This document shows, in pieces, positions 1 through 64,000 of a stretch of 64,000 nucleotides of DNA. Each line of letters opens with the position of its first letter. The first letter of the stretch is position 1. Origin of the DNA: Labia minor. Its lineage: Eukaryota > Arthropoda > Insecta > Dermaptera > Spongiphoridae. The position numbers were made by a program, and so were the translations under genes. The stretch spans positions 92,014,538 through 92,078,537 of the forward strand of contig OY720344.1 of assembly GCA_963082975.1 (NCBI GenBank), read 5' to 3'. Under the pieces are notes generated by a model. The model saw nothing but the letters and a program-made list of their open reading frames with translations. It made no database searches and was not told the DNA's origin.

Positions 1-1331
1 AAATCAGAATAAATAACACTGCAAAGATAAAATAAATAATAAAAAAAAAATATTTAGAACAATATGATGAATATTATTAAATGAGATAAACTCATTTTAT
101 AATTTATGTTTGATGTCCAGATGTTATAAATATTTTCAAATAAATATTTGTCAGTTGTTCTTTCATGAACTTAAAAAAAAACAACTGAGAAATCGATAAT
201 ATTCATTTGTGTTGTTTTCTTTTATAAAGAATTTTTTTTAAATGTTAATGATAAGAATCTTTCTTTTAAAGTATATAACTAAAAGTTTGAAAGTAATGAA
301 TGATCTGATTATAATCTGTAAATAAATAAGATTTGAAATTATTTTTGTTTTGTTTTTAATTTTTTATCTTGAATAAGGTAGTTAGATTTAAAATATTATA
401 TCTACAAAAATATTTCTCTTTCATCATGTTGTTTTTTTTAATTTCCTTGAAAATCTTATAATTTGTTTGGAATTTTTTTCGCGATATAAACAAATGTAAC
501 TAGTGAACCAATGTGAAAATTTTAATTTCACACATGAACAACTATTTAAAAAAAAAGAATTTTAATTTTTATTTTAATTCTATATAAATAGAAACGGTAA
601 AATTGATGTATAAGTTAATCATTAATCATGGTATATATTTATCATTTGATGAAAAAATGAAGTAAATGAAAAATATACAAATTAGTAGAGGGATAAATTA
701 TAAATAATATAAATATAAAAAAATTTTAATAAAATAACGTTTTTCTCATGGACTAAAAAGAATAAAATAATTTTTCTATAAGCCTGACAAAGTTTATGGA
801 TGAATTTCTTCATATACAATGAAAAACGTTAGGCGCATTTAGTTATATTTATTTATGAAACATCAAGTCAAATTTTTGTAATAATAAAAATTTTATTAAA
901 CACATCAAATAACAAATTTTTTTATTATGTTTTTAGAATTATAAAATATTAAAAAAACATAGATTCCAAACAACGAAAAAATTTCCTTCCACTTTGTTCA
1001 AGGATCGTACACCTCCATTTGGTAACAATATCCTGTACAAGCCATAAACCACTGCTTTAGTACAAATCTAACACGCTTTCCTTGAATAAATTGATTCATG
1101 AAATGGTGACCAAAATATAGTACCATTTTTTCATCTATTTTTCAGAAATTATTCCAAATTTCATGAAATTATTATTCAATAATTGTACTTAATTACTTAA
1201 TATAATTTCGTATTTTGATTAGGTTTATATTTATATTGTATGACTAACTAAAAAATATATAAGTTGATCATGTCATCCAAAATAAATAAAATAAAATAAA
1301 TTTCATAAATATCTTTATAACAGCCGAAAGA
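1..1331. other. AT-rich non-coding DNA, no feature seen
   Basis: I see no exon-like, RNA-like or terminal-repeat structure here. The sequence is AT-rich with homopolymer runs. It could be intergenic, or an intron of the lysyl oxidase-like gene if that gene's 5' exons lie further upstream. Confidence 0.5.
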
Positions 1332-1686
1332 CCAGCGTTCCCAAATGGGGACAATTTATTTTTTGATGTTTTGTAAACTTCAAATGAAAATTTTTTATTT
1401 ATTTGAACTAATTATAACTACTACATAGTAAATAAAAAGAAATTTATAAAAACAATAATACCTTATCATGAATTTACATTTGTTTAAAAATCATAATTAC
1501 TAATTTTTCAATTTTTTGTTTGTTTTTGTTGCAAGCCAGTATTAATAACTGCTTTAGCTATCAAATATACTTTTAAAACAAAAGTTAGATTATAACATGA
1601 TTACACTAGCACAAATTTGGTGTCAAATTTAACAGTTTACAAACGCTATTTAGATTTTTTCTGTTGTTCCCATTTGGGAACGCTGG
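1332..1686. mobile_element. MITE with 18-23 bp terminal inverted repeats
   Basis: The left end reads CCAGCGTTCCCAAATGGG and the right end is its inverse, CCCATTTGGGAACGCTGG; similarity continues a few bases inward with one mismatch. The interior of about 310 bp is AT-rich and non-coding. This is a non-autonomous DNA transposon. No clear target duplication is visible, so the superfamily is not assigned. Confidence 0.75.
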
Positions 1687-2625
1687 CTTCAAATGGGTTT
1701 TAAAGACAATTGATCGATTTCAATATTTTTTTTTCTAATAACACCGTAGGGCATTAAGAGAAATCGAATGGCGATTAAATGACACCAATATTGCTCTTAA
1801 CATTTTAAATATGTAGATTATTATTCTGAAAAAGGTGCAACCTACATAATAATAATATTTTATGACCATATTAAATAAAAATTAGAAGATAAGAAATACT
1901 TATAACTCTTTTTTTCTTAATGATTAGTTATTCATATATTGGGTATTCGTTTTAGATTGAATACTACTACGAGTTTTGATTAAAATTTTAGGAGTTTGAA
2001 AATAACGATTTAGAAAAACGGATTATTAAAGAATCAAAAATTAAAAGGTTTAAATTAATTTTAAGATTTGTAAATTTAAATAGAAAAAGTAGTAGTTAAT
2101 AAACAAATATATTTACTAGATAATATATGATACGAATTTAGTTAAATTAATATTTAATATGAAGTAAGCTATCATTTAGAAGGTCAATATTTTATACATC
2201 TATCTATATTGTTATAATAGTATGAATGTATTATTATTAAAAAACATACATGAAATTTAAAGCATTTAATATAATAAATTAGAAAACATAAAATTTTTAA
2301 AAAGGAAAATTTACATTTTCTAAAAATTAATTTCTCAGCCCATAGTATTTGATTAAATAAAAAATTAAAACACATGAATTGAACATAAATTTATTATTCA
2401 AAAGTAATTTTTCTTATTGAACTTCTAATGACAGGAAGTGGTTTATCATCTAGGTTAATAACGAAGGAGTCAATATTGAAATAGAATAATAAATCACGGT
2501 TAATGCAAATAGGAAATAATTAAATGAGGAATGGATGAAATGTAACACATAAAAATACAAATTTATATATTTTTTTATCTACCAAGTAAATGGATATGAA
2601 ATGATAATGTCAGATTAATAATAAT

Positions 2626-2706
2626 AAAAAAATCTGGAGTGTCTCCATAAGACTATCTCGCAAATTTGAATTGGATTAATTAACATATATTATATTTAAA
2701 TTAAAT
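2626..2706 (+). repeat. Dispersed repeat, copy 1 (inverted partner at 12949-13030)
   Basis: About 80 bp beginning AAAAAAATCTGGAGTGTCTC and containing GACTATCTCGCAA. It is repeated almost identically, in inverted orientation, about 10 kb away. No coding potential. It is probably the end of an AT-rich transposon whose other terminus I could not define. Confidence 0.7.
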
Positions 2707-3021
2707 TTAAATACAATTAAAATTAATAAATAATATTTATTAAAAATTTCGTGATCGCAATACTAAGTCTGGCGAGATAATAAAAAGATTAACATTTAAG
2801 GAAAATATTTTAAAAAACCTTAATCATTTATTTATTTTGTTAGATTTTCATAATAAATATTATCTTAATTTAAAAATGATGATATGGGAGATGTTTTATT
2901 GATGAATTAATAAGTATTTTAATTATCCTCTCTTATGTCATAAATCAGATGCGCATTTAAAAATATGAAAAATGGGTCAGGAAGGTTGTGAAAAATGTTA
3001 TATCCTGTAATTAGTATAGAC

Positions 3022-3331
3022 CAAAGGTTCCCAAACTTTTTTTTGTCGTGAACCCCTTGGCATGTTTTTTGGTTTTGGGTAGACCCCCTAAATTGATTTT
3101 GATTTTTTATAAACGATTTACCTTTTTTTTAGAGACATATCTGAAAAAATCAAAAAATGTATCAAAAGCCATGTCGGACAAATTCAAAAAATCCATGTAG
3201 GAAAACATGTGGACCCCGTATACCCCCATTTTCATTTCATGGACCCCCAAATTTGTTATTCGCTGCCGTAGACCCCCAGGAGGTTAAAATAGACCCCCAG
3301 GGGTCCATATAGACCACTTTGGGAACCTATG
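3022..3331 (+). mobile_element. Non-autonomous hAT element (family H1, copy 1)
   Basis: The 310-bp element has ends CAAAGGTTCCCAAA and the inverse TTTGGGAACCTATG. It is flanked by a perfect 8-bp direct repeat, GTATAGAC, at 3014-3021 and 3332-3339. The 8-bp duplication and CA...TG ends are those of hAT transposons. The interior has repeated GACCCCC motifs and no ORF. A second family member lies in the opposite orientation at 53489-53799. Confidence 0.88.
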
Positions 3332-3449
3332 GTATAGACCTATAGACAATAGAGCATTAAAAATTGCATCTTATCATAAAATTTATACATAGTGTTAATT
3401 ATGATAATTTTTTGATGAATTGTCACTAAAAATATTTAATTCTCTAATG

Positions 3450-3585
3450 CAGGGGTGAGCAATCTTTTTTTCTAAGGGCCAAACTAAAGTTCATTTTTAA
3501 TAAACCTTAAATATTTAATTAACAATTCACATAATACCATAATAATAATGCCTCTTTAAATGTTTCAAAAAATAGCTCATCTTGG
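3450..3585. mobile_element. Short non-autonomous hAT element
   Basis: A 136-bp insertion starting CAGGGGTGAGCAAT and ending with a degenerate inverse, ATAGCTCATCTTGG. It is flanked by a perfect 8-bp duplication, CTCTAATG (3442-3449 and 3586-3593). No coding content. The left end resembles that of the decayed hAT at 33497-34120, so this may be a deletion derivative of the same group. Confidence 0.75.
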
Positions 3586-3615
3586 CTCTAATGTACTTAT
3601 ATATTGAATATATCT

Positions 3616-4100
3616 ATCTATCTTTGTGGCTCTACGGAATTCGAAAGTTCTTGGCCGCAGCAACCACATTCCCCCAAGTACCCCTATCCTAAAATACACA
3701 CATTCAACTCCTATTTTCTCCCATCTTTCTTATGTCTCTTCCTACAGAATCCACCCACTGCGTTCTTGGTATTCCAACCAGACGTTTCCCAATCGGTCTC
3801 CCCACCAATATATTTTTCGCCATACTTTCCTCTCCCATTCTAACCACGTGCCCTGTCTATTTTATAATCCTTACTATATCTGGAGATGCATAGAGGTCAT
3901 ACAATTCCTTGTTATGCCGTTTCCGCCATTCCCCGGTGAATTTATCTTTCTTTTGCCCATAAATGCTGCGAACAATCCTAATTTCAAATACTCTAAATCT
4001 ACTCTCGTCTCCCAGGATGCCTCACACCCATATAATACAACAGGCAAAATAATTGTTTTTTTTATATTTTAATTTTGACTCCCTTTGATAATAATTTTAA
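3616..4100 (-). pseudogene. LINE reverse transcriptase C-terminal remnant
   Basis: Read on the minus strand in shifting frames, this stretch gives the tail of an endonuclease-reverse transcriptase polyprotein: LGDESRFRVFE, then GEWRKRHNKELYDLY, then an RPIGKRLVGIPRTQW-like segment, then GTWGNVVAAAKNFR. Stops and frameshifts make it non-functional. The same part of the same LINE family occurs inside the Helitrons at 5587-6770 and 51410-52414, and in the longer remnant at 23530-24370. The LINE clade is not assigned; it differs from the two jockey-type LINEs in this window. Confidence 0.75.
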
Positions 4101-4614
4101 CCAGACCCTTTACAGGCGTTACCCGATATATAATATATATAGAATTAAATTTTAGTATAATCAAATATTATTAAATTTCTTTTTTTTAAAGAAATATTCT
4201 TAGTTTCTAAACATTTAATCCATTTTAATTTTTCTTGATAGCATGATAAATCTAATATTATACGCAATAAATCAAATTTTAATGTCAAATGAACACCCAC
4301 AATAATTTGAAAATAGTATAATAATTGATGTTTTAGATAATTAAATTGAAATTGAATTAATTTAAAATGTTTTTAATAAAATTAATTTGTTTATTTTATT
4401 TTAAGTCTTATAATTTTATATTTCATCCAATAACAAGAAAATCAAAATTTCTTAAATTGAAATATTATAAACTATATACATATTATTTATGTTAAGACAG
4501 GAGGTTTTCGTTCATATTTGGTATTCACTTGTTAAACAAAAATGAATGTAAATTTTTAGTTTAAGGTAAAGTCGCTTAAAACGTAATCAACCCGTGTGAC
4601 TTCATAATTATACT

Positions 4615-5265
4615 TTTTTTCAATTGAGCATATCTCTTCGGCTCTTTCAATTGAAAATATTAAAAAAGAAAAACAACGATTGTAGGAAGCTTTCATAAAC
4701 AATGGCTTCTCGGAATATGAAATTAAAAAATTCAGAAAAACAAAAAAGACAGAAATCAAAAATGAAAATGAAAAACCAATATACAGATCACAAATAACAT
4801 TTACCTTATATAAAAGGAACAACAGAAAAAATAGCGTCAATATTGAGGAAACACAACTTCAGAGTAACATATAAACCACATAAACAAATGTCTTCTCTCA
4901 CCTCAAATATAAAAGACAAAATTAAAAACGAAAATAATGGAGTTTATAAGGTAACTTGTGAATGTAAAAAAGTATACATTGGTGAAACAAGTAGAAAGAT
5001 TTCTACAAGACTGTCTGAACATGAGAGAGCCATTAGATTGAAACATCCAAATCAATCAGCAATTGCAGAACATGCCTTAACAGGACATAGGACATAAAAT
5101 AAATTTAGATAATGTAGAAACACTTCATATTGAAAGTAATTGGTGGAAAATAAAAATAAAAGAATCTATAGAGAAATTAATAATCATCCCAACAATATTA
5201 ATAAAGAGGATGGATATAGACTTAATAAAAATTCCCTTAAAAATTATCAAAATAACCACAAAAGC
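4615..5265 (+). pseudogene. Penelope-like element fragment with GIY-YIG endonuclease domain
   Basis: The plus strand encodes, with frameshifts, the C-terminal part of a Penelope-like element (PLE) protein. First comes EAFINNGFSEYEIKK, then LPYIKGTTEKIASILRKHN, then the endonuclease core GVYKVTCECKKVYIGETSRK (from about 4943), then AEHALTGH. In the family this is the reverse transcriptase to GIY-YIG linker, the 'GVY...YIG' motif and the helical region after it. An in-frame stop precedes LPYIKG. After GHR the reading continues in another frame as NNHPNNINKEDGYRLN. No reverse transcriptase core is seen, so this is a truncated, dead 3' fragment. Confidence 0.82.
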
Positions 5266-5430
5266 TTTAATAAATACATATGTATCTTATCTTATTATAC
5301 TAGCAAAAATTGTATATATATAAATATATTTGTATTTTTGAAATATTAAACCGCCTAAAGGACTTTTTTGAAATTCACACCATAGATAACAATTATAAAG
5401 AAAATATAGGTATATATCTGTATAGATTTC

Positions 5431-5586
5431 AGCCTCGGGAAAAATCATCATTGTTAGTTTTCTCTTAATTTAAAATAGGAATTTTAATAATAAAAAAATG
5501 GCGCCTGGTAACGCCAGACAGCGCTTGCATAAATACAAAATATTATAAATAAAATAAAATTTAAAATATTTATTTTTATATATATA
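5431..5586 (-). repeat. Family A fragment
   Basis: CCTCGGGAAAAATCATCATT followed by a TTAGTTTTCTC-TTAATTTAAAA stretch matches the middle of family A in reverse orientation. The flanking material (GGCGCCTGGTAACGCC) is diverged or foreign. It abuts the Helitron 3' end at 5587. The boundaries are uncertain. Confidence 0.45.
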
Positions 5587-6770
5587 CTAGCTGCTCAGAG
5601 CTCCTTCGTCGCTCTTCACATCTAGACGGGGGCTCCGCCCCCTGTACCCCCCCGAGTGTCCCTATTCTGAGCTATAACCATCTAACTCCTAACCTGTCCC
5701 ATCTCTCTCACGTTCCTTCCTACATTGTCCACCCTGTTCCCAATTGGTCTTCCACACAGACGTTTTCCAATCGAACTCCCCACCAATATATTTTTCCTCT
5801 CCCATTCTAGCCATGTGCCCTGCCGATCCCAGCCTTCTCTATTTTATGACCTATATCTAAGAGATGCATAGAGGTCATGCAATTCCTTGTTATGCAGTCT
5901 CCGCCATTCCCCGGTGTCCTCATCTTTCTTTGGTCCATAAATGCTGGGAAGAATCCTATTCTCAAATACTTTGAATCTATTCTCATCTCCCAGGGTTATA
6001 GACCATGCCTCCCACCCATATAATACAATTAATAATTTAATAATTTTGATCCCCTTTCCCGATTGTAACCTCGATTTAAATTCTTTGCAAATATTATTCT
6101 CTCTGATACTAATTATTTTGTCTTATCACTATTAATTTCAAACCCCATCAATTTTCCTGCCTCGATTAATTTTTTTATGCTACTTTAAATGTTATTAATT
6201 ATTTAAAAAAAAATCAAAGTAAACAAAATAAAAATAAAATATAAAATTAGCATAACACTAAACTACTATAAAAATAATATTAAAAAATATATTATATATT
6301 AAAATCTTACGTGAAAATCCAATTATGAGATCAAATTTTCTTAATTAAAATAATTTACTCACGTAATCTTAAAAATTAATAGTATTAAATTATAGCCGTA
6401 ATGTGAATGTTTTCAAAGTTTAAAAGGCCAATAAGATCAATTGAGATATTGTAAATATCAATAGATATATAAAAAGATTTTAATCTGCACATTGTTCAGA
6501 ATTTAAATTACCGCCAAATTATCGCCACCAGCGCCTCTATTGACATATTTTTGTTCTACATAATTTCCACTACCCGCCTATACTATATTCTTTATAATTT
6601 TTTTAAAATTTTTCTAATTCAAAAATCGAAAATCGGGCTTCGAGGTCTGGTGGCCAGCCCCTTTGTGCTTCCGTGTAAAAAATTCCAGGTCCCTGCGTGC
6701 GATAGATTTGGCTGGAGAGCTCGGTCAGACAGAAAGACAGACACATTACACTTGCTTTTATTATAATAGA
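5587..6770 (-). mobile_element. Non-autonomous Helitron carrying a captured LINE fragment, copy 1
   Basis: In element orientation (minus strand) the 5' end reads TCTATTATAATAAAAGC. The 3' end has a GGGGGC-GGA-GCCCCC hairpin and finishes GAGCAGCTAG. The flanking bases are A at the 5' side and T at the 3' side, with no target duplication. These are the defining Helitron features: TC start, CTRR end, hairpin, A^T insertion. The interior holds a reverse transcriptase remnant on the minus strand (about 5690-6130), homologous to 3616-4100, and a segment near the 5' end with a GACAGA-type microsatellite. There is no Rep/helicase, so it must be mobilised in trans. Confidence 0.85.
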
Positions 6771-7777
6771 TTTTGTAATAAAATTACGAAATACATATTA
6801 TATTATATCCACAGGTAATATTTTTCTGTCTTTCAGTGCAGTAATACGTACGTTTAAGGGCTGTATGTTTTAAGACTTTTTTTTTTAAATTTATGTTCTT
6901 TTAAATTATTTGAAATTGTTTCAAATATTTTCTCGTTTATTTATTTTAAATAATAATCTTAATCTTAAATATTCTTAAGTTAGCTCATAAGGAATAATTT
7001 TTTTTAAAGTACCGAACCCTGGGTTCGGTGAATAAGGTACTTCTTATTTAATTTCCCAATCAATTCTTTTAAAATTTCTTTTATGTTTGTTTTAATAAAT
7101 CTAAAAATATTTATTTAAAAAAAAATGATTCTAATTATTTACTTTTTTTATAATATAGCTTTTGAATTATTTATAATTTATAAATTTTGTTTTTATTTAT
7201 GAAATTTAAAGAAATCTTTCTTCATATCACTTTTGTAAAGTCTATTTACTATTGCCTGAGTTCTCAGATGAAAATAAATCAATAATTTCTCTCTCTCTCT
7301 TCCTTATATTAAACTTGCTTTTCACGAAAATTCGCCAATCTCTTTTAAATGAATTTAGAGCGAAATATGGAAGATTATTAATGTTCACTCAACTATCCAT
7401 TTGATTAATAATTCATCAATTTAATCAGTCTTTTTGAATTACTTAAATATTCTATATCTTGCCATTTTATATATAGGTTACATTTGACGAATGAATAATT
7501 TTAACACTTTTACCATTATATTAAAAAAAGGTAACTTTTGGATAATCTCTGTTTGATTTCTATTCCATTATTTTTTAAGAATAGAGTTTGACAAAAGAAT
7601 GAAAATCACTCAACTTGAAAGACATTGTTCCTTTATGAATAATCACAGGAAAATGTTTGAACCTAACATCTATAAAGAACATGTAATAATACTTAAAACC
7701 TTTTCCAATATAATTTTCAATTTTTGTAAAAAAAGGTTAAAAACAAAAAATAGAATGTAATAATTAGAAATAAAATA
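6771..7777. other. AT-rich non-coding DNA with one GC-rich palindrome
   Basis: No gene is seen. The only notable element is a near-palindrome around 7008-7042, AGTACCGAACCCTGGGTTCGG then GTACTT a few bases later, described separately. Confidence 0.5.
7008..7042. repeat. GC-rich hairpin, type AGTACC...GGTACT, copy 1
   Basis: AAGTACCGAACCC and GGGTTCGGT pair around a minimal loop, and the outer AAGTACC pairs with GGTACTT after a short spacer. A related hairpin occurs at 34238-34275. The function is unknown; the two may be termini of a repeat family. Confidence 0.5.
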
Positions 7778-7919
7778 TGAGCTGTGGCCAGGCACAGAAT
7801 CGACCGACGATTTGAAATAAATTAATTTCCAGCTACAGAAACAATTTCAAATAGTTTTAATATATCTATTAATGCAATAAAAACAGATATGGATATAACA
7901 TAAATATTTTTAATTTTTT

Positions 7920-9108
7920 ACCGACCGACGATAGTAAGGGAGGTATTGTTTTCACACCAAATTTCACATATGGAGATTTTCACATATCTCCACGAATCAT
8001 GCATTATCTTAACAGAAAATAGTATTTTCAGCAAGATGTCTGTCCGTCCGTATAGATGTGTACACAGTGCCGCCCTAACCACAGGGCTAAATGGGCTATA
8101 GCCCCAGGGCGCAAGCCTTTTGAGGCTGCAATTTTTGATTTGCGATATAGTAAAAATTTATTTTTCATTTTATTAGTTTTTACTTATTTTAAAAAAAAAC
8201 ACTTCTTAAAATATTAAACTGATTTTTATTTCTTTCAAATGTGCTGAAAAAAGATAGATAGAGAAGGGCAACGCGAAATAGGAGTAACACCCTACAGATC
8301 GTAACTTTTGTTTCAGTCGCACTGGAGTTAATATAAGACCACCAATCATATAATAGTTCCGATCAAGTTCTAAGGATTAGACTAAAAAGTGATCGGTACT
8401 GTCATTATTGAGATAATCCCCTCAAATCTGGGTAAACATTTATACCCATCTTTTAAATAAGTAACTTTAAAGAAAAGTTACAATAAAGATAACAGTTTAT
8501 TATAAAAGTAATAAATAGTTTTTTTCTAGTTCTGACACTTTTGTTTTGTATAACTTTTCCGACTCCAATTTGCCATTCTGTGTATTTTGGACATTATTTT
8601 TAGTAGCCCATGGGCGCCGAATTCCTTAAGACGGCCCTGTGTGTACAGCTTGAACGGCTCAACGGATTTTGATGAAATTTGGTATATTGACTTAATGCAT
8701 CAGTATGATGAATTGATCAACTTTTGGTCTATATCCAGAAACCTGAAGTTTTAGTATTAGCGATCGACAATAGGAAGGGAATGGTTATTTTCACACCAAA
8801 TTTCACATGAAGAGATTTTTTTTATATATCACCACACGAATCATCATGCACTTTGTATTGGTTTTATCCTCGAGAAAAATCATCTTTATTAGTTTTTTCT
8901 TAATTTAAAATTATATGACGTCATCCAGCCATTCATGACGTCACAGCCTAGTGTTACATATATATTATAAATAAAATAAAATTAAAAATATTTATGTTAT
9001 ATCCATATCTGTTTTTTATTGCATTAATAGATACATTTAAATTATTTGAAATTGTTTCTGTAGCTGGAAATTAATTTACTTCAAACTGCGCCTGGCCACA
9101 GGTCAACT
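7920..9108 (-). mobile_element. Family A inner copy (inverted), interrupted by a hAT element
   Basis: It begins ACCGACCGACGATAGTAAGG and ends CTGGCCACAGGTCAACT, the complete family A unit in reverse. It contains the AAATTTCACAT segment, a short TGTCCGTCCG microsatellite and the TGTACAGCTTGAACGG block. Two TGACGTCA sites are near 8917-8950. The hAT at 8065-8639 splits it. No ORF is present. Confidence 0.78.
8065..8639. mobile_element. Non-autonomous hAT element nested in family A
   Basis: The 575-bp insertion has ends CAGTGCCGCCCTAACC and the inverse-type AAGACGGCCCTG. It is flanked by a perfect 8-bp duplication, TGTGTACA (8057-8064 and 8640-8647), which is a piece of the family A consensus TGTGTACAGCTTGAACGG. 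Removing the element and one duplication restores the family A sequence. The interior is AT-rich and non-coding. Confidence 0.88.
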
Positions 9109-9590
9109 TATTTAATTTATAATATATAAGGAGGAGCTGGCTGTGACGTCATGAAGGGCTGGGTGACGTCATATAATTTTAAATTAAGAAAAAACTAATA
9201 AAGATGATTTTTCTCGAGGATAAAACCAATACAAAGTGCATGATTCGTAGAGGTATTTAAAAAATCTACTCATGTGAAATTTGGTGTGAAAATAATCCTT
9301 CCCTTCCTATCGTCGATCGCTGATACTACCACTTCCGGTTTTCGGATATAAACCAAAAGTTGATAAATTCATCATACTGATGCATTAAGTCAATATACAA
9401 TATTTTATCAAATGAGCCGTTCAAGCTGTACACATCTATACGGACACACAACGGACGGACGGACAGACAGACGGGCAGAATACTTTTTTCGGTTAACTAA
9501 ATGCATGATTCGTGGAGATATGTAAAAATCTCCCCAAGTGAAATTTGTTGTGAAAACAATACCTTCCCTTACTATTGTCGGTCGGTAAAA

Positions 9591-12564
9591 CGAAGAATTA
9601 ATCAATCAGAATGGTAAAAGAGAATTAAACTATTTTTAAAAGATGCACACTTAGTTTTAATGTATTAATATAAAAATAAAGTAAATAAAATCTATTTTAT
9701 ACGCGGAGTCATTTGCAAATCAAATCCTTATGTATTCAAGACAATTTATTTGCAAATCTTGTTTTATCTTCGATTCATAAAATAAGATGGAAAAGAAAGA
9801 GAGAGAAAGAGGGTGGGGTGGGGTATGGGGCACATCTCTATAATCAAGCCTCAAAACCATAAAGAGAAACAGTTGGAAACAATAGTATTTCCCCTTCGTT
9901 TCGTCGGTTGGATGAATCTATGGTATTGCCTTTTCGATTGAAGATTCAATAGTAGCTTCTTTCCTGCTGGCTTTAGAAATATAACAATTTTTATAGGAAA
10001 TCATTTTATACGTTGTAAGATTGTTTTGGTATTAAAAAAACTAAAGCACAAAAAGAAGCGATTCAATGAATATTTAAGGATATGGTTTGCATTTGTTTGT
10101 TTTTTTTTCACTAAAAATTTAATGGGATAAATATTTTTGTACTGAAAAAAATGCATATATTAAAATAAATATATAAAATATTACTTATTGTTTGTATGTT
10201 TCGTTTTATTTTTAAATTAATTCAATGCTATCATTTATTGGTGCTCTTGATCGTTTTTTTTTTCATAAAAAATAAAAATTTTACATATTCAAATGTTTAT
10301 ATCCACTAAAAACAGTGGTGAGGTACCAGAATAGATTACCTGAGGTAATAAGAACATTTTTCAATTTTTCTATTTTATCAACTAAATAGAATAATATTTT
10401 TACTATAATGGATTGACTTGATAGCTTGTACAGGAATTCAAAATCGTAAAATAATACTAAAAGTTAAAAAAAAAATAAAATACAAAAACATTAATAAAAG
10501 TTATACAATTTTTTATATAGCAAGTCCAGAAGCTTCCATGGTAGATCAGAGTAATTCATTTTTGGTCATTGTTAAAAAAAAAAATAAATTCAAAAATTCA
10601 AATTAATTCTATTAATATTTTCAATTATTATTTACTTATACATAATTTTCATGCTTCTTCTAATTAATTCAATAAATAAATAAAAATAATATATATACAT
10701 TGAACTTAATTTTTTCTTTTTCAAAATGTAGGGTAATATAGTAACTTTTTGGCAATGGTTAAAAAATTTTCTTGACCGTTGCTATAAAATAAATTTGCAT
10801 TTTTAGGCTTAAAAAAGTTTAGTAAGTAAAAAAAAAACAAAAAAAAAAAAATGATTTTATTATAAATTTTCTTCAACTAAAAGTTATTGTCAATTTCACT
10901 TTTAAATAAATCAATAGTTTATTATTATAATTTCATACAAATCAAGAATTAATTTATAAGTATTTAAATAATATTCTCCATGTATTTTATAATAATTTTA
11001 TTATGAATTTTAAATTGAGATCAAGTGTTAAAATATTCGGATTTACTTTTCTGTGAATTACACTCTTCGGTGATTTTAATAAAAATATTTATATCCGTTG
11101 ATTCATTTAATTTAAAATATAGAATTTAATAAAATTCAATCCGAAGACCTTTAAATTATTTTTTTTTTAACAATATTTTTTATTTACTATATTTTCTATT
11201 TTTAAAAATCCTACATTTAATGACAATTATTATTTATTTTTATGTAATATTATTATTATTTTTTAATTTTGACTATATATGTATATACTTATATATATAT
11301 GTACATATATGTGTATATTTTATACTCACATTGAGTATTCATTATTCCCTTATTTAGATGAAAGCATTGAAACCATATATTTTTTCAATAAAATAAAATG
11401 AAAAATAAAAACAGGGGATATGACAAAGAGGTTTCAAATTTGATAGATCTATCTCTTTAGGGGAATCAAGAAATTTATTCCAGATGGGAGTTACATAATC
11501 CGCTGCCTTGTCCCAGAACTCAGACAGTATTGTCTAGTAAAGATAGGATTATTCTATCGATTTTGGATAACAGAGGATATATTAATAAAGACAATTTTAT
11601 TTTGATCGTTTGGTCTGGTAGGTATAGGAAAATAAAATTTTAAATTTAGAAAAATTGGTGATAAAATAGAAATTAATAATGAATAAAGGGCTGACATCAT
11701 CATTCATTTTATTTATTGTAAAATATTGCATTCAATTCATTTTATTTAGTTTTTTTATGAAACATCAACAAATTAAAATACAATATACCTATGTATGCCA
11801 ATATAAATAGATTTTTAATATGATTTATAGAAAGAGGTTTTTACATAATATTAAATATATATTTATATGTGTATGTTTTATAATAAATATATGTATATAT
11901 AAAAAAACAAACAAAAAACCTATGACTTTTCTACGTCCTACGCAAGGACAACGTCTATCAAGTCGGTTATATGATTGAGGTGTTTTATGATCAGTAGAAC
12001 AACCCCCCCCCCCCTTTACCTTGATTTACTTGATCGGAGGCGCTACTTTTTGTCAAGTAGCTTCCCAATGTTGATTCCGGAGGCTGAGTTGACTCCGTCC
12101 CATAGTCCAGCTAGAGAAATTCCCTCGCCAGGCCCGGGACTCTTTATGCCTCATACATCTTTTTTTTATTATGAAATTAATAGATTAACTGTAAACCTTT
12201 GTTAAAACATATTCATTTCTAAATCATAAAAATTAATATAATTTTTAATTAAAATATTCTATTAATGTATAAATTGATATATTAGTTATGCGCATTCCTG
12301 TTTTTATTTCTTGGAATAATAAAGCTATTGATGATGCGCATAAAGTAAATACATATACCTATCAATTCGAAACTTGATGGTGATGGTTTTAATTAAAAAG
12401 TATTCGTATTTGGTTTTATGTTTTAACTCTATAAATGTCATATGTGAAAAAATAAGTAGTGAGTAAATTTTATTTTTTCTTGTTTTTAATATCTCGCCAG
12501 AGATCACAAAAATTTTCAATGTCGAGATTTTGATGTTTTTACGTTTTGAAGGGCCCTGAATCAT
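9591..12564. other. AT-rich non-coding stretch
   Basis: No exon with a protein match is seen. A GAGA-rich tract followed by GGTGGGGTGGGG lies around 9785-9830. A GC-richer island of unknown origin at 11925-12155 contains a C13-type homopolymer and GTCCTACGCAAGGAC, a 5-bp-arm palindrome. The missing first-half SRCR exon of the lysyl oxidase-like gene was looked for here and not found. Confidence 0.45.
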
Positions 12565-12587
12565 TTTCACTAAGGTTGAGAAAAATG

Positions 12588-12639
<52 letters not shown>

Positions 12640-13030
12640 AGATTACGCAAAAGCGGTTTGAGCTAGAATAATGAAATTTGGTATACCGGCATTATTCAAA
12701 ATTCGTAGTTTTCTATCAACTTTTGAAAAAGGTAGCTCATCCGAAAATGGGTCATATCTACCAGGTTTTCATTTTATTCCTCTAAAATGACCGTAAAAAT
12801 AAAGATATATATTTGATAGTTTTTCACATGATTAAAAATTGTATAAAACTGCTATATATAGAATTTCAGCTTGATTGAATCGCTGAAAGTACCGGAATTA
12901 ATTTTTTAGCACATTGACTGGCAATCACGCACCATTAATTAATTAATTAAATTTAGTTTAAATATAATATATGTTAATTAATCCAATTCAAATTGCGAGA
13001 TAGTCGAGTGGAGACACTCCAGATTTTTTT
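12565..13030. repeat. Repeat with CT/GT microsatellite and AAATTTGGTAT-type motif; includes copy 2 of the 80-bp repeat
   Basis: A (TC)n then (TG)n tract at about 12588-12634 is followed by AGCGGTTTGAGC and ATGAAATTTGGTATACC, a phrase common in arthropod interspersed repeats. The right end (12949-13030) is the inverted partner of 2626-2706, ending GAGACACTCCAGATTTTTTT. It is probably one decayed transposon; I could not define both termini. Confidence 0.5.
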
Positions 13031-13281
13031 TTTGTTAATTCTATGTAGCGAGTATGTAATTATCTTATTTATCAATAGAAATAGGTTAATCATATTTTAA
13101 ATTAAATTTTTCTATTTCTTTGACATTTATTTAACAAATTAAAAAACAATTAAAATAAAAACCACTTTAATGTTTTAGTTTTTTAAATTAAGAAATAAAA
13201 ATTAGTTAATGTAATATGTATTTTTAAAAATTTAATACAATTAAAATGATTTTATTTTCAATGTTATTTATTTTTCAACAG

Positions 13282-13463
13282 GGAAATTTTGGCTCGATAA
13301 TGTGATGTGTACGGGCTTAGAGGCTTCTTTAAACGAGTGTCGTGCGGAAGCATGGGGCCACCACGATTGTACTCCTTCGGAGGCTGCGGGAGTACGATGC
13401 CTTGAAATCAAGGAACAAGAATCAACATTTCAACCATTGGCGCCGCCCAAGAAATATATCAAA
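13282..13463 (+). CDS. Loxl2: Lysyl oxidase-like gene exon: second half of SRCR domain 1
   Basis: The acceptor is TTTCAACAG and the donor is AAA|GTAATG. It enters in phase 1 and leaves in phase 0. The translation begins KFWLDNVMCTGLEASLNEC and continues WGHHDCTPSEAAGVRC, which is the C-terminal half of a scavenger receptor cysteine-rich (SRCR) domain. In the family WLDNV and HDC...AGVxC are hallmark segments. Four cysteines are visible. A linker rich in P, K and Q follows (LEIKEQESTFQPLAPPKK). SRCR domains in LOXL proteins are extracellular modules that affect substrate and partner binding. The matching first half of the domain must lie in an upstream exon that I could not find in the window. 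Confidence 0.9.
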
Positions 13464-15364
13464 GTAATGTTCCCCATTCTTGTTCTTTTCACATGTTTCT
13501 AAAGAAAAAAACAATCCGTTTGATGAAGGAAGGCCATGGACTTCGAGTTATTCCTTAAAACAAAGTTGAGGGAATAAGGGAGATAGATAAACATTTTATA
13601 TTAATAGGGAAAAATAATTTTTCAACATTATCCCCTGATAATAATAATATTGAATTATTATAATGATTAAAGATACAAATTATTTAAACAATATTTTGTA
13701 TATATTGTAGTAGGGCGTTCGAAAAGTTCCCACACTTTTAGAAAATAGATCTCTTAGATGGTACAATTTCAGACAAGAGAGTTTAGTTGTTTGTTTGAAA
13801 CGATTAAGTGAATTTAGCAAGTTTTCATATTTCCTGAATTATTTCGATTGAAAATACCTCAAAAGTATTAAACAAGATTGCGTTTGACGTTTTATAATAG
13901 TAGATAAAATAAAATACTTTCGAATTGATTCATTATTTTAGAAAACACGGTAACTTCATTAGATCGCCACATACAAACGACTAAACGCATGAAACTTCAT
14001 ATGTAAGAAATTCACTTAAAAAATATAAAATAATTTTTTAAAAATCTTTTATAATTACTCATATATAAATATAAGTACATATATAATTTTTTTAATATAA
14101 TGAATTCTAATAATATTTTTTTATTTTTTAAACTCAATTTCTCTTTTATGTGTTTAAATAAGTACAAATTCCTTATCTTAAATAAAGCTATCAAAATCAT
14201 TATATATGTATTATAAAAATATAATATATATATATCAGTAAAATATAATAAATAATATTTTTTATATATATTATAAATATATGAAAGGTTTACATTTAAT
14301 AGGGTTGTTTTTCATTTTGTTTTTTTTTTCCTTCGTTTAATGAAAGGAGACATCATAATGGCCCTCTAGCTTTTATAACATCCAGAATTGCTAAAGATTA
14401 AACTATTTATCTTTTAAGATGTTGGGATTATATAGAAGAAATATAAAGAACAACATTAAGACATTTTATCTCTCCTCTCCTCTCATCAAATTACATTTAT
14501 TTCCATTTATCAGATCTATTAGTGTATTAAAAAGTGATAATAATATATTAATGAACTCTATTTAATTTTCATTATTCTAGACCCTATATGTTAATGACTA
14601 ATGTAAATCAATTAGTTTCTAAAAGAATCAACGATTTATGACAGATACATTATTAGTAAGTTAACTGTAAGAGGTTATAATATATTCGATTAATTAGTTT
14701 GAAAATCATTAAATTAATGAATTAAAAATTTATTATTTTTTTATTATAAAAAAAAAATGAAAAAGTTAAATTATCCTAATTTTCCTTTTTTTCTGTGGTA
14801 ATTAATTTTAGTAAATTTATATTAATAGATTTAATAAAATTTGTAATAATCAGATCCTGCAGAATACGGTCTTTCAAATCGGATTCGTTTTTTAGAGGGG
14901 TAGAGTTAGATGTATGATCAGTACAATGGATTCTCCAATCTTATCATTAATTAATTTAATCAGAGAAGACTAATTATAGTACAACATCAACAATTTTGAA
15001 CATATAGGTTGGATGGACCTTGTACTATAACCAATAAATACAAAAATTACCATGTCTGGATCTAGAATCGAATCCTATTAGCCTAGTCAGTACACATATG
15101 ATGAGTTCTCATCAGACTACAGTGAAACCTATTTGTTTTATTTAAAACTGATCAATGATATTTTTTGAATTATATTTTTAGGAACTACTTTGATTTCTTA
15201 TTTTAAAAGTTTTATATAGTTAGTTTTGACCCTCCTTCATCAACAAGAAAAAATTATAATTAATTTTTTTTTGGAATAAATCTAGTGTAATTTATGGAAA
15301 TAATAATTTTAATATGTTTATTCATTTCTATTATAGAAATAATCGAGTTTGATGATTGTTTCAG
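13464..15364 (+). other. Intron of lysyl oxidase-like gene; possible mariner end
   Basis: An AT-rich intron. Around 13713 a TA is followed by GGGCGTTCGAAAAGTTCCC, which resembles a mariner terminal repeat, but the other end and any transposase are not recognisable. A faint tRNA-like B-box phrase (GGATTCGATTC on the minus strand) lies near 15065. Confidence 0.5.
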
Positions 15365-15452
15365 GACACAATCTCCGAGAGAATGTCAATTCGTTTAACA
15401 GGAGGCCGTACTCGGGGTGAAGGCCGAGTAGAAGTTCGTATTGGCAAATCAC
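15365..15452 (+). CDS. Loxl2: Lysyl oxidase-like gene exon: start of SRCR domain 2
   Basis: The acceptor is TTGTTTCAG and the donor is TCAC|GTAAGG; it goes from phase 0 to phase 1. The translation is DTISERMSIRLTGG then RTRGEGRVEVRIGKS. 'RLTGG...EGRVEV' is the standard N-terminal strand of an SRCR domain. The split codon at the 3' end joins with exon 26501 to give GKS-P-WGLVCGDGW, which restores the family motif exactly. This confirms that no intervening exon is needed despite an 11-kb intron. Confidence 0.9.
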
Positions 15453-16043
15453 GTAAGGACAACCATTATTCGATTTAACTAGGGGAATTGTTAATTTCTA
15501 TCAACAAATTAATCACAACTAATTGAATCCCTATTTTTGATTTTATTTTACATAATATTCCTAGATAAAACGTTTATTTTTTATTTTATCTTTAAAAAAA
15601 GCTAATTTCAATTTCTATACATATTAAATGAAACTCTTATTAAATATCATAATTAATTATTTATCAAGTTTTTAATTTAACATTAAACTCGATTGTATAA
15701 TAAAAGGTTTACTTGAAGAATTTTCTACTTAATCATTTATTCAATTAAATCAATTAACCAAAACTCTTTGAACAATTTTTTTTTTCATTTGGGATTTCTT
15801 TTATTTTCCTTTGAAGAAAAGCCTTTTTAGTCGATAAATTAATGAGCAGGAAAGTTATAATCGATTTATAAAATATAAATTAATATTGTAAATGATCTTT
15901 AAAAGCTACGGCAAAATATAATCAAATGAATCTTGTTTATTAGCAAAAATATAATTAAATTTACAACAGAAAATAACCCATTAATAAAAATATTTCTATA
16001 TTTCTATAATTAATTCCATTTAATATAAAATATCGGGGACTCC

Positions 16044-16098
<55 letters not shown>

Positions 16099-18577
16099 TT
16101 ACAAAAATTGTAAATATCATTGGTATGAATTAAAAAAAACTGTTTTGAAATCTTAAATCAATTTTGAGATTTTAAAAATTGTAAGAATTAAAGTTAAATT
16201 GATTAAGTCATGGTATTCTATACTGACATTATGTTTTAATTAAATAGTTTTAAAAATTTCAATATATATATATTTAGAGGAGAGAACATCGTGATTTTAC
16301 TGGTAGACAAGAAACCAAGACGAGTGGGTGTGTTTTTAGAAAAAATTGTTTTTTTCCCAATTTCAAAACTTTCCACTATATTGTTGTTTAATTGGGTCTT
16401 AAAAATTTTAAAATTAGTCGTAGCTATTTGTAAAATTCTTTGCCTCTCATTATCTCAGCAAAATTCCATTGATATCATCATTCGGTTTTGCCTACCAAAA
16501 TATTGGAGGTAAATATAAACAATGCCTTTTCTAATATTTAAAATGATTAAACCAATTAGAGGTTAAGAGTAATTTTATTTATGTCTCGATCATTGGCTTA
16601 CGAGATCCACGTCCATTAAGTCAGCCTTCGCAATTATTAAATAGTATTCCATTTAAATTTACATTATATTTTTTAAAACTTGGTGAGGTTTGAAACTCCA
16701 ATTCCATATAACTCAAATCTGAGCTTTTCAAATAAATCATTACTTAACAAATTATTTTTTGAAATATTTATTAAGCCTAAAAAAATGTTTAATATTATAA
16801 ATAAATTTTATATTATTTAAACATTTAAAATAAAATAAAATATCTATTACTATCTGGTTCATCTAATGGTTATACAAAATAGAGAGAGTTAACTTTTTTT
16901 TTTTTTTTTTGAAAAAACTTTCTGAAAGAAACTCAATTACTTTTATATTTCAAGTATATATATTAGATTTTATCCGCTTTGACTTTTTTTACCTTTACTT
17001 TTACCTCCCTTACAACGTTCAATCTCACTAAATCAAAGGGCACAACATTTTCAATTTAAAATGAAAGTTTATTTAAACATTTTTTTTAATCCTTAATTTT
17101 AAATTTGTAATTTATCTCAACTCTTTTTCTTTACATATATTTATATAAACAATTTCAAATATGAAACATTTTTCAACATTTTTTTAACATTCAACAATTT
17201 AAAAACAATATTTTTCTTTTTTATTTCTTTTATTAAATTGTTTTTTGTGATTTATGCTCAATTAAGCATGTATTTCCATTTAATTGAAATTTGAATTTGA
17301 AATTAATTATAAATTCTTCTAAGTGAACTCGACGAGGTTTGATCACCCAACCTCAAGTTTGGGGATCCAAAACGATGGCCACTTTTTAATTAAATGTGTT
17401 TATTAGCCAAACAAAAGAGACAAAACATACAAAGTTTACAAAAATAAACCCCTAAACACAGCGGGATTATACTATTAAAAAAGTTAATAAGAGAAAAAAC
17501 ATATTTAACAAAATGCTATGTTCATGTTTATAACTTATAAATATTTATTAATTATTTTTATTTTACTAATTCTAAATATTATATTTGCATTTAGAAAGAA
17601 GAGAATAATATAAAATTATTTATACAAAAATACCAATTCATTTCTATCATATCATATGGAATAAATGTAATAGTTTTTGTATATATATATATATATATAT
17701 AAATTGAAAGAAAACCAACAAATAAGTACTTTAATTAAAGAAAGAAGAGAAGACAGAAAGATTGAGGGCAAGGAGATGAAGGGTTAATTGATTTGGGATC
17801 AGGGTGGGGTTAAAAGGCAGTGAAACGATTAAAAGAATATATATATTAGATTATTAAATTCTTAAATTTCTAATTTTTTTGAAAAAAAAAGACTTAGTCA
17901 AATTTAATTTTCTTTTCCATCTAGAAAGGCATGATAAGTTATGCTTCAGTCAGTACTTTCCCTAATTACATTGCATATGATTAGAATCTTGTTTGGGACA
18001 ATGACCACTAAGTTACTACTCTGGACTAAACACTGATTAATATATTTTAAAAAATTAGATACGATTTTTTATAAATATTTATATATGCATAATTTCTTTA
18101 ATTGCAGCAAAATAGAGGCTATAAATAAATATATATTAATAAATTTTAATTTTATTAATAAATATATAAATAAATATTTTTTAAAATTGATATTATAGTT
18201 TCATGAAAAATATTTAAAAATCACCCAAAGATGAATAATTGGCTTAAAAGATAGGCAACCTATTTAATAATGCAAAACAAAATTTTACAATAATATATTT
18301 AATTGATTTTAAAATTACTCATCTATAATCTATCTATATAAAGGAGAGTGTTTGTATGTATGTATGTATGTAATTTGTTTACTTTTTTGCTGTCATAGAA
18401 ACAAACAAAAAAGAAATTCCCAATCAAAGAATTATTATAATATTTAACTTTTTATTTTAAATTCTAATATTCAAATATCATTTCAATTAAATAATTTATT
18501 CTAAAAAAGTTCTCATTTTAATTAATATAATAAAATATTTAAATCATATTTAACTTAAATTATTTTGTATTTATTCT
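15453..18577 (+). other. Intron of lysyl oxidase-like gene, left of the LINE
   Basis: AT-rich intron sequence. It contains a pure (TA)n tract at about 16048-16094, a shorter one near 17681, and a TCTATCTATATAAAGGAGAG then (TATG)n segment near 18332 that faintly resembles a Helitron 5' end without a matching 3' end. No coding exon is seen. Confidence 0.5.
16048..16094. repeat. (TA)n microsatellite
   Basis: An uninterrupted TA dinucleotide tract of about 47 bp in the lysyl oxidase-like intron. Similar tracts occur elsewhere in the window (near 27620, 48046, 52570 and 56132). Confidence 0.9.
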
Positions 18578-18656
18578 TTCTATATTTGAATACTTCTTTT
18601 ATTTTAAGGGAGAGAATTAACTATGATCTAAAAAAATAATAAATGAACTTAATAAT
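18578..18656. repeat. 79-bp target site duplication of LINE, 3' side copy
   Basis: The sequence from TTCTATATTTGAATAC to ATGAACTTAATAAT is identical base for base to 23088-23166 on the other side of the LINE. It directly abuts the poly(T) (poly(A) of the minus-strand element). 79 bp is far longer than the 5-20 bp usual for jockey-type insertions. Confidence 0.93.
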
Positions 18657-18908
18657 TTTTTTTTTTTTTTTTTTTTTATATATTATTTCAGAAAATATAC
18701 AATCTGCCCATTTTAATATAGGCAATAAGTAATTTTTATAAAAAATGAAATACAAACAATACATACATATCATTGGCAATACAATATCATGCCAAGCAAC
18801 ATATTTGCACTTGACACACACATATTAGTTTTAAATATTATACACTAAACACACACACTCATCCCGAACATTTCATAAACACGCACTTCACTTTGTCACA
18901 CATGAATG

Positions 18909-21593
18909 TCAAAATTTTCTATTAACGAGATCCAATATATCATATCTTTTTAATCTCTTGATTGTATCATCCCTAACTAGTAATTTTTTAACTAACACAT
19001 TTGGATGGTTTTCCATTTTTTTAATATACTTTTCACTTAGGATGTTTATTTCATCATTTAAGTTTTTAATTTCTAAGTCCCTTTGTATGAATCTAATTGG
19101 AACATACCACGGGGCTCTTACAAGATTTTTAAGTGTTTTGTTTTGAAAACTTTCAATTTTTTTTATGTTAGTTTTTGAGGCTGATCCCCAGAGTTGGATC
19201 CCATACATCAGTTTTGGTTTGATTATGGATTTGTATAGAAGAACTTTGCTTTCTAATCCTAGGCTAGAATGTCTCCCTAAAAGCCAATATAGTTTTCTAT
19301 ACTCTTCCCTTGAGTGGACAATTCTAGCTGAAATATGTTTTTTCCAAGTCAAGCGCCTATCTAGATGGATTCCTAGGTATTTTGCCTCATCTTTTTGCGG
19401 AATGATAGATTTATTCATGTATATTGGTGGGCATGTTTGCCTATTTAAGGTGTAGGTGACAAATATAGATTTGGTTGCATTTATCTTTAACCGCCATCTT
19501 TTAAACCAAAGATATAACATATCGAGATGAGTTTGAAGTCTTTCAGATACGACATTATGATTTACATTTGTTGAAATGATTGCAGTATCATCAGCGAAAG
19601 TTGCTATGTCATTATAAGGAGAGAGAGGCATGTCTATCATATATAATAGGAAAAGGGCTGGCCCTAGAATACTACCCTGAGGGACTCCTGCTCTAATTTG
19701 CATTAAGTTGGAGGAAGAACACCCATATTTAACAAAAAAGTGTCTATTCGATAGATAAGACTTTAATAATTGATAAAATGTATCTGGTAAATAGTTTTTA
19801 ATTTTATAAATTAACCCTGTGTGCCAAATTTTATCAAAAGCCTGTGTTATATCAAGATATACTATTCCACAGTAAGATTTACTTTCAAATGCATCTTTAA
19901 TTTTTTTAACTACCCTATGCACCTGTTCGATAGTAGAGTGTTCTTGACGAAAGCCGAATTGATATTCAGGAATTATATTTGTTAAGTAAGGCTTTAATTC
20001 TCGGAATAAAATTTTTTCCAAGATCTTTCCCAAAATTGGAAGAAGACTAATAGGCCTATATGATGTTAATTCATTTGGATTTTTACCTGGTTTTGGTATC
20101 ATTATAATTTGAGCTACTTTCCATAATGTTGGAAAGTAATTTAATTTAATTATAGCATTATAAATATTTGCAATAAAAATAAAGGCTATTTTGGGAAGTT
20201 CTTTTAATAATTTGCCTGAAATCAGATCATATCCAGGAGATTTTTTATCTTTTATATTTTTAATTTCGTCAAGAACCTGCTCAAGTTTGATTTTTTTAAA
20301 TCTATGGGGGTCCTTATGTAATTTACTAGTTTTTATGATGATTTCATCACACTTGTATTTATTTTCATTTTCAGGGGGTTCATTGAACACATTAAATAAG
20401 TGCTTAGCAAAAATATCTACTTTTTCTTTCTCACCTCTAGCCCATCCCTTAGAAGTTTTTATTGGTGGAATTTGGGTTTGGGGTCTTTTTAAGGTCTTAG
20501 TTGCCTTCCACAAAGAGTAATTGCTTTCTTCCCCTGGACTAAGGTTACTTAAGTATTTCTGAATACCTTTTTCTTTTTCAATTTTTAATATTTTTTTTAA
20601 ATTTTTTATACATTTATTTAGAGTTTTTTTATCCGTAGGGGACCTTGTCTTTTGCCATCTCTGTCTAGCTTTGCGTTTTTCATCTATTTTGTCCTTAATT
20701 AATTGAGAACAAAGGTTTTTTTGATTTTTAATATTTGCTATGGGGGTAGATTGCAGAGAAGCTTTTTGAATTATTTTTGTTAAGTTGTTTATATTATCCT
20801 CAATATCATGTTTGTCTTTTATACAAATATTGAGGTTTATATTTTTTGTTATTAAATTTCTATAGTGGTTCCAATTTGTATATCTATTGAAAAGGGGAAC
20901 ATTTTTTACTCTTTTATCTAATTGGGTTGATACAGTTAAAATTATAGGAGAGTGATCAGATGATAAATCCAAACTAGATTCAATATTTAAGCAATCAAGA
21001 GAAATACCTTTAAAAATACAAAAATCTAATAGATCAGGGGTTTTTTTTGGATCTGAAGGCCAGTAGGTTGGTTGACGAGTTGAAATTTCATTCAGATTTC
21101 TTTCTTGAATAGCTTGGTAAAGTTGCCTCCCTCTAGGTGTTGTCAATCTTGAGCCCCAATGGGTGTGCTTAGCGTTGAAATCTCCACCTGAGATGAATTT
21201 GTAGCCCAAGGTATTAAAAAACTGTTTAAAATGTTCACACTCAATTTTAGTACCCGGCGGGCAGTAAACTGCAGATAGTGAAAGTTTCCCTAGCCATTCA
21301 TCAATTTCAATTGTTGTTGCTTGAAGATGCTTTTCCGAATAGCTATTTAATTGATGGTGTTGAATATTTTTTTTAATTATAATAGCAGTTCCTCCTCTAG
21401 CTTTTCCATCCGGATGCTTAGTGTCATATATATTGTATTGGGGTATTTTAATGTAGCTTCTATTAGTTAAATGTGTTTCACTTATGAGCATAATATCAAT
21501 GTTGTTAATTATAAGAAATTTTTTGATTTCGAGTAAATGATTAAATAAACCATTTGCATTCCATATTACAATTTTAAGTGTTTTTCTATCCAT
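18909..21593 (-). CDS. LINE ORF2: apurinic-type endonuclease plus reverse transcriptase
   Basis: 894 residues, the replication enzyme of the LINE. The N-terminal endonuclease (about 1-220) shows WNANGL (11-16), SETH (38-41), GGDFNAKH (136-143) and SDHSP (212-216), which are the metal and catalytic positions of the family. The reverse transcriptase (about 450-760) shows KSPGYD, SYRPISLLP (511-519), FGFRQEHST, AFDKIWH (585-591), AGVPQGSILGP (635-645) and the catalytic FADD (666-669). The C-terminal region has YLGIHLDRRLTWKKH and LLYKSIIKPKLMYG. No RNase H domain or zinc knuckle is visible. The length is typical of jockey-clade ORF2. The start codon overlaps the ORF1 stop by one base (TAATG), suggesting translational coupling. 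All recognisable catalytic residues are present, so the enzyme may be active. Confidence 0.95.
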   Translation of the reverse strand: MDRKTLKIVIWNANGLFNHLLEIKKFLIINNIDIMLISETHLTNRSYIKIPQYNIYDTKHPDGKARGGTAIIIKKNIQHHQLNSYSEKHLQATTIEIDEWLGKLSLSAVYCPPGTKIECEHFKQFFNTLGYKFISGGDFNAKHTHWGSRLTTPRGRQLYQAIQERNLNEISTRQPTYWPSDPKKTPDLLDFCIFKGISLDCLNIESSLDLSSDHSPIILTVSTQLDKRVKNVPLFNRYTNWNHYRNLITKNINLNICIKDKHDIEDNINNLTKIIQKASLQSTPIANIKNQKNLCSQLIKDKIDEKRKARQRWQKTRSPTDKKTLNKCIKNLKKILKIEKEKGIQKYLSNLSPGEESNYSLWKATKTLKRPQTQIPPIKTSKGWARGEKEKVDIFAKHLFNVFNEPPENENKYKCDEIIIKTSKLHKDPHRFKKIKLEQVLDEIKNIKDKKSPGYDLISGKLLKELPKIAFIFIANIYNAIIKLNYFPTLWKVAQIIMIPKPGKNPNELTSYRPISLLPILGKILEKILFRELKPYLTNIIPEYQFGFRQEHSTIEQVHRVVKKIKDAFESKSYCGIVYLDITQAFDKIWHTGLIYKIKNYLPDTFYQLLKSYLSNRHFFVKYGCSSSNLMQIRAGVPQGSILGPALFLLYMIDMPLSPYNDIATFADDTAIISTNVNHNVVSERLQTHLDMLYLWFKRWRLKINATKSIFVTYTLNRQTCPPIYMNKSIIPQKDEAKYLGIHLDRRLTWKKHISARIVHSREEYRKLYWLLGRHSSLGLESKVLLYKSIIKPKLMYGIQLWGSASKTNIKKIESFQNKTLKNLVRAPWYVPIRFIQRDLEIKNLNDEINILSEKYIKKMENHPNVLVKKLLVRDDTIKRLKRYDILDLVNRKF

Positions 21594-23086
21594 TATGCCA
21601 TTTTAGTTACAAGAACTGTTAGAATATCTAACATTTTGTCCATTTTAACCATCATTTTAAGCATAAAATCTTCAAGTTTATGTAAATTTGATTCTTGACC
21701 ATTTACTGGTGTAGGTTTCTCTTTAGTCCATGCATTTTGTACTGGTGGAACACTCTCAATGGTCTCATTTTTGGAATTGGGGGATATTTTCTCTTTTGGT
21801 TGTTGAGATACCTTTATCCTCAAAGGTGGAAACTGTTTATTTTTTAACTCTTGATATATTGTACATCCTTTATAACTTGCTGGATGGTTTTCGCCGCAGT
21901 TAGCACATAAAGGAGTTGTATTGTTATCCTTAATTTTGCAGTCTTTTGTTAAATGTGCCATAGCACATTTCACACATTTGGGTTTTCTTGCACAAAAATT
22001 TTTTGTGTGGCCAAAAAGTTGACAATTAAAACATTGAGGAATTTCTCTTTTAGGATATGGTGGTTCAAATGTGACAATTGTATTAAGGATATTTTTTATA
22101 TTGTATATTTCTTTATTACTAGGTTTAGGTTTAAGGTCTATGAAGAATAAAGGTAGAGGGTTTTTATTTTTATTTTTTATATTGTGTATATTTATTACAT
22201 CATGTCCATGATTTAGTAGTGCCTCTTTAATATCTTCGGCAGGCATTGAATGATGCATGTTCCTTAATACAACTTTAAAAGGCCTATCTTTTTTTAGCTG
22301 ATATGTATGGAATTGAGTGTTTTTAGATTCCAACTCTTTAACAATTGATGTATAGATGTGAGGTTCATATGGTTGGATCTTGACCTCATTTTCCTTCAAA
22401 CATTTTATATTAAAACAATTTGGTCCCATTTTATTTAATAGATTCATTAGCGGTTGGATATTTTCAACTCCCGCTACAAAGATCGGAGGAGGTTTTACTG
22501 CTTTTCCAGTTGTTTTTTTATTTATAGTTTCAACCTGAAGATTTTCAAAACGATTTGCTGTTTTTACGTTTGGATTGTTTAACCAATATGATTCAGTAGT
22601 TTGCTGTTTAACATTTCTATTATTAGATTTTTCAAAATTGTCCTCTTTATTTTGTAAATTTTCAGGAGAATAAAAAGTTTTCCTTTTTTTATTCCCATGT
22701 CTATTTACCGTTGACCATCCTATTTCATTTTCCAATTCCTCTTCGTCCGTGAGATATACAATTGCATTGTCGGAAGTTTTCAAATTTTGCAATTTAGTGT
22801 CTACTTCCTGTTTATCAGATGTAATTTCAGGGCAAGGATTTCCTAAGATCTTGCTTTTTATTTCTTGAAGATCTTTGGTGAGGTTTTTTATCACCTCTTT
22901 TAAATGACTATTTTCATTTTTTAAAATTTCATTTTCAGATAATGTTTCTAATTCATTATTTGAATTTTCAGTGATTTCCCTATTTACATCCTTCTTACAC
23001 ACATCTTCTATTTGAGATTTGAGCGGCGGGGTTCTCTGTAATTTTGTCCCTTGGAAAGGGTTTATTGACTCCTTATCCAAGTTCAT
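21593..23086 (-). CDS. LINE ORF1: gag-like nucleic-acid-binding protein with three zinc knuckles
   Basis: 497 residues. Residues about 42-82 (ELETLSENEILKNENSHLK onward) are a likely coiled coil for multimerisation. Residues about 200-320 form the jockey-type gag domain (TYQLKKDRPFKVVLRNMHHS, then LPLFFIDLKP), an RNA-binding-like fold preceding the knuckles. Three CCHC-type knuckles lie at about 352-408: CFNCQLFGHTKNFC, CVKCAMAHLTKDC and CANCGENHPASYKGC. The 'NHPASYKGC' third knuckle is characteristic of arthropod jockey-like elements. The protein would coat the element RNA. The ATG lies about two bases from the flanking target duplication, so transcription probably depends on an internal or outside promoter. 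Confidence 0.93.
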   Translation of the reverse strand: MNLDKESINPFQGTKLQRTPPLKSQIEDVCKKDVNREITENSNNELETLSENEILKNENSHLKEVIKNLTKDLQEIKSKILGNPCPEITSDKQEVDTKLQNLKTSDNAIVYLTDEEELENEIGWSTVNRHGNKKRKTFYSPENLQNKEDNFEKSNNRNVKQQTTESYWLNNPNVKTANRFENLQVETINKKTTGKAVKPPPIFVAGVENIQPLMNLLNKMGPNCFNIKCLKENEVKIQPYEPHIYTSIVKELESKNTQFHTYQLKKDRPFKVVLRNMHHSMPAEDIKEALLNHGHDVINIHNIKNKNKNPLPLFFIDLKPKPSNKEIYNIKNILNTIVTFEPPYPKREIPQCFNCQLFGHTKNFCARKPKCVKCAMAHLTKDCKIKDNNTTPLCANCGENHPASYKGCTIYQELKNKQFPPLRIKVSQQPKEKISPNSKNETIESVPPVQNAWTKEKPTPVNGQESNLHKLEDFMLKMMVKMDKMLDILTVLVTKMA

Positions 23087-23087
23087 A

Positions 23088-23166
23088 TTCTATATTTGAA
23101 TACTTCTTTTATTTTAAGGGAGAGAATTAACTATGATCTAAAAAAATAATAAATGAACTTAATAAT
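23088..23166. repeat. 79-bp target site duplication of LINE, 5' side copy
   Basis: Identical to 18578-18656. It begins two bases beyond the ORF1 start codon of the minus-strand LINE, which fixes the 5' boundary of the insertion. Confidence 0.93.
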
Positions 23167-23529
23167 AAAAAATCAAATAAATCCATTAATTTAAATTAAT
23201 ACTATTAATGAATGTATATATTGTTAATTTATCTTTAGTTTTATCAATACTTTTATACCGTTAATTTTTATAAATTAATTTTTATAAATTGTCTCAAGTC
23301 TCTAACTTTGCATTTTCTCAAATTTTATTATAATTAAAAATATTCAATAAAAATCAAGCAATGAAATTAAAATATCAAAATGAAATGATCAAGAAATATT
23401 ATACTCTATTATAACATATACAATACTTATAAACTATAGGCGGAGGAAATATTAGACGATATCATTGCGGGTTCAGGCCAAATCGATCAACATTAATTAA
23501 GATATTTTCATTATGACAGATATTAAAAA

Positions 23530-24370
23530 AACCGCGAATTCAATATCTCTGTTCACTAATTATTTGTAGACTTTAGTAAAACCTACGCATGACTCAATAG
23601 ATCCGGATAAACTTTTTCAAATTTTGATCTTAAAATTTATCTTGAAGGTAGTAAAGAAAGAGTAAGATGTGGAAATCAATTGTAAAATATTAGGTTACCC
23701 AGACGACTTAAATATAATAAGAGATTCGGCAATTGCAATTACAGATAGCGAGGAAAAATTAATCGAGGTAGGAAAAGAGATGAGGTTTGAAATGAATAAT
23801 GATAAATAAATATATTTAGAAACAAACAGGAGCAGTATTAACAAACAAAATGTAGAATTTGAATATGTAGAAAAATTGAATGTAATCACGAAGGATAATA
23901 ATATTTGGGAAGAATTTAAATCGAAGTTGCAATCGGGAAACGCCTGTTATCATGCAGTAAAGAGGCTTATCTCATCAAAATTATTATCAAAGGGAATGAA
24001 AATTAAAATATATAAAACAATTATTTTGTCTGTTGTATTATATGAGTGTGAGACATGGTCTATGATCTTAGGAGATGAGAGTGGATTCAGAGTATTTGAG
24101 AATAGGATTCTCCCCAGCATTTATGGGCCAAAGAAAGATGAGGGAATGACGTACGAGAGATGGAACAGAGGTTCAGGATAAGGACACTTGGAGAAATGTG
24201 GTTGTAGCTGCCAAGAACTTTCGAGTACCGTTGAGCCACGCATGGTCTATGACCCTGGGAGATGAGAGTAGATTCAGATTATTCTTTCCAGCATTTATTG
24301 GCCAAAGAAAGATGAGGTCACCGGGGACACTTGGAGAAATGTGGTTGTAGCTGCCAAGAACTTTCGAGTA
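23530..24370 (+). pseudogene. Decayed LINE reverse transcriptase, second family
   Basis: Plus-strand coding remnants of a non-jockey LINE. A damaged active-site region reads PDDLNIIRDSAIAITDSEEK (family YADDL changed to LPDDL). Then come FEYVEKLNV, NACYHAVKRLISSKLLS, KIKIYKTIILSVVLYECETW and DESGFRVFENRILPSIYGPK. Only 23876-24181 is open over about 100 codons. The tail (GTWRNVVVAAKNFR) occurs twice, at about 24180-24235 and 24308-24370, with a partial copy of the CETW-to-GPKKDE region between, so an internal duplication has occurred. This is the same LINE family that was captured by the Helitrons. Confidence 0.75.
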
Positions 24371-24529
24371 GATAGATATAACATATTCAATAATAATATA
24401 TATAATTAATTTACTAAATAAATTAAAATATATTTTAAATAATCACACAATAAGAAATGAATGTTTTATGTTATACATTGTTTGAAACAAAATGGATGAA
24501 AACCTTTTACTACTTTTAACCAAATACTA

Positions 24530-24604
24530 TGTACCACTCGGGGGTACAGGGGGCGGAGCCCCCGTCTAGATGTGAAGAGCAACGAAGGAGCTCTGAGCAG
24601 CTAG
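24530..24604 (+). mobile_element. Helitron 3'-end stub
   Basis: CTCGGGGGTACAGGGGGCGG, then AGCCCCCGTCTAGATGTG, and the terminus GAGCTCTGAGCAGCTAG followed by T. It matches the hairpin and CTAG end of the Helitrons at 5587 and 51410, in opposite orientation. Upstream similarity to the full copies is not evident, so only about 75 bp of the 3' end is recognisable. Confidence 0.75.
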
Positions 24605-26500
24605 TAAATTAAATAAAATAAATGACAATATTGATAATGACTTGACATGAAAATCAACTTTTAATGAAAATTTATACCATCAATAAAAAATATCCTTGAA
24701 ACATTAAACTAATAAATTAAATTTAATTCTATACAAAAATCCTTTTAAATATATATAAATCTATTAAATTTATTTAACAAATATAATAATTATAATAATA
24801 CAACGTTTGATGTGGATTCATTTCCACGAGATAGAAATTTAATTTTATAGTTTAACAATTCAAGACTTGAATGGTAAATAGATGTATTTTAACTTTAACT
24901 TTAAAATTAAGAAGGTAATAAATTGGAACTCGATTCATCTGCACATGTTCTCTCCTATTTGCAAAAAAAATCCGGGATAAAAAACATCCAATTAATTATC
25001 TTTCTATTTCCTTGTACACGTTTTTGCAATTATCTCGATTCTGTGATTAATATTTAATGATGTTATAAATATATTCAAAAAGATTGAATTTTTTAAATTA
25101 AATTAAAAGATCTCTAGTATTCATTTAAATCAATTTTTACATTCTCTACAAAACAAAATTAAAAAAAAGTACACATATTTTCATAAAAAAAATATTATAT
25201 AATTAAAAGGCATTTATTTATATTATAAATAAATTCATAATTACAGTAATTGTATATTTAATTCATAGAGAAAAAGAGGAGGAAGGGTTATTTTAATTAA
25301 TATTTGTTCAGTTCACTATATTCTGTTTGAACTCTAAATGGATTAGGTATGTGTCCCTTTAATTTTATTTTATCAGTGATTTTATAGCATAAGCCCTCAT
25401 TAAATGGATAATAATTCAATGTGTGGAAATTTGTTTATATAATGGTAGAAAATAAGTTTATTATTATCGCTAATGAACATTATTAAATTTTATTTAGAAA
25501 ATTCAATTTAAATTCAATTTTGTTTTCATTTAATTGTAAGAATGTTCATCTGCTTTTATATATGACATTCAGAAGCCAAAAGCGATTAACTCTACATTTA
25601 AAGAAACTGAGAAAATATAGCCCAAAGTTCACTGCTTGTAGAAAATTCAGGTTTATTGATTACAGAAAAATGTATATTGCATTGCAATATTAAGTTTATC
25701 ATGTTCATTATTCACTTCATAAGTTGCAGATTATATTACATTAAATTCCATTACAATACTAGCAAAATTTTAAAAATTGGAGTTAATCGGTTTGGCTTCT
25801 GGATGGCACAGATATAGGTATAGGTATATAGATGATAAAGAATGACATTTGAAAGGGATATATTGTGTGTGTGTGTGCTCAACAATTGATTCACAATCAG
25901 TAAAACTAGCGTCATCTCCATTTCGAAATAATATAAACAAAATTTTCTTAATTTTTTTGTATATTTATTTTATCTTACAATTAAAATAATGTTTTAAATG
26001 AAAATATTATTTTTTTATACATTATTTTAAGGGCAGAAACGCAAACATTTGATAAACTTTTTCTTTAATATGTTTATCATATTATTTTTAAACTTACAAA
26101 CTAACAATTAGTTCTAAACTGACTTATAATAATGTAGTATTCTGAAAATTAATGATAAGAAAAGAGAGTAACTAAGAATAATAAATTCATACTAAAATAA
26201 TTAATAAGAAAAGATGGTGATCTTTCTTCAAATTTAAACTTACAAATTATTGACTTATTAGAGAGGGTGTGTCAGTTGTGCGTCATGCAAAAATATAAAG
26301 TATTTTTGAAAAAAAAAACAAATAAGTAAATATTTTCTAATTCTAATATTACTAATATTTCTTATATATTATTTTCATTTTTTTCTTTTTTACTAAATAT
26401 CATTTTTTTAAATTTCTGATTCTCATCGTAAATTTTATATCTGAAAAAATGTAAAAATTTTTTTTTCAAAAATAATTTCTTGTTGGTGTGTATATTGTAG
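24605..26500 (+). other. Intron of lysyl oxidase-like gene, right of the LINE
   Basis: An AT-rich intron with no coding or repeat structure that I can support, apart from short simple repeats (TG tract near 25867). Confidence 0.5.
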
Positions 26501-26752
26501 CTTGGGGTCTCGTTTGCGGTGACGGTTGGTCCCTTTTGGAGGCGAATGTGGTTTGTCGTCAACTCAACCTGGGTTATGCTTCCTATGCCGTTCAGTCAGA
26601 CTATTTTGGTTCCCAATTACCATCCGAGTCGATGGCTCTGACGGGTGTGGAATGCCGTGGTTTTGAATCAGCCTTGGGCCAGTGCCAACATGCAGAAGGA
26701 CTGTCCTGTCCTGGGGAAGGAAAATCCGTCGCAGGTGTCTTTTGCACATCAC
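26501..26752 (+). CDS. Loxl2: Lysyl oxidase-like gene exon: main part of SRCR domain 2
   Basis: The acceptor is TATATTGTAG and the donor is TCAC|GTAAGT; phase 1 in and out. With the preceding split codon it reads PWGLVCGDGWSLLEANVVCR, then QLNLGYASYAVQSDYFG, then MALTGVECRGFESALGQC and GKSVAGVFCTS. Six cysteines are spaced as in group A SRCR domains. Exon 1-type introns at the same position inside neighbouring SRCR modules are usual for this superfamily. The exon ends with the same TCAC|GTAAG junction as exon 15365-15452. The domain lies just before the catalytic domain and is likely secreted. Confidence 0.93.
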
Positions 26753-27613
26753 GTAAGTAATAATTAAATTTTTATTCTATATAATTCACTATCTCTTAAT
26801 TATCGATGTAATATATTATCAAATACACAAGCTAATTCTTTCAACAGTGTTACCGGGTATGCAAATCATTTTCCATTTATCAATGGGTAAACATTCCACT
26901 TTTCAATGTCATCCTAACTATCTTCATGTAATATTTACCAAAGCCATCTGTTCTTCAAATTCTTTAGTTCAACTTAGAACTATTCCTCTGTCAAATTTCC
27001 AAACAAAACAAAACAGAAATTAAGTTTTTATTATTAATCTTGTATAAAAAAAAAACAATAAGTAAATCACATTTACAGTATTTCTTGATTATTTTTAAAG
27101 AGACCAAACACGAATATTAATTGAAATTATTTTTAAAAATAAAAACATTATTTGTAATTAAATATGGTTTATTAATTTATGATAGATACCAGCTTAAATA
27201 TTGACTTTTATTCAAATATTATACTCCTCCCTCTAATATCAATATTCAATATAGAATTCAACAAACCATTTTGTGCCGTTAGCTTTTTGACATTTTAATA
27301 TATATATAACCAGTGTAATTAGGAAGAGGTTAATGAATTTAAAATGTACCTATTAATTGCTTTGTTTATAATTAACAAAAGTTGCTAATTGGATTAAACC
27401 CTTTCCTCCTTAATGATTAAACTGAAAACTAAATTAAAATTTTGTATTATAATATTAATTTTGTATTAAAATATCATTTTTTATGTACATTTTTATATTC
27501 TCAAAACAAATAATATATTACAATAAATACAATAATAGAATCTATACTTATCTATAAATTCATATTAAGTTATCTATAAATTTATGAGTTTAAGTACATG
27601 AGAACAATTAAAT

Positions 27614-27650
<37 letters not shown>

Positions 27651-28761
27651 TAATCAATAATATAATTTAAAATTTTGAATATAAATAAAATATAATAAAA
27701 TCATATTGCTTGGTTGATGTTGATATTATTTCATTCATTATTTGCATCCATTCCCTTTAATTTAATTAGGAATGCAAGATCTCTTCAATTAGAGCTCGAC
27801 CTATATATATAAGTAGTATGTATATATATATATATAAGTAAATGATACACAACATTATCTTAATGTTGATTTTTCTATATTTATTTTTTTTCTCTTTTTA
27901 AATTACCCCCTAATTGGTGAGAAAATTAAAAAATCTCATCATTCTTCTAATGAGACAACATAGATAAATTAAATGAAAAAAAATTATTCTCTTTATAATA
28001 GAATATAAAAAATAATGATTGTGCACAACATCCATTTACCTCCAAATACGATGTGATTACTCTATTTCTATATCCTTATAATTATCTCTCTCTCCCTCTG
28101 TTTTTTAATATTTATTAGAATGTATATTTGCTAAACTCATGATATCATCTTAATTAGTGGATGAATGTATATTATACTTTATAAATAGTTGTATATTATT
28201 TTAGTTAACAAAATAAGAAGGAATTTGTGATGAAAAAATTATAAATTGTGTGAATTGAGGAAAAAAAGGAGTTAAATCAATCAATAATATATATGATTCG
28301 TTTGTAAAATATTTTAAATAATAATTAAAGAAAGATAATTCACATTAAGTCAGCTTATTGGAAGTACTAGAATTATTTTTATTTGTAATATTATTTAAAG
28401 TTTAAGATACATATACGTATACATATTATGTATTTATTTATTATTTATATATTATATGTATTAATTTATTTTTTATTATAGATATATTCCGCAATTATAT
28501 GTAAACTAATTTAAATATTTTAACAATGGAATGGAGATAAATTTGAATTTGAATTATCTTCTACATGTGGATTCTTATCTTTAATTATATCTAATTTTAT
28601 AAATTCGATTAACCATTCATCAATTAAAATTAAAAAATTAAGATTTGAAATAATACCTTTATTAAGAATTTATGTAAAGCACCTCTAATAAAAAACCCGT
28701 TCATCTTAGGTATAGAAATTAAAAAAATTAATTCTAGCAATTCCCAAAAATAAAATATAAT
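26753..28761 (+). other. Intron of lysyl oxidase-like gene
   Basis: AT-rich. It contains a (TA)n tract near 27617-27649 and shorter TA tracts near 27822. No exon is needed between 26752 and 30029 because the codon phases match. Confidence 0.55.
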
Positions 28762-29398
28762 AAGTTGACCTGTGGCCAGGTCCGAACCGACCGACGATTT
28801 GAAGTAAATTAATTTCCAGCTACAGAAACAATTTCAAATAATTTTAATATATCTATTAATGTAATAAAAAACAGATATGGATACATAAATAATAAATATA
28901 AACATTTTTAATTTTATTTTATTTATATAATATATAAATATGCAAGACCAGGCTGTGACGTCATGAATGGCTGGATTACGTCATATAATTTTAAATCAAG
29001 AAAAAACTAATAAATATGATTTTCCCGAGGATAAAACCAATACAAAGTGCATGATTCGTGGTGATATATAAAACAATCTCCTCATGTGAAATTTGGTGTG
29101 AAAATAACCCTTCCCTTCCTATCGTCGATCGCTAATACTACCACTTCCGGTTTGCGGATTTGCACCAAAAGTTGATCAATTCATCCCACTGATGCATTAA
29201 GTAAATATACCAAATTTCATCAAAATCGGTTGAACCGTTCAGACTGTACACATCTATACGGACAGACGGACAGGCATCATGCTAAAAATACCTTTTTCTG
29301 TTAAGAAAATGCATGATTCGTGGAGATATGTAAAAATCTCCACATGTGAAATTTGGTGTGAAAACAATACCTCCCTTACTATCGTCGGTCGGTAAAAA
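28762..29398 (+). mobile_element. Family A repeat, uninterrupted copy
   Basis: About 637 bp from AAGTTGACCTGTGGCCAGG to ATCGTCGGTCGGTAAAAA. In order: ACCGACCGACG near the left end, AATTAATTTCCAGCTACAG, one intact TGACGTCA and one mutated TTACGTCA, CCTATCGTCGATCGCTAATAC, AAATTTCATCAAAATCGG, TGTACACATCTATACGGAC with a short GGAC tract, GCATGATTCGTGGAGATATG, and the inverse CGTCGGTCGGT at the right end. There is no ORF. It is an unclassified non-autonomous element in a lysyl oxidase-like intron. Confidence 0.85.
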
Positions 29399-30028
29399 TC
29401 TTTTCTTCTAATAATCCAACATAATTTAAACTATTTAATTTATTCTAAAAGATCTCACATTTTATTTTTGTTTTAATATCATTATAGATCATATTGAATA
29501 ATTCTTTAATTTTCATTTTATCTAAATATCAATTACAAAAGATTATTTTTTAAAATCATTTAACTATATGTTAATAATAATAATAATTTCCATAACTTTT
29601 CTCCATTCATTGTAATGTATTGATTTGTATATTTATTGACACCAATTATTAATTACTCTAATTAAGAATTAATTTTTTTAATTAAAATGATTTTTCTGAT
29701 CTCAACGTGATATATTCAGATGGATGTAACAACCCTCTCTCATAAAAAAAAAATTCTTGCATTTCATACAAATGTTATGAACAATTAATTTACAATACTA
29801 TTTTTACTAGTATAATAAAATTAATAAAAGGGAGCTAGGCATTGAAGGTTAATATAAACATTGATTGATTCTGTCTTTTATCAATCCTTATATCTCTGTA
29901 GGGCTTCTGATCTTGAAAGTTCTTGGCCAGGTCATAATAAAATGTTACAAATTTAAATGTAAATAAATACAATATAAAAAAATGTTTATAATTTTATTTA
30001 TTATTATATATCTACATTTATTTTCCAG
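29399..30028 (+). other. Intron of lysyl oxidase-like gene
   Basis: AT-rich. TGAAAGTTCTTGGCCAGG near 29917 recalls the tail of the captured LINE family but is too short to assign. Confidence 0.4.
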
Positions 30029-30290
30029 AAATGGCTGATTTAGTGATTGATCATCATGAAATCATGCGATCCAGTCACCTCGAGGATCGACAATTGTTCT
30101 TTCTCCAGTGTGCCATGGAGGAGAACTGCCTCGCTTCCAGTGCCTATTCCATACAATCGGATCGAACAAGCGACTGGCATTTAGAATCACGACGTTTGCT
30201 CCGATTCACCGCGAGAATCCTCAACTTGGGCACAGCTGATTTCCACTCCAATGTCCCGAAACACCTCTGGGAATTCCATCAATGTCACAT
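30029..30290 (+). CDS. Loxl2: Lysyl oxidase-like gene exon: first part of the catalytic domain
   Basis: The acceptor is TTTTCCAG and the donor is CACAT|GTAATG; phase 1 in, phase 2 out. The translation starts QMADLVIDHHEIMRSSHLED, then RQLFFLQCAMEENCLASSAY, then RRLLRFTARILNLGTADF, and ends HLWEFHQCHM. These match the N-terminal half of the lysyl oxidase fold (family: 'PDLV...S-LEDRPM--LQCAMEENCLASSAY' and 'RRLLRF----NLG-ADF'). The exon carries the first histidines of the copper site, completed across the splice junction as WEFHQCHMHYHSM. Confidence 0.95.
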
Positions 30291-31590
30291 GTAATGACAA
30301 CATTCAAAATTCTATCGTATTTTCTCGTTTAAATTTAATTATCGCTCGGTATTTCAATTTGCGTTTGCTTTCTCATATGCCTTTATCGAATGTGTCAGTC
30401 GGTTACTCATTATCCGGATTTACGTTAAAGAAAATTTTGTGAATATTTTGCGATAAATTAAATTTTAAAACATTTTCATAATGAGTTAATTTATTCAAGG
30501 AAGAAGAGGACGAGGAAAATATCAAATGATAATTATAAACCAATTAAATCAATAAAAACATAATCAAAACATAAAAATTATTATAATATATGGGGACATG
30601 CCATACCAAATCACACATGAAAGTTTTTAATTTTCATGATGTTTTTTGCTATCAATTACTACTTTTTTCAAATTTTTATTTCAATTTAAAATAATCTTAT
30701 CAGACATATTTTAAAGAGTTATTTATATATTAATCTTTTGAAATTCAAAATTTTACCATTTGAGATTAAGTTCTTCCTGTTTGAATTTTATTTTTAAAAT
30801 TTTCTAAATATATTGATCAAATTTAAAGATTTTATATTGAATAAAGAATTAATTTTATTTTTTAAATTTCATTAAGTAATAAAATGCTAAACTGGAGAAC
30901 TTGGATGAAGTTACAAACTCCACAAATTTTTAAAAAATTTTAAATAAGATAGTTAATGTGATAGAATCAAAATAAATAAAAGTGTTTATTGACTTATTGT
31001 TAGATCTCTAGAATCAATAGAAAAAATTATTAAATAAAATATTTTTAAGGGCTTATCTCTCTTATCTATCCACCAGTTTCGTTTAAAATAGTTTTGAATA
31101 TACATATATTTAATTGTTGATCAAATATCTAATCATTTATGTTTAAGTATATTTAATGAAATAAAATAATAATTTTTAAAATAAATTATCAACTGAAGTG
31201 AGAAGCTAATTTTTTAATTTAATTTAATAGATTTAATAGAATGGATGATAATGTATTTACAGTTATTAAGTTAACAAAATGAGTCTTAGGTGATACCGAA
31301 GCCCCATTATAATTAAATGACAAATATTAAAAACAATAAGAATGATAGTAAAATAAAGCCAAAGTCACTAAAATAAAATAAAAATAATTTACATATTAAA
31401 TAATAATTCATAAATATTTAACATGAAAAATATTTTTTTTTTCTTTTTTTTTAAAGTAACCTTAAATTTATAAATGTAAAATTAATAATAAATATAAAAG
31501 ATTAAAGGTAAGTTATTATAAACAATACTCGGTGTTTGGTTTCAAAATACTTTTTTAATAAACTCTAGTTCTCGTATATACTAGTACTAG
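30291..31590 (+). other. Intron of lysyl oxidase-like gene, AT-rich
   Basis: Nothing recognisable beyond simple AT-rich sequence up to the hAT element. Confidence 0.5.
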
Positions 31591-31598
31591 TTCTAGAG

Positions 31599-31851
31599 AA
31601 GTGATTCTCAACCACTGGGCCGCCAAATTTTACAAACGTAAAGTTCAAATTAAGAAAAAGTACTTATTTATTTTATATTTATATAAAAAAAGATCAAATG
31701 TTTTCAGGCTCTTAAACATTTCCGACTTTTTTCAATTTTTTCAATATGGTAAATAAGTAAATAACTTTTACACTTATCTTTTTCTTTGTCTGCCGCCAAA
31801 CTTTTAAACCGTTAAAAGTGTGCCGCGGCAAAAAAAGGTTGAGAATCACTG
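31599..31851. mobile_element. Non-autonomous hAT element in LOXL intron
   Basis: 253 bp. The left end AAGTGATTCTCAACCACTGG and the right end GGTTGAGAATCACTG are inverted repeats over about 14 bp, and both inner flanks contain GCCGC. It is flanked by a perfect 8-bp duplication, TTCTAGAG (31591-31598 and 31852-31859). The left terminal base has changed from the expected C to A. No ORF. Confidence 0.88.
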
Positions 31852-32208
31852 TTCTAGAGTATAGTATAGCTGATAATGACGTTGTAGAAATGATCATAAA
31901 GTTGAAGAAAAATTTATTTTGAAACAACAAACCAAGTGTTGTTAATAATAACTTACGCCCCTCTAACCTTTTATTTTTATTATTTTCAGTTTCATTTATA
32001 AATTGAAAGTTATAAAAAAAGAAAAAACAATATTTTTTTCATACTAAACATACAAATAATACAACGTTTCAATGAGAGTTGTCAGTCCAATCCTTAAATC
32101 TAAATAAATATTTAATTAATTGAAAATTATAATAGAATTATATAACATTGTTTTTTTGTTTTTTGTTTTTCTCATTTCATCTGACAAGTTTTGTTTTTCA
32201 TTTGATAG

Positions 32209-32461
32209 GCATTATCACTCGATGGAAATTTTTGCTCGTTTCGATGTTCTTGATGCCTACGGAAATCGAGTTGCAGAAGGGCATAAAGCCTCATTTTGTC
32301 TTGAAGACAATCAATGTCTCCCTGGAATTGAACCGAGATACGCTTGTGCCAATTTTGGTGATCAAGGCATTTCTGTCAATTGCACAGACATTTATCGTTA
32401 CAATATTGATTGCCAATGGGTGGACATTACAGATATCGAACCAGGCGAATATACATTCAAG
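32209..32461 (+). CDS. Loxl2: Lysyl oxidase-like gene exon: copper site and LTQ cofactor region
   Basis: The acceptor is TTTGATAG and the donor is AAG|GTAGGT; phase 2 in, phase 0 out. It completes the copper-binding motif [13 protein letters not shown] (three histidines alternating as in LOX). [10 protein letters not shown] supplies the lysine of the lysine-tyrosylquinone (LTQ) cofactor, and [18 protein letters not shown] supplies the tyrosine. Aligned by eye with human LOX, these correspond to Lys320 and Tyr355. So the enzyme has every residue needed for copper-dependent amine oxidation. The final EPGEYTFK leads into the last exon. Confidence 0.95.
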
Positions 32462-32529
32462 GTAGGTAATATTCGCTTTGTTAATCAATTGTGCCATATT
32501 GAATGATAATTATTTCAATTCATTTTCAG

Positions 32530-32652
32530 GTATCGATTAATCCTGAATTCAAAGTTGCCGAACAAAGTTTTGAGAACAATGCAGCAGTTTGTAAAATGTA
32601 CTATACCACAAGTACTGTCTCAATACATTCCTGCTATTTAACGAGACCATAA
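32530..32652 (+). CDS. Loxl2: Lysyl oxidase-like gene terminal exon
   Basis: It is separated from the previous exon by an intron of only 68 bp (acceptor CATTTTCAG), in contrast to the kilobase-sized introns upstream. Forty codons and a TAA stop: VSINPEFKVAEQSFENNAAV, then CKMYYTTSTVSIHSC and a short tail. It matches the family C-terminus ('V-VNP-Y-V-E-DF-NN---C---Y-----W-H-C'). An A-rich tract follows at about 32684, and AATAAA signals lie near 32885 and 32930. Confidence 0.95.
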   Translation, partial: VSINPEFKVAEQSFENNAAVCKMYYTTSTVSIHSCYLTRP

Positions 32653-33496
32653 AAAAATTATACACTTCCGAACCCATTGATTCCAAAAAAAAAAAAAAAA
32701 AAAAAATGGGGATGTTAACTACCATGCCAAACGAATGTATTATTTTATTAAGAGATCACCAAAAATCAATAATATATTTTAAAATCGTATTATAATTATA
32801 TAAATATATTACTAGACTTATTTATCTATCTAAATGCTTTCCATGTGTATATTTATTTATTTTTTCTACTTTTTTTATAATTCAAATAAATTATATTATT
32901 GTGACCTTATATGAAAAAATTAAATAAAATATTTTATTGAGCATCTTTACTTTCACTTACCTATATTTTATAATATATATAAATATATCCTGGGGTCAAA
33001 AATTCAAATTCAAGTTTTCATCCTTAAAGGTTTGAGTGTTCGAAACTAAAATTCAGTATTTCAGTATTTACTAAAATCTGTTCGGAATTGCTTCTTTACA
33101 TTAATTATTTTACAATTATGTATTGTTTCCTCAAAAACAGCCCTAATGATTTTATTTTAACCCCTTCTAACAATGCCAAGAAAAATTTATTATCTTTAAT
33201 AATAAGATGATTTTATTCACTTTGAAGTATTTTAAAAGGGCTTAAATGAAAGATTTCCTTTTGATTTGTATTATAATTATTTATAATTATCTTTCTAAAA
33301 TTATTAATAATTACCAAAGAAAATAAATAAATTTATGTTATGAAAGAAATGGTTAATTAACTTTTGGAAGAAATTGTATAAAAAGGTAAGTGAAAATTGT
33401 ATGATATCCTCTCACCAGCTATTTTTTTAAAATAATAATTTATAATATTTAGAATAAAAAAGTATTTGACTGAAATAAAAAGTATATAGTAAAGCA
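32653..33496 (+). other. 3' flank of lysyl oxidase-like gene
   Basis: Probable 3' UTR at its left end, with candidate AATAAA signals near 32885 and 32930, followed by AT-rich intergenic DNA with no further feature. Confidence 0.5.
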
Positions 33497-34120
33497 GGGA
33501 TCAGCAAACTCTTTTAGGAAAGGGCCAAATATAAAAATTTTAAAGATCTTTAATACATGTTGGAATATATATTTCACTGTCCTAACGGAGAATCTAATAA
33601 AATATAAATTTTAAATTAATTAATTGATTAAATGATAAATTTTGTATTAAAGTGGTGAATGTAATTGTTTTTATTTGAGATATTATTTCATCATAATTGA
33701 GTACAAAAATAGTACTTCCTATAATTAAAGTTGTTTGCAAATGGTCATCTATTAATAATGATCTGTATTGCGATTTTGTATACTTCATTTTCGAAAATGT
33801 CTTTTCACATTGTAATGTACTTCCAAATACAAAATAAACCCTTGTGCATATGATTCTAATTGACCGTATTCATTCTTAGAAAGATATTCCTTGAATTGTG
33901 TTAGATCCATACCTTTGAACTTCGTTTTTAGTTTTTAGTATGTCATCTCTTTGCAAATCAATGATTTTTAACTGAAGTTCTGACAGAAGTTCATCAATCG
34001 TTCACTCAAATGGATTTTGAAATATGAAAATTTCTTTTGAATTTGCATAAAATATGACAATATTTATCCACGGGAGGGATATAAATAGATAGCGGGCCAG
34101 TTTGCCGACCCCAAGCATAA
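33497..34120 (-). pseudogene. Decayed hAT transposon with transposase C-terminal remnant
   Basis: The left end CAGGGATCAGCAAAC and the right-side GTTTGCCGACCCC are degenerate inverted repeats. In between, the minus strand codes YTKSQYRSLLIDDHLQTTLI (33594-33788), a phrase typical of the C-terminus of hAT-type transposases and of the domesticated proteins derived from them ('YRS-LTDEHL---LR'). Upstream on that strand, other broken pieces read FKGMDLTQFKEY. Several stops are present and no 8-bp duplication remains, so it is old and dead. Confidence 0.7.
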
Positions 34121-34237
34121 TTGTACAATTACTCAATATATTTTAGATATTAAAATATTACAATAAATTAAATGAACCGACTAAATAAAATCATATAACA
34201 CATATTTTAAAATATATTCATCGTAGATATATAATAA

Positions 34238-34275
34238 GTACCGGGACCCCGAGCCTCGGCTCGGTACTTAAGTTA
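34238..34275. repeat. GC-rich hairpin, type AGTACC...GGTACT, copy 2
   Basis: AAGTACCGGGACCCCGAGCC followed by TCGGCTCGGTACTT: the outer arms AAGTACC/GGTACTT pair and the centre pairs GAGCC/GGCTC. It resembles 7008-7042 in its arms. Confidence 0.5.
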
Positions 34276-34504
34276 AAAAAAAATGATTCATTATTATTGG
34301 ATTTGGCTGGTAATATTAATACCTGAGACACCGAGCTCTCGCTCTACCCTTTAAAAAATATTGATATACAATTCTTTAATTATTTATTACAATTATTAAA
34401 TGTATTAAATAATATTTTATTGAAAAAATATTAAAAATTATAAAACTATCTAAAACTTAATTAATAAAAGAACAATGAATAAATAAATCACGAAAATAGA
34501 TAAA

Positions 34505-34580
34505 AAAAATGCACGCGGCGAGTTTCGATCATTCGAACTCGGGGAGTAAAAACAATTGTTCTAACCACTGGTCTAAGATA
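34505..34580 (-). repeat. tRNA-like remnant
   Basis: On the minus strand, TAGACCAGTGGTTAGAAC resembles a pol III A box region and CGAGTTCGAATGATCG resembles a B box at about the right spacing. No cloverleaf acceptor stem can be closed, so I read it as a tRNA-derived repeat or pseudogene. Comparable traces are at 43150-43205, 47115-47190 and 56080-56135. Confidence 0.4.
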
Positions 34581-34780
34581 TTTTAATAATAAAAAACATA
34601 TTTTTATCATCTTTCAAAGACATTTATTTGTTTTGTTGTTTTTTTTTGAGAGAGATTAATAAATATATATATATTTTATTAAAAATAAATATTTTTAATT
34701 TTATTTCGAAATTAAATAATAAATTCTAAAATATTTTAAATAAAAAAAAAATATTAATACAATTTCAGTTAAAAAATAAT

Positions 34781-35418
34781 AAGTTGACCTGTGGCCAGGT
34801 CCGAACCGACCGACAGTTTGAAATAAATTAATTTCCAGCTACAGAAACAATTTCAAATAATTTTAATATATCTATTAATGTAATAAAAAACAGATATGGA
34901 TATAACATTAATATTTTTAATTTTATTTTATTTATAATATATAGCTGAAGTAGCCGGCGTTGCCGGCGTTACCCGAGGCTGTGACGTCATGAAGGGCTGG
35001 GTGACGTCATATAATTTTAAATTAAGAAAAACATAATGAAGATGATTTTTCCCGAGGATAAAACCAATACATTCGTGGTGATATGTAAAAAAATCTCCTT
35101 ATGTGAAATTTGGTGCGAAAATAACCCTTCCCTTCTTATCGTCGATCGCTAATACTACCACTTCCGGTTTCCAGATTTGCACCAAAAGTTGATCAATTCA
35201 TCCCACTGATGCATTAAGTAAATATACCAAATTTCATCAAAATCCGTTAAGCCGTTCAGGCTGTACACATCTATACGGACGGACGGACGGACAGACATCA
35301 TGCTAAAAATACTTTTTTCTGTTAAGAAAATGCATGATTCGTGGAGATATGTAAAAATCTCCACATGTGAAATTTGGTGTGAAAACAATACCTCCCTTAC
35401 TATCGTCGGTCGGTAAAA
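34781..35418 (+). mobile_element. Family A repeat, uninterrupted copy
   Basis: About 638 bp with the same order of blocks as 28762-29398. It has two intact TGACGTCA sites (about 34982 and 35004), preceded by a GC-rich CGGCGTTGCCGGCGTTACCC segment that is shared with the copy at 40175-40834. The microsatellite is GGACGGACGGACGGACAGAC. It ends TCGTCGGTCGGTAAAAA. Confidence 0.85.
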
Positions 35419-36004
35419 ATGGATGTCATGTGACGTCACCCATATATAATTTTAAATTAAGAAATAAATAATGAAAATGTACGTTTCCTGAGATGTGATC
35501 AATAAAACTCAATTTTTCTTTATAAATACTATATCTAGTGTGAATTTGAAAAAAATCGTTAGAGCGGTTTTTGAGAACCCATGGCTATATATATATATAT
35601 ATACAATTTTAGCTAGCATAATAAGATAAGATATTAGACAAAAAAGTTATAAGTATATTGAGAATATAAAATCATAATCCATTTGGGACTTCCATTAAAA
35701 GATATAAAAGTTGAAAAAATTGAAGAATTGAAGAAATTCTTACACAATTATCAGTTTTAAAAATTTATTAATATAATATAAATTTTTTTCAAATCAATCA
35801 TTTCCTTTCATTTTCAAATTTCAATTCAATCATTTCCTTATTCGATATTAAAATCACTAACAGAGCGGAAATTACTTTCTGAATGGCTTATAATTTTCAT
35901 CAAAGATAATCCGTATTATACAATAAAATAATGACAGACAGACTCCATTATAAAGAATTGGACAGTGGAGGGTTTAATATTTAATTGGGATTTTAACCAT
36001 TTTT
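35419..36004. other. Repeat-like segment next to family A
   Basis: GGATGTCATGTGACGTCACC right after the family A end holds one further TGACGTCA. ATCGTTAGAGCGGTTTTTGA near 35555 resembles other arthropod repeat tails. The rest is AT-rich. Confidence 0.4.
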
Positions 36005-36188
36005 TATGGAGACCCGACAAGTGCAGCGGGTGCACGTGAAAAGTCCATGTGAGTCATGAATCGATCCGCAAAAACAAAGTCGACTTTTGGGGGAGACACG
36101 TTTTGAACCAGTTGTTCGGACCTCTCGAGCCCTAACGCAGGTACTCGCTCTTGAATGTGCTTACCGATTTAAGTCGCGCGCTGCCAAG
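36005..36188 (+). promoter_or_regulatory. CpG-rich block, candidate promoter/first non-coding exon of the 7TM gene
   Basis: About 180 bp stand out from the AT-rich surroundings with more than a dozen CpGs (for example TCGCGCGCTGCC, CTCTCGAGCCC, an E-box CACGTG). It ends at GCCAAG|GTAACT, a good splice donor. It has no open frame that I recognise as protein. The next suitable acceptor is TTTTTCTAG at 42161-42169, ahead of the exon with the 7TM start codon. I infer a 5' untranslated exon, but a stray fragment of another gene or repeat is possible. Confidence 0.4.
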
Positions 36189-37010
36189 GTAACTAAACTT
36201 TAAATAAACTCTAAATAAACCTTAATAAAAATAGATAATTTATGATATTGAACTTGCCATGGATTACTAAACTAAGTTATTTATAAAGATTATATAAAAT
36301 AATTAAAATATAATATAATTTTTTATATTTAATTAACCGACATTACTCTTTGCATATTTTCTGATTATCTCATTTAATAAATTCAATTTAATAGAATATT
36401 TGTATCCAAAAATAATGAATTTAATAAAAGTCTCATCTAATCATCATTAAAATTCATACTTATAAATAAATTTGAATCTCAAAAAGTAAATTATAGAATT
36501 TAATCCCATTCATTTCATCCAATTAGTCTAGAAAACGAGTAGAATGAAGTGAGTAATTATAATTATTAAGTATCATTCATATATTTATATTTTCAAATTG
36601 TTCGATTTATTTTTAATAAATTCATCTTTTATAAATAAACTTAAATGAAGTCAATATTTCAATAATATTAGGTGTATAAGTTTGTTTTTTTTAAATTTTG
36701 AATAATAACATTTTTAAGAAAATTTTTCATGAATAATAAATTTAAAAAATAAACTTAATTGTAAGTTCTCATTCGTAATATCTTGTAAATATTTTTTTAT
36801 AAGATTATATTTTCATTTAGATACTACTGAGGCAACATTTTCACTATAGCGGTAGTGATAATGCCTTAAAATCACTAAATTATAAGTTTTCTATAAACAA
36901 AATGTCTTTTGATGACACATGGACAGGCACTATTAATCAAAATAAACTAAAATGGAGAGCAATTTATAAAATTATTCATTTTTATTGGGATAAAAATTAT
37001 AAAATACATA
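36189..37010 (+). other. AT-rich sequence, possible start of the first intron of the 7TM gene
   Basis: No exon or repeat is recognised between the CpG-rich block and the TA-flanked MITE. Confidence 0.4.
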
Positions 37011-37390
37011 GGGTAAAGTATACAGTCGTTGGCCCCAGGTAGTCATTGGCCCCCTATCACTAAAACACAAATAATAAGAGATTTTTATTTCAAAAATTTC
37101 GCTATTAACTATGGTTATGTAATCGTTGGTTGTATAGTTGTATAATCACTATAAAATACCTAGGCCAATAAGTATAACAGGGGGCCAATAACTGTATTTT
37201 TTAGGATTTTTTTTTAAAAAAGTACTTAGTGAAAATGTCATGAGATAATGATTTTTTTTATTCATCAAATGATCATAGTATCTATGTTCTGCAAACCTAA
37301 TTTGACACAGATTGTTCCGCAATTTGTCCAGATATGCATTAAAGACTGCTAGGAGTTGTTTAAGGGGGCCAACGACTGTATGCTTTACCC
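37011..37390. mobile_element. TA-flanked MITE (Tc1/mariner type)
   Basis: 380 bp between TA dinucleotides. The left end GGGTAAAGTATACAGTCGTT continues GGCCCC. The right end is the inverse, GGGGGCCAACGACTGTATGC then TTTACCC. The terminal repeats are about 26 bp and nearly perfect. The GGCCAATAA motif recurs inside. No transposase. The TA target and repeat length fit a Tc1/mariner-superfamily non-autonomous element. Confidence 0.85.
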
Positions 37391-39647
37391 TATATGTAAT
37401 AAATTTCAATTTGTTTAATTTAAACGTTTTAACAAAATATAATTTAAATGATGATAAATGTACATAATAATAATAATTTGGAAAATAAAATAAAGAAAAT
37501 ATTTTTGAAGTTCCTTTGATTTTATTATCAAAGAATAATCCATTAACGAGAGACATTAATGCAAGAATTAGAAGGAAGAAATAAAATCTCAACACACAAC
37601 AATGATAGAATCAATTTTTAAAAAACATTTTCAAATTTTTAGAATATATTTACCTAAAATTCAAATAAACTATTCATAAAAATATAAAACATACATTACA
37701 ATTAAATCTGATATTTTCAAAAGTGAATAGAATAATAAAATCATCATAATGATTTACTGGTAGAAAAAGTTGCTGATTACGTTTAACTTTTTGAAAAATC
37801 TTCTTGATGGTTATTCAAATTCATAATAAATTTCACAAGTATTTTTTTGAGTTCTTTCGTATAATAAATAAATAATATCTTATTAATCTAAATTAAATAA
37901 TAGGATTTCAAATCTTCCTATAATTTTAATTTTATTTTTAAAAATTCAATATTAATATTCTTTTTTTTCTCTACCTAATATTAAAGTAAATTAATATAAG
38001 AGAATACAAAAGTTTATGTAAATGGATGCTTGAATTAATTTAATGAGAAAAATGAATAAAACATTGTTTCTAACTTGAATTCGACCGAAGCAATACCTAT
38101 GTAAATATACCTTGTTAAATTTTATTTCTTCTTATTTATAAAATAAAATATCAACTTCAATACAAATAATATAATTTTTCCATTTATTGTTATATAAAAG
38201 GTTCTTAATTAAAAAATGAATAATATTGAATTTTTTTTTTTAAAGATAATATTGTCAAAATGTAAATACTAATTAGACTATGCTTAAATGAATTTAAATA
38301 AGAATTTAAATAGAAAATAGATTGGTGTAAACAATTGATTAAATTTAATTGATAATCTAATTAGTAATAAACCTTTAATGGAATATGAAACGTTTTTGGT
38401 GCAATTTAACTATTAACTCACAAATAATTCAATTCAATTCTATTAAATAAAATAAAATATCAATAAGATTTGATTAGCAATTAGCAAGGGTTTCCACTAA
38501 TTTTTTTACTTGTCTACTCTGAAGAGGGTTCTGCTATGGGACTAAAACATCGACATATTAGCTGCAAAAGAAGTTTCATTTCTATACCTTTTTTTGTACT
38601 AGCTATCAGTTGACAATTAATCCATTTAAATATTACATTTATTGTTTAATATTTAAAACAATTAATTATATATACAAGTATAAGAATATAATCTACAATA
38701 TAAAAAATACACCTCCAAAAAAATTAATTTTGATATAGGTCTAATATTTATTCCTTATTTATGCAGCATCCAGAATGATTTAAAATCAACGTTAAATCTT
38801 TCAAGTGAAAATTTTATTTAATGTTTATAACAATTTATTTTAATAAAATTAATTCAGAGAAGATAGAAATTGGATAATAGTTGATTCAGGGTTAGAGTAG
38901 GCAATTGTTGTTGAGCATTTATTATTTTTAAATAGAAATTTTAAATTCACTTTTTTTTATAAAAATATATTTTAGAAAATACAAATAACTGAGAATATTA
39001 AATACTTAATTATATTTCTTTGTGTTTTAATGTTTGTTAATTTTTGTTAATTTATTGACCATATGATTTAATAGATTTGACAATATATATTGATTCAGAA
39101 CAAAATCACTCATAAAATAATAAATCTTGAAACAAATATTGCATAAATAATCAAAATTTCTAATAAATCTATTATTCAATTTTAATATTTAAGAATTGTT
39201 TTTTTAGTTTAGTTTGTAAAAGAACAAAAAAAAAAAAAAAAATAAAGTGAAAAAAATCTTTTCCATAAGAGCTGAACAATTTCTATTTTCAACTCAACGA
39301 ACATTCATGTTTTTTTTTCAATTTTTTTTTTTTGTTAGTGGGAGGAAAGGCGACAAAAAGTCTTATAAATGTGACTGCATTCCAACCAGCACTAGATAAA
39401 TAATAGCCTCTTGAATAATAAGTTTTAGGGGATTTCTTTTTCTTAGCTCATAAATATCTCATTTGTCATCAATAATCAATGAGCTTAAAAGGGCAATTTA
39501 CCACCAAAAAATGAATATATTACCTTTAATTTTTTTTTTTCATTTTAAAATTGTATTATTAGAAAAAAATTTAAATATAAATTAAAAAAATTATTTGCTA
39601 AATTTATATAAGTATATCTATTTATCTAAGCTTATTATAATATCAAT
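37391..39647. other. AT-rich intergenic/intronic stretch
   Basis: It lies inside the proposed long first intron of the 7TM gene. Almost featureless. A short conserved-looking segment at 38515-38570 (CTGAAGAGGGTTCTGC then GGGACTAAAACATCGAC) is noted among the findings. Confidence 0.5.
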
Positions 39648-40940
39648 AAGTTGACCTGTGGCCAGGTCCGAACCGACCGACGGTTTGAAGTAAATTAATT
39701 TCCAGCTACAGAAACAATTTCAAATAATTTTAATATATCTATTAATGTAATAACAAACACAGATATGGATACATAAATAATAAATATAAACATTTTTAAT
39801 TTTATTTTATTTATAATATATATGCAAGACCAGGCTGTGACGTCATGAATGGCTGGATGACGTCATATAATTTTAAATCAAGAAAAAACTAATAAATATG
39901 ATTTTCCCGAGGATAAAACCAATACAAAGTGTATGATTCGTGGTGATATATAAAAAAATCTCCTCATGTGAAATTTGGTGTGAAAATAACCCTTCCCTTC
40001 CTATCGTCGATCGCTAATACTACCACTTCCGGTTTCCGGATATACACCAAAAGTTGATCAATTCGTCCCACTGATGCATTAAGTAAATATACCAAATTTC
40101 ATCAAAATCGGTTGAGCCGTTCAGGCTGTACACATCTATACGGACGGACAGACATCATGCTAAAAATACTTTTTACCGACCGACGATAGTAAGGGAGGTA
40201 TTGTTTTCACACCAAATTTCACATGTGGAGATTTTTACATATCTCCACGAATCATGCATTTTCTAAACAGAAAAAAGTATTTTTAGCATGATGTCTGTCC
40301 GTCTGTCCGTCTGTCCGTCTGTCCGTCCGTCTGTCCGTCCGTATAGATGTGTACAGCCTGAACGGCTCAACCGATTTTGATGAAATTTGGTATATTTACT
40401 TAATGCATCAGTGGGATGAATTGATCAACTTTTGGTGCAAATCCGGAAACCGGAAGTGGTAGTATTAGCGATCGACGATAAGAAGGGAAGGGTTATTTTC
40501 ACACCAAATTTCACATAAGGAGATTTTTTTACATATCACCACGAATGTATTGGTTTTACCCTCGGGAAAAATCATCTTCATTATGTTTTTCTTAATTTAA
40601 AATTATATGACGTCACCAAGCCCTTCATGACGTCACAGCCTCGGGTAACACCGGCAACGCCGGCTACTTCAGCTATATATTATAAATAAAATAAAATTAA
40701 AAATATTTATGTTATATCCATATCTGTTTTTTATTACATTAATAGATATATTAAAATTATTTGAAATTGTTTCTGTAGCTGGAAATTAATTTATTTCAAA
40801 CCGTCGGTCGGTTCGGACCTGGCCACAGGTCAACTTTTTTCTGTTTAGAAAATGCATGATTCGTGGAGATATGTAAAAATCTCCACATGTGAAATTTGGT
40901 GTGAAAACAATACCTCTCTTACTATCGTCGGTCGGTAAAA
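39648..40940 (+). mobile_element. Family A outer copy, split by an inverted family A copy
   Basis: The left part (39648-40174) runs from AAGTTGACCTGTGGCCAGG through two TGACGTCA sites to CATCATGCTAAAAATACTTTTT. It then breaks and resumes at 40835 with TTTTTCTGTTTAGAAAATGC, ending CTATCGTCGGTCGGTAAAAA. Removing 40175-40834 restores the consensus. The insertion point is a run of T, and ACTTTTT flanks both sides of the insert. Confidence 0.85.
40175..40834 (-). mobile_element. Family A inner copy, inverted
   Basis: A complete unit in reverse, from ACCGACCGACGATAGTAAGG to CCTGGCCACAGGTCAAC. It has two TGACGTCA sites (about 40607 and 40628) and an expanded CCGTCTGT microsatellite (about 40292-40340), longer than in the other copies. 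Its GC-rich CGGCAACGCCGGCTACTTC segment matches the copy at 34781, so those two are close sub-family members. Confidence 0.88.
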
Positions 40941-42169
40941 ATTGAGCATATCTTTATGAACTTGGAAATTGTTCATATATTTTTAGGAATTTCATGCATT
41001 AGGAAATTTTAAAAGTGAAGAATCAATTTGTATAGATCTTATTTATAAAAAATCTCTTTAATTGTCTTTTTTTTAATTAAAGTAATAACATTTTACCATA
41101 AAAATATTAGTTATTGATATCATCCACCCTGACCCCAGAATCAGCTAAGGGGCGGAGGTTACATAGTATATTTTCTAATATGAACCAAAAGTAAGGTGTC
41201 TTTATTTACATAACAATATAATCATTTGTTTTTAAGTTAGTATGAGTGTCTTTGAAATCTGACAGTTTTATATGATTTCGTATATTTATTAAAAAAAAAA
41301 CTATCTATTTCATTAATTGATCTTCATTTACAATTATAATCTGCTTATATTTTAAATATAAAAAATAATTATTCTTTAATTTCATTAATTGAATTAAACC
41401 GATAACTTTTAAAATAAATTAAATAAGCTTAATTATATTAGTTTATTAGGAATTAAGATTAAAAATTGTATTATATTTGAAACAATACCTCCCTTACTAT
41501 CGTCGGTCGGTAAAAATTTGGAAACTGGTAGAATTATTTTATATTCATTGTCGTACATTTATGGAGAGGTTCTCCGAAATGAAGTTAGCTATGAATGTAC
41601 ATCTTATAATATTAAAGGTTTTGTATTAAAAAACCTTCTAGGTTTTTTAAAAATTTATATTGATTAATAATCTATATAATATGTACAAATATTAATTATT
41701 TATAAGATATGAATAGTAATATGGTGAAACTCGCGCGATTATCATAATAATCGGCCAAGCCAATTTATCAATATTGTCGTAACAAATATACAATAGTGAA
41801 TAGTCCATAAGAAATAAATTTAAAGTACTGAATTGTTGTTCAATAAATTTTTGAAAACATTTAGAAGCTTATACTATTCTACATATTTGCTATTCTACCT
41901 AGAAGATCTTAATTTACTTATTGTTAAATTCTATTTTTCAAATTTGACTGAGAGATATTTATTGATTTTTTTTTGTATCCTGATTATCATAAATAAATGT
42001 TAATCTCCAACGAAGAAAGCATTAGTATTCATTTAATTGAAATAAAATATGTTAACGGCGAGAGATTTATTTCCAATGTTAATGAAATTTATTTTGTTTG
42101 TTTAATAAACTCTTCTAAGTTGAAATGTTTGTTCATTTTGTTTTTATTTTTTTTTTAAAGTTTTTCTAG
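40941..42169 (+). other. AT-rich sequence before the first coding exon of the 7TM gene
   Basis: It contains only the family A end fragment at 41480-41516. The T-rich acceptor tract at 42140-42169 precedes the coding exon. Confidence 0.5.
41480..41516 (+). repeat. Family A right-end fragment
   Basis: AAACAATACCTCCCTTACTA then TCGTCGGTCGGTAAAAA: only the last 37 bp of the family A consensus. Confidence 0.8.
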
Positions 42170-42259
42170 AGATAGGGAGAACAGAATGATGGGTTAAAAA
42201 TATTCATGGCAAAATACAATTACGTCATGTTTGTGGGATTGTAATGCGATTCAATTGGA

Positions 42260-42380
42260 ATGAGGGGAGACACCCTCTGGCAGGTGCTGGCCCTTGGATC
42301 CCTTCTCCCGCACTTATCTGATACCTTCTGTCAGGCACCTTCACCCTATTTTGAAAATTTTGGTGTACAACATGTCCTAG
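42260..42380 (+). CDS. 7TM receptor exon 1: start codon and signal peptide
   Basis: The ATG at 42260 gives MRGDTLWQVLALGSLLPHLS, then DTFCQAPSPYFENFGVQHVL. The hydrophobic core WQVLALGSLL and the following polar/cysteine segment form a good secretory signal peptide. The donor is CTAG|GTAAAT and the exon ends in phase 1. A candidate acceptor (TTTTTCTAG) at 42161-42169 would place 90 nt of 5' UTR in the same exon; upstream ATGs in that stretch are quickly followed by stops. Confidence 0.75.
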
Positions 42381-42466
42381 GTAAATATATTTTAATAAAT
42401 TATGATATGTATTATGTAAATTAACCACCACTCACGGAAAAAATATAAAAATGAATAAAAAATATA

Positions 42467-43006
42467 CGAGGGCAATTGACATAGTAGGTTACGTTTTGGA
42501 ATTAAGACAAAACTAGTACATTAAAATATTTTTTATTATATTATATATTTGTAAGAGCAACTAAAATACTATTTTTCTACATAATCGCCAAAAAAATTGA
42601 GACATTTATCGTAGCGATGAACGAGCTTCGAAATTCCTTCCTCATAGAAATCCGCCGTCTGAGTGTGGTACCCACCTGGCACAAAACTTATGGTAGCCCT
42701 AACTTTTAAGAATCAATTTCGTACAATCGTGAAATTTGCGGAAAACTGAAGGGAAGTTCGGTTAAAGTGAAACGACGGTTTCCTCTAATTTTTTCACTAG
42801 TTCATTTTTTATTCAACGTCGTTTCACCATAACCGAAATTTCCTTCAGTTTTCCGTAAATTTCACGCACTTTATTGTACAAGTTTTTGGCGATTATATAG
42901 AAAAATAGTTTTAGTTGATCTTTCAAATGTATATAATAAAAAAACATTTTCCTGTAAAAGTTTTGTCTTAATTCCAAAACGTAACCTACTTTGTGAATTG
43001 CCCTCG
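42467..43006. mobile_element. Mariner-derived foldback element in intron 1 of the 7TM gene
   Basis: 540 bp between TA dinucleotides. The ends are CGAGGGCAATTGACA and the inverse GTGAATTGCCCTCG. The arms continue inward (GGTTACGTTTTGGAATTAAG on the left, its inverse on the right) for well over 100 bp with AT-rich interruptions. Both arms contain the terminal part of a mariner transposase gene, so the element is built from two inverted mariner 3' ends. It lies entirely within intron 1. Confidence 0.85.
42569..42682 (-). pseudogene. Mariner transposase C-terminal remnant
   Basis: The minus strand reads VPGGYHTQTADFYEEGISKL, then VHRYDKCLNFFGDYVEK and a stop, without interruption. This is the characteristic C-terminus of mariner transposases ('FY--GI-KL--RYDKCL---GDYVEK'). 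Only about 38 codons are left and the DD34D catalytic core is absent. Confidence 0.85.
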
Positions 43007-43373
43007 TATATGTATTTATTTTAATTGTATAATAAATTTTAATTTAATTTGTGTATAGACAATAAGTATTGGATTTAAAATATTTATATTTACATATTTA
43101 AAAAAAAATATATAGTCAACCATTATTTAATTTAATCTTGGCGTTGTTTAATCCCTTGGCCTAAAATTCGACTGACCAAGCTATTTACCACTAAGCTACT
43201 CTTTTATAATAAAATATTAAAATATTTAATTATATTTTTCATTTTTAAAATCCATTTCAAAAAATTCAAATATTTAAAATTGTTCTTTCTTTAAATGATA
43301 AATATAGGTAATTTAATATAACTATATGTATCCTTATATGTATATATTTATCTATAAATTATTCTAATTACAG

Positions 43374-43457
43374 TTTTACATGGATGTAAAATGAATAATA
43401 CTGGATGGTTACAAATTACAAAAAATAATTTTGAAGAAAAACAGGTGAATGATTTTG
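43374..43457 (+). CDS. 7TM receptor exon 2
   Basis: The acceptor is ATTCTAATTACAG and the donor is TTTTG|GTAAAT; phase 1 in and out. It reads VLHGCKMNNTGWLQITKNNF then EEKQVNDFG. It contains one cysteine and an N-glycosylation sequon (NNT). The alternative donor CAG|GTGAAT at 43445 would end in phase 0 and put a TGA at the start of exon 3, so the downstream donor is preferred. Confidence 0.7.
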
Positions 43458-44047
43458 GTAAATATTCTCAATGAAATAAATAAACCTCTTTCTTATTATT
43501 TAAAATGATTAAAAAAATCAAAATAATATAAATGAATAAAAATAAAATTAGAAAAATATAATATTATTAGTAGTATTTATGAATTTAAAACCAAGCACGT
43601 ATGTTATTTTTATTTTCTGATATTGTAATGATTACATAGGCGTTTATCATTGGTTTTTGGCCAAATTGTGGATTGGATGGTGTGATTAATTATTATTTTA
43701 AGGATATTAAATATTTAATACTTCAAATAAATTGGATAAGATAAACACATATTTCACATATATTTTTATTGATTTTCAATTGTCTATGACCCAGAAATTT
43801 TTGTTAAAATATTTTTAAAAAATTAATAATTAATATTTCATTTGGAGAACAAAAACAATTATGATATTAAGTATTATTTTAAATGTATATATTATATATT
43901 TTAAGTTAATAATTAATTTTAAAGAATAAAATTTAAATATTATTTAAGTATATTAAATCTTGTAATCTATAAAAAATTCCATTTATTTATTTTTTGTTTT
44001 TATATAATACAACATAATCCGATATAATAAGTAATATGTTATTTTAG

Positions 44048-44164
44048 GGCTGAGTGTGTATAAAATATGCCCGGAGGATCATTCTAACCTTCTTTGGAAC
44101 GCAAAACAAACATTAATAACTGCTCTGTGGCGGGCGAATTGTCAGAAAGTTCCACCTCCAATTG
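44048..44164 (+). CDS. 7TM receptor exon 3
   Basis: The acceptor is TTATTTTAG and the donor is ATTG|GTATTT; phase 1 in and out. It reads GLSVYKICPEDHSNLLWNAK, then QTLITALWRANCQKVPPPI. It is part of the ectodomain, with two cysteines. No domain is recognised. Confidence 0.7.
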
Positions 44165-44238
44165 GTATTTTAGAAAACATAAAAATGGCATAAGGCGATT
44201 AGAGCCCGTCTGATTCTAATCGATATTTCTTTTGTTAG

Positions 44239-44415
44239 TAGTTGTCTCGAGTGAACGATTCGCCGAAATCCAGCCACTTGCCAAATCGTTTGGACTGCGT
44301 TTTGTAATAAGCATTTCGGATTTAGCATCCACCATCATGAATGAGATTAACAAATATAATTCCGTTGATAAGGATATTTCCTGTTCGAGTCCGAAGCCGC
44401 CAGAGATTGGCAACG
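44239..44415 (+). CDS. 7TM receptor exon 4, with tandem (NAGNAG) acceptor
   Basis: The acceptor region TTTTGTTAGTAG offers two AGs three bases apart. Both preserve the frame and would add or drop a single valine. It reads VVSSERFAEIQPLAKSFG, LRFVISISDLASTIMNEI and then DISCSSPKPPEIGN. The donor is AACG|GTAAAA. The alternating hydrophobic strand/helix pattern suggests a small alpha/beta ectodomain element, but I do not recognise a family. Confidence 0.75.
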
Positions 44416-45582
44416 GTAAAATGTTAACTTTGGAAAACATACCATATTGAAATATAGACATATTGATTTTTTGGGTAAAGCCGCCCCCTTTACTCCCACT
44501 CTTTCAAATATAATTAAATATTCGAAATGTGAGCAATTCAATTTATCAAATAATCATCTCTCCTATTCATTCACACAAACTTCTAGTTATAATATTTACA
44601 GGCATCTTAAAAAATTAAATAGAAATAAATCTATCTATCTATTTCTCTATCTATCTATCGATCTATATATATATATATATATATAATTATAATTCAAAAT
44701 TGGAAAATAAAATCCTTTTTAACGATTGACCCATTTTTGATGAACTATTTTGTCTATATTTGAAGTCCCCAGAAGGTTCCTTTCTAGTTTAATGGAATTA
44801 ATTAATGATTAAGTGGACCTAATTAACAAATTCATGTAACTCCTTTCCTGGATTTTCAATTTAACGCAAATTAGAAAAGGATTGACGTTTTTTTTTAAAT
44901 AAATGAGCTTCACGCTTGGAGGAAGGGGTATTTTCCACCTTCGGGGCTCATATAAATACAAATATTTTGATTATCTTTATTATCATTGATTTATTTAATA
45001 TTATTTTCCAATAAAAGAAAAAAATTGAATAAAATAATTAAATGATAAAAGAAAAATTAACACATCAATTAAGACTTATTAAATTAACAAATAAAAAAAT
45101 TTCAATCAAATTATATCTAAAATTATAAATTTTAATATTTGAATGACTTTTTTTGTACGGTTTTTAGGGTCATTATGATTCTAATGACTTTTAAATCTTT
45201 TGTATCTTTGAAACTTTATCATTTTATTTTTTCCGATGTTCAAAACATAAATTTATGGCATTATACATCTTTCCTATATGACCCCTAATTTTTTCATGTG
45301 TGTGTGTGTGAATCTTCTATTATCTATTATAACAAAACAATAATTCACTTGAATTACCATAAGATATTTTAAAATTTAAAAATAACTTTTGGAATGTATT
45401 CTTGGTAAAAATTTTTAAATCATTTATACAAATAAATTTTTTAAAAATTAGTACAATATAATATTTAAACTCTTATGGTATCAGTTTAAAAAAATTATGT
45501 TTCTAAGCTAGTATGTATCCTAATAAAAGATTAATTCAATCTGTATTATTTATTAACACATCTAGTAATTTGTATTTAAAAT
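44416..45582 (+). other. Intron of 7TM gene
   Basis: AT-rich with a (TCTA)n/(TA)n tract near 44629-44685. No exon is seen. Confidence 0.5.
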
Positions 45583-46165
45583 AAGTTGACCTGTGGCCAG
45601 GCTCACGGTTTGAAATAAATTAATTTCCAGCTACAGAAACAATTTCAAATAATTTAAATGTATCTATTAATGCAACAGAAATGGATATAATATAAATATT
45701 TTTAATTTTACTTTATTTATGATATATAAGTAAGAGCTGTGACGTCATGAAGGGCTGGGTGACGTCATGTAATTTTAAATTAAGAAAAAACTAATGAAGA
45801 TGATTTTCCCGAGGATAAAATTAATAAAAAGTCCATGATTTGTGGAGATATGTAAAAAAATCTTCTCATGTGAAATTTGGTGTGAAAATAACCCTTTCCT
45901 TCCTATCGTCGATCGCTAATACTACCACTTCCGGTTTCCGGAATTGCACCAAAAGTTGATCAATTCGTCCCACTGATGCATTAAGTAAATATACCAAATT
46001 TCATCAAAATCGGTTGAGCAGTTCAAGCTGTACACATCTATACGGACGGACGGACATACATCATACTAAAAATAATTTTTTCTGTTAACAAAATGCATGA
46101 ATCGTAAAGATATGTAAAAATCTCCACATGTGAAATTTGGTGTACTATCGTCGGTCGGTAAAAAA
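45583..46165 (+). mobile_element. Family A repeat in 7TM intron
   Basis: It runs from AAGTTGACCTGTGGCCAGG to TATCGTCGGTCGGTAAAAA with internal deletions (the left ACCGACCGACG block is lost, and the last part is shortened to GGTGTACTATCGTC). Two TGACGTCA sites lie near 45741 and 45762, the second at GGGTGACGTCATG. Confidence 0.82.
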
Positions 46166-46788
46166 ATAAATAATTAAACAAAAATTAAGTTACAGTGTTT
46201 TATTTATAAATTCACTAAAAACTAGAAAATAATTTTTATCTTAGCCTCAATAAGTATATTCTTCTTTATGATGGGGTTCTCCAAGGGTTCGCCTATTTAG
46301 CACTTCAACAACAATGGTCTAAATACTTTGAATTAAAATGAATTAGTTAATTAATTTTCTAGGGATCTCTCAAATAAAACGCTTGAATTTAAATTAATTT
46401 AAATTTAAAAAAATAGTGACAAAATTAAAAATTATGAGATTATAAATGATATTTAATGATGGGTTAAAATTTATTAATTAATTAATTAAGAAAATGAAAT
46501 CTTTATTTCATATTCATGGATTGTCATCCAATTCTGAAAAGTGTGCAAAGTTTTAGTTCGATTGGTCATTTGCAACTGTGTTAAAAATGAGTTACTAGAT
46601 TTGAACCCTACAGACAACCAGGCAAATAAAACACTGTAATAAAAATAACCAATTTATATAAGTAGATATATATTTTAACTATTAACGTGATTTTTATATC
46701 ATAATTAAAAAAATTTACCTGAAGAGATAAATATCTATGATAAAAAGATATTTTAAAAGTATAAAATAATTTAGTTATTTTCTCTTAG
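46166..46788 (+). other. Intron of 7TM gene, possible repeat tail
   Basis: AT-rich. Around 46543-46640, GTGCAAAGTTTTAGTTCGAT followed by ACAGACAACCAGGC resembles the 3' tails of arthropod interspersed repeats; no boundary can be fixed. Confidence 0.4.
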
Positions 46789-46941
46789 ATGATTTGATGG
46801 GAGGGCTGATATGGCGCACCCCTCAACCGTGGTTATCAGCGGCAGCTGCTGTCTCCGTTCTTGGTTCTCTCACAGCTTGTGCCATCGGAGTCTTTCTTAC
46901 TGTTCTCGTCTGCCGAGGACATGTTCTAGAAGGAAATCCGG
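46789..46941 (+). CDS. 7TM receptor exon 5: TM1
   Basis: The acceptor is TTCTCTTAG and the donor is CCGG|GTATGT; phase 1 in and out. It reads DDLMGGLIWRTPQPWLSAAA, then AVSVLGSLTACAIGVFLTVL, then VCRGHVLEGNP. Residues about 182-206 form TM1. The small-residue-rich helix and the short loop that continues into 'GLSYILL' in the next exon fit TM1-ICL1-TM2 of class C receptors. Confidence 0.82.
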
Positions 46942-48043
46942 GTATGTTGACATTTTTATCAAAATCATCTTTTTAGTTATTGATTTACTATACAATTTTT
47001 AGGAAAAAAACTAAAAGATGCTTTTTAAAATCACATTATTGAATTTATTTATTTCCAAATTTTTTTTTATTCTTAAAATGGGAGATATATAAGTAAATAT
47101 TTGATTTATCTATCTATTTTAACTATGAGACTCGAAACTCGACTAGAAAATTTTTCACCTCAGCAACTAACTACCTGAGCCACCTACATCCATTTCCTAA
47201 CTTCTCCCAATTCCCTTATATTTTTATCTTTATCTTGCCAGTTCAATACGCATTAGTATTTTCTCAATTAGTTTTCCTATAAATAAATATCTCGCTTTTC
47301 TTTCTTCACTCATTAAAGCCCCATTTCTTTAACTCGTTCTAACCTCTTCAATTTTATATTTGGATGCCATAAGAAATTCTTTATTATGCAACTCTTGCTA
47401 TTCTCCTAAAATGTTCACATATTTTCACTAATTATTTTTATATATCTCGAATTAACCAAACTTTAAATTATGATATGACTTCTCCATATTATCATAGAAT
47501 ATTGATGAAATACCCTTTGAAACTGTAAATTAAATTTTTTTAATTAAGCTTAAAATCAATAAAATATTTACAACCAGAAAAATAATAATTTTATATAAAT
47601 TAGTTAATTTTCTTTCTACATTTTTTGACTATTTAATGATGATTCATTCAACTGCGACAGTTGTGGATTTATTATAAATTTATTTCTTTTGATTTTTTAT
47701 ATAATTTACTTTATAAACTTTTATTAATACTTTAATAAAATTAATTATTAATATTAAATTATTAATATTTGTATATCTTTTTAGCAGTTAGTATTATTAA
47801 TTAACACTGGAGATAATCATAAAAAATAAATAAACATTTTCATTTTGAAGATTTTCTAAGATATTAGATATTAGTAAAATAAATCAAATCAGAATGACAT
47901 TTTCATTTTTGAATTCTTAATTAAATTTAAATATTTACGAAACAACTCACTAATTTTCACAAATTTTGTTTAATTTTGAATACGAACAATATGATTCATA
48001 GTTAAATTATTTATTTATAAACATCCACACCCACACCCACACC

Positions 48044-48098
<55 letters not shown>

Positions 48099-48714
48099 CA
48101 TAAATTATATTCTTATTTACGTTTTTCTTTATCAAACAAAAAATCAATTCATAATTTAACTATAAAGTTGAATTATTATTTTTTCTTAAAAAAAAATATT
48201 TTTTTTTATTTCTATTTAAAAATATCCTTTTGAAAATGAAGCACTTTTATAAATAATAAAATCATATAAATAATTGAATTCTTTTTTTTTATTAAATTTT
48301 TAATTTTTTTCTTTTATTATATTTATATTTTTTTATTTGTGAATTCTCGGCTTGATAACTTTTAATATTTATTATTATGGCATCCAAACTATGTTCAAAT
48401 AAATATTCAATTGTATCTTTATTACAATTTATGAGAATTATTCTTGGAAATATGACTATTATACAAACTCATATTTTATGTATGTAGTAGAACATGATTT
48501 ATATATTATTTTAATAAAAAAAACTACCTTTTGTGAATTTCATTTTGTTCTTTTGTTCTCCAATTTCAAATGAAATTGTAACATATTTTCTATTTTCATT
48601 TCCTTTAATGAAATAATATTAAAATTTCCTATAAAACCACGGATGAGAAATGAATTTTATTGCGCAGAAAATGACTACAAATTTTGTCATTCAATTATGA
48701 TTGATAATTAATTA
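46942..48714 (+). other. Intron of 7TM gene
   Basis: AT-rich with a (CCCACA)n then (TA)n compound microsatellite at about 48022-48096 and a weak tRNA-like trace at 47115-47190. Confidence 0.5.
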
Positions 48715-48722
48715 CTTCATAC

Positions 48723-49464
48723 CAGTGGCGTATCTAGGGGGGGGGGGGTGCGGTCCGCACCGGGCGGCACTTATCTTGGGGCGGCATTTTTTATATTTAA
48801 TTATAGTTGTAAAAAGCAACTTATTCATTTCATATTTATTTTTTTTCTTTCTTGAATAATAAATGATTATTATGATTATTATAAGTTTACTATTTGATTT
48901 ATATAAATTATGATTAACTATATGATTTCGAATATTATTCCTCGGTGTATATAAATGCATTTTAGTGTAAATTTTGAAGAACAGGATAATAATTTTATTT
49001 TATTGTATTCATTAAAATTCGTTGAATTCGTAAACGCATCTTTACGATTTTGTTCGGCAATTTTTCCTAACTAAAATTTTTTGATATCAGTTTATAAATG
49101 TCATTTCTTTTGAAAAGTTTGTATGATTACTTGGAAGTGATATACCAATATTTTTTTAAATCATCGATTTTTCTTTTGAAAAGCAGGGCCAGCGGAAAAA
49201 ATATAAATATAAATTTTGAAAGCATTATACACGATTTTTCTAGTATGAAAGCTAGAAGAGTAAATATTATATAAATATGTTTACGAGTGCATACAAATAT
49301 GTGTAAAAAATTTACTCTCTGTGTACTAATTAATATTGATTAAATAACTTAATAATTTATTTATGTGTATTAATTTATAAAAACCACTATTTGATTGACT
49401 TATAATAAAAAGGGCGGCAAACTGGAGAACGCCCCGGGCGGCAAAAGTTCTAGGTACACCACTG
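48723..49464. mobile_element. Non-autonomous hAT element in 7TM intron
   Basis: 742 bp. The left end CAGTGGCGTATCTAGG and the right end CTAGGTACACCACTG are inverted repeats. Subterminal GGGCGGCA motifs occur at both ends. It is flanked by 8-bp duplications CTTCATAC (48715-48722) and CTTCACAC (49465-49472), differing at one base. A G-homopolymer follows the left end. No transposase. Confidence 0.88.
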
Positions 49465-49581
49465 CTTCACACACATTAATATACTAATTTTAAATAATAA
49501 ATTATATTTAATGTTATTATTATTATTATTATTATTATAAGATATGATATTATAATAATATCGTGATTTATTTATTTACAG

Positions 49582-49946
49582 GATTATCGTATATTTTATT
49601 AATTGCAATCGTGCTCTCATATGCATACGTACTTCCGTATTGTGTTATTGTCCCTGAAACCATTGAAACTTTATATGAAATCAATAGCGCCTTATTATCC
49701 AATGCTATATATAATGGAAACCCATCACTGGAATCCTGGACAATAGAGGAGGAGGATATATGGTCGTCGGAATTATATTTGAAATTATCGCGAATTCTCT
49801 GGCCGGGAATCACCTGCGGGTTGCTTTTTTCCGGGATGGCATCCCGGAGTATCATGCTTGCATCCTGTGACTCCGATGGTGGTCTGATAACACATGTCAA
49901 CGGCTATCTTCAGTCTACTATTTTCTTTTTTATGTATTTAGTACAG
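49582..49946 (+). CDS. 7TM receptor exon 6: TM2, long extracellular loop, TM3, start of TM4
   Basis: The acceptor is TTATTTACAG and the donor is CAG|GTAATT; phase 1 in, phase 0 out. TM2 is LSYILLIAIVLSYAYVLPYC, matching the class C 'LSY-LL-GI-L-Y' signature. An unusually long acidic loop follows (residues about 243-287, including ESWTIEEEDIWSSE). TM3 is RILWPGITCGLLFSGMASRS, then IMLASCDSDGG as the second intracellular loop (class C: 'F-ALL-KT-RI'). TM4 begins at STIFFFMYLVQ. The short HVNGYLQS segment before TM4 parallels the 'SP-SQ' region. Confidence 0.85.
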
Positions 49947-51409
49947 GTAATTAATAAGAATAATTAACAATCATTTTTACATATCTAAAAAAATATTATA
50001 ATTTATTTATTTATTTATTAAATTATTTATTTTTCTCATTTTTATGTTATTTTATCTATTTTATTTAATTTACAATATTTAGATATTATTAGTTATTTTT
50101 CCTAATTTTTCTCCTTTCTGAGTTTGAGGGGGAGGGGTGTGCTGGGTCATATTATATACACCATTGATTGGAATAATTAATGATAATATTGTTAATTGTA
50201 ATCATATTATTATAATAGTACCATTTTAAAGGAACAGACCAGTTCATGAATAATTACATAATGTCAATCAATTTAACTCATGTACAAACTACATATAACC
50301 AAAAAGCAATCATATAAAATGGAATCATAAAGAATCGACAGTGTATAGATTTTCTAATAATCGGCTGTTTCTAGAAAGGAATTTTACTTACTACTTAATA
50401 AAAATTTAAAATTCATATCCAAATACTCAAATATATAATTTGGAAATTAAATTCTAATGTAAATTGTAAATTTAAATTTTAATTTAATTATTTCAACATT
50501 GCTATCTTCAGATGATAAGGTCACATTAGACAGATTAGAGACAGACACCTAAACTAATTAGTATATTTCATTAAATACTAATTAATTATATAGAACTTAT
50601 TGAAAATATCTATATAAATATATATATATATATAAATAAAATAATAAAATTAAATATTTTATTCAATCCTCTTATCGGAATTGATTGGAACTCGACAAGA
50701 TGTAGTGAGGATTTAACTGAATTTTGATTAAAAAAAAAATAAAAAAAAAATTTTTTTATTAAATTCTCAAACATTTAAAAAATAATATTTCACAAACAAA
50801 TAATTAAATAAATCATAAAAAGAAGCTTAACGAGTAATTTAGTTTTATGAGATTATCAATCATTTAATTTTATTAGCTATATTAGACATACGATTGATTG
50901 AATGAATAAAATTCATGGGCAATTCATAGTTGGTGGGGGAATAAATTTTAAGTAGATTAAAATAAATCCTTCACTAGTCAAACAATAAAATAATTAAAAT
51001 AAATTTATATATATATATATAATAACCTTTTAAAGAAGATATCCTACTTTGATTTCGAACGAGTTAAGTTTTTTTTTATTAAATAATAATAAAATCAAAT
51101 AAAAAATAACAATTTATTAAATTATGAATTATTAAAATTTTAATTATTTTTCGAATAATTTAATGAAATATCTGCTAAATTTCATAAATCTACAATTAAT
51201 TTAATACCATTTTATTCGGTAAATACATAATAATGATAATTAATTTTTTTTTTATTTTATTTTTATTTATTTTTCGTAGATTCTGTTGGACCCCAACATT
51301 CATTTACCGCCCCTCAGTGTTGATTATTCACATCAAGTAGAATGTTACTCCCCCTCGCCCCGATAAAATTTTACAATCTAATTGCTCTCTCTTGTGTTTA
51401 TTAATTTGA
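49947..51409 (+). other. Intron of 7TM gene
   Basis: AT-rich. One GGGGGAGGGGTGTGCTGGG patch lies near 50128. Nothing else is recognised before the Helitron. Confidence 0.5.
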
Positions 51410-52414
51410 CTAGCTGATCAGAGCGCCTTCGGCGCTCTTCACATCTAGACGGGGGCTCCGCCCCCTGTACCCCCCCCCCGAGTGTCCCTATTTTGAGCTA
51501 TAACCATCTAACTCCTACCCTATCCTATCTCTCTCACGTTCCTTCCTACATTGTCCACCCTGTTCACAATTGGTCTTCCAAACGGACGTTTTCCAATCGA
51601 ACTCCCACCAATATATTTTCCTCTCCCATGCTAGCCATGTGCCCTGTCGGCCCCAGCCTTCTCTATTTTATGACCTATAATTTAATAATTTTGATCCCCT
51701 TTGATAATAATTTCCCGATTGCAACCTCGATTTAAATTCTTTGCAAATATTATTCTCTCTGATACTAATTATTTTGTCTTATCACTATTAATTTCAAACC
51801 CCATCAATTTTCCTGCCTCGATTAATTTTTTTATGCTACTTTAAATGTTATTAATTTATTTAAAAAAAAATCAGAGTAAACAAAATAATAATAAAATATA
51901 AAATTAGCATAACACTAAACTACTATAAAAATAATATTAAAAAATATATTATATATTAAAATCTTACGTGAAAATCCAATTATGAGATCAAATTTTCTTA
52001 ATTAAAATAATCTTAAAAATTAATAGTATTAAATTATAGCCGTAATGTGAATGTTTTCAAAGTTTAAAAGGCCAATAAGATCAATTGAGATATTGTAAAT
52101 ATCAATAGATATATAAAAAGATTTTTATCTGCACATTGCTCAGAATTTAAATTACCGACAAATTATCGCCACCAGCGCCTCTATGATCTAGTATGGTAAC
52201 TAAACTATTTTTAATTAATATTCTTTATAATTTTTTTAAAATTTTTCTAATTAAAAAATCGAAAATCGGGCTTCGAGGTCTGGTGGCCAGCCCCTTTGTG
52301 CTTCCGTGAAAAAATTCCAGGTCCCTGCGTGCGATAGTTTTTGCTGGAGAGCTCGGTCAGACAAACAGACAAACAAACAGACAGACACATTACACTTGCT
52401 TTTATTATTATAGA
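51410..52414 (-). mobile_element. Non-autonomous Helitron carrying a captured LINE fragment, copy 2
   Basis: In element orientation it starts TCTATAATAATAAAAGC and ends with the GGGGGC-GGA-GCCCCC hairpin and GATCAGCTAG. The flanks are A and T without duplication. Colinear with copy 1 (5587-6770), but about 180 bp of the captured LINE fragment is deleted (junction near 51681). A few short regions near the 5' end differ, and the GTCTGTTTGTTTGTCTG microsatellite is longer. It lies in a 7TM receptor intron. Confidence 0.85.
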
Positions 52415-52563
52415 TAAAATATAAAACTTTGAAATTAATATCCAATGTTTCCATTATATATATAATTTTTAGAATATTTGCTAATATAATATAATTGAAT
52501 ATTATTATTATTTTTAATTAACAATTTTTTCCAAAAATTTATATAAATAATATTATTTATTTA

Positions 52564-52623
<60 letters not shown>

Positions 52624-53480
52624 ATATTTCTGAAATTTTAAAAAATTATATTTTCATTTTTGTAAAATTAAAATATTAAATCCAATAACAATTTATTTTT
52701 GTAAAAATATTTTAACAAATATTTTCATTATTTTTTAAATTTATTTACTTTTTGCACGTTCTATAACATACAAATTAAATAAATAAACTTCAACATTATA
52801 TATATATATATTGTGTTATATATTGTGTATGTATAATTTTAACAACAAAGGGGAACTCAACTAAAATTTCAATAAGCGATTTAATTGGATCCACTGTTTC
52901 CAATGATAAGCACAATAATCCAACAAATAAGGGATTAAAAAAGATCAAAGTACTATATTCTGATTGGAGAGTTTATTTATTGATAAACCATTTCAATAGA
53001 AAAAATTTCAAATGCAAATAAATAAATAAATATATATAAAAATCAATTATTTTATAAGATAACACGAATTGCCTTCAAATCTTGGTTTTTGTAAAAAAAT
53101 CAATAGACATTTATTAAAATTATATTTATATTATATTTATATTGCCCGCAAAATTTACATAATTTTTGCTTTTTTCATATAATCCTACATTTTAAATTTA
53201 TGGTATTTTTTCACTGTTACCTTTTCAAGAGTTTCTTACACTATTTTCCAACTTAAAATTAGATATATCTGAAATTTGGAAATACTTATTTTCATGGAAC
53301 CACTATTTATTATAAGTTCTCGAATTCGATTTATAATTTGTGTTTGTTATGATCGAGGGGTGGGAGAAGAGGGGGGAGAGATGAACATTTTGTCTTCATT
53401 TGGAACGTTTTTTGTTTTGTTTTTTTTTTTATATCAAAAATTTTACCTTGTTTTTTCCCTAAAAATATTTAATATTAATT
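52415..53480 (+). other. Intron of 7TM gene
   Basis: AT-rich, with a long (TA)n tract at about 52570-52621. A GGGGTGGGAGAAGAGGGGGG patch lies near 53358. No exon is seen. Confidence 0.5.
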
Positions 53481-53488
53481 ATTTAAAT

Positions 53489-53799
53489 CAGAGGTTCCCA
53501 AAGTGGTCTATATCGACCTGAGAGTCTATAGAGGCAACCTACAAGGGGTCTACGGCAGCGAATAAAAAATTTGGGGGTTCATGAAATTAAAATGGTGTTC
53601 TACGATAGTTGATCTCAAGCCTATTTAGTTACATTATACTATCTTACAATTTAATGTTTCTAAAAAGGTAAATTGTTTTTCCGACATGGCTCTTAAAACA
53701 TTTTTGATTTTTCAATAAGGCTCTAAAAAAAAGGTAAAATTTTTTTACAAAAATCAATGGCAAGGGGTCTACGATACAAAAAAAGTTTGGGAACCTATG
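53489..53799 (-). mobile_element. Non-autonomous hAT element (family H1, copy 2)
   Basis: 311 bp with ends CAGAGGTTCCCAAAG and TTTGGGAACCTATG. It is flanked by a perfect 8-bp duplication, ATTTAAAT (53481-53488 and 53800-53807). Its body is the reverse complement of 3022-3331 (shared CTACGGCAGCGAATAA and TTTGGGGGT blocks). It lies in a 7TM receptor intron. Confidence 0.88.
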
Positions 53800-54168
53800 A
53801 TTTAAATTATTAATTAATTAAAAAAAACTATTCCTCGAAATTAATATATATAAATTATGATTTCTGATTTCTAATAAGAAGAAAGAAGAAAAAGAAAGTG
53901 CCACCTCCCCCTTAAAAATAATAGATATAAGAATTAAATGGTTTTAAAATGAAGTTGTAATCACTAATCCCGAACTGATTTAATAATATATTATTCCCAT
54001 GAAATTTCTAACCAATGGCCTTCAGGCTTTTATTACAATATTAATTAAATATATTTTAATTTCCCAATAAATATTTAAAAAAATATTTTGTTTGTTATTA
54101 TATTTTAATATCACATATATAAATATTTAAAACTTTTTTTAATTATTTATTTTTCTCAATGTTTTCAG

Positions 54169-54447
54169 ATTAGTATTTCAGGTTTATTCGTGGTTATAGC
54201 GCCGGTTGGTATTCATCTTATACTTCCCGTCACTCTGGGCTATTCGGGATTTCTCCTCCTCCTCATTGTTTTTTTAGTACCCTGGATAAAAAAATCAAGA
54301 AGGAATTACGGCGAGGGGAAAAAATTGACAGTGTGCGTGCTGTTTATCCTCCTTGTGTGGATTTCTTGGTTGATTTTTATGTTACTCATGCCAAACAAAT
54401 GGCATGAATATTGTCACGTGATTGGTGTCCAAGCAACAGCGACATTG
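54169..54447 (+). CDS. 7TM receptor exon 7: TM4-TM6 and start of TM7
   Basis: The acceptor is ATGTTTTCAG and the donor is TTG|GTAAAA; phase 0 in and out. The rest of TM4 is ISISGLFVVIAPVGIHLIL. TM5 is LGYSGFLLLLIVFLVPW. The basic third intracellular loop is IKKSRRNYGEGKK. TM6 is LTVCVLFILLVWISWLIFML. Then the short loop PNKWHEYCHV leads into TM7 at IGVQATATL. The W-rich TM6 and short ICL3 are as expected for class C receptors. Confidence 0.85.
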
Positions 54448-56202
54448 GTAAAAAAAAATATTTTTCAATAATACCATTTCTACCAATAAATGTGTAATTC
54501 ATTTTTTTCCTTTTAAATTCCAATCTTATTTTATAAACTTAAATAGAACATAAAGGCTAATGGAACTAGAAAGGACGAAAATTGCTTTCAGAGATTCATT
54601 AAAAGAGAAAAGCTATTAAGAAGGAGGGAAGAAAAATCAATTTATTTTCAATAATGGATAAATTCTAAACAGAAAAATAATATATATATATATATATATT
54701 AGAGGGGATTTTAACTGAAATACCAATAACATTTTTATTAGGAAGTAATAAATAAATATAATAATAAATAAAATTGTATCTAGCATTCACCCACAAATTT
54801 AATTCATAACAAAAGGCAATTTTGTTATTTTGCATTATAATCACTTTTCTCCCTTTAAGGATGGCCTCTATTCTAATATAATGCAAAAAAGTTTTTTAAA
54901 ATCCAATTAAGCAACATCATTTTAAAATGGGAAGAAGAATACAATCAATCAATCGAATAAAATTATAATAAAAAATTATTAAAATTTAAACTAAGGGCAA
55001 GATAATATAAAATATATTATTCCTATAATAATAATAATAATAATAATATATATCAAAACTTAATATGAAAATAATTTATTTTATATTGTAAAATTGAGGA
55101 CATGTTTTTAGTAAATATGTTTATAGTGTATCATATAATCTATTTATATATTGGTAATAAGTTAAAAAAGTATTTTTAAGTTCTGGGGTTTTTACAAGGG
55201 ACGGATTTGTATAACATCCTAGTATAATATAGAATTTGTAATTATTTGAACTTTATTTTTATTGATCTTGATTTAATTATATTATCGTACAAAAATTAAT
55301 GAATGTTAATGCCAATTAGTTAAAAAAACAAATGTATTATGCTTCATTGAAGCGAATTTTAATAGTGAGAGGGGGGATAGGAATATAAATGTTCGTGTCC
55401 TCTTACAAAGTATAATTTAGATAATTTTATATTTTATAATTAATTATAAATTATAAAATTAAATCTATATTAATATAGATATAAACTTAAGATTATATAT
55501 TTATTTTATAAATTTCAACTATAAAAATTTGGAAAAGCAGATATTTATATTTTCGATTCAACTCACAACAGTTACTCCCCATTTCAAAACCATATCCCAG
55601 AATAGCATATGATTCTAACAACAAATTAAAACGATGTATTTAAATCATTTATATATATATATACAATTATATATTTTCAAAATAAAATTTCATAAAAAGT
55701 GAAAACGATCTACAATTGCTTCCAGTTCCATATTTAAGACCCCTGGAATGTAGGCAAACATTGATAATTCTACAATTCCTCACTTAATGAAACGAAATAA
55801 ATTTTTTAATTTCTATTTCCAAAAAAAAAAACTATAAAAATTTAATTTACTTAAAATAAAAAAAAATAGAATACAAGATATATATAATTTATATATTTCA
55901 TCAATTTAATTATTATTTTATATTAATTATATATTCATTAGTGTCACATAAATTATATAAGTATTTCTTTTCTTAAGCTCTAAGCTCATATTAACCAGAT
56001 TACATAATTAATATATTTATATTGATTCTAACACACTAAATATTATTTATTTTTTTATTAATTTTGTTAATTTGAGCTTTGAATCTTCATCTTTAAGTTT
56101 AGTAGCTGAGCTACTCTCGTTATTAAATAATAATGTATATATATATATATATATATTTATATTATATATATAGCAATTAAGGTAGATTTAATATTTTTCT
56201 AG
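54448..56202 (+). other. Intron of 7TM gene
   Basis: AT-rich, with an (ATA)n tract near 55028 and (TA)n near 56132. A weak tRNA-like trace is at 56080-56135. No exon is required because phases match. Confidence 0.5.
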
Positions 56203-56505
56203 GTTTTAATTATAATTCTGGTGCCAAGGACATATGCGATGACGGCCGCCCTATCCAGGGATCGTGTGACAGCGACAATCCCCCCTGCAGCCCTTTCCGG
56301 ATTCACCACTGCCGATCAACAAATGCAAAATTTTCGTCAAATTAGTGAAATGACATCTGCCAACCATCCGCCGCGTACTTCACCTGCAATCATCCAACCT
56401 GAGCCAGTGATATCAAATCAGAATCCAATGCAGAATGATAATACAGAAAATACTTACACCCGTTTTGACACTCCACCAAATCCATTAAAAATTACACATT
56501 TCTAA
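56203..56505 (+). CDS. 7TM receptor exon 8: end of TM7 and cytoplasmic tail
   Basis: The acceptor is TTTTTCTAG; phase 0. It reads VLIIILVPRTYAMTAALSRD, which completes TM7 and matches the class C 'F-PK-Y-I' junction, then a Ser/Thr/Pro/Gln/Asn-rich tail (IPPAALSGFTTADQQMQNF, then PRTSPAIIQPEPV) ending NPLKITHF and a TAA stop. The tail is disordered in character and has no recognised PDZ or coiled-coil motif. An AATAAA overlaps the stop codon (56504-56509), and an A-rich tract follows. Confidence 0.82.
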   Translation, partial: VLIIILVPRTYAMTAALSRDRVTATIPPAALSGFTTADQQMQNFRQISEMTSANHPPRTSPAIIQPEPVISNQNPMQNDNTENTYTRFDTPPNPLKITHF

Positions 56506-56509
56506 TAAA

Positions 56510-56970
56510 TAGAATGATTGTAAAAAAATAAAATAAAATAAAAAAAAAAAAAACTATTTCCATTATTCTATCTCTTTTATCCTTTTTTCAGTTTTTAATT
56601 TATATGATAACCTGATAATAGTTAAATAATATATTTATATTAACAATACAATAGAACAAACAATTAGTAGTATTAACCTGGATTTATAAACCTGCCCTCG
56701 TAACTCATTTTAAATAAATAATTTACTTTAAAAGATATTTTTTAATTTAAATGAGTATCAAAGTAATTGGTATATTGTTTTTAAAAAATATATGTATATA
56801 TAAACCAATAATCTAATAATAATAATAATAATAATAATAATCAGTCCCCACCGATTTAATATATAGTATTTTGAGTTGAAGAATCGACCTGAATTAGATT
56901 CTTTCAACATTCACACTATAACCTGAAATCATAAACCGGGCGAAATTTCTGTCAAGACTATAAATTATGA
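56510..56970. other. 3' flank of 7TM gene
   Basis: An A-rich tract near 56525-56552, an (AAT)n tract at about 56815-56839, otherwise AT-rich with no further feature. Confidence 0.5.
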
Positions 56971-57378
56971 AATAAAAAAAATATAAAAAAAAACTTTTTA
57001 AACACACGCTTTTATTTAATTGAACTAAAAAGGAGAAAATAATTTCACTACACACACCACGATTTCCTTACAATAATCATATCTAAAAATGAAAACGTGG
57101 GCGCCAAACATGCAAGGAAAAATGTAAATTCTACTTCAAATAGACATAGTTATCAATTATATTAGAAAAGGAAAAAATAGAAAAGTTTGTGCATATACAA
57201 TGAATTGTCCTTCGTATTCTTTTCCTTTCCCTGCATGTTTGGCGCCCACGCTTTCATTTTTTAGATTTGATTAATTGTAAGGAAATCGAAGTGTGTATAG
57301 TGAAATTATTTTCTCCTTTTTAGTTCAAATAAATAAAAGCGTGTGTTTAAAAAGTTTTTTTTTTATATTTTTTTTATT
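56971..57378. mobile_element. Long-arm foldback MITE
   Basis: About 408 bp. The arms of about 150 bp are almost perfect inverted repeats around a 100-bp centre. The outer arms are AATAAAAAAAATAT... and ...ATATTTTTTTTATT. The inner arms include AAACACACGC/GCGTGTGTTT and CGTGGGCGCCAAACATGC with its inverse. No coding content. The target duplication is unclear, so the superfamily is unassigned. Confidence 0.82.
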
Positions 57379-57837
57379 AAATAATTAAATGAAAGAATTA
57401 AGTTAGAATTGAATGAAACTATTAAAGTTCAGTATGAAGATGGTTGGAGTCCATAAGCTTCATCAATAGATAGATAAGTGATTATAATAAACCATACAAA
57501 ATTTAATCTGCTGGTATACAAAATATATCAATTTTAATTTATACTTAAAGTACAAAAAGTTTATTATTTATAAAATTTTTAATTAAATTTTTATTTTATT
57601 TTTTTAAAACAAATACGTAATATAATATAATATATAATAGCAAAATATAAACAAATAATGAAATTAAAATATTCACTAAGATAAAAGATATTTATTTTAT
57701 TTATATTTATTTGTAATTGATCTCAATTTTTTTTTGTGTTTTATGAAATTTTCTAAATTATATAATTTAAATTATTTATTAATTGAATTGATTAAAAATT
57801 ATTTTTAAAATGAATTATAATTATAATATATTAAGTG

Positions 57838-58261
57838 CAGTAGAACCTCGATAAGTTAAAGTCCAAAGGAAACACAAAATATTTTAAGTTATCAAGGGTC
57901 TATAGGGGGATAGGTTAATAACATTTTTTCAATGGCTAAATCATGTCGTTTCTTAAAATTCTCTTAACCAGCCATTGCTGGCTTTAAAATTTTTGATTTT
58001 TAGCGAATTAGCGAACTCTTCAGCCTTTTCTTTCAGTATGGGTCCACTAACACTAATGTTTTTGTTTCGACAGTGTTTGAACCACGTAAACAAACATTGT
58101 TCTAAATTAAGGAATTCGGCAATTTTTCGTCTTTTACATTGAAGACTTTCTCCTGATTTTTGTTTCTTCAATATTTCAACTTCTGAGGGCCAATACAGAG
58201 ATTACTTATTTAAGTTATAGAGGTTTTTAAGTTACAGAGATTTGAGTTATCGAGGTTCTTA
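57838..58261 (-). pseudogene. Pogo/Tigger-type transposon remnant with CENP-B-like DNA-binding domain
   Basis: The left end is CAGTAGAACCTCGATAAGTT and the right end is the degenerate inverse TTGAGTTATCGAGGTTCT. The minus strand 57953-58171 encodes 72 residues: CKRRKIAEFLNLEQCLFTWF, NISVSGPILKEKAEEFANSL and FKASNGWLREF. This is the second helix-turn-helix (CENP-B type) of pogo/Tigger transposases ('AL--WF---R----PVSGP-L-EKA--FA--L----F-AS-GWL-RF'). The DDE catalytic domain is missing, so it cannot transpose by itself. Confidence 0.83.
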
Positions 58262-58850
58262 TGTTTAAATATATATATATTTTTTCTTTTACAATAGGAA
58301 TAAAAACAAAATGATGAATTGACGAGGTCAGCTACAATGAGCCTTATGTATTCCCTTTTAGTGAATCAACAGATTGAATAGATAGATTTTCCAAACAAAA
58401 GCAATATTAAATTCCTCTCTGTATATAACAAACGGACTAAATTAAAGTAGGAATATTAATTATTTTAAATTTATTTAAGATGATGACTAAATTAATCTAA
58501 ATTTTATTAGATATATTGTATTAGGTTAATACCTGGTTTTTAGAGTAACCGTTCAATTATTACTATGTACATGTATATATATATATGCAACTGTTAGTAT
58601 GCAGAAAAAAGTATTATCCAAAAGAATCAATATTAAAATATATAAAACGATTATTTTACTGAGGGAGACTGTATAACGAGAAATCACATGACCCTTATAC
58701 ATATCCAGACAGAATAATAGGATAATACGAATAAATAATATGATAATATAATAATAACAATAAACAAAAATTGGAATAAATTAAATATATAGAAACATAG
58801 ATTCAAATATTAAATAAAAAAATACATTGATATAAAAGTGATTCGATGTT
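58262..58850. other. AT-rich intergenic DNA
   Basis: No feature recognised. AATATTAAAATATATAAAACG near 58630 faintly recalls the LINE KIKIYKTI codons but is too short to call. Confidence 0.4.
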
Positions 58851-59252
58851 TAGCATGATGTCTGTCCGTCCGACCGTCTGTCCGTCTGTTCGTTCGTCTA
58901 CCCATTGTGTGTCCGACTCAACGGATTTTGATAAAATTTGGTATATTTACTTAATGCATCAATGGCATAAATTCATCAACTTTTGGTCTATATCTGGAAA
59001 CCGGAAGTGGTAGTTTACAAAGTATTAATTTTATATTCATTTTCAGAAAATATTTCACTTAAAATATAGTAGTGATTAATAATTGATTAATTTAACTAAA
59101 AATAAAAACTAAGATAATATAATTTATTCATTTTAATTCAAGTTTTTAATTTTTTTTTTGATACGTTTATATTTATATATATATTACATATAATGTTTGG
59201 AAATTAATTTATTTCAAATCGTCGGTCGATTCTGAGCCTGGTCACAGCTCAT
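58851..59252 (-). repeat. Family A remnants, inverted
   Basis: 58851-59013 (TAGCATGATGTCTGTCCGTC ... GGAAACCGGAAGTGGTAGT) and 59199-59252 (GGAAATTAATTT ... TCGTCGGTCGATTCTGAGCC) are the right half and left end of a reversed family A copy, joined across a large deletion. The left end is of the GAGCTGTG sub-family also seen at 7778. Confidence 0.7.
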
Positions 59253-59603
59253 ATTTTTAGTTTAAAAATATTCTTGCTCTTATTATTTAATGCTTCAATA
59301 TCACAGTTTGTTTTTTTATAAAAAAAAATCCTTGTTTAGTGATTAATAATTGATTAATTTAACTAAAAATAAAAACTAAGATAATATAATTTATTCATTT
59401 TAATTCAAGTTTTTAATTTTTTTTTTGATACGTTTATATTTATATATATATTACATATAATGTTTGGAAATTAATTTATTTCAAATCGTCGGTCGATTCT
59501 GAGCCTGGTCACAGCTCATATTTTTAGTTTAAAAATATTCTTGCTCTTATTATTTAATGCTTCAATATCACAGTTTGTTTTTTTATAAAAAAAAATCCTT
59601 GTT
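59070..59603. repeat. 267-bp tandem direct duplication
   Basis: 59070-59336 and 59337-59603 are two adjacent copies, identical as far as I can read. Each starts TAGTGATTAATAATTGATT and ends AAAATCCTTGTT. The unit includes the end of the family A remnant (TCGTCGGTCGATTCTGAGCC). The lack of divergence points to a very recent duplication or an assembly artefact. Confidence 0.88.
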
Positions 59604-60150
59604 CATTCCAAGTGTTGTAAAGTCTCAGAAGCAGATTAAATTATTACTCCAAATAAAGAAACATACGAATGCTCTTAAAGTCTTAATGAAAAAAAAATCT
59701 TTAAAATCGTGGTAAGCCAATCTATTCAAAACTCTATATTATCTAAAATAATTAAAAACATATAATTAAATGTGGTTCTAGATGAATTTATTTTATTGAT
59801 AATTAAAAAAAATAATTTGAAAGAGATTTGTAAATGCTAAATTGATAATTAAATGTTCTTTGATGTGAATTTTATTTATTTAATAAATAAATTTTGAATT
59901 AAAAACTAAACTAGAGATTAAATATAGGTTTGTTAATTAATAATAAAGATAATTTTATTTGAATTCAAAAATTTAATTAATAATTACTAATCAGTTCTCA
60001 TTGAACCTTAGAAGTAAGCGGATCAGTGTCTATAAATAGTTTAATATATATTTATATATATAATTCTTTCTCATTTCACTTATTCATTAGAATAAATATT
60101 TAAAAAAAAAATAAAATTTTTTTTTTTCGAATAGTTTTAAAACAATAAGT
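59604..60150. other. AT-rich stretch upstream of the second LINE
   Basis: The 5' boundary of the LINE is not visible because its 3' end and target duplication lie outside the window. No other feature. Confidence 0.4.
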
Positions 60151-60151
60151 A

Positions 60152-60165
60152 GGGGCCTGGGCCCC
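60152..60165 (+). promoter_or_regulatory. GC-rich palindrome just before LINE ORF1
   Basis: GGGGCCTGGGCCCC, a 6-bp-arm hairpin 10 nt upstream of the ORF1 ATG in otherwise A/T-rich leader. It may be part of the element's 5' UTR; any function is a guess. Confidence 0.4.
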
Positions 60166-60175
60166 CCATCTCAAA

Positions 60176-61483
60176 ATGACATCAAGAAATGTCCCTCCTA
60201 GTGTTCAAATATCATCAAATAATGATAATCTATCATCCAACATGATGACAACTGATGCCCAAGAAACAACATCATCATCTCCAACACCTCAATATTCATC
60301 AAATAATGATATTAGGATTGGACTTGACGACTACGATACATCGTGGCAGCGAGTTAAAAGGCGGAGATCAAGTTCAGGTACTCAAAATGCCTCACAATTA
60401 TCTTTCGACATTCAGCAATCAAATCGATTTGCCCCGCTCTCAAATCACGAGCTAAAAAGAAATATCAATTTAAATAATGAAAATCCTAAAAATAATGATA
60501 CCCCGAAAACTCCGAAACCTCCACCTATTTTTATATATGACGTCGTAAATTTCTCCGAAATGATTAAATGCATTTCGAAAGTTTTAACTAAAGATGAATA
60601 TATTTGCAAAGCCATGGCAAATTCTAATGTGAAAATAAATGTATTAACAAGCGATGCCTTCAGAAAGCTTGCAAAATTTCTAAGGGAAAACAATATTACT
60701 CATCACACATATCAACTCAAAGAAGATCGCTCATTTCGTGTTGTTATCAAAAATCTACATTATTCTGCTGATATTGAAGATATCAAATTCGAATTAACTG
60801 AAAAAGGATTTGATGTCAGAAATATAACCAATGTTAAACATAGAATTTCCAAAGAGCCGCTTTCACTATTTTTTCTTGACCTTGAACCAAATGAGGATAA
60901 TAAACTTATTTATAATATATGTTATTTATTAAATACTAAAATAAAAATTGAACCTCCGAGAAAAAATAAAATAATTCCTCAATGCACCAGGTGTCAGTCC
61001 TTCAACCATACAAAATCTTACTGCCTTAAGCCCTTTAGGTGTGTTAGATGTAGTGGGTCTCATGAATCTACCAAGTGCACGAAACCAAAAGAAACCCCTG
61101 CGACTTGCTCTAATTGTTCAGGAAATCATCCGGCAAACTACAAAGGATGTAAAACATACACAGACATTCAAAAAAGAAGGGGAAAACCTTTTAACCATTC
61201 CAACATCACAAACAGTCAAGAACATAAAACTCCTCATCCTCAAATACCACCTACTCCACCACCTCCTTCCTCGAGTCAAAACACTCAACACAGATATCCA
61301 CATGCATCTTATTCCAATGTTGTCCAAAATAAAAATTATAACGACCATCCAAATGACATCAATATTCAGTTAACAACTCTTATCAACGAATTCAAATCTA
61401 TGTTTAATCAGCTTTTAAATCAAAACAGCATCATCCTTAACTTGCTAACGAAAGTTATAAATAACATGACTAAAAATGGCTGA
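60176..61483 (+). CDS. Second jockey-type LINE, ORF1 (gag-like, three zinc knuckles)
   Basis: 435 residues. The N-terminus is Ser/Thr/Gln/Asn-rich and low complexity, without the coiled coil of the other LINE's ORF1. A gag domain contains TYQLKEDRSFRVVIKNLHYS and LSLFFLDLEP. Three knuckles follow: CTRCQSFNHTKSYC, CVRCSGSHESTKC and CSNCSGNHPANYKGC. A proline-rich segment (PQIPPTPPPPSSSQ) follows, and the C-terminal hydrophobic helix is FNQLLNQNSIILNLLTKVI. It is the same family type as the protein at 21593-23086 but clearly diverged. The ORF is uninterrupted. Confidence 0.93.
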   Translation: MTSRNVPPSVQISSNNDNLSSNMMTTDAQETTSSSPTPQYSSNNDIRIGLDDYDTSWQRVKRRRSSSGTQNASQLSFDIQQSNRFAPLSNHELKRNINLNNENPKNNDTPKTPKPPPIFIYDVVNFSEMIKCISKVLTKDEYICKAMANSNVKINVLTSDAFRKLAKFLRENNITHHTYQLKEDRSFRVVIKNLHYSADIEDIKFELTEKGFDVRNITNVKHRISKEPLSLFFLDLEPNEDNKLIYNICYLLNTKIKIEPPRKNKIIPQCTRCQSFNHTKSYCLKPFRCVRCSGSHESTKCTKPKETPATCSNCSGNHPANYKGCKTYTDIQKRRGKPFNHSNITNSQEHKTPHPQIPPTPPPPSSSQNTQHRYPHASYSNVVQNKNYNDHPNDINIQLTTLINEFKSMFNQLLNQNSIILNLLTKVINNMTKNG

Positions 61484-64000
61484 TTCTTTTAGAATAGCAC
61501 TCTGGAATGCTAATGGTTTAGCACAACGACGTCTCGAATTAGAGATCTTCTTACATAATGAAAAAATTGACATACTATTGATATCTGAAACGCATTTCAC
61601 AAATAAAAGCTATTTCTCGATTCCTGGATATAACTGTTACACCACACTCCATCCTGATGGTACGGCCCATGCAGGGACTGCAATTCTAATTAAAAGAACA
61701 ATATATCACCTAGAATTGGAGAAATATGAAAAAAACTTTCTTCAAGCCACATCAATACAAGTTACTGGCATAAATGGAACACATCTTGTAATAAGCGCTC
61801 TCTATTGCCCTCCTCGTCATTCCATCACCAAAGAAAATTTTGAAAATTTCTTTGAAACACTTGGTCCAAAATTCATAGTTGGAGGTGACTTCAATTCAAA
61901 ACACACATCGTTTGGTTCTCAAGTTATAACACCCAAAGGAAGAAACCTGCTTAAAACAATTTTGTCGAGAGGTTACAATATTATTTCTACTGGTAAGCCA
62001 ACTTATTGGCCCTCAGATCCCAGTAGATTGCCCGATCTACTGGATTTCTTTGTATCAAATGGTTTGACAAATTCATATTACACTATCGAAGAATGTTTGG
62101 ATCTTAGCTCTGACCACACCCCAGTGATTGCTACTATAAGCTCCATGATTATAAAAAAAGAAAGAACCCCTACAATATGCAATAAAAAGACTAACTGGGC
62201 TCTTTTCAAACAAAATCTTGAAGATAATCTTAACACTAAAATCCCCCTTAAAACCGAAGAAGATATTGAACACGCAATTGAATATTTCAATAAAAATATA
62301 CATGATTCAGCTTGGCTATCTACACCAAAAATAGACAATCAAGAAAAGCGAATAAATTACCCACTGGAGATTAAAGAAAAACTGAAAGAGAAAAGAATAC
62401 TTCGAAAAATATGGCAAAGGAGTCAATACCCACCAGATAAACTGGCATTCAATAGGGTTTCAAAAGAACTTAAGAACCTAATTATAAAAAACAAAAACGA
62501 TACTTTGCAAGACTTCCTTTTAAATTTATCTCCTCAAGGAAATAATGATCATTCTCTCTGGAATGCAACTAAATATTTAAAAAGACCCAAGCAATTTGTA
62601 TCCCCATTAAAAACCGATACAAATACTTGGGCCAGAACAAATATAGAAAAAGCTGAAACTTTCTCTAAACATTTGGAATATACTTTCAATCCTTTTCCCC
62701 AAACTTGTCCAAACCATGAGAATCTAGAAATAGAAAACTTTCTGGATTCTCCATTACAGTTATCTCCTCAAATCCAATCATTCTCCTCAAAAGAAATCGA
62801 AAATATTCTTAAGCACGAGTCAAACAGGAGAAAATCCCCCGGATATGACCTAATCACTGTTGAGGTCTTAAAAAAACTCCCGAAAAAAGGAATACATCTA
62901 CTCACTCAAATATTCAATGCAATTTTAAGAACTCGCAATTTCCCAATTCAATGGAAAATTGCTCATATTATCATGATTCTTAAATCAGGAAAACAAGAGT
63001 CGGAAGTCTCCTCATATCGACCAATTAGTCTTCTTCCCCAAACATCAAAAATCTTTGAAAAACTTATTTTAACGAGACTAAAGGCTGATGTCGAAATTGA
63101 CGAAATATTACCCGATCATCAATATGAATTTAGACGCCAACACTCTACTTCTCAACAAATTCATCGAATTGTTAACGTTATCCAAACAACCCTGGAAGAA
63201 AAGAAGATATGCTCCGGCGTGTTTCTTGATGTAAAACAAGCATTTGACAAAGTTTGGCATCAAGGACTTTTATATAAAATAAAAAAAATATTTCCTGACC
63301 ATTACTATTGGATATTTAAATCATACCTTCAAGATCGTTGGTTCCAAGTTCGGGTAGAAAATGAATTATCTCAATATCATCCAATACGTGCAGGAGTTCC
63401 CCAAGGCAGCATTCTTGGACCATTTCTTTATTCTCTGTATACTGCGGACATACCAACAAGTGAAGACTCATTCATTGCTACCTATGCTGATGATACCTCC
63501 ATACTAGTAACCAGCTCAGATCCAGGTACTGCTTCGAACAAACTTCAAGAAAAACTTGACACCATCCAAAATTGGTTTCATAGGTGGAGGATTCATGTAA
63601 ACGAGACCAAATCGAATCACATCACTTTCACAAATAGAAAAATCATATGTCCATCCGTTTACCTAAATTCCCAAATCATTCCCCAAAGTAACTCTGTGAA
63701 GTATCTTGGACTGTATCTTGATTCGAAAATAAACTGGAAAATTCACATAGACAAAAAGAAGAATGAATTAAACATCAAATATAAAAAAATGTATTGGCTG
63801 TTGGGAAAAAACTCACAACTTACTCTTAAAACAAAAGTACTGCTTTACAAGTCAATGCTTAAGCCAATCTGGCAATACTCATGTCAAATCTGGGGAACTG
63901 CCAGCGAGTCCAATATAAATAAAATACAAAGAGTGCAATCCAAAATACTTAGATGCATAGCAAATGCACCCTGGTACGTCTCAAATGCAAGCTTGCACAA
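61476..64000 (+). CDS. Second jockey-type LINE, ORF2 (endonuclease-reverse transcriptase), 3' end beyond window
   Basis: The ATG at 61476 overlaps the last 8 nt of ORF1 (ATGGCTGA), and the frame stays open for 841 codons to the window edge. The endonuclease shows WNANGL, SETHFTNKSY, GGDFNSKH and SSDHTPVI. The reverse transcriptase shows KSPGYD, SYRPISLLP, AFDKVWHQGL, AGVPQGSILGP and the active site YADDTS (YADD rather than FADD). Then YLGLYLDSKINWKIHI and LLYKSMLKPIWQYSCQIWG. One variant is YEFRRQHST, where most relatives have FGFR--HST. It seems intact as far as visible. Confidence 0.93.
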   Translation, partial: MADSFRIALWNANGLAQRRLELEIFLHNEKIDILLISETHFTNKSYFSIPGYNCYTTLHPDGTAHAGTAILIKRTIYHLELEKYEKNFLQATSIQVTGINGTHLVISALYCPPRHSITKENFENFFETLGPKFIVGGDFNSKHTSFGSQVITPKGRNLLKTILSRGYNIISTGKPTYWPSDPSRLPDLLDFFVSNGLTNSYYTIEECLDLSSDHTPVIATISSMIIKKERTPTICNKKTNWALFKQNLEDNLNTKIPLKTEEDIEHAIEYFNKNIHDSAWLSTPKIDNQEKRINYPLEIKEKLKEKRILRKIWQRSQYPPDKLAFNRVSKELKNLIIKNKNDTLQDFLLNLSPQGNNDHSLWNATKYLKRPKQFVSPLKTDTNTWARTNIEKAETFSKHLEYTFNPFPQTCPNHENLEIENFLDSPLQLSPQIQSFSSKEIENILKHESNRRKSPGYDLITVEVLKKLPKKGIHLLTQIFNAILRTRNFPIQWKIAHIIMILKSGKQESEVSSYRPISLLPQTSKIFEKLILTRLKADVEIDEILPDHQYEFRRQHSTSQQIHRIVNVIQTTLEEKKICSGVFLDVKQAFDKVWHQGLLYKIKKIFPDHYYWIFKSYLQDRWFQVRVENELSQYHPIRAGVPQGSILGPFLYSLYTADIPTSEDSFIATYADDTSILVTSSDPGTASNKLQEKLDTIQNWFHRWRIHVNETKSNHITFTNRKIICPSVYLNSQIIPQSNSVKYLGLYLDSKINWKIHIDKKKNELNIKYKKMYWLLGKNSQLTLKTKVLLYKSMLKPIWQYSCQIWGTASESNINKIQRVQSKILRCIANAPWYVSNASLH

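Follow-up and report, generated by a model that had tools for sequence, protein, structure and literature searches.

A probable HINE/DINE-1-type element family carrying a doubled CREB/ATF-consensus palindrome, most likely as a passenger

Non-autonomous Helentrons of the HINE/DINE-1 kind are recognised by a small set of structural marks which, as published, comprise subterminal inverted repeats (subTIRs), a 3′ stem-loop, a T-rich target that is left unmodified, and a GTCY microsatellite (PMC4067079, PMC2374699, PMC7492417). Elements of the helitron type are able to disseminate motifs that proteins do bind, as is shown by ISX of Drosophila miranda, which dispersed MSL sites (PMC4384637). In a 64-kb stretch of DNA from Labia minor, referred to below as the window, we have characterized a repeat, family A, that is a well-bounded mobile element of an ordinary kind with a conspicuous doubled palindrome. 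We consider it quite probable that family A is a non-autonomous Helentron (HINE) of the DINE-1 kind that carries the palindrome pair as a passenger.

Copies were compared by local BLAST and by alignment of seven copies, and nhmmer was used for profile searches. The family is non-coding and roughly 590–680 bp long. Read in the sense used here, which is the opposite of that adopted in the first-pass annotation of this DNA, the element is ordered 5′-T(n)-ACCGACCGACGATAG ... (GTCY)n ... CRE pair ... ATCGTCGGTCGG-TTCG-GACCTGGCCACAGGTC-AACTT-3′, where the CRE pair consists of two units of TGACGTCA, the CREB/ATF consensus. The subterminal repeat, CCGACCGACGAT, lies next to the 5′ Ts and is matched by an inverted repeat near the 3′ end. 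Its 5′ core, ACCGACCGAC, is present in all seven aligned copies, and the exact inverted match on the 3′ side extends over 10–13 bp in four of them (10, 11, 11 and 13 bp) and over 8 bp in one, the 3′ subTIR being deleted in the remaining two. Outside the 3′ subTIR, which ends ~25 bp from the 3′ end of the element, a stem-loop (GACCTG-GCCA-CAGGTC; DNA fold −6.4 kcal/mol, z −2.18) has a perfect 6-bp stem in four copies and a shortened one in three. Every copy contains GTCY or RGAC runs of at least three units. Folding of the first 91 nt gave weak pairing near the 5′ subTIR and a separate 8-bp hairpin, GTGGAGAT/ATCTCCAC, ~40 bp further in. A degenerate second copy of the 5′ module (subTIR, CACACCAAATTTCACATG-GGAGAT...) recurs in mid-element, which gives the element a composite appearance.

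Our assignment of family A to the HINE/DINE-1 group follows from the match of its subTIRs, 3′ stem-loop, T-rich target and GTCY array to the published marks. HINE subTIRs are described as about 11–15 bp long. The likeness to HINE/DINE-1 (INE-1; PMC4067079, PMC2374699) takes in the 5′ Ts, a 10–13-bp subTIR near both ends, a 3′ stem-loop outside the 3′ subTIR, the GTCY microsatellite, T-rich insertion without evident duplication and the lack of coding capacity, whereas the subTIR sequence, the internal degenerate 5′ module and the central TGACGTCA pair are family A's own. Two features agree less closely: the 3′ subTIR of mite HINEs is described as lying 38–60 bp from the 3′ end, farther in than in family A, and DINE-1 is described as having an inverted repeat beside and complementary to its 5′ subTIR, a feature absent in mite HINEs, of which the folded 5′ end of family A gives no clear sign. 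Cg_HINE of Crassostrea gigas (PMC7492417) shows a comparable layout, with a GTCY-type microsatellite in the left module, central repeats, and a right module containing a subTIR and a palindrome; its central repeats, however, are satellite-like arrays, while family A has just two units 20 bp apart.

The ends of the element and the nature of its target are revealed by nesting. Near 7.8–9.6 kb and again near 39.6–40.9 kb, in correction of the first-pass annotation, one copy proves to be inserted into another in the opposite orientation. The minus-strand copy 39635–40942 is interrupted, its 3′ part (39635–40174) being separated from its 5′ part (40833–40942, identified by BLAST) by a plus-strand copy (40170–40847) that lies in a T run and exposes the element ends. 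By comparison with uninterrupted copies, ATAC-TTTTTT-CTG has become ATAC-TTTTT[element, ending CAAC]TTTTTTCTG at this joint; the uninterrupted ATAC-T(n)-CTG site carries 5 or 6 Ts in the three copies compared. At the second locus a plus-strand copy (7915–9122), which has lost its 3′ subTIR, splits AATTTT|ATTTT in like manner within a minus-strand host (7768–9591), of which the 3′ part occupies 7768–7917 (BLAST, nhmmer) and the 5′ part 9108–9591, with an A+T-rich, approximate edge towards the nested copy. Both targets are T-rich, and the sole gain at both joints is of Ts, so that an all-T target duplication would be indistinguishable from Ts belonging to the element. Nested copy 7915–9122 also contains a non-autonomous insert of its own at 8065–8639 (ends CAGTGCC... 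/ ...GGCCCTG), which is flanked by an 8-bp duplication, TGTGTACA, and which we take to be hAT-like.

These joints bear on whether family A could instead be a SINE, or the MITE of a cut-and-paste DNA transposon. Such an element might equally be non-coding, shorter than 700 bp and furnished with inverted repeats towards its two ends, and a 5-bp all-T duplication is possible at one nested joint. Yet the repeats of family A lie subterminally, a stem-loop is found outside the 3′ copy, both nested joints have nothing in common except Ts, and the (GTCY)n array is as described for HINEs. A SINE or RNA origin is not favoured by the results for the window as a whole, in which ARAGORN found no tRNA and no Rfam family reached its gathering score. 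We regard the MITE or SINE interpretation as very unlikely.

Twelve stop-to-stop frames of at least 110 aa lie wholly within the window; nine of them were scanned against Pfam, and none of the 12 resembled an autonomous Helentron. Searches of viral contigs gave no exact match to the CRE-pair, central-motif, 5′-module or 3′-end patterns, and searches of prokaryotic genome contigs gave none to the CRE-pair or 5′-module patterns; given the viral and prokaryotic nature of these collections, both results carry little weight. In the collection of open papers searched the central motif string was not found, nor, among the matches listed, was TGACGTCA found alongside DINE-1, Helentron, MITE transposon or INE-1. 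Its co-mention with Helitron in that collection is in a paper on Arabidopsis, and that with transposable element, CREB and insect in one on Drosophila feeding.

Three further long copies, all on the minus strand, complete the set of seven, among which pairwise identity is 0.87–0.97. Copy 34770–35420 (BLAST, alignment, nhmmer) belongs to a subfamily with an extra GCCGGC-AAC-GCCGGC stretch, and copy 45580–46165, detected by the same three approaches, has lost its 3′ subTIR. The third, 28751–29399 (nhmmer 742 bits), has the 13-bp subTIR match and lies between an SRCR frame (26476–26757, plus strand) and the first of three plus-strand Lysyl_oxidase frames recognised by Pfam (29992–30291, 32120–32506 and, as the last recognised piece, 32503–32649). 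The SRCR and Lysyl_oxidase frames would together represent one lysyl oxidase-like (LOXL) gene, and since copy 28751–29399 sits between exons of the same strand it is probably intronic in that predicted gene. The recognised lysyl-oxidase pieces end before copies 34770, 39635 and 40170 are reached. The first-pass annotation had placed copies in introns of two genes; this can be supported for 28751–29399 alone and is unproven for the second gene, of which one exon is recognised, a class C GPCR-type piece at 54109–54471 (Pfam 7tm_3). A sequence search of PDB at E 0.01 found nothing matching that exon, and Pfam searches of other frames gave no match at E 0.05 for 44220–44447, 46770–46973 and 56203–56502 and none at E 0.001 for 49548–49967. 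Elsewhere in the window a two-ORF non-LTR retrotransposon, presumably Jockey-like, occupies 18909–23089 on the minus strand, with a PRE_C2HC frame (498 aa) and an endonuclease/reverse transcriptase frame (897 aa), and a second ORF1-type open frame with a PRE_C2HC domain is found at 60149–61483.

Several other sequences in the window are related to family A in part. A plus-strand relative of the central part of the element (5417–5579) has the same flanks, with the CRE pair replaced by another GC-rich stretch (ATGGCGCC...) that lacks TGACGTCA; more broadly, the diverged repeats at 35421–35640 and 5283–5581 share flanks with the central part and differ in their cores. A plus-strand HINE-like fragment at 58846–59262 retains the (GTCY)n module and the 3′ end. 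Its CRE-pair part is not recognisable, and as nhmmer identifies model positions 114–266 and 570–633 only, that region must be missing or replaced. The 3′ end region of this fragment is spanned by a perfect 267-bp tandem duplication (59070–59603), giving two 3′ ends in a row, which reflects either a recent event or an assembly effect. A faint relative of the microsatellite module (12504–12747; nhmmer 13.4 bits) has a (TG)n run ahead of a TGAAATTTGGTATA motif. An isolated 5′ end of ~39 bp (41479–41517, model positions 4–42), behind which no further element is recognised, might be the remnant of a copy that stopped early.

The window contains 14 perfect matches to TGACGTCA, where dinucleotide shuffling (n = 100) leads one to expect 0.18 (sd 0.44, maximum 2). 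The matches start at 8916, 8936, 9144, 9164, 28956, 34982, 35002, 35431, 39838, 39858, 40608, 40628, 45740 and 45760. Thirteen of them fall in the seven long family A copies, arranged as pairs whose start-to-start spacing is 20 bp in all seven. The pairs are given no strand. By exact matching both sites are perfect in six copies (8916–8943, 9144–9171, 34982–35009, 39838–39865, 40608–40635 and 45740–45767); in the seventh pair (28956–28983, exact plus variant match) the second site, which starts at 28976, is altered to TTACGTCA (TTACGTCAT). What the repeat spreads is a pair of CRE-consensus palindromes in fixed arrangement, and 13 of the 14 sites in its seven copies conform to the CREB/ATF consensus. 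The paired arrangement at constant spacing and the single mutated site in the copy near 28762 had both been noted in the first-pass annotation and are borne out here. Its pair coordinates were accurate to within 1 base at their starts, although some of the ends ran up to 8 bases too far, and the extra site that it gave at 35430 exists (35431–35438, no strand) but belongs to another repeat, which adjoins copy 34770–35420 on its 5′ side and is not family A.

The CRE pair occupies the central part of the element, where it lies between CTTAATTTAAAATTATA and an A+T-rich stretch at a distance of ~175–225 bp from the 3′ end. Both units contain TGACGTCAC followed, after a 2-base gap, by AGCC, a shared context which suggests that the pair may have originated by a short tandem duplication. 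In two copies the pair is adjoined by the second doubled palindrome, GCCGGC-AAC-GCCGGC, at 34925–34981 and 40636–40675; in the latter, within nested copy 40170–40847, the first unit reads ACCGGC.

We compared retention of the CRE pair with that of the rest of the element in the seven-copy alignment, the copies of which share ancestry, so that all figures derived from it overstate the independent evidence. Across the alignment, 191 of 4218 cells (4.5%) depart from the majority. The 16 CRE columns contain a single substitution in 112 cells, where base-specific rates would give 5.7 (Poisson P 0.022). Among equally spaced pairs of 8-mers, 67 of 592 are as intact as the CRE pair (13 or 14 of 14). 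When a mask shaped like the CRE columns is moved along the element, 83 of 590 positions have no more substitutions than those columns, a count that falls to 50 of 590 when gaps are barred too. Differences and gaps in the 28-bp block from first to last CRE base, spacer included, add up to 8, whereas blocks average 13.8 and 35% of them score as low. A comparison of CRE decay with that of neighbouring CpG positions, which the first-pass annotation had proposed, showed no difference in the seven copies: all 14 CpGs of the CRE sites are intact, against 115 of 130 elsewhere in the element, summed over 20 further CpG rows of the alignment (Fisher one-sided P 0.20). CpG is in any case no fast-decaying yardstick here, because its observed/expected ratio in the window is 0.90. 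Retention of the CRE pair is good and not exceptional, and we lean towards no special retention.

The possibility that the pair is a working dimer site for CREB/ATF or another bZIP protein, spread by the element for its own transcription or for control of host genes, must be weighed against these figures. It is a sensible idea in light of ISX, which provides a precedent for a helitron-type element distributing functional protein-binding motifs; ISX/ISY and family A are alike in being rolling-circle-type elements that disperse such a motif, but binding data are reported for the former (PMC4384637), whereas the sites of family A are predicted from sequence. The near-perfect preservation of the sites (13 of 14), the deficit of substitutions relative to base rates, and a spacing held constant in all seven copies are points against mere passenger status, and each unit is itself palindromic, which a hairpin would not need. 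On the other side stand the many equally spaced pairs and 28-bp blocks that are just as intact, CpG retention no better than elsewhere, and the different sequence found at the same place in the related repeat at 5417–5579. We judge a working site to be improbable, and regulatory use of the pair, as predicted from its sequence, would be likewise improbable or somewhat more so. Quite improbable, in our estimation, is the larger proposition that the doubled CREB/ATF site, carried through an arthropod genome by a HINE family, would have been kept because it works, whether by driving or enhancing transcription of the element itself or as a ready-made response element for host genes, for example the lysyl oxidase-like gene with a copy in its probable intron. 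Host CREB/ATF-type proteins may nevertheless bind some copies.

It is also conceivable that the two direct copies of the palindrome serve as the arms of a hairpin, with an 8-bp stem and a 12-nt loop, in a single-stranded rolling-circle intermediate or a transcript. The predicted DNA fold (−7.2 kcal/mol, z −3.15) was equalled by 2 of 200 shuffles, the full stem is kept in six of the seven copies, while copy 28751 folds at −3.9. At about the same place there is a second repeated motif, GCCGGC-AAC-GCCGGC, in copies 34770–35420 and 40170–40847 (with ACCGGC as first unit in the latter) and, in the 5.4-kb relative, a further GC-rich stem. Every doubled palindrome folds in this way, however; the sole substitution, at 28976, is uncompensated; and the stem is distant from the known stem-loop at the 3′ end. 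A hairpin function appears highly unlikely.

Most likely, then, the CRE pair is a passenger, a reading that rests on the frequency of equally intact pairs (67/592) and of equally low masks (83/590) in the same element and on the existence of a relative with other sequence in that position. If family A moves as Helentrons are described to do, copying would be carried out in trans by a partner Rep/helicase/endonuclease via a rolling-circle intermediate of single-stranded DNA. The 3′ stem-loop would mark the element end, and the new copy would join between T residues, the TGACGTCA pair being copied along passively. Because its spacing is fixed and the element's ends are clear, the CRE pair is easy to test copy by copy. 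If the pair works, family A would add to the rolling-circle elements that have brought genes under a common signalling response; if it does not, family A would still be a HINE family with well-defined bounds, in which the nested copies directly show the insertion site.
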